Source: a virus | DNA: 23,252 nucleotides | Strand: one strand, 5' to 3' | Virus record (IMG/VR): IMGVR_UViG_3300030412_000051 | Coordinates: 1-23,252 of that record | Part shown: piece by piece, positions 1 through 23,252 of the stretch | Layout: each line of letters opens with the position of its first letter | Position numbering within the stretch: the first letter of the stretch is position 1 | The notes under the pieces: model-generated | The model's input: only the letters and a program-made list of their open reading frames with translations | Told to the model about the DNA's origin: nothing | Databases searched by the model: none | Made by a program: the position numbers and the translations under genes

Positions 1-816
1 ACCAATGGAGCCGTAACAGGACGGATGACGCATTCACACCCTAACGTGGCTCAAGTACCTAGTGCTAAGTCAGAATATGGGCCAGAGTGTCGAGGACTGT
101 TCGGTGTACCCAAAGGCTTTCAGTTAGTTGGTTGTGATGCAGATGGATTAGAACTACGCGTCCTTGCTCATTACATGGCGGTACTGGATAAAGGTGTCTA
201 CGCTAATGCTGTGGTTAAGGGTGAGAAGAAGCTAGGAACTGATGCACACACCTTAAACATGAAAGCCGTGGGCTTACTGTCAAGAGACACCGCTAAGACA
301 TGGCTTTACGCCTACATCTATGGAGCGGGTGATGCAAAGCTAGGCAACATAATGGCTGAAGATTTAAAGCTGGTGAAGTCAGAGTTCGTAGCAGGGCGTA
401 ATAGCCGCAAGAACTTCGAGACAAAAGTACCAGCATTAGGGGCTTTAGTTCGCAGAGTTAAACGGGCAGTTAAGACTAAAGGTTTCTTGAAGGGACTAGA
501 TGGTCGACAGCTACCGAGCCGTAGCGAACATTCAGCTCTTAATACCTTATTGCAATCAGCAGGTGCTGTAGTAATGAAGAGAGCATTGGTAATACTGGAT
601 GATGCGTGTCAAGCGTTAGGACTGATACCCGGTATTGATTATGAGTTCGTCGCTAACGTACACGATGAGTTCCAAATACAGACGAAGGAGGTACATGTAC
701 CCAAAGTCAAAACACTCGCCGAAAACTCAATCAGAGAAGCAGGTGAGTTCTACAAGTTCCGATGCGACCTTGCTGGTTCAGCAGACGCAGGAGACACTTG
801 GGCCGATACACATTAA
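1..816 (+). CDS. T7-family DNA polymerase (family A), C-terminal 271 residues; 5' end outside the window
   Basis: The replicative DNA polymerase is cut by the window edge: the frame is open from base 1 (TNGAVTGR precedes the first ATG at 25), matching the stretch before motif A in T7 gp5. Counting from codon 1 of the fragment, motif A is CDADGLELR with metal-binding D46. Motif B is RDTAKTWLYAYIYGAG with R95, K99 and Y103, the Tyr that corresponds to T7 Y526. Motif C is VHDEFQ with D222 and E223. The KGLDGRQLPSRSEHSALNTLLQ stretch and the terminal TWADTH also match T7 gp5, where the last His contacts the primase-helicase. The palm and fingers look intact and functional. The last 122 bases overlap the next gene in the +1 frame. 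The exonuclease domain and thumb would lie upstream. Identification is by recognition of several collinear motifs and is very secure. Confidence 0.97.
   Translation, partial: TNGAVTGRMTHSHPNVAQVPSAKSEYGPECRGLFGVPKGFQLVGCDADGLELRVLAHYMAVLDKGVYANAVVKGEKKLGTDAHTLNMKAVGLLSRDTAKTWLYAYIYGAGDAKLGNIMAEDLKLVKSEFVAGRNSRKNFETKVPALGALVRRVKRAVKTKGFLKGLDGRQLPSRSEHSALNTLLQSAGAVVMKRALVILDDACQALGLIPGIDYEFVANVHDEFQIQTKEVHVPKVKTLAENSIREAGEFYKFRCDLAGSADAGDTWADTH
685..691 (+). promoter_or_regulatory. Strong Shine-Dalgarno inside the polymerase gene, for the overlapping endonuclease start
   Basis: AAGGAGG at 685-691 lies three bases before ATG 695, inside the polymerase reading frame. It is the best ribosome binding site near the endonuclease ORF and is the main reason to prefer 695 over 635, 641 or 665. 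The spacer is shorter than the usual 5-9 bases, so initiation could be weak. Confidence 0.55.
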
Positions 817-1159
817 AACCAGCCTACTGAAGCGCATCTTTAGTCTGAAGAAATCAAACGCAAAGCGTGCAGGTGTAGAGTTCAGTATCCCTTTCGAGGA
901 AATACGATGGCCTTATACCTGCCCTTTGCTGGGTATCATTCTGAATTATGGCTTGGGGAACAAGGGGCGCTCCCTTCCCGAGTCACAATCGTTTGACAGG
1001 AAGAACCCTGAACATGGCTACATCTCAGGCAACGTGCAGATTATTAGCCATAAAGCTAATCAGATAAAAAGCACAGCGTCTATTGATGAGCTGATGCAGC
1101 TAGCTTGTAACTATAAGTTCAACGAAGAGAGACAGAATGACAACGACTCTCCTGATTGA
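695..1159 (+). CDS. HNH/His-Me-finger-like endonuclease (T7 gp5.3 position), 154 aa
   Basis: The conserved part begins with a basic helix (SLLKRIFSLKKSNAKRAGVEFSI), followed by WPYTCPLLGIILNY, then SFDRKNPEHGYISGNVQIIS and HKANQIKST. The pattern CPxLGxxL ... xDRxxPxxGYxxGNVxxIS ... ANxIK recurs in small phage nucleases annotated as HNH or endonuclease VII-like. T7 also has an HNH gene (5.3) directly after its polymerase. The start is uncertain. ATG 695 has an AAGGAGG 3 bases upstream and would put about 40 unconserved residues, overlapping the polymerase C-terminus, ahead of the domain. No ATG, GTG or TTG lies in frame between the polymerase stop (816) and the domain. The 3' end overlaps the exonuclease start by 23 bases. 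The likely role is a free-standing homing or DNA-processing nuclease; this is inferred from family resemblance only. Confidence 0.75.
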   Translation: MYPKSKHSPKTQSEKQVSSTSSDATLLVQQTQETLGPIHIKTSLLKRIFSLKKSNAKRAGVEFSIPFEEIRWPYTCPLLGIILNYGLGNKGRSLPESQSFDRKNPEHGYISGNVQIISHKANQIKSTASIDELMQLACNYKFNEERQNDNDSPD

Positions 1160-1919
1160 TGCTGACGTTATAGCTGTACGCGCCGCAATCTTTTGTGAAA
1201 CCAAGTTCGACTTCGGGGATGGAGACTTTATTGAGTACCACCCTGAAGAACTTCCTGATTACATTGAAGGTGAGATACAGTCTTATCGCACTCGATTAAG
1301 ATGCGACAACGTGGTCTGTGTGCTTAGTGATTCGGTTAACTTCCGTAAGGAAATACTACCAACATATAAAGCAAGCAGACCTGTTAAGCCTAAGTTACAT
1401 GCTATGGCCCGTGACTATATTAAAGATAACTTCGACACCAAGATTAAAGCTACGTTAGAAGGTGATGATGTATTGGGAATCCTCTCAACGCATCCCACCC
1501 TAATCAAGGGTAAGAAGATAATTGTATCTATTGATAAAGATATGCAGACCATTCCCGGTTATCTCTTCGACCCAGACAACGATAAACGTCCCCGACTAAT
1601 CCACCCTGTAGCAGCTGATAGATTCTGGCTATTACAGACGATGACGGGTGACACCGTTGATGAGTACAAAGGGTGTCCCGGAATTGGCCCAGTCAAAGCA
1701 CAAAAGCTTATTGATGATGTGGTCGAATGGGGAACCCCTTGGGCTAGTGACGAGGAGTTGGTCGCTGAAACATGGCGGCGAATAGTAGAGCTTTATATTT
1801 CTAAGGGGCTTACAGAAGAGGACGCACTTGTGCAAGCACGTGTCGCTAGAATTTGTAGGCATACTGATTTTAACTACAAAGAGAAGAAGGTAATACCGTG
1901 GACTCCCCCAGACAGATAG
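1137..1919 (+). CDS. 5'-3' exonuclease, FEN/T7 gp6-like, 260 aa
   Basis: This is a flap/5'-nuclease superfamily protein that removes 5' ends from duplex DNA. In T7, gp6 degrades host DNA, removes RNA primers and takes part in recombination and concatemer maturation. Acidic active-site residues appear in the expected order: D8 and D10 (LLIDADV), D65 (VLSDSVNFR), the EGDD cluster at 108-111, D133 and D135 (SIDKDMQT), and GD at 171-172 with D175. Next comes the helix-three-turn-helix DNA-binding element KGCPGIGPVKAQKLI (about 178-192). The arch region carries the basic YKASRPVKPK segment. The start overlaps the endonuclease gene by 23 bases, suggesting translational coupling; a purine-rich GAGAGA precedes it. 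Length is a little under T7 gp6 (about 300 aa). The gene is followed by a promoter-like element and a stem-loop. Confidence 0.93.
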   Translation: MTTTLLIDADVIAVRAAIFCETKFDFGDGDFIEYHPEELPDYIEGEIQSYRTRLRCDNVVCVLSDSVNFRKEILPTYKASRPVKPKLHAMARDYIKDNFDTKIKATLEGDDVLGILSTHPTLIKGKKIIVSIDKDMQTIPGYLFDPDNDKRPRLIHPVAADRFWLLQTMTGDTVDEYKGCPGIGPVKAQKLIDDVVEWGTPWASDEELVAETWRRIVELYISKGLTEEDALVQARVARICRHTDFNYKEKKVIPWTPPDR

Positions 1920-1927
1920 ATTCACGA

Positions 1928-1951
1928 TAAGTTCTCCCCCCCTACTAAGGA
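1928..1951 (+). promoter_or_regulatory. Candidate phage RNA-polymerase promoter, copy 1 (phi6.5-like position)
   Basis: A 24-base element with core CTCCCCCCCTACTAAGGA (1934-1951) lies nine bases after the exonuclease stop. The same 24 bases, with one mismatch (T1933 versus A), recur at 20141-20164. Its length is close to the 23-bp promoters of T7-type single-subunit RNA polymerases. Its place, between the exonuclease and the first short late gene, corresponds to T7 phi6.5. Function and strand are inferred; no polymerase gene is in the window to help define specificity. Confidence 0.5.
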
Positions 1952-1969
1952 CTCTTCCTCTCGTTTGTG

Positions 1970-2004
1970 TCCCCCTCTGTACTGAAAGGTGCAGGGGGAT
2001 TTTT
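1970..2004 (+). terminator. Stem-loop with T-run downstream of the exonuclease (terminator or RNA-processing hairpin)
   Basis: TCCCCCT (1970-1976) pairs with AGGGGGA (1993-1999). After a two-base CT bulge, GTAC pairs with GTGC including one G-U pair, closing the loop TGAAAG. Five T residues follow at 2000-2004, the layout of a Rho-independent terminator. Because a promoter-like element lies just upstream, it could instead be a 5' leader hairpin or RNase III-type processing site, as T7 has at R6.5. It ends 12 bases before the next start codon. Confidence 0.65.
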
Positions 2005-2016
2005 ATAAGGAAACAA

Positions 2017-2214
2017 ATGGACGACTATATACCCGGAAACATTCCTGAACTCATTGAGTTACTTGAGAGAGTATTCCCTGACAAATGCGCAGACCTGAAC
2101 GATTCAGAAAGACACATCTTCTATAAGGCGGGGCAGCACAATGTGGTCACATGGTTGAAGGATTTAAAGAGACGGACTGAGGAACAACAACTAAATTCAA
2201 TGATGGAAAAATAA
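2017..2214 (+). CDS. Small conserved phage protein, 65 aa, function unknown
   Basis: A short acidic N-terminal part (IPGNIPELIELLERVFPDKCADL) is followed by NDSERHIFYKAGQHNVVTWLKDLKRRTEEQ. The 'ERVFPDxCxDL ... AGQxxVVxWL' pattern resembles small proteins I have seen encoded between exonuclease and portal in T7-like phages; no function is known to me. It appears largely helical and soluble, with no signal or membrane segment. A good ribosome binding site (AAGGAAA, six to seven bases before ATG) follows the stem-loop, so this is probably the first gene of the middle/late transcript starting near 1930-1950. The stop codon directly abuts the next ATG at 2215. Confidence 0.8.
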   Translation: MDDYIPGNIPELIELLERVFPDKCADLNDSERHIFYKAGQHNVVTWLKDLKRRTEEQQLNSMMEK

Positions 2215-2424
2215 ATGTGTCTCGCAAAACTATTGGTAGATAACGTAGACAAGCTTCCTGCCGTACAGCTAGGCAAGAAGGTTTTCAAGTCAGACAAAGA
2301 ACCCGACACCCCACCCCCAGCTCAAGATGAAACCAAGACAAAGAAACAAGGTCGCGGTAATCACAAAGATAAAGGGCTAAGTATCAACACCGCTTCGAGC
2401 GGCTTAAGGATTAACAATCAATAA
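2215..2424 (+). CDS. Small virion-type protein A, 69 aa, with shared C-terminal motif (T7 gp6.7/7.3-like)
   Basis: The protein begins MCLAKLLVDNVDKL, passes through a proline- and lysine-rich low-complexity middle (PDTPPPAQDETKTKKQGRG) and ends GLSINTASSGLRINNQ. The C-terminal pattern, a KK-Q/R cluster then a hydrophobic-Lys/Ser-Ile-Asn/Asp strand and SSGLxI, recurs in the next two genes and recalls the end of T7 gp7.3 (SSGGGINI). T7 gp6.7 and gp7.3 are small virion proteins ejected into the host, and gp6.7 also starts with Met-Cys as I recall it. I therefore infer a minor virion component, but no catalytic domain is visible. The gene starts right after the upstream stop with only a weak purine-rich site and overlaps the next start as TAATG, pointing to coupled translation. 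Confidence 0.72.
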   Translation: MCLAKLLVDNVDKLPAVQLGKKVFKSDKEPDTPPPAQDETKTKKQGRGNHKDKGLSINTASSGLRINNQ

Positions 2425-2642
2425 TGTGTCTATCTAACATTTTCGGAGGAGGCGCACCTAAGCTACCCCCTCCCGTAGTAGCTCCTGAACCAGTAAAACA
2501 ACCCACCCCCACATTCGGTTCAGCAAATGAAACACTTAACAGCGACAAGAACGCACGTGCTAAGAAGCGTGGCTCCAGCGGCTTTAAGATTGACCTTCAA
2601 TCAACAGGTACAGAGTCCGGCTTAAATATCGGTGCAGCTTAA
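2424..2642 (+). CDS. Small virion-type protein B, 72 aa, with shared C-terminal motif
   Basis: The sequence reads MCLSNIFGGGAPKLPPPVV, a proline-rich linker (PEPVKQPTPTFGS), then KKRGSSGFKIDLQSTGTESGLNIGAA. N-terminal Met-Cys, a Gly/Pro-rich middle and the KK-R ... FKID ... SGLxI ending match the preceding gene, suggesting that the two are paralogues or share a targeting tag. It resembles small T7-group virion proteins such as gp6.7 and gp7.3 in composition, size and location before the portal gene. No membrane segment or enzyme motif is present, and the protein should be largely disordered. Start and stop overlap both neighbours as TAATG, so expression is probably tied to theirs. Function is inferred, not established. 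Confidence 0.75.
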   Translation: MCLSNIFGGGAPKLPPPVVAPEPVKQPTPTFGSANETLNSDKNARAKKRGSSGFKIDLQSTGTESGLNIGAA

Positions 2643-3274
2643 TGGGCCTGTTCGGTAAGAAAGAAACCCCGCTATATAAAGGCCAGACTTACCGCAGACA
2701 AGTGGTATCTGACATCTCCGCTTATTCAAGCGCATGGCGTGGTGGAGACTCAGCCTACACAGTAGGTTCAGATTATAAAGCCAGTGGTTACACGCCGGGT
2801 ACTGGAGGTGCGTATCGAGGTCAAGACCAACCCGTCTATAACTCAGCACGCCTTACCACCAATTCCTTGTATAGAGTCGATGATGGCTCATATCTCCAGA
2901 ACCAAGAAGTATTACAAAGTGGTCGCGGAAACCTAGGCGCAACGAATCAGCCCAATACCTATTCACAACTAGGTGTAAGTAAGAATGAATCAAACGCTAT
3001 CGTGCGTTACGTAGAAGACCCTAACGGTGACTACGGTGTAACAGGTTATGACGGACAGTCACCTACAGGGTTCGCTAGTCTCCGTAAGTTCGATATTCAA
3101 AGTACATCAAAGAACGCAGCACAGAAAGCCGCAGCCGCAGGGCCACGGGGCGAACCTGTCTCCACATCAATCTCACAAACAGCCAAGAAGCGTAAATCAT
3201 CTGTAGGTACTTCTAAATTCAAAATAGACATTGGAGGTACTACACGTAGCTCCGGCCTAGGAATCCCTACATGA
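2642..3274 (+). CDS. Virion-type protein C, 210 aa, with the same C-terminal motif; function unknown
   Basis: The protein starts MGLFGKKETPLYKGQTYRR and is rich in Gly, Ser, Tyr, Asn and Gln through its middle (for example GYTPGTGGAYRGQDQPVY and SGRGNLGATNQP), a composition typical of extended structural proteins. It ends KKRKSSVGTSKFKIDIGGTTRSSGLGIPT, the same KK-R ... FKID ... SGLxI ending as protein B. I do not recognise a named family for the body. The position immediately before the portal and the shared tail with two small T7 gp6.7/7.3-like proteins suggest a minor head-tail or ejected protein. It overlaps protein B by TAATG and the portal gene by ATGA, so the block 2215-4782 looks like one translationally coupled unit. 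Confidence 0.75.
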   Translation: MGLFGKKETPLYKGQTYRRQVVSDISAYSSAWRGGDSAYTVGSDYKASGYTPGTGGAYRGQDQPVYNSARLTTNSLYRVDDGSYLQNQEVLQSGRGNLGATNQPNTYSQLGVSKNESNAIVRYVEDPNGDYGVTGYDGQSPTGFASLRKFDIQSTSKNAAQKAAAAGPRGEPVSTSISQTAKKRKSSVGTSKFKIDIGGTTRSSGLGIPT

Positions 3275-4782
3275 CGACATTAAAGGCACGCTATAGTGCG
3301 TTACAGCCCTCACGGGAACCCTTCTTAAGACGGGCTAGAAGTGCAGCTGAACATACCCTGCCAAAGCTTATCCCACCAGAAGGTTCAACAAGTTCGACCA
3401 CCTTTAAATCTCAATATCAAAGCGTAGGCGCACATGGTGTCACCACCTTAGCCGCCAAGTTACTGATAGCTTTACTACCTCCGGGACACCCTTTCTTTAA
3501 ACTAGATGTGGATAAACACACACTGGCTGAAATAGCTGGGGATGATGAGGCGAGAGCTGAGTTCGACAAAGCCATGAGTGATGTCGAGCAGACTATTCTA
3601 GCTTATATCGAGTCCTCCCCTCTTAGAACATCAACCTTTGAAGTATTGAAGCACTTATTAGTAGCAGGTAACGTCTTGCTCTATAAGCCACCTTCTTCTC
3701 CTACGGGTGATGTACGTGTGTACGACCTATCCAAGTATGTCGTCAAGCGTGATGCAGCTGGTAATTTATTGGAATGCGTACTCAAGGAAACAATCAGCCC
3801 CACAGTTCTTCCAGAAGAAATACGGGCCGCTTGTGGGTGTGACGTTCAGTCTCATAAGGAAACCAAAGACGTTGACCTATATACGGGAATGCGCCGGGAC
3901 GGAGACCGCTGGCTAGTTACGCAAGAGATTAACGACATTGCCGTACCTAACGCACGAGATGAATATCCTCTGGACAAGAACCCTTGGATAGTGTTACGTC
4001 TTCAGAAGATAGACGGTGAGAACTTTGGACGTGGATATGTCGAAGATTATTTAGGTGACTTAATATCACTAGAAGGTCTTATGAAAGCTATCGTAAAGGG
4101 TAGTGCAGCCGCCGCTAAAGTACTCTTCTTTGTAGCCCCCAACTCAGTAACGAAAGCCACGGACTGCAACAAAGCGGCTTCAGGTGCATTCGTTACAGGT
4201 AATGCGCAGGATATTACAACGCTCGGGCTAGATAAGTTTGCTGACTTCCGAGTAGCACTAGAAACCATTGACCGTATCGAGCGGCGATTAGGCGCAGCAT
4301 TTATGCTGAACGGTAGCGTTCAACGTGAAGCAGAGCGTGTAACCGCTGAAGAAGTACGGTTCATGGCAAGAGAATTGGACGATGCCCTTGGTGGTATTTA
4401 TTCGATACTAGCTCAGGAGTTCCAGTTACCGTTGATTAAGCGGGTTATGACTGACATGGTTTCCCTAGGCAGATTGCCAGAACTACCTGAAAGCTTAATG
4501 AACCCTGTCATCGTGACAGGACTCGACGCATTAGGTCGCACATCAGACCTTGCCAAGCTTGATAACTTGGTACGCGACATCTTTGCCCTGTCTCCTGAAA
4601 TAGCAAGTAAGTATGTGAACCTTAGTAACTATATTAAACGACGAGGTGCTTATCTCCGAATTGATACAGACGGTTTAATACGTTCGCAAGAAGAAGTTGA
4701 ACAGGCAGACCAGCAAGCTCAGATGCAGCAAATGATGCAACAAATGGCCCCGCAGATGATGCAAGGCTCCCCTCAATCTTAA
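3271..4782 (+). CDS. Portal (head-tail connector) protein, T7 gp8-like, 503 aa
   Basis: The portal ring occupies one capsid vertex, nucleates procapsid assembly with the scaffold, docks the terminase and later carries the tail. Collinear matches to T7 gp8 are plain: the region SQYQSVGAHGVTTLAAKLL, LKHLLVAGNVLLY, YVVKRDAAGNLLE, DGENFGRGYVEDYLGDLISLE, then VQREAERVTAEEVRFMARELDD and GGIYSILAQEFQLPLIKR. The C-terminus is Gln/Met-rich (QQAQMQQMMQQMAPQMMQ), a common low-complexity end in this family. Length is slightly below T7 gp8 (536 aa). The ATG overlaps the upstream stop (ATGA). It is followed after nine bases by the repeat microgene. Confidence 0.97.
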   Translation: MTTLKARYSALQPSREPFLRRARSAAEHTLPKLIPPEGSTSSTTFKSQYQSVGAHGVTTLAAKLLIALLPPGHPFFKLDVDKHTLAEIAGDDEARAEFDKAMSDVEQTILAYIESSPLRTSTFEVLKHLLVAGNVLLYKPPSSPTGDVRVYDLSKYVVKRDAAGNLLECVLKETISPTVLPEEIRAACGCDVQSHKETKDVDLYTGMRRDGDRWLVTQEINDIAVPNARDEYPLDKNPWIVLRLQKIDGENFGRGYVEDYLGDLISLEGLMKAIVKGSAAAAKVLFFVAPNSVTKATDCNKAASGAFVTGNAQDITTLGLDKFADFRVALETIDRIERRLGAAFMLNGSVQREAERVTAEEVRFMARELDDALGGIYSILAQEFQLPLIKRVMTDMVSLGRLPELPESLMNPVIVTGLDALGRTSDLAKLDNLVRDIFALSPEIASKYVNLSNYIKRRGAYLRIDTDGLIRSQEEVEQADQQAQMQQMMQQMAPQMMQGSPQS

Positions 4783-4791
4783 GGATTAAAC

Positions 4792-4971
4792 ATGGCACGC
4801 GCTAAGAAAGTAACACCAGAAGTAACACCAGAAGTAACACCAGAAGTAACTCCAGAAGTAACTCCAGAAGTAACACCAGAAGTAACACCAGAAGTAACTC
4901 CAGAAGTAACACCAGAAGTAACACCAGAAGTAACACCAGAAGTAACCCAAACAATCCGTAAGGACAATTAA
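4792..4971 (+). CDS. Microgene for a (VTPE)11 repeat peptide, 59 aa
   Basis: The ORF reads MARAKK, then eleven exact Val-Thr-Pro-Glu units, then VTQTIRKDN and a TAA stop. It has one of the best ribosome binding sites in the window (AAGGA at 4781-4785, six bases before ATG), sits exactly in the gap between portal and scaffold, and its end carries the scaffold gene's Shine-Dalgarno (AAGGA at 4960-4964). Frame is kept through all eleven 12-bp units and synonymous ACA/ACT changes occur, both favouring a translated gene. The product should be an extended, acidic, disordered rod between basic ends (ARAKK and IRKDN). No function is known to me. A tethering or decoration peptide of the procapsid, or simply a slippage-prone spacer, are possibilities. 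The scaffold contains a related DEVTIPED stretch. Confidence 0.75.
   Translation: MARAKKVTPEVTPEVTPEVTPEVTPEVTPEVTPEVTPEVTPEVTPEVTPEVTQTIRKDN
4810..4941 (+). repeat. 12-bp tandem repeat (minisatellite), 11 units
   Basis: Unit GTAACACCAGAA starts at 4810 and repeats every 12 bases until 4941; units 4, 5 and 8 have ACT in place of ACA, and a degenerate twelfth unit begins at 4942. The repeat is in frame with the microgene and encodes VTPE. Confidence 0.98.
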
Positions 4972-4973
4972 AA

Positions 4974-5762
4974 ATGGCAGCAAACGAGACCGCTCCAGAA
5001 GCCGGAAGTGAAGAATATAACAACCAGATGATTGCCGTTACCGAAGGTGCAGCCACCTCTGACGACATTCCAGCAGCAGTAGAACAAGCCACCAAACCTG
5101 AAGCAGTACCTGATAAATTCTGGGATGCTGATAATGGTGTCGTGGATTATGCAGCTTGGGGTAAATCAACAAGTGAGCTTGAAGCAAAGTTCACCGAAAG
5201 CAACCAAGAAGCAGCTGACGATGTAACTGACGAAGTAACAATCCCGGAAGACGCTCCTATCACACAAGAGTCGTTTGACCGTTACACGCAAGAGTTCCAA
5301 GAAACCCAAGAACTAAGCGAAGATTCGTATGCTGAACTAGCTAAAGCAGGTATCCCCAAAGCGTATGTAGATGCCTACGTGGAAGGTCAACGTGCTTTGG
5401 TCGAAGCAACAGAAAGCAACTTGCTATCTGGTGCAGGTTTTACAGACCGTGACTCATTCGACGCAGCTTCTAAATGGGCAGCAGCTAATATGGCTCCAAA
5501 CGCTATCGCTAAGTTTAATGCTGATACATCCAGTGGTGATAACGCAGTTGTAAGTGCAGCTTTGGCAGAACTAGCTAAGGCATTTAGTGCAGCTAAAGGT
5601 ACTACAGCCTCTACCTTATTGACAGGTGAGCAAGCTCCGGCGGCATTCTCTGGGTTTAAATCTAACCACGAGATGACGACAGCAATGTCTGACCCGCGTT
5701 ATGCAAAAGACCCCGCGTATCGCGCTCAAGTCATGCAGAAATTAGCACAGTCACAATTCTAA
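4974..5762 (+). CDS. Capsid assembly scaffolding protein, T7 gp9-like, 262 aa
   Basis: The protein is acidic, Ala- and Glu-rich and without Cys, as expected for an internal scaffold that guides capsid assembly and is lost before DNA packaging. The region around residues 45-73 (VPDKFWDADNGVVDYAAWGKS then ELEAKF) matches the recognisable block of T7-type scaffolds (P-x-KFxD-x-DGxxD followed by a LExKF helix). A predicted helical middle (FDRYTQEFQETQELSEDSYAEL, AGIPKAYVDAYVEGQRAL) and a C-terminal helix-turn-helix-like segment (DPRYAKDPAYRAQVMQKLAQSQF), usually the capsid-binding end, follow. The order portal, scaffold, capsid supports the call. The Shine-Dalgarno AAGGA lies nine bases upstream, inside the preceding repeat microgene. 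Length is somewhat below T7 gp9 (about 307 aa). Confidence 0.93.
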   Translation: MAANETAPEAGSEEYNNQMIAVTEGAATSDDIPAAVEQATKPEAVPDKFWDADNGVVDYAAWGKSTSELEAKFTESNQEAADDVTDEVTIPEDAPITQESFDRYTQEFQETQELSEDSYAELAKAGIPKAYVDAYVEGQRALVEATESNLLSGAGFTDRDSFDAASKWAAANMAPNAIAKFNADTSSGDNAVVSAALAELAKAFSAAKGTTASTLLTGEQAPAAFSGFKSNHEMTTAMSDPRYAKDPAYRAQVMQKLAQSQF

Positions 5763-5937
5763 GAACAACCCCGCTCCACCCCTCCGCAGTACCCCCCTCA
5801 ATAACTCTCCAAGTTCCAAAGACACACATGCCCCGTGAGCGGGATAACGTGTGAAAGCTCTATGCAATATAGGACGAGTTGAGACCAACGCCGTTAATTC
5901 GGTTTATATCCCAACTTTAAAATAAAGGAAGTTCAAC
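5763..5937 (+). promoter_or_regulatory. Structured leader of the major capsid gene, with promoter-like C-tract
   Basis: This 175-base gap has three visible elements. A C-tract at 5792-5797 within AGTACCCCCCTCAATAA (from 5788) resembles the duplicated 24-bp element and sits at the T7 phi10 position. A stem-loop follows: CCCG (5832-5835)-TGAG-CGGG (5840-5843), with outer arms CACAC (5823-5827) and GTGTG (5849-5853). A second foldable region runs from GTTGAGA (5878-5884) to TCCCAAC (5909-5915), with CCG/CGG inside. The gene start has AAGGAAG six bases before ATG. Only an eight-codon ORF (5829) is present, which I do not call. Confidence 0.5.
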
Positions 5938-6864
5938 ATGGCAAATGCCACAGTATCACGTACAGGTCAGGTCAACTCAGCAGGTGACGCTACAGCGTTA
6001 TTCTTGAAAGTATTTGCTGGTGAAGTCTTAACATCATTCTCTAACGCCAATGTGATGATGGACAAGCACATGGTTCGTACTATCGCTAATGGTAAATCAG
6101 CACAGTTCCCTGTCATCGGCACAGCTACTGCTAGTTACCACACGCCGGGTACAGAGATTACAGGCCAGTCAATCAAAGGTAACGAACGAGTAATCACTAT
6201 TGATGACTTGCTTATTGCCGATGTCTTCATGGCTAACATTGATGAAGCAATGGCTCACTATGACTTACGTAGCCCGTATGCGAATGAATTAGGTATCGTC
6301 TTAGCTAACACTATGGATGCCAACATTCAGCAAGTTATGGCCTTAGCAGCACGTGCCTCAGCTACTGTCACAGGTGGTAACGGCGGTACTCAGTTAACCA
6401 ACGCTGGTTATGCGACCACTGGTTCAACAATCGCTTCAGGTATCTTTGAGGCCGCGCAGGTATTAGATGAGAAGAATGTCCCGTCTCAAGACCGTAAGTG
6501 TAACTTAAAGCCAGCACAGTATTACTTGCTTGCTCAAACTACCAGCGTCTTGAATAAAGACTGGGGTGGTCAAGGTTCTTATTCTGAAGGTTCAGTTATT
6601 AAAGTAGCTGACGTTGAGATTGTTAAGACTAACCAGCTACCATCTACAGTAGTCGCTACAGGCCCAACAGCTTATCAAGGTACTTTCACTAATACTTCAG
6701 GCTTGGTTTATCACCCTTCAGCCGTAGGTACAGTTAAGTTACTTGACTTGGCTATCGAAGACCAATATGACGTTCGCCGTCAAGGTTCTTTGGTTGTCGC
6801 TAAGTACGCTGTAGGTCACGGTATCTTACGACCTGAATGTGCAGTAGAGCTTCTTAAAGCTTAA
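5938..6864 (+). CDS. Major capsid protein, T7 gp10-like, 308 aa
   Basis: The main shell protein, with the HK97 fold in this family. It starts MANATVSRTGQVNSAGDATALFL and continues with the conserved block FAGEVLTSFSNANVMMDKHMVRTI, GKSAQFPVIGTATASYHTPGTEI, and NERVITIDDLLIADVFMANIDEAM. Next come YANELGIVLANTMDANIQQVMAL and, near the C-terminus, EDQYDVRRQGSLVVAKYAVGHG with the ending LRPECAVELL. This order is characteristic of T7-group capsid proteins, and the length (308) is close to T7 gp10A (345 aa). I see no slippage site or extended second frame for a gp10B-like product, because a terminator follows at once. It is expected to be the most expressed gene of the window: dedicated leader, strong ribosome binding site, own terminator. 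Confidence 0.97.
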   Translation: MANATVSRTGQVNSAGDATALFLKVFAGEVLTSFSNANVMMDKHMVRTIANGKSAQFPVIGTATASYHTPGTEITGQSIKGNERVITIDDLLIADVFMANIDEAMAHYDLRSPYANELGIVLANTMDANIQQVMALAARASATVTGGNGGTQLTNAGYATTGSTIASGIFEAAQVLDEKNVPSQDRKCNLKPAQYYLLAQTTSVLNKDWGGQGSYSEGSVIKVADVEIVKTNQLPSTVVATGPTAYQGTFTNTSGLVYHPSAVGTVKLLDLAIEDQYDVRRQGSLVVAKYAVGHGILRPECAVELLKA

Positions 6865-6870
6865 TCAGTT

Positions 6871-6908
6871 AAACCCCATGGGGCTATCTTCGGATGGCCC
6901 CTTTTTTT
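6871..6908 (+). terminator. Strong Rho-independent terminator with UUCG tetraloop after the capsid gene (Tphi-like)
   Basis: GGGGCTATC (6880-6888) pairs over nine positions, including one G-U pair, with GATGGCCCC (6893-6901) around a TTCG loop; seven T residues follow at 6902-6908. The UUCG loop makes the hairpin very stable. T7 has its main terminator Tphi at the same place, after gene 10. CCCC just upstream (6874-6877) could pair with the GGGG of the 5' arm and give a competing fold that may tune read-through into the tail genes. Confidence 0.92.
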
Positions 6909-6923
6909 ACAAATGGAATCAAA

Positions 6924-7517
6924 ATGGCAACTACAAGTAACCTGCACACCTCCGCTCTTAACGCTATAAACACGATGTTAGGCACTATCGGTCAGTCACC
7001 CGTTTCAAGCTTAGAGACTCCGGGATTAGTTGATGCGGTGGTTGCTAAGTCAATGTTAGCAGAAGTAACCAGAGACTTTCTCTCTGAGGGTTGGAACTTT
7101 AATACCGACTACGATTATGAATTAGCCCCGGATGCTGATGGATTTATAGCCCCCGGCAGCAACGTCCTTGAAATAGACACCACCCCTGAGTACCGCGCTT
7201 ATGATGTCGTACTCCGTGGATACAGGCTATGGGACAAGGCAAGCAAGACATACCTATTTAGCAATGCATTGAAATTCAATATTACATGGTTGTTAGATTT
7301 TGAAGAAATACCAGAAGCAGCTAGACGATATATCACAATACGAGCTAGCCGCACGTTCCAAGATAGAGTACTGGGAAGTGACACCATACACGCCTATACG
7401 CAGAGCGACGAGAACCGAGCGCGTGCCGCTGTTGAACGTGCTGAGAACAAATCAAGCAACCCTAATATCTTCGACTCTGAAGATGTGTATGGAATCATTG
7501 ACCGAGATAATTACTAA
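6924..7517 (+). CDS. Tail tubular protein A, T7 gp11-like (gatekeeper), 197 aa
   Basis: It forms the ring joining portal to nozzle in T7-like tails. Features seen: LHTSALNAINTMLGTIGQSPVSSLE near the N-terminus, VVAKSMLAEVTRDFLSEGWNFNTD, the NVLEIDTT strand, and YITIRASRTFQDRVLGS followed by the Asp/Glu-Arg-rich helix ENRARAAVERAENKSSN. This order fits the T7 gp11 family. Length equals the T7 protein (196 aa) if ATG 6924 is used. An upstream in-frame ATG at 6894 lies within the terminator stem, so it is rejected. GGA seven bases before 6924 is a weak ribosome binding site. The stop overlaps the tail tubular B start as TAATG, which implies coupled synthesis of the two tail-tube partners. Confidence 0.93.
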   Translation: MATTSNLHTSALNAINTMLGTIGQSPVSSLETPGLVDAVVAKSMLAEVTRDFLSEGWNFNTDYDYELAPDADGFIAPGSNVLEIDTTPEYRAYDVVLRGYRLWDKASKTYLFSNALKFNITWLLDFEEIPEAARRYITIRASRTFQDRVLGSDTIHAYTQSDENRARAAVERAENKSSNPNIFDSEDVYGIIDRDNY

Positions 7518-9568
7518 TGGCAACAGCTTATGGAACCACGTTAAAGAATACGTCTATACCCAGCCTATACAATGGCGTGTCTGAGCAACCCGCAAGTCTA
7601 CGCCTACCCTCTCAATGTGAGCTACAGGAGAATGGCTACCCGTCTCTAGTTGATGGACTGAAGAAAAGACCTTCATCGGAATTTATAGCTAAGCTGGACG
7701 CACTTAATGACGACACACGTTTAGTCCACTTTATCAACCGTGACGCTTCTGAACGCTATGTTGTCATGTTAGGTGACGGGACATTAACAATCCACGACCT
7801 AGCAGGAAACGCTAAGACAGTTAACTTCACAGCTCCCGCCTCCTACCTTGATTGTACAGACCCAAGGCAAGAACTAGCTATTATGACGGTAGCCGACTTC
7901 ACGTTCCTTGTGAATAAAACAACAGTAACAGCTATGGATGCCGCTGTCACAGTAGGTACAGCTAAAGGAGCCAAGCAGGTTTTCAGTGAGCTTCCTACTT
8001 CCGGCATGACGCTGAATGACGTGTACAAGATAGAAGGTGATGCAAATAACACCTTTGATAACTACTATGTCAGATGGAATGGAAGCACGTGGGAAGAGAC
8101 GACTGAGGTAGGTATCGAATATAAGTTCGACGCTTCTACCATGCCTCACCAACTCACGCGGGAACCTGATGGCACATTTACTTTTGATGTCATAGACTGG
8201 GCTGAACGCGCTGTTGGAGATGTCGATTCTGTACAACAGCCTAGCTTTGTTGGACGTACAGTTACCGATATATTCTTACACCGTAACCGATTAGGTTTCC
8301 TATCAGGCGAGAATGTAATTCTATCAACAGCTCCAGCAAGTGACTTCAGCTTCTGGAAGGAGTCAGCTACGACCATCATTGACTCTGACCCTATAGATAC
8401 CCCAGCTGGTCACTCTAAGGTATCAACTCTCTATCACGCCTCAGCGTTCGATAGGTCATTGGTACTGTTCTCTGAGCAGACTCAGTTCATCTTGTCAGCT
8501 CCAAATACCCTAACGCCACACACAGCCACGCTAGATGTATCGACAGAGTTTGAAGCGAGTCCTTTCTGTCACCCTGCCAGTGCTGGGCCTAATCTCTATT
8601 TCACCGTACCCCGTGGCTCTCATACCGCAGTACGTGAATACTTCGTCCAGAATGACGTTACCACTAATGATGCAGCCGATATAACAGCGCATGTTCCTAA
8701 CTACCTCCCTTCAGGTGTCTACGACTTAACCTCCAGTTCTAACGAGGATATTCTATTCGCACTATCCACTGAAGAACGTAATGCTATGTGGACATACAAG
8801 TTCTATTGGCAAGCGGATGAGAAGGTTCAATCATCTTGGGGTAAATGGACGTTCGATGAGGACGACATTATTCTTGGTATGGGTATGGTTCATTCTGATA
8901 TGTATCATGTTACCCAGCGACCTGATGGAACCTACCTTGAACGGACGACACTCAATGGTGGCGTGGTCGATACAGGAATGAACGTCAAGTTCCTGTTAGA
9001 TAGACGTACCGAACTGACAGGTTCTTACGACTCAGGGACTAACGAAACAACCTGGACTCTTCCGTATGAGTATGAAGGTGTCGTCGAGGCTGTCTTAGGC
9101 TCCACGTATGGTACAAGCGCAGGTAAGCGGCTATCCCTAACCAATGTAACCCCAACAACATATAAGGCTACAGGTAACTTCTCAAGCGGTATCGCCTACG
9201 TAGGACTACCCTTCACCTTCCGTTACCGCTTTAGTGAACAGATGATGAGAGATGGTAGCAACAATGCGATTAGAGATGGACGCTTAATGCTACGTCAATT
9301 CGCTGTCAACTATACCGATACTGGTTACTTCAAGATAACGGTATCCCCTGACTATCGAGATGTATACACCTATGAGTTCACCGGGAAGATTCTAGGTACA
9401 GGTGGCTTCTTACTAGGCGCACTCCCTATCAGCTCAGGCTCATTCAAATTCCCTATCATGTCTGACTCAACACAGGTATCTATTGAAATCACCAATGACT
9501 CACCTCTCCCCTCAATCTTCCAATCCGCAGAATGGGTTGGCCTATTCCACTCGAAATCCTCACGTTAG
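7517..9568 (+). CDS. Tail tubular protein B (nozzle), T7 gp12-like, 683 aa
   Basis: The nozzle is the beta-propeller-rich hexamer at the tail tip through which DNA leaves. The N-terminus is typical of gp12: SIPSLYNGVSEQPASLRLPSQC and ENGYPSLVDGLKKRPSSEF. Further family blocks are PSFVGRTVTDIFLHRNRLGFLSGENVILS, SDFSFWKESATTIIDSDPID, the LVLFSEQTQFILS segment, and the C-terminal region with WGKWTFDEDDI and RDGRLMLRQFAVNYTDTGYF. T7 gp12 is longer (794 aa); the difference is spread through the middle and not an obvious truncation. Translation starts at the TAATG overlap with the A subunit. The 3' end overlaps the gp13-like gene in another frame. Confidence 0.95.
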   Translation: MATAYGTTLKNTSIPSLYNGVSEQPASLRLPSQCELQENGYPSLVDGLKKRPSSEFIAKLDALNDDTRLVHFINRDASERYVVMLGDGTLTIHDLAGNAKTVNFTAPASYLDCTDPRQELAIMTVADFTFLVNKTTVTAMDAAVTVGTAKGAKQVFSELPTSGMTLNDVYKIEGDANNTFDNYYVRWNGSTWEETTEVGIEYKFDASTMPHQLTREPDGTFTFDVIDWAERAVGDVDSVQQPSFVGRTVTDIFLHRNRLGFLSGENVILSTAPASDFSFWKESATTIIDSDPIDTPAGHSKVSTLYHASAFDRSLVLFSEQTQFILSAPNTLTPHTATLDVSTEFEASPFCHPASAGPNLYFTVPRGSHTAVREYFVQNDVTTNDAADITAHVPNYLPSGVYDLTSSSNEDILFALSTEERNAMWTYKFYWQADEKVQSSWGKWTFDEDDIILGMGMVHSDMYHVTQRPDGTYLERTTLNGGVVDTGMNVKFLLDRRTELTGSYDSGTNETTWTLPYEYEGVVEAVLGSTYGTSAGKRLSLTNVTPTTYKATGNFSSGIAYVGLPFTFRYRFSEQMMRDGSNNAIRDGRLMLRQFAVNYTDTGYFKITVSPDYRDVYTYEFTGKILGTGGFLLGALPISSGSFKFPIMSDSTQVSIEITNDSPLPSIFQSAEWVGLFHSKSSR

Positions 9569-10013
9569 ACCAGCCACTCAAGATGATGTCTATCATATCG
9601 CTCCTCGTTTACGTAAGGCCGATATAGAAGAGATAAGGTTGTCTTCAGGCAGCACGCCTCTGGAGGCATTGCAACATGGCTTCGAGGCCGCACCTAGTTA
9701 CGTACTATGTCACAACGGGAACCCTGAAGTTATCTTCGGGGTTGTCCCTCACCCAGCTAATAGTGACTGGGGGATTGTATGGATGCTGGGAACCGACCTC
9801 ATTAGTAAATTCAGGACAGAGTTCATTCGGACAAGTTGTAAGGTATTCGATGAATGGCTAAAAGAATATGTCGTCCTGTTCAATTATGTACACGGCGATA
9901 ACCTCATTTCAAAGAGATGGTTACAGCACGCTGACTTCACTATTCACCCCGAAGAACCTTATGGTCTACATGGGGCTGACTTCAATTTATTCACAAGGAA
10001 ACGCAATGTGTGA
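9495..10013 (+). CDS. gp13-like protein, GNAT-like fold (DUF2833 type), about 172 aa
   Basis: The body HVRPATQDDVYHIAPRLRKAD, the GFEAAPSYVLCHNGNPEVIFGVV strand pair, WGIVWMLGTDLISKFRTEF, YVVLFNYVHGDNLISKRWLQHADF and the end GADFNLFTRKRNV match the layout of T7 gp13 (xIRPT start, W-NYV, FLK..GA, FxLFT end). T7 gp13 is needed for virion morphogenesis although it resembles an acyltransferase; catalysis is not implied. The start is uncertain. ATG 9495, TTG 9483 and TTG 9537 are all in frame within the nozzle gene, none with a clear Shine-Dalgarno. TTG 9537 would give a protein closest in length to T7 gp13 (138 aa). The gene overlaps the gp14-like start by eight bases. Confidence 0.82.
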   Translation: MTHLSPQSSNPQNGLAYSTRNPHVRPATQDDVYHIAPRLRKADIEEIRLSSGSTPLEALQHGFEAAPSYVLCHNGNPEVIFGVVPHPANSDWGIVWMLGTDLISKFRTEFIRTSCKVFDEWLKEYVVLFNYVHGDNLISKRWLQHADFTIHPEEPYGLHGADFNLFTRKRNV

Positions 10014-10512
10014 ACCCTCCACTTTAATGATGATGTCACTGGCCTTAACAGGTGTGTCCTCTATCTCATCTTTTATGGGACAGCAGGAAGACGCTAAGAA
10101 CCAACAAGCAGCTATCGACAATAATTACCAAGCTCAACTAGCAGACCTAGCAGCTCGACAGTCAGAACTAGACGGGACAGCTTTAGAAGAGAAGAGTGAC
10201 GTAGCGCGAGAAGCCTTAGTCCGTAAAGGTCAACTACGTGTAGCTACAGGTGAAGCAGGTGTTAGCGGCTTGGTTGTCGATTCATTACTGAACGATGTCC
10301 AGACACAAGCAGGACGTTCCGTATCTCGTATCGAAGAGAACCGAGTACGTGCCTCAAGTCAGAATGACCGCAGTAAACAATCGGCACACTCCTCAGCTCA
10401 ATCACAAACTAACGCAGCACGTGGCCCTAGCGCAGCCTCTCTTATAGGAGACCTAGGTAGTGCGGGGCTTCAGATACATAGCCAGTACAGCACTCCTACT
10501 AAGAAGGTATAA
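10006..10512 (+). CDS. Internal virion protein, T7 gp14-like, 168 aa
   Basis: The ATG at 10006 is chosen over upstream in-frame starts because it has AAGGA (9995-9999) six bases upstream and gives the Met-Cys N-terminus (MCEPSTLMMMSLALTGVSSIS) also present in T7 gp14. A hydrophobic N-terminal segment (about residues 7-25) is followed by a long charged, Gln/Ala-rich helical region (GQQEDAKNQQAAI, NYQAQLADLAARQSEL, RVATGEAGVSGLVVDSLL) and a Ser/Gln-rich tail. T7 gp14 leaves the head first on infection and forms the outer-membrane part of the ejection channel. Size is slightly below T7 (196 aa). It lies directly before the gp15- and gp16-like genes, completing the T7 order. Confidence 0.88.
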   Translation: MCEPSTLMMMSLALTGVSSISSFMGQQEDAKNQQAAIDNNYQAQLADLAARQSELDGTALEEKSDVAREALVRKGQLRVATGEAGVSGLVVDSLLNDVQTQAGRSVSRIEENRVRASSQNDRSKQSAHSSAQSQTNAARGPSAASLIGDLGSAGLQIHSQYSTPTKKV

Positions 10513-10514
10513 GC

Positions 10515-12905
10515 ATGGCCCAGAAAACTACTCAACGAACAAATGTAAACGCTTCCGGGACTACCAGCATTAATCGAAGCGCACCCGGCGTACACGCAGC
10601 TCCTGTAGACCGTACCGTAGTTCCAGAGATAAGCAACATGTCTCAACTAGCAGATGGACTTAAGAAGGTGTCTCCCGGATTCAATAAGTATCTACAGGGT
10701 AGACATCAGAAGTATGTAGAGAGCGAATCACTGGCAGGTGAACAAGCCGCGTCCTTATCGAAAGATGAAGTAGACGAGAAGATTGCTTTAGGTGAATTAC
10801 AGCCAGAGCAATCCCCTTGGTTCCAACAAGCTTACATGCGTCAATCAGGAATTAATGCTGGTAAACGTAGGGCGCTTCAGCTAGCCGAATCATATAACGA
10901 CCCAGCTCAATTCAATGCAGATACTGACGACATTAATAAGTTCTTTGGTGATACGCTTAATGCTGACATCGAAGGGCTAGATGATGACGACTTTAAGGTC
11001 GGCTATCTGAATGCTGTACGTGGCGCTGAAGACGGTATCCGTAAGGACTATACTGCAAAGCATATTGAACAGGTGCGTAAAGATGTTAAAGAGCAAGCAT
11101 ACCAAGCCTATAACAATGCATTCAACGACATGGGCGCTTCAGGCTCCTACGATGTAGCGAACCTCAAGACACTGGCTGAGAATGCCAGAGCATTAAACCT
11201 ACAGAACCATGAGCTTAATTCATTAGCTTATACCGCAGCTGTCAACCACGCTATGTCAGGTGACGGGCATCCTGAAGTGTTTGAAATGTTTAAGAACAAA
11301 GGTGAGAATGGTGTCGCAAGTCTTTATTATACTTCAGATTATGCTGACCAGATTGAGAAAGCACAGCGTCAAGCCACAGCTCTCAAGACATCTAAAAGCG
11401 CAGTACTGAATAATCAAGTTAAGTTCGCAGCAGCTCAGGAATGGGAAGACAAACTTAAAGCTACTGGTGGTGTATACGACTTCAAAGCTTTATATGAAGA
11501 TGTGTTCGACAAAGAAAGTAATCCCACTGGACGACTAACTGTTGGTCAGGCTGAACAGATTCAAGCTCAAGCCGAGAAGATGATGAGCGGCGGCACTGAA
11601 GTAAACAACAAAGAGCTATACCTTCAGTTCAAAGATAGAGCAGCAGCTGGTGAAGATATTGTCGAAGAAGTACGGGCATCCACCTTAACGCTAGGTCAGA
11701 TAAACACGCTTGAGAAAAGCTCACTAGATGCACGTGCAGATAAAGCAACACAAGCTCGTATCGGTTCTTATCTTAGAACACGTCCCGACTTACTGCATAG
11801 TGAGAAGCCTGCCGACATTAAGAGAGCAGCTCAGTCCGTATTGGATGAGGAGTTCGCTCAAACAGGTGACATCAACTCAGCTATTATTGGCTCACTTGAC
11901 ACCCTTAAGAAGTCAGGTGTGCTTCCCCCGCAGATAGACTCCATGCTTAAGACAGCTACGCCGAACAACCCAGACACTTGGGTACAAGCTACTAACGCTT
12001 ATCGGATATTGCAAGAGCAAGCTCCCGTGTATCTCAGACAGACATTCACCGACAGTAAGCAATCAGCTATGTTCGACTCATTCAACGCTATGACAAGCTA
12101 CGAAGGTTACACCCCAGAGCAAGCAATGGAAGCCTTGAATAACAGAACACCTCAACAGGTGGAAGCTGGTCAGATGGCATTCAGCAACCCCATTATGAAA
12201 AGCACAATGTTCTCCAAGATAGCCTCAGCTTTTGAAGGACATGCTGGGTATGCAACGATGAGCAGACAGGTGGCTGAGGTTATCGAGAATAGACTGCAAA
12301 TGCCAGACGCTCCCCAGCTTACTCCCGACTTAATTGATGAGGCTGTAGAGCGCGTGGAGGCTCGACACGTAGTCATTGGTAACACATGGATAGACCGACA
12401 AGTCCCCGGCGCTAACATAGACGGACTTGAAGATGCTGTCTCCGACTTTCTCCCTTCCTATTACAGCAACATGAACCCACAAGTTGGACTCGAAGCGGTA
12501 CGTATTGTACCTGATGCCCACACTTCAGCAGACGGTTCATGGGTAGCATTGGACAGGAATGGGGCTAGATTGCCGGGGCGTATCAATGTGAAGGAGTTTG
12601 TCACTGACCATAAAATATCTACGGGAGACCTTCTGTCTCAGGAAGAAAGAGAACGCTCAACGGTTCAAGGCCAATACGATGCACTCCGTAAAGACCTAGA
12701 CGATATTGATGTCGCTAATAAAGGATTCACATATTGGTCGGAACAAGGAGAAGCAGACCCTAAGTTCTTATCAAACATGAAGTTACGTGAGAAAACTATT
12801 AACGACATGAAGACACTTGAGGAAAGACTTAAAACATTCTCAGGCCCACGACAAGCTTCTTTCAGTGAGCTATTCACTGACAGCATAGCGAACCGACCTA
12901 ATTAA
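10515..12905 (+). CDS. Internal virion protein, T7 gp15-like, 796 aa
   Basis: A large soluble helical protein between the gp14- and gp16-like genes, with length close to T7 gp15 (747 aa). The N-terminus is Thr/Ser/Asn-rich, then MSQLADGLKKVSPGFNKYLQGRHQKYVESE and the block ALGELQPEQSPWFQQAYMRQSGINAGKRRA, the family's usual 'Sxx-W-x-x-G-x-x-x-A' region before LNADIEGLDDDDFKVGYLNAV. The rest is helical repeats with Gln/Ala/Glu bias and no membrane segment. In T7, gp15 and gp16 form the core stacked on the portal and become the periplasmic ejection conduit. A ribosome site AGAAGG precedes the ATG. The call rests on position, size and composition plus partial motif similarity, so it is strong for role but less so residue by residue. 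Confidence 0.9.
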   Translation: MAQKTTQRTNVNASGTTSINRSAPGVHAAPVDRTVVPEISNMSQLADGLKKVSPGFNKYLQGRHQKYVESESLAGEQAASLSKDEVDEKIALGELQPEQSPWFQQAYMRQSGINAGKRRALQLAESYNDPAQFNADTDDINKFFGDTLNADIEGLDDDDFKVGYLNAVRGAEDGIRKDYTAKHIEQVRKDVKEQAYQAYNNAFNDMGASGSYDVANLKTLAENARALNLQNHELNSLAYTAAVNHAMSGDGHPEVFEMFKNKGENGVASLYYTSDYADQIEKAQRQATALKTSKSAVLNNQVKFAAAQEWEDKLKATGGVYDFKALYEDVFDKESNPTGRLTVGQAEQIQAQAEKMMSGGTEVNNKELYLQFKDRAAAGEDIVEEVRASTLTLGQINTLEKSSLDARADKATQARIGSYLRTRPDLLHSEKPADIKRAAQSVLDEEFAQTGDINSAIIGSLDTLKKSGVLPPQIDSMLKTATPNNPDTWVQATNAYRILQEQAPVYLRQTFTDSKQSAMFDSFNAMTSYEGYTPEQAMEALNNRTPQQVEAGQMAFSNPIMKSTMFSKIASAFEGHAGYATMSRQVAEVIENRLQMPDAPQLTPDLIDEAVERVEARHVVIGNTWIDRQVPGANIDGLEDAVSDFLPSYYSNMNPQVGLEAVRIVPDAHTSADGSWVALDRNGARLPGRINVKEFVTDHKISTGDLLSQEERERSTVQGQYDALRKDLDDIDVANKGFTYWSEQGEADPKFLSNMKLREKTINDMKTLEERLKTFSGPRQASFSELFTDSIANRPN

Positions 12906-12924
12906 CAATAAACAAGGAAACTAA

Positions 12925-15900
12925 ATGGAACTGAACCTTCAATCTCCTGATTTACAACAGGAGCCAATCGCTCCTCAGATAGAGGATATACCGTTACATG
13001 CGACCCCTCTTCCCAATCTATCGGACGAAGCCGTAGCTCAAGCCGATATTGCAAGACAGCAGGTTGAAGGTCAGACTACTTATGATGACTTTAAGGCGGC
13101 GGTCAAAGACCAAGATTTTATCTTACCTGCATTAGACCATGTACTTAATGAGCATAACTTCCCTGTAGATGTTAACTGGCAAGGCCCAACTCCTGAAATG
13201 CTTGAAGAAGCTAAAGTTCCACAAGACATGCAGCCCATGCTTTATAACACCTTAAGCGAAGACCACTACATGAAGCAGCTTGGTGAGCTTCAGAACGCTA
13301 TGGCTAATGAGCAGACTATTGAAGACTATGGCGTTAAAGGTGCTTGGTTACGATTTGGTATGAACCTTCTCGACCCCGGCAACTTAGCTATAGCAGCTAC
13401 ACTTCCTTTAGCTGAAGTAGGCGTACCTGAAGCATTGATGATGCATAAGCTAGGCCGTCTTGGTTCGGCAGTTCGCGGTGGTATCTTAGCGGGAGCTGAG
13501 AATGCTGGAGTACAAGCTTTAATTAACGAAGCTAACCCCTTAGGTACAAACGAAGATGTCGCTTATGCAGCCTTGTTCGGGATTGGCTTTGGTGGTGCTG
13601 TAGGTGGCGCATTTCACCGTAACACTTCACAGGTCATAGAGGATAATGCCTTGCAAGTTATTCGGGCTATTGACGAAAAGAACAGTAAAGCAACTGTAGG
13701 TGGTAACGCAGGTGCGGCTGAAGTATCTGGCCCAGCAGCGAACCAATCACTAGCAGATAACCCCTTGACTCCTGAAGAACTTAACGCTCCTGAAGCTGTT
13801 ATGAGTAAATTCCGCTTTGACTCTGCCAGTCAGGTGGCTAATTCAGGTATGGATTCAGCACGTAAAGCTGGTAACGACCTCATGGAAGACGCGGTAGGTA
13901 AGAAGGGACACGCACTTAACTCCGAAGGTGGTGCAGCAAGTGCCATTCAAAGACAGACGTACAAGGCGTGGAATATCGACATGCGTAAATCAGTCGAACC
14001 CCATGTAGCTGAGTACAAGAAGTCTCTTCCGATACAAGAACGATTCCTTCACCCTATTAAGATACGGGAAGACTTCTTCCGTCAAGTCACTAGACATATC
14101 GAACTGGAAGATAGTGTTAACCCTCAAGTACAGAAAGCAGCTGATGGCTTCCGTGATTTATATGCACGTATGCTAGATGAACAACAAGGCGCTAAAGTAT
14201 TCGGTTCAGATGCTATCCCTAAAGATAGACGGTATACACCTCACATCTGGGAACCTCAACGTGTCCGGGCTATGGTCGATGAGACTAATGTAGCTACGGT
14301 ATCTCGTTTGTTTCAACTAGCCATGACTAAAGGTGTCGACGTTTCTCCAGAAGAAGCTGTCTACTTTAAACGTGTTGCAGACTCTTTAGTTAAGAAGTTT
14401 GACAATAGGGCTTCGGCTGTTGATGACATGCAGGGATTCCATCTAAACCTGACCGATGCTGAAGAACTTAAGGTTCTTATGCGTGATGTTGGTGAGGAGA
14501 TGGATGATGATGTAATTGAAACCATTGTCAACTCAGTACTCAAGAAGCAGCGTGATGTCGGTAAAGCGTCTCACTTAAAGAGACGTATGGACTTAGATAT
14601 GTCGGCTTCAGTTCTTCACCCTAAAACTGGTAAGGAATTAACTTTATACGACCTCATTGAAACAGACGCTGAGAAAGCAGCCTTAAGATACATGCAGAAG
14701 GCTTCAGGATTGGTGGGACTGGCTCGTAAAGGTTATGGCAATACTAAGTCAGCTACGGCAGATATAGCGGCCTTAAAACAGCGTATAGAGAACGAGGGAC
14801 GTACTAAAGGTATTGATAAAGATACTATCGACAGAACCCTTAATAACATCTCTGTCACAGCTGATAACATCTTAGGCAAACCTATGGACACCCTTCAACG
14901 AACTGCCGGAGGTCGTGCTTTACGCGCAGCCACTGATGCAGCTTTTATTCGCTTCATGGGACAAACAGGAGCCGCTTCAGTAGCCGAGCTAGGCCAAGCA
15001 ATAGGGTACGCAGGGGTTATCAACGCAGTACGTCAATTAGCCCCTTCAATGCACCGAGCGTTCGATAGAATGGCTGTAGGTGACGATGTATCTAAAACCT
15101 TAAGTACCGAGCTGGAAGCAGTAGGTGCATGGGGTGGACACCGTCTTAACAATCAGGTTAGCTCGCGCTATAACGACCATGATGTCGAGTTCTTAAGTAG
15201 CTCGTTCAGACGACTGGATGCTGGGCTTCAGATTGGTAAACAGCTGACAGTTAAGTATTCAGGGCTAGGTCTTATCACTGACTTCTCACAGGAGTTCGCA
15301 GCTAGAGCCTTATCGCAAAAGCTATACAACCAAGCAATGCGCGCTGGGACTGGCAGCTTCGAAGATGTATGGAAGAAAGACTGGAAACGCTTTCATTTAT
15401 ATGGATTAAGCAAGCCAAAGGCAGAGAAGATATTCGCTCAGATTCGTAAGCACTCAGAAGGTACTAAGTCCAAATACTTCAAGACTGAAAAGCTAGGTAG
15501 ATTCAACTTGGATAAATGGGATAAGACTGAGCTAGATGATTTTACGCACGTGATGTTCAGGATGGTAACACATGCCGTTCAGGAAACTGACGTAGGTAAT
15601 ATGGCCTCATGGATGCATAAAGATTTAGCAAAAGCATTTATGCAGTTCCGTAGCTTTGTCGCAGGTTCGTACACACGGGCCACACTCAATGGTATCCACA
15701 TGAGAGACACTCAAGCAGCTGTAGGCTTTACTGCTTCAATGGCATTCGGTTGGGTGTCATACATGGCACAACAGCATATCAACTCAGTGGGTAAGGAAGA
15801 CGGTTGGCTTGAGAGACGTATAGAGACTGACCGTCAACTGGCAGCTCTCTATAGTCGTTCAGCATTCGCCTCCTTCACTCCAGCAATCATGGACTTCTTT

Positions 15901-16161
15901 CTTGAGCTAGGCGGTCAAGACCAAGTATTCAATCACACACGTTCTTCAGGACAATCTCAGTTAACTCTACCCGCTTGGGAGATGCTTAACAGTGCGAGGT
16001 CTCTAGGACAGATAGGTGCTTCGGCTATTACACCACGCGAAGTTACTGAGGGTGACATGGATTCAGCAATGGGCCTACTTCCTAACATGTGGATATTCCG
16101 TAACGTAACAGCAGCAATCGACGAAGGTTTCGACCTCCCTCAACAACAACAGGATAATTAA
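12925..16161 (+). CDS. Internal core/ejection protein, T7 gp16-like, 1078 aa, without a visible transglycosylase domain
   Basis: Largest gene here and last of the internal proteins. After a Pro/Gln/Glu-rich start (about residues 1-40) there is a helical segment and a hydrophobic region at about 145-235 (LRFGMNLLDPGNLAIAATL, LGSAVRGGILAGAENAG, AALFGIGFGGAVGGAFHR), likely membrane-interacting. A long helical body follows. Towards the end are WMHKDLAKAFMQFRSFVAGSYTRA and FGWVSYMAQQHINSVG, and the end WIFRNVTAAIDEGFDLPQQQ. T7 gp16 is 1318 aa and begins with a lytic transglycosylase; I see no such motif here, and the protein is about 240 residues shorter, consistent with absence of that domain. 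Good ribosome site (AAGGAAA). It probably forms the inner-membrane part of the ejection tunnel. Confidence 0.9.
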   Translation: MELNLQSPDLQQEPIAPQIEDIPLHATPLPNLSDEAVAQADIARQQVEGQTTYDDFKAAVKDQDFILPALDHVLNEHNFPVDVNWQGPTPEMLEEAKVPQDMQPMLYNTLSEDHYMKQLGELQNAMANEQTIEDYGVKGAWLRFGMNLLDPGNLAIAATLPLAEVGVPEALMMHKLGRLGSAVRGGILAGAENAGVQALINEANPLGTNEDVAYAALFGIGFGGAVGGAFHRNTSQVIEDNALQVIRAIDEKNSKATVGGNAGAAEVSGPAANQSLADNPLTPEELNAPEAVMSKFRFDSASQVANSGMDSARKAGNDLMEDAVGKKGHALNSEGGAASAIQRQTYKAWNIDMRKSVEPHVAEYKKSLPIQERFLHPIKIREDFFRQVTRHIELEDSVNPQVQKAADGFRDLYARMLDEQQGAKVFGSDAIPKDRRYTPHIWEPQRVRAMVDETNVATVSRLFQLAMTKGVDVSPEEAVYFKRVADSLVKKFDNRASAVDDMQGFHLNLTDAEELKVLMRDVGEEMDDDVIETIVNSVLKKQRDVGKASHLKRRMDLDMSASVLHPKTGKELTLYDLIETDAEKAALRYMQKASGLVGLARKGYGNTKSATADIAALKQRIENEGRTKGIDKDTIDRTLNNISVTADNILGKPMDTLQRTAGGRALRAATDAAFIRFMGQTGAASVAELGQAIGYAGVINAVRQLAPSMHRAFDRMAVGDDVSKTLSTELEAVGAWGGHRLNNQVSSRYNDHDVEFLSSSFRRLDAGLQIGKQLTVKYSGLGLITDFSQEFAARALSQKLYNQAMRAGTGSFEDVWKKDWKRFHLYGLSKPKAEKIFAQIRKHSEGTKSKYFKTEKLGRFNLDKWDKTELDDFTHVMFRMVTHAVQETDVGNMASWMHKDLAKAFMQFRSFVAGSYTRATLNGIHMRDTQAAVGFTASMAFGWVSYMAQQHINSVGKEDGWLERRIETDRQLAALYSRSAFASFTPAIMDFFLELGGQDQVFNHTRSSGQSQLTLPAWEMLNSARSLGQIGASAITPREVTEGDMDSAMGLLPNMWIFRNVTAAIDEGFDLPQQQQDN

Positions 16162-16163
16162 TA

Positions 16164-17159
16164 ATGGCAAAGTCATACGTTGACTACCCCGGTAACTCGT
16201 CTACTACTTCGTGGACAGTTACCTTTCAGTTCCTCTCACGGGACGATGTAAGTGTGTTTGATGTTTCAGATGATTCACCTATTGCCTTTACATGGCTGAG
16301 TGACTCTTTAATCTCAATCTCACCCGCAGTATCTTCAGGAACCACATTCCGTATTAAACGTACTACCAATACTGATAGTCGTGTCGTGGACTTCCAGAAT
16401 GCCACAGTATTAGATGAAGCTCAGTTAGATGCTTCAGCTGACCAGAACTTCTTCATTGCTCAAGAGATTAATGATGACTCTGAAGATAAGATGGCATTGG
16501 TCGCTGACGGTACGTTCGATGCTAGAAGTAAACGCATCTCAGACCTAGCCGACCCTGTTAATCCACAGGATGCTGTAACTCTATCTCACTTCGTAGCTGT
16601 AGGTGATGTGTATGCCGCTACAGCCGCTCAAAATGTAATAGACACAGAAACAGCAAGGGACGATGCAGAGACCGCTCAGGTAGCAGCAGAAGCCGCTCAG
16701 TTAGATAGTGAGACCGCTAGAGATGAAGCTGAGGTAGCGCAGGCAGCGGCAGAGGTGGCACAGGCAGCAGCTGAAGCTACTCTCGACCACAACCATGACG
16801 CTGATTATGAACCTATTGATACTGCCATTCTACGTGGTGACACAACAAGCAACGTGACTGTGGGCTTCACTACTGATATTGAGGTGTTAGCTTCCGACAC
16901 TATCACGCCTAACATGGCACTTGAAACCCTCAAGACTCGTAGCGTAACGGGTAACGTAACTATCAATGTACCCACAGGTGGTAATGGTGTCTGTGAAATC
17001 TTACTCACTATCGACGGGACAGACCGCACAATCACAGCAGGAACCAATGTGAAAGCAATCGGCGTAGTTCCCCTGCTCGCAGCTAGTGCTGTTTATTCCT
17101 TAGTTGTTACACGCTATTCAGCAACTAACGCAACCATGCAGATTCAGGAGGCCGTTTAA
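16164..17159 (+). CDS. Tail fibre/adaptor protein with T7 gp17-type N-terminal domain, 331 aa
   Basis: Residues about 1-150 match the tail-attachment domain of T7 gp17: SYVDYPGNSSTTSWTVTFQF, IKRTTNTDSRVVDFQNATVLDEAQLD, and FDARSKRISDLADPVNPQDAVTLS. A trimeric coiled coil of Glu/Ala/Asp repeats follows at about 165-208 (ETARDDAETAQVAAEAAQ and so on), then a beta-rich C-terminal domain (GNVTINVPTGGNGVCEILLTI, AIGVVPLLAASAVYSLVVTRYS) of a kind common at phage tail-protein ends. The product is shorter than T7 gp17 (553 aa) and lacks an obvious receptor-binding tip, so it is best read as an adaptor that carries the next gene's product. AGGA lies eight bases before ATG; the stop overlaps the next ATG as TAATG. 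Confidence 0.9.
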   Translation: MAKSYVDYPGNSSTTSWTVTFQFLSRDDVSVFDVSDDSPIAFTWLSDSLISISPAVSSGTTFRIKRTTNTDSRVVDFQNATVLDEAQLDASADQNFFIAQEINDDSEDKMALVADGTFDARSKRISDLADPVNPQDAVTLSHFVAVGDVYAATAAQNVIDTETARDDAETAQVAAEAAQLDSETARDEAEVAQAAAEVAQAAAEATLDHNHDADYEPIDTAILRGDTTSNVTVGFTTDIEVLASDTITPNMALETLKTRSVTGNVTINVPTGGNGVCEILLTIDGTDRTITAGTNVKAIGVVPLLAASAVYSLVVTRYSATNATMQIQEAV

Positions 17160-19399
17160 TGTTACACCCTAGATTGTTACCTAATAGTGGATACGACATT
17201 GCTAACAGTGCTGTGTTCACAGCTGAAGGGACGGACTATCTACACCGAACCAATGCGACCACAGGTGATGACCCTTTAAAGTTTACGGTATCAGCTTTTA
17301 TTAAAAGAGCTACGATAGCTGACGCATATACAGTCATACTTGGAAGCAACACAGGCAATAACGCTTTTGATTTTGTAGCCGTTGATTCAGACCAGTTCGG
17401 GCTACGAATGCGTAACTCATCGGGTGTCGACCAAACGAGAATTGTAAGTGAGGGTTACTTACGGGACACGGCTAGTTGGTATCATCTGGTCGCTGTATAC
17501 GACAGCGCTAACGCTACAGAAGCTGACAGAGTTAAGTTGTACATCAGTAACGAAGAAGTTACCGACTTCGCCTATAGTAACTACCCGGCTCTTGACGCAG
17601 TACCGAACGGTAACTTCTTAACTGAAATGCAGATAGGTCGTACAAACTTAGCAGCAGCATCATTCTATTATGCTTCGTTCTATATGGCAGAGCTTCACTT
17701 CATTGATGGACAAGCGTTAACCCCAGATGATTTTGCACAACTAGACCCCACCACAAACCAATGGGTAGCAAAGAAATACCAAGGCACTTACGGTACAAAT
17801 GGTTTCTATCTCAACTTCGAGAACGGGGCTGATTTAGGTGAGGATAGCTCAGGTAATGGTAATGACTTCACCAATGTTGGCGTGACGCAATCTACAGATA
17901 CGCCTACTAACAATCATGCTACATTAAACACTTTGATGGCAACCTCAGTATCAAACACTTCATTCTCAAATGCTGGTCGCACTATGGCAGAGTTTGCAGA
18001 TACTTATAGTTACTACGGACTTTCTACGGTCGGCATGACGCAAGGTAAGTATTATTTTGAGGCGCTTATAAATACCTTCTCAAACGCTTCAATACGTATA
18101 GGTATATCTAACAGCCAGAATATCGACTCTTCTAATGTAGTAATATATCACATGGTAGGGCAGTTTGAGACGGAAGGTGTGACCGACACCTCCCCTGCAT
18201 CAAGCGCAGCAAGTGATGTAATTGGCGTGGCGGTAGACCTAGATACTAACGATATTGAGTATTTCAAGAACGGTGTATCACTTGGTGCTAAATCATTTAC
18301 TACAGGTGAATGGTTTGCGCATTGCAGGGTTTACGCTAACAGTGGCGGCGCGGGTAAAGCGACATTCCTATTCACAGAAGATTCTTGGACTTATTCAGCC
18401 CCTTCGGGTTACAAAGCATTATCGTCTAAAAACCTACCCGAACCTGAAATAACAAAGCCTAACCTTCAGTTCACACCTGTTATCTATGATGATGGCGCGG
18501 GAGCTAAGACAGTAGGCTTTCAACCTGATTTAGTGTGGTTTAAATCACGTGGAAGTGCATACGACCATAAGCTTGTTGATAGTGTACGCGGAGCAACAAA
18601 AGCAATCTCTACAAATATACGAAGCGTAGAAGCAACTGACACAACAGGCTTAACCTCGTTCGATAGTAACGGTTTTACTGTTGGTGCTGATACTGATTAC
18701 TCGGATACTACCGGGTTAGGTATGGTCGCTTGGTGCTGGAAGGACGGTATCACAGCAGGTTTTGACATTGTTACAGGGACGAAGACAGTCACTAATGAAG
18801 CGTTTAGTCACTCCCTTGGTATTACACCTGATTTGATGATTTTCTTCACAACGACAGACTCTGTAACTGCTAACGTCTTGTATCACCATGAAGCAAATGT
18901 AGTACCAAAAGATGGTGGACTTGTCTTAGACAACACGGCAGCATGGTCTAACTCTACAGCTTACTGGAATGACACAGCCCCGACGACAACGCAATTCACG
19001 GTAGGCTCTAACGTGGGTGGTTCTTCGGAATCCTTTATCGCGTACCTATTTGCAGAAGTAGAAGGGTTCAGTAAGTTTGGTAGTTATGTCGGCAATGGTT
19101 CTACCGATGGGCCGTTTGTTTATCTTGGATTCAAACCTGCCTTGGTCATAGTTAAACGTGTTGATGCTACAGCAAACTGGCACATGCTCGACAGCTCACG
19201 CAGCAACATAAACCCGCTAGAAGACACCTTATACCCGAACCAGTCAGACGCAGAAGCGGTATCGTCGGGCAACATCTTAGATACCCTTTCCAATGGGTTC
19301 AAAGTAAGAGGCTCCAGCAGCGCAGTAAACACGAACAGCGGTGATTATGTCTACATGGCTTTTGCCGAATCCCCTTTTAAATACTCAACAGCGAGGTAA
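17159..19399 (+). CDS. Receptor-binding tail protein with LamG-like and SPRY-like modules and three C-terminal repeats, 746 aa
   Basis: Residues about 15-215 look like a LamG/concanavalin-type jelly roll (FTVSAFIKRATI ... WYHLVAVYDSANATEADRVKLYISNEEV ... MQIGRTN ... YMAELHFIDGQALTPDDF). Residues about 275-425 look SPRY-like (GKYYFEALI, IRIGISNS, VIGVAVDLDTNDIEYFKNGVSL, EWFAHCRVY). The C-terminal third holds three repeats of roughly 100 residues with 'G-x-x-P-x-L-V/M' near 452, 553 and 656 and 'NGFxVG ... YMAFAE'-type ends, resembling the DUF7483-type ends of marine phage fibres. It probably recognises host surface glycan, though the target cannot be told. A strong AGGAGG seven bases upstream lies within the fibre gene, and the start overlaps its stop (TAATG). 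Confidence 0.85.
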   Translation: MLHPRLLPNSGYDIANSAVFTAEGTDYLHRTNATTGDDPLKFTVSAFIKRATIADAYTVILGSNTGNNAFDFVAVDSDQFGLRMRNSSGVDQTRIVSEGYLRDTASWYHLVAVYDSANATEADRVKLYISNEEVTDFAYSNYPALDAVPNGNFLTEMQIGRTNLAAASFYYASFYMAELHFIDGQALTPDDFAQLDPTTNQWVAKKYQGTYGTNGFYLNFENGADLGEDSSGNGNDFTNVGVTQSTDTPTNNHATLNTLMATSVSNTSFSNAGRTMAEFADTYSYYGLSTVGMTQGKYYFEALINTFSNASIRIGISNSQNIDSSNVVIYHMVGQFETEGVTDTSPASSAASDVIGVAVDLDTNDIEYFKNGVSLGAKSFTTGEWFAHCRVYANSGGAGKATFLFTEDSWTYSAPSGYKALSSKNLPEPEITKPNLQFTPVIYDDGAGAKTVGFQPDLVWFKSRGSAYDHKLVDSVRGATKAISTNIRSVEATDTTGLTSFDSNGFTVGADTDYSDTTGLGMVAWCWKDGITAGFDIVTGTKTVTNEAFSHSLGITPDLMIFFTTTDSVTANVLYHHEANVVPKDGGLVLDNTAAWSNSTAYWNDTAPTTTQFTVGSNVGGSSESFIAYLFAEVEGFSKFGSYVGNGSTDGPFVYLGFKPALVIVKRVDATANWHMLDSSRSNINPLEDTLYPNQSDAEAVSSGNILDTLSNGFKVRGSSSAVNTNSGDYVYMAFAESPFKYSTAR
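18470..19399 (+). repeat. Three diverged protein-level repeats at the end of the receptor-binding gene
   Basis: VGFQPDLVWF (codon 452, base 18512), LGITPDLMIF (553, base 18815) and LGFKPALVIV (656, base 19124) each begin a strand pair. Each unit ends with NGFTVG, TQFTVGS or NGFKVRGSS followed by GMVAWCWKDG, SFIAYLFAEV or DYVYMAFAES. Spacing is 101 and 103 residues. The repeats are clear in protein but not in DNA, so the duplication is old. Boundaries are approximate. Confidence 0.75.
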
Positions 19400-19402
19400 T
19401 AA

Positions 19403-19927
19403 ATGTACCAAGATATTAACGGCAAGACAGGACTATCAAACCTTGTAGGTAATTCAGGCAAGACATACTTTCATATCAAACATCTTAGTAACCCAGAAAG
19501 AGATGAGATGTTAGCTGACGGTATCACTGTATATGTGAAACCCGACCGACCTCAGCCAACGGATGCTCAAGTACTTGTAGCCAGTAAAGATAAGAAGCGT
19601 AACCATGTACGGGAGGGACTAGCTCAGTTCCTCTCAGTTCCCATCCTAGACTCGAATAGTATCCCTTGGGGAGCTGGTTTCGATTCAGCTATAAAGTTAG
19701 ATGCAGCTATGCGTCTTTCAGCTACCTTTGGTGGTACAGAAGTCACCTTCTTTGACGAGAACAACATGCCTCACGTACTGGCACATGAAGAAGCATTAGC
19801 GGTGGTCGGTCTTGTGGCGAATAGCTTCCAGATGGCCTTGGCTACTAAACAATCCTTAATGGCCTCAATAGATTCGGCTGAGACATTAGAGGAACTAAAC
19901 TTAATCACTACCCCTTGGAACCAATAA
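19403..19927 (+). CDS. Tail fibre assembly-type protein, DUF4376-like, 174 aa
   Basis: The N-terminal part (LSNPERDEMLADGITVYVKPDRP) is followed by a basic linker (VASKDKKRNHVREGLAQFL). The C-terminal domain reads like DUF4376: a GFDSAIKLDAAMRLSATF block, VTFFDENNMPHVLAHEEALAVVGLVANSF, and SIDSAETLEELNLI. Proteins with this domain usually lie directly behind phage fibre genes and are thought to act in fibre folding or assembly. The position just after the receptor-binding protein fits. GAGG precedes the ATG. The next gene starts right after the stop (TAA ATG). Domain assignment is by pattern memory, role by context. Confidence 0.75.
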   Translation: MYQDINGKTGLSNLVGNSGKTYFHIKHLSNPERDEMLADGITVYVKPDRPQPTDAQVLVASKDKKRNHVREGLAQFLSVPILDSNSIPWGAGFDSAIKLDAAMRLSATFGGTEVTFFDENNMPHVLAHEEALAVVGLVANSFQMALATKQSLMASIDSAETLEELNLITTPWNQ

Positions 19928-20143
19928 ATGAAAGCATACCTGTTTAATCTACTTATCAGTATCGACCAGTTCTTCAACACGCTATTTCTAGGCAACCCGG
20001 ATGAGACTATCTCATCACGTATGGGTAAAGCTATCCGAGACGGTGAGTGCTGGGGCTGTAGTGTCGTATGTAAAGTATTAGACTTCTTCGACCCCAATCA
20101 TTGTAAGGACTCTATTGAAGAGGACGAACACGCTCCCTATTAA
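19928..20143 (+). CDS. Small phage protein with cysteine cluster, 71 aa
   Basis: The sequence YLFNLLISIDQFFNTLFLGNPDETISSRMGK matches a recurrent family of short phage proteins (pattern DQFxNTLxxGxPDETxSSR) that often lie beside lysis genes; no function is known to me. The C-terminal half carries C41-x2-C44-x3-C48 and H58-C59 (GECWGCSVVCK ... DPNHCK), which could bind a metal or form disulphides. The N-terminal helix is amphipathic to hydrophobic but too polar to be a sure membrane anchor. It follows the fibre-assembly gene with no gap, and its TAA stop is the first three bases of the second copy of the 24-bp promoter-like element. Confidence 0.82.
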   Translation: MKAYLFNLLISIDQFFNTLFLGNPDETISSRMGKAIRDGECWGCSVVCKVLDFFDPNHCKDSIEEDEHAPY

Positions 20144-20164
20144 GTACTCCCCCCCTACTAAGGA
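20141..20164 (+). promoter_or_regulatory. Candidate phage RNA-polymerase promoter, copy 2 (phi17-like position)
   Basis: 24 bases identical to 1928-1951 except A20146, with the 18-base core at 20147-20164. It overlaps the stop codon of the 71-aa gene and lies 115 bases before the holin start, where T7 has phi17 and the lysis/packaging genes. Together with copy 1 it is the strongest evidence for the phage's own late promoter sequence. Confidence 0.5.
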
Positions 20165-20177
20165 ATGCCCCACTCTA

Positions 20178-20240
20178 GATACTATAGATAACTATAAGAT
20201 ACTGTAAGAGTACTGTAGGTTAACTATAAGTTCATAGAGG
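20178..20240 (+). repeat. Helically phased array of ACTRTAR units between the promoter-like element and the holin gene
   Basis: ACTATAG 20181, ACTATAA 20191, ACTGTAA 20201, ACTGTAG 20212 and ACTATAA 20223 are spaced 10, 10, 11 and 11 bases, mean 10.5, one turn of B-DNA. Each is preceded by a G-W/G-T/A run (GATA-, GAGT-, GTTA-); a degenerate sixth unit, GTTCATAGAGG, follows. It is non-coding and AT-rich. It may bind a protein cooperatively or bend DNA. Confidence 0.85.
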
Positions 20241-20278
20241 TTCATTACTTAATACATCATAAAAGGATTTAAACCTTC

Positions 20279-20560
20279 ATGTCTGAACACGTCCCACCCG
20301 AGGCCATCATTGGTACTCTAGGGTTATCAGGCTTAATCATCGGACTGGGACAACTTCTAGCCAGTGAAGACAAACTCACCCCTCGCCTTGTGCTTGGACG
20401 TGCTATGTCTTCAGCTGGTCTAGGAGCTTCAGCAGCTTCGGTATTAACCTTCTTCCCCGACCTCCCTCTCACAGCCGTATGTGGTATTGCATGTTTAATT
20501 GCTTCACTAGGTACAAGCTTCGTAGAGCGGGTAGTACAGAAACTATTAGGAATACAATAA
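20279..20560 (+). CDS. Holin, three transmembrane segments, 93 aa
   Basis: Three hydrophobic helices are evident at about residues 9-28 (AIIGTLGLSGLIIGLGQLL), 41-60 (GRAMSSAGLGASAASVLTFF) and 65-83 (LTAVCGIACLIASLGTSFV), with polar links and a C-terminal amphipathic end (ERVVQKLLGIQ). Topology, size, and the G-R-A ... G-x-x-A-A pattern match the LydA/holin superfamily III type of phage holins, which permeabilise the inner membrane at the end of infection. It opens the lysis-packaging block. AAGGA at 20263-20267 lies 11 bases before ATG, a long spacer that may lower initiation. No endolysin is encoded in this window, so it must be located upstream or be an unusual type. Confidence 0.85.
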   Translation: MSEHVPPEAIIGTLGLSGLIIGLGQLLASEDKLTPRLVLGRAMSSAGLGASAASVLTFFPDLPLTAVCGIACLIASLGTSFVERVVQKLLGIQ

Positions 20561-20563
20561 CAA

Positions 20564-20923
20564 ATGTGGGCCTTAATCATTCAATCCTTATCAGGTCTAT
20601 TCACTTCATGGATGGACAGTAAGAAAGCTAAACACCAAGCCGAAGCTAACTTCCAGATGAAGCTATCTGAACAGGAAGCTACTTGGGACATCATTGCTCT
20701 TAGACAAAGTCAGTACAGTTGGAAAGATGAACTCATAACTGTTATCTGGTTTGCTCCTCTAATCGTAGCGTGGTTCAACCCAGAGAAATCTATGAGCTGG
20801 GTAAACTTTGTAACCCAGCTCCCTCTTTGGTATCAAATAGTAATGTTCGGTATCGTCGCGGCAAGCTTCGGTCTCAGATGGTTCTTCAAGAGCCAGAACT
20901 TAAAAGTAGGTGAAACAAAGTGA
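20564..20923 (+). CDS. Second lysis-region membrane protein, 119 aa, two clear membrane segments
   Basis: An N-terminal hydrophobic/amphipathic stretch (MWALIIQSLSGLFTSWM) is followed by a charged helix (KKAKHQAEANFQMKLSEQEATW), then SQYSWKDELITVIWFAPLIVAWF (segment at about 55-76) and WYQIVMFGIVAASFGLRWFF (about 88-108). The 'W-K-D-E' before a membrane segment and 'G-R/L-R' at the end resemble small 3TM holin-like proteins of phages and gene-transfer agents. It could be a second holin, an antiholin or a regulator. It is not an Rz-type spanin, since it lacks a single N-terminal anchor with a long periplasmic coil. It starts four bases after the holin stop and overlaps TerS by GTGA. Confidence 0.72.
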   Translation: MWALIIQSLSGLFTSWMDSKKAKHQAEANFQMKLSEQEATWDIIALRQSQYSWKDELITVIWFAPLIVAWFNPEKSMSWVNFVTQLPLWYQIVMFGIVAASFGLRWFFKSQNLKVGETK

Positions 20924-21162
20924 CAGATACAAAAGACATCAAGCAGGAGATGTCAGACCTCTTCCGACAACACATGAAGACAATTAAAGAATGCCTAGCA
21001 GGTATTTCCGAAATATCTCCCGCAGTACTTAAGGAAGCTCGTGAGTTCCTGAAAGACAATTCAATCACGAAAGATAACCTCAGCGTAGCTACGTTTAACG
21101 ACCTAGCTACTGCTATCCCTTTAGATGACTTCGACGAAGATGTCGGCGCAACTGCCCACTAA
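20920..21162 (+). CDS. terS: Terminase small subunit, T7 gp18-like, 80 aa
   Basis: A short, acidic, helical protein immediately before the large terminase gene, close in size to T7 gp18 (89 aa). It begins at GTG within the GTGA overlap with the membrane-protein gene: MTDTKDIKQEMSDLFRQHMKTI, then ISEISPAVLKEAREFLKDNSITKDNL, a segment that fits the T7-type small terminase pattern of a 'Lxx AReFLKxN' helix, and an acidic end (PLDDFDEDVGATAH). An alternative ATG at 20950 would remove ten residues. TerS recognises the concatemer and stimulates TerL. The 3' end overlaps the TerL gene by 38 or 23 bases depending on the start used. The call rests on position, size and partial motif. Confidence 0.85.
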   Translation: MTDTKDIKQEMSDLFRQHMKTIKECLAGISEISPAVLKEAREFLKDNSITKDNLSVATFNDLATAIPLDDFDEDVGATAH

Positions 21163-22843
21163 CCACCCGTATATCCTTGACTTCAGACATTTCCTAGCTT
21201 ACATCTGGCATTGTTTAAACCTCCCCAAACCGACACCAATTCAATATGACATTGCTAAGTTCCTGCAACATGGGCCTGAGCGTTCGATTATTGAAGCGTT
21301 CCGTGGTGTCGGTAAGTCATGGATAACTTCGGCTTACGTGTGTTGGTTGTTACTGGTAGACCCTAATACTAAGATATTAGTTGTGTCTGCCTCTAAAGAC
21401 CGTGCAGACGCTTTCAGTACCTTTACGAAACGATTGATTCGAGAGGTCGACATACTTCAACATCTACAGCCCGACACTCGCAAAGGACATCGTGATTCTA
21501 ACGTGGCCTTTGATGTTGGCCCTGCCACAGCCGACCATGCCCCTTCAGTTAAATCTGTGGGTATCTCTGGTCAGCTTGCTGGTTCACGTGCCAATGTCAT
21601 TATCCCGGATGATGTGGAAGTACCTAATAACTCAATGACCCAGCTGATGCGTGACCGTCTCGGTGAGGCAGTTAAAGAGTTCGATGCGATACTCAAGCCG
21701 GGTGGTCGTATCATCTATCTAGGTACGCCACAGACAGAGATGTCACTTTATAACGTGTTAGCTGAACGTGGTTACATTCAACGTATATGGCCTACTCGTT
21801 ATCCCAAGCAGAAACTTATGGATGCTTACGGTGACAGACTGGCTCCTTACATACGCGAGAAGTTACTGAAAGACCCTTCCCTCGGTAACTCACAACATCA
21901 TACTAGATATGGACAACCTACAGACACAGCACGATTCGATGAGCTAGACCTATTGAAACGTGAGGCATCTTATGGTCGTTCGGGCTTTGCCCTTCAGTTC
22001 ATGCTGGACACTTCAGTATCTGACGGAGACCGCTACCCGCTTAAACTCAGCGACCTCATTGTCATGGGAACCACCATTGACCTTGCTCCAGCTAAAGTAG
22101 CGTGGGGTTCAGGTGAAGACCAAGTCATTAAGGATATACCTGCTATTGGACTATCAGGAGACCGACTACACCGTCCTGCTTTCAAGCATAATGACTGGGT
22201 TGAGTATACGGGTTCAGTGTTAGTCATTGACCCTTCTGGACGTGGTGCTGATGAAACCTCCTACGCGGTTGTTAAGATGCTGAACGGTTTCTTATACATA
22301 CGGCATTGCTCTGGTTTCCCCGGCGGTTACGATGAGAAGACATTACAAGCTATCGCCAACCTCGCTAAGACCGAGAAGGTAAATGCTGTATTGGTCGAGT
22401 CAAACTTCGGTGACGGTATGTTCAACAAGTTACTGGAACCGTACTTAAAGAGAACGTACCCCGTTACTCTTGAAGAAGTACGCCAATCGTCAGCTAAAGA
22501 AGCACGTATCATCGACACACTTGAACCAGTACTCAATCAACATCGACTGGTTATTGATGAGAGCATTCTTAAGGAAGACGCAAAGAACCCGGACAGAGTC
22601 AAGAAGACACTCAGCTATCAATTAACTCGACTTACCAAAGACCGGGGTTCACTCGCCTTTGATGACCGGGTAGATGTACTTGAGATGGGTGTACGATACT
22701 GGCTCGACCAGATGTCCAAAGATGTGTCGTCTATCGAAGATGAGCATATCGAGCGGCTACGTGAAGAAGCACTTGCACGATTCATGGAGAACGCTTTAGG
22801 TTCCGATGCGGTAACACCGTCCAACTGGACAGATAACTTCTAG
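21125..22843 (+). CDS. terL: Terminase large subunit (packaging ATPase and nuclease), T7 gp19-like, 572 aa
   Basis: It drives DNA into the procapsid and cuts the concatemer. ATPase domain: Walker A AFRGVGKS at 58-65, VSASKDRADA near 87-96, Walker B VIIPDDVE at 158-165, coupling motif LGTPQTE at 199-205. Nuclease domain: VIDPSGRGADETSY with D369, LVESNFGDGMF with E425, and FDDRVDVLEMG with D513 and D514. All are collinear with T7 gp19, as are FDVGPATADHAPSVKSVGISGQLAGSR, YGDRLAPYIREKL and GFALQFMLD. The length is close to T7 (586 aa). Two starts are possible, ATG 21125 and ATG 21140; the latter, MSAQLPTNHP, is preceded by CGAAG and is plausible. Both lie inside terS, indicating coupled synthesis of the two subunits. 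Confidence 0.97.
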   Translation: MTSTKMSAQLPTNHPYILDFRHFLAYIWHCLNLPKPTPIQYDIAKFLQHGPERSIIEAFRGVGKSWITSAYVCWLLLVDPNTKILVVSASKDRADAFSTFTKRLIREVDILQHLQPDTRKGHRDSNVAFDVGPATADHAPSVKSVGISGQLAGSRANVIIPDDVEVPNNSMTQLMRDRLGEAVKEFDAILKPGGRIIYLGTPQTEMSLYNVLAERGYIQRIWPTRYPKQKLMDAYGDRLAPYIREKLLKDPSLGNSQHHTRYGQPTDTARFDELDLLKREASYGRSGFALQFMLDTSVSDGDRYPLKLSDLIVMGTTIDLAPAKVAWGSGEDQVIKDIPAIGLSGDRLHRPAFKHNDWVEYTGSVLVIDPSGRGADETSYAVVKMLNGFLYIRHCSGFPGGYDEKTLQAIANLAKTEKVNAVLVESNFGDGMFNKLLEPYLKRTYPVTLEEVRQSSAKEARIIDTLEPVLNQHRLVIDESILKEDAKNPDRVKKTLSYQLTRLTKDRGSLAFDDRVDVLEMGVRYWLDQMSKDVSSIEDEHIERLREEALARFMENALGSDAVTPSNWTDNF

Positions 22844-22858
22844 AACCTCCTGTAAGGC

Positions 22859-22926
22859 CGTACAAGCTCCTCCAGTTCACTCACAGCTACCATTGGGTAT
22901 CTCACAGTAACTGAGGAGCTTGTACG
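22859..22926. repeat. Long interrupted palindrome 16 bases after the TerL stop
   Basis: CGTACAAGCTCCTC (22859-22872) is the exact reverse complement of GAGGAGCTTGTACG (22913-22926). Past one unpaired C (22873), AGTT (22874-22877) pairs with AACT (22909-22912), making an 18-bp stem. Inside the loop AGCTACC and GGTATCT can form a second small hairpin around ATTG. There is no T-run after it, so it is not a standard Rho-independent terminator. It could be a packaging or end-processing signal, an RNA 3' stabiliser, or a phage-polymerase stop. Confidence 0.9.
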
Positions 22927-22953
22927 TACCTTCCTGTAACCCTACCTCCACAC

Positions 22954-23094
22954 ATGGGAGATAATTACTTTAGGTTACTGGGAGTCCCTTTAAAAATACT
23001 ACAATTTTCTGAGAGGGTATTGATTATAAGGAAAGCCGAAATTCCCCCCTTGATGATTCTGTTGGCTTGGCTGGTAGTTCATTCAGCTATCTAA
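22954..23094 (+). CDS. Possible 46-aa membrane peptide (T7 gp19.5 position), doubtful
   Basis: An open frame from ATG 22954 encodes a short basic then hydrophobic peptide: MGDNYFRLLGVPLKILQF, a charged middle (SERVLIIRKAEIPP) and a membrane-like end (LMILLAWLVVHSAI). T7 encodes a small hydrophobic protein of similar size (gp19.5, 49 aa) in the same place between the large terminase and the right end. Against it: there is no Shine-Dalgarno before the ATG, and the frame contains the C6 tract that may be a promoter element. I see no sequence identity strong enough to call homology, so it is listed as a low-confidence candidate only. Confidence 0.25.
   Translation: MGDNYFRLLGVPLKILQFSERVLIIRKAEIPPLMILLAWLVVHSAI
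23041..23065 (+). promoter_or_regulatory. Degenerate C-tract element near the right end (phiOR-like position)
   Basis: ATTCCCCCCTTGATGATTC has a six-C tract followed by T and an AT-rich stretch, as in the 24-bp elements at 1928 and 20141 and the partial copy at 5788. The match outside the C-tract is poor, so this is a weak candidate for a last promoter before the genome end. Confidence 0.25.
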
Positions 23095-23196
23095 AAGGAT
23101 TAAATCATTATTAACCTTCTGTAACTCATTGATTCTATTAGATTCTACGCTGGTTATATAATCAAGCGCACAGTGTTACAAGCCTTTAAACTAGTA

Positions 23197-23226
23197 GATA
23201 CTGGATGGTACTACCTGATACTATTC
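23197..23226 (+). repeat. Second phased array: three GRTACT units at exactly 10-bp spacing
   Basis: GATACT at 23197, GGTACT at 23207 and GATACT at 23217 are each followed by four variable bases. The unit resembles GATACTRTA in the array at 20178-20240 and the spacing is again one helical turn, which suggests the same binding factor or the same DNA-shape signal. It lies close to the window's right edge and may continue beyond it. Confidence 0.7.
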
Positions 23227-23252
23227 TATTGTACGTGTGTGTTTGAGGTGGG

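Follow-up and report, generated by a model that had tools for sequence, protein, structure and literature searches.

In T7-type phages, residue 748 of the RNA polymerase has an established link to promoter specificity (the T7/T3 rule). T7 promoters are read at -17 to -13 (AT-rich), at -11 to -7 by the specificity loop, and at -4 to -1 (PMC10138996), and N748D is among the altered-promoter mutants (PMC5934624). For Pseudomonas phage LUZ100, promoters and start sites, including phi6, were mapped by ONT-cappable-seq (PMC10134795). In both T7 and T3, phi6.5 sits before gene 6.5, and in T3 it overlaps the RNase III site R6.5.

The DNA analyzed here (the window) is a whole IMG/VR contig of 23,252 bp, classed as linear, whose gene content corresponds to the right-hand portion of a T7-like (Autographiviridae) genome. 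It starts inside the DNA polymerase gene, of which it has the 3' part, and it includes neither the RNA polymerase gene nor the early region. Further along are an endonuclease VII-like ORF (635-1159) that overlaps both flanking genes (DNA polymerase and exonuclease), the exonuclease (1137-1919), small genes including one for a gene 6.5-like small protein (phrog_4970; 2017-2214, + strand), the portal (from 3271), the scaffold (from 4974), the capsid (5938-6864) followed by a terminator-like hairpin at 6880, tail tubes and internal proteins, a T7-type tail fibre (PF03906; start at 16164), a DUF7483 protein, an ORF at 19928-20143, the holin (phrog_175, PF04550; 20279-20560, + strand), a gene in the Rz position (phrog_2524), terS, and the terminase large subunit gene terL (21125-22843, + strand), the last with 57-68% identity to autographivirus terL. 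Between the portal and scaffold genes, positions 4808-4946 hold a 12-base tandem repeat encoding a small (VTPE)n protein, and directly 3' of terL is a very stable hairpin (22858-22929; stem of ~18 bp, -38 kcal/mol, z -5.5), possibly a terminator or RNA-processing site. The best isolate relatives (LUZ100, Rhizobium phages, and Roseobacter phages) are 57-60% identical, while megablast against phages found no relative at the DNA level, and tRNA and Rfam searches of the window gave no matches.

Two copies of a 24-bp element lie on the same strand of the window, copy A at 1928-1951 (TAAGTTCTCCCCCCCTACTAAGGA) and copy B at 20141-20164 (TAAGTACTCCCCCCCTACTAAGGA). They are identical at 23 of 24 positions and share the exact 18-mer CTCCCCCCCTACTAAGGA (1934-1951 and 20147-20164); sequence comparison verified this agreement, which a sequence-only reading of the window had reported and had judged very unlikely to arise by chance, and 100 dinucleotide shuffles indeed gave a chance expectation of 0. 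As that reading had also noted, both copies fall in gaps after stop codons. They are intergenic and on the + (coding) strand: copy A begins 8 nt after the exonuclease stop, and the first bases of copy B are the TAA stop of the ORF at 19928-20143. No third copy with three or fewer mismatches is present on either strand of the 23,252-bp window, leaving only two in 23 kb. The exact 18-mer was found in none of the other IMG/VR records searched, a set from which near-identical records may be missing, and the element is not in the sole prophage relative found in genomes (a Hyphomicrobiales MAG, L215). Matches to CCCCCCTACTAAGGA (8 contigs, all without a homologue of the window's proteins) and to TAAGTNCTCCCCCCCT (7 unrelated contigs) were set aside. 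The A/B repeat is almost certainly functional.

Copy A occupies a gap whose equivalent carries promoters elsewhere, the first gene 3' of it being the phrog_4970 gene. Among all fetched genomes with a phrog_4970 gene, 11 have a promoter that recurs in their genome within this gap (RHEph01, TRX32-1, LUZ100, the Roseobacter phages CRP-361, CRP-171, CRP-114, and CRP-125, YIMV22061, BB8, L113, and G009; besides LUZ100, the set spans Rhizobium, Roseobacter, Limnohabitans, and Bordetella phages and uncultured contigs), and in LUZ100 it is the gap of the mapped phi6; ProddE and two pelagiphages have no visible repeated promoter before their phrog_4970 gene. Membership of the downstream gene in the phrog_4970 family is thus shared with LUZ100, RHEph01, and TRX32-1. 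In L112, the closest exonuclease relative, positions 4520-4612 show the same anatomy, with a promoter-like TAAGTTGCAACCTAAGG, a terminator hairpin, and the ATG of the phrog_4970 gene, although the core there is of the GG/GTTGCA type. We therefore regard copy A as the phi6.5 equivalent, as the sequence-only reading had assigned it, with transcription predicted to start near G1949 (range 1947-1951).

Directly 3' of copy A is a hairpin with a T run (1971-2005, + strand), terminator-like or an RNA-processing stem. The repeat could accordingly be read as an element that acts in RNA, in a leader or in processing (an RNase III site, a terminator, or a pause site), and not as a promoter, and both the strength of this hairpin and the RNase III sites at such places in T3 would fit. 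We consider this unlikely, since the hairpin lies outside the 24-mer, copy B lacks it (the fold downstream of B has an unremarkable z of -1.5), and the 24-mer itself is C-rich, contains no stem, and stands where the relatives have their promoter. Still less probable is a functionless duplication, produced by chance or by recombination: it would suit an element found only twice here and an 18-mer found in no other IMG/VR record searched, but not the null chance expectation, the placement of both copies in coding-strand gaps, or the repeated promoter found in the slot of A in 11 relatives. The least probable reading, to which we give very little credence, takes TAAGGA as a Shine-Dalgarno sequence and the repeat as a translation signal, as the occurrence of CCCCCCTACTAAGGA shortly upstream of ATG in unrelated phage contigs might suggest, yet no sizeable reading frame starts 5-12 nt past the element, the hairpin comes next after copy A and the gene beyond begins 66 nt on with its own TATAAGGA, and the ATG that abuts copy B (zero spacing) begins a frame of only 8 codons.

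The preferred reading, by which A and B are late promoters, assigns copy B to the holin, the first gene 3' of it, and to the Rz-like, terS, and terL genes beyond, with a start predicted near G20162 (range 20160-20164). Behind copy B is a degenerate array of 10-11 bp short repeats of the ACTATAAG type (20172-20230, + strand), the only such cluster in the window, which is matched best by the stretches immediately downstream of terL in CRP-125, CRP-114, and L012; in CRP-361, L036, and L040, short-repeat arrays come after the post-terL promoter. Copy B had been equated with T7 phi17, an assignment that fails: it lies ~4 kb downstream of the start of the tail-fibre gene and just before the holin, while phi17 of T7 instead precedes the fibre gene. 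Because the array is of the post-terL type, we describe copy B as a phiOR-like module placed ~2.7 kb before the end of terL, which thereby also covers the lysis and packaging genes. None of the relatives examined has a promoter before the holin, and this displacement of copy B is the single unusual feature of the arrangement. Most relatives have a promoter directly after terL and the window has none there, which, like the low copy number and the placement of B before the holin, counts against a promoter role. Arrays of the ACTATAAG type behind late promoters also occur in L176 (36603-36621) and recall the CCTAAAG repeats near the T7 genome ends; a similar array is present in L226 (291-397), a contig that yielded no homologue of the window's proteins.

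The sequence-only reading had grouped the two copies with weaker C-tract relatives at 5788 and 23041, and mapped the four places onto phi6.5, phi17, phi10, and phiOR, respectively. The window contains four runs of six or more C, all on the + strand and all in large intergenic gaps, and no comparable G run; given this likeness in strand and gaps, the grouping was a natural one, although the four sites turn out to be different things. By local alignment to A/B, the 5788 site ranks ~17-23 and the 23041 site ~89-95 among 2303 windows, so that neither stands as a weaker copy, and only the phi6.5 part of the mapping survives. The 5788 site, a C tract before the capsid gene (AGTACCCCCCTCAATAACTC; 5786-5805, + strand) marked by its C run in the gap, was rejected as a phi10 counterpart: its similarity to the 24-mer is not significant, and most relatives have no promoter before the capsid gene. 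The surrounding capsid leader (5764-5937) corresponds to a region in which relatives (L085, L089, L090, L092, L096-L101, L104, and L110) share the conserved blocks CACACTGC...GCGGTGG and CCCCCTGCGGGGGACAACTTTGTGTG, which look like structured RNA; the window's version is divergent, and its stability is not unusual.

The 23041 site (AATTCCCCCCTTG; 23040-23052, + strand) carries a motif that in relatives reads [A/T]TCCCCCC. In LUZ100 and ProddE, this motif falls close to where the annotated terminal repeats begin; the BB8 record carries it at each end, and ~25 relatives have it 0.2-3 kb past terL. The T7 genome begins ...AAAGTTCCCCCATAGG and the T3 genome ...AAAGTACCCCCCCCATAG. From the occurrence of the motif at the relatives' terminal repeats, we take the 23041 site to be a terminal-repeat (genome end) edge, and the contig end, ~210 nt further on, probably coincides, or nearly so, with that of the terminal repeat. 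This match, together with the low rank against A/B, rules out phiOR at 23041.

Taken together, A and B are very probably late promoters for the phage's own T7-type single-subunit RNA polymerase, encoded outside the contig. Near-identical ~20-bp sites are repeated in coding-strand gaps, and the conserved promoter position is found for A, while B has the downstream repeats of the phiOR type at a different gene position. The earlier proposal of a single-subunit polymerase promoter is thus well supported for the two 24-mers by gene-position homology (LUZ100 and 10 further relatives) and by anatomy. Predicted sigma-70 promoters are in no excess over shuffles, and on the + strand neither A nor B coincides with one. 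Since the contig contains neither the polymerase gene nor the early region, we infer the promoter role from this evidence, and likewise recognition by that polymerase, the exact start, and promoter strength. In the proposed mechanism, the specificity loop of the polymerase would read the C7 tract (roughly -13 to -7, counting the first G of GGA as the start), the TAA just upstream of the start would be melted, and RNA would begin at GGA, at ~1949 for A and ~20162 for B. Transcripts from A would run through the leader hairpin into the gene 6.5-like gene and the virion genes, and those from B through the holin, Rz-like, terS, and terL genes towards the genome end, as phiOR transcripts do in relatives.

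The relatives' promoters used for sequence comparison were those of RHEph01 (AATTACCCCTCCCTTAAGGA), TRX32-1 (AATTACCCCCCACTTAAGGA), LUZ100 (AATTACCACACAGTTATGGA), YIMV22061 (AATTAACCCCCACTAATAGA), and G009 (IMGVR_UViG_3300017991_000192), in which AGACCCCTCCCTCATATAAGGA occurs three times without change, downstream of terL, downstream of the RNA polymerase gene, and ahead of the phrog_4970 gene. Aligned at the start over 20 bases (right-aligned window sequence TACTCCCCCCCTACTAAGGA), A/B match TRX32-1 at 13/14 positions, RHEph01 at 12/13, and G009 at 12/12, with letter-shuffle p values of 0.0003-0.005 that ignore the choice of comparators. In a scan of the whole window with the relatives' motif matrices, the best score at the repeat was 9.9 bits at 20145 (rank 4), not significant against a mean shuffle maximum of 13.1. 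For both reasons, the case rests on position and repetition first and on sequence second. Between the C block and TAAGG, the window has ~3 nt more than RHEph01, which makes the position of the start site uncertain by about as much. It is conceivable, though we think it doubtful, that the polymerase reads a homopolymeric C7 at a block-to-start distance ~3 nt greater than in T3 and RHEph01, a spacing variant common to G009; if so, this shared variant would amount to a promoter subtype of its own.

With +1 placed at the first G of GGA, both copies have C at -11 and -10. In a polymerase alignment, six phages with C at -11 (T3, RHEph01, TRX32-1, LUZ100, YIMV22061, and G009) have an acidic residue, Asp or Glu, where T7 has Asn748, and phages with GG promoters (the CRP phages and contigs related to them, BB8, ProddE, and L203) have Lys there. 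A C-rich promoter is thus a known solution, and the phage's own polymerase is predicted to carry Asp or Glu at this position. The suggestion that the C7 tract may mark a new specificity class is correspondingly weakened: the tract is indeed unlike T7, but T3 (AATTAACCCTCACTAAAGGG), RHEph01, and TRX32-1 are already C-specific, and C-rich promoters, present also in YIMV22061 and G009, are not new. Across uncultured lineages, promoter bases -12/-11 (C or GG) are thereby tied to residue 748 (acidic or lysine), which gives a testable prediction for the polymerase outside the contig. Besides contributing an orthogonal promoter of recognizable group to a family from which expression tools are drawn, the 24-mer offers a sequence handle for locating the missing left arm of this virus.

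Most probably, A and B belong to the already known C-reading group of T7-type late promoters, closest to T3 and the Rhizobium phages. T7 itself shares the phi6.5 gene position of A and, in phiOR, a late promoter that directs transcription towards the genome end, as B would, but its core (CGACTCACTATAGGG) has no C tract, and its phi17 does not precede a holin. LUZ100 (phi1-phi8) has the phi6 gene slot, a start at GGA, and a terminator right after the capsid gene, whereas its core is ATTACCACACAG and only 10-11 of 20 bases are equal. G009 resembles the window in having a C/T-rich block, then 3-4 nt, then TATAAGGA/TACTAAGGA, and a copy before the phrog_4970 gene; however, its block is ACCCCTCCCT instead of C7, and its other copies follow the RNA polymerase gene and terL, with none before the holin. 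T3 has CCC at -11 to -9, ACTAA near the start, a G start, and a gene 6.5 promoter that overlaps an RNA-processing stem, but it lacks the C7 tract, and 9-10 of 20 bases are equal in fixed register. Finally, RHEph01 and TRX32-1 (Paadamvirus) share with A and B the C-rich -12 to -5 region, TAAGGA at the start, and intergenic copies on a single strand, one of which precedes the phrog_4970 gene as copy A does; they differ in having AATTA at -17 to -13 and 7-8 copies, one of them after terL and, in RHEph01, others at the ends of the RNA polymerase and lysozyme genes, whereas the window has C7, TAC at -6 to -4, and a copy before the holin.
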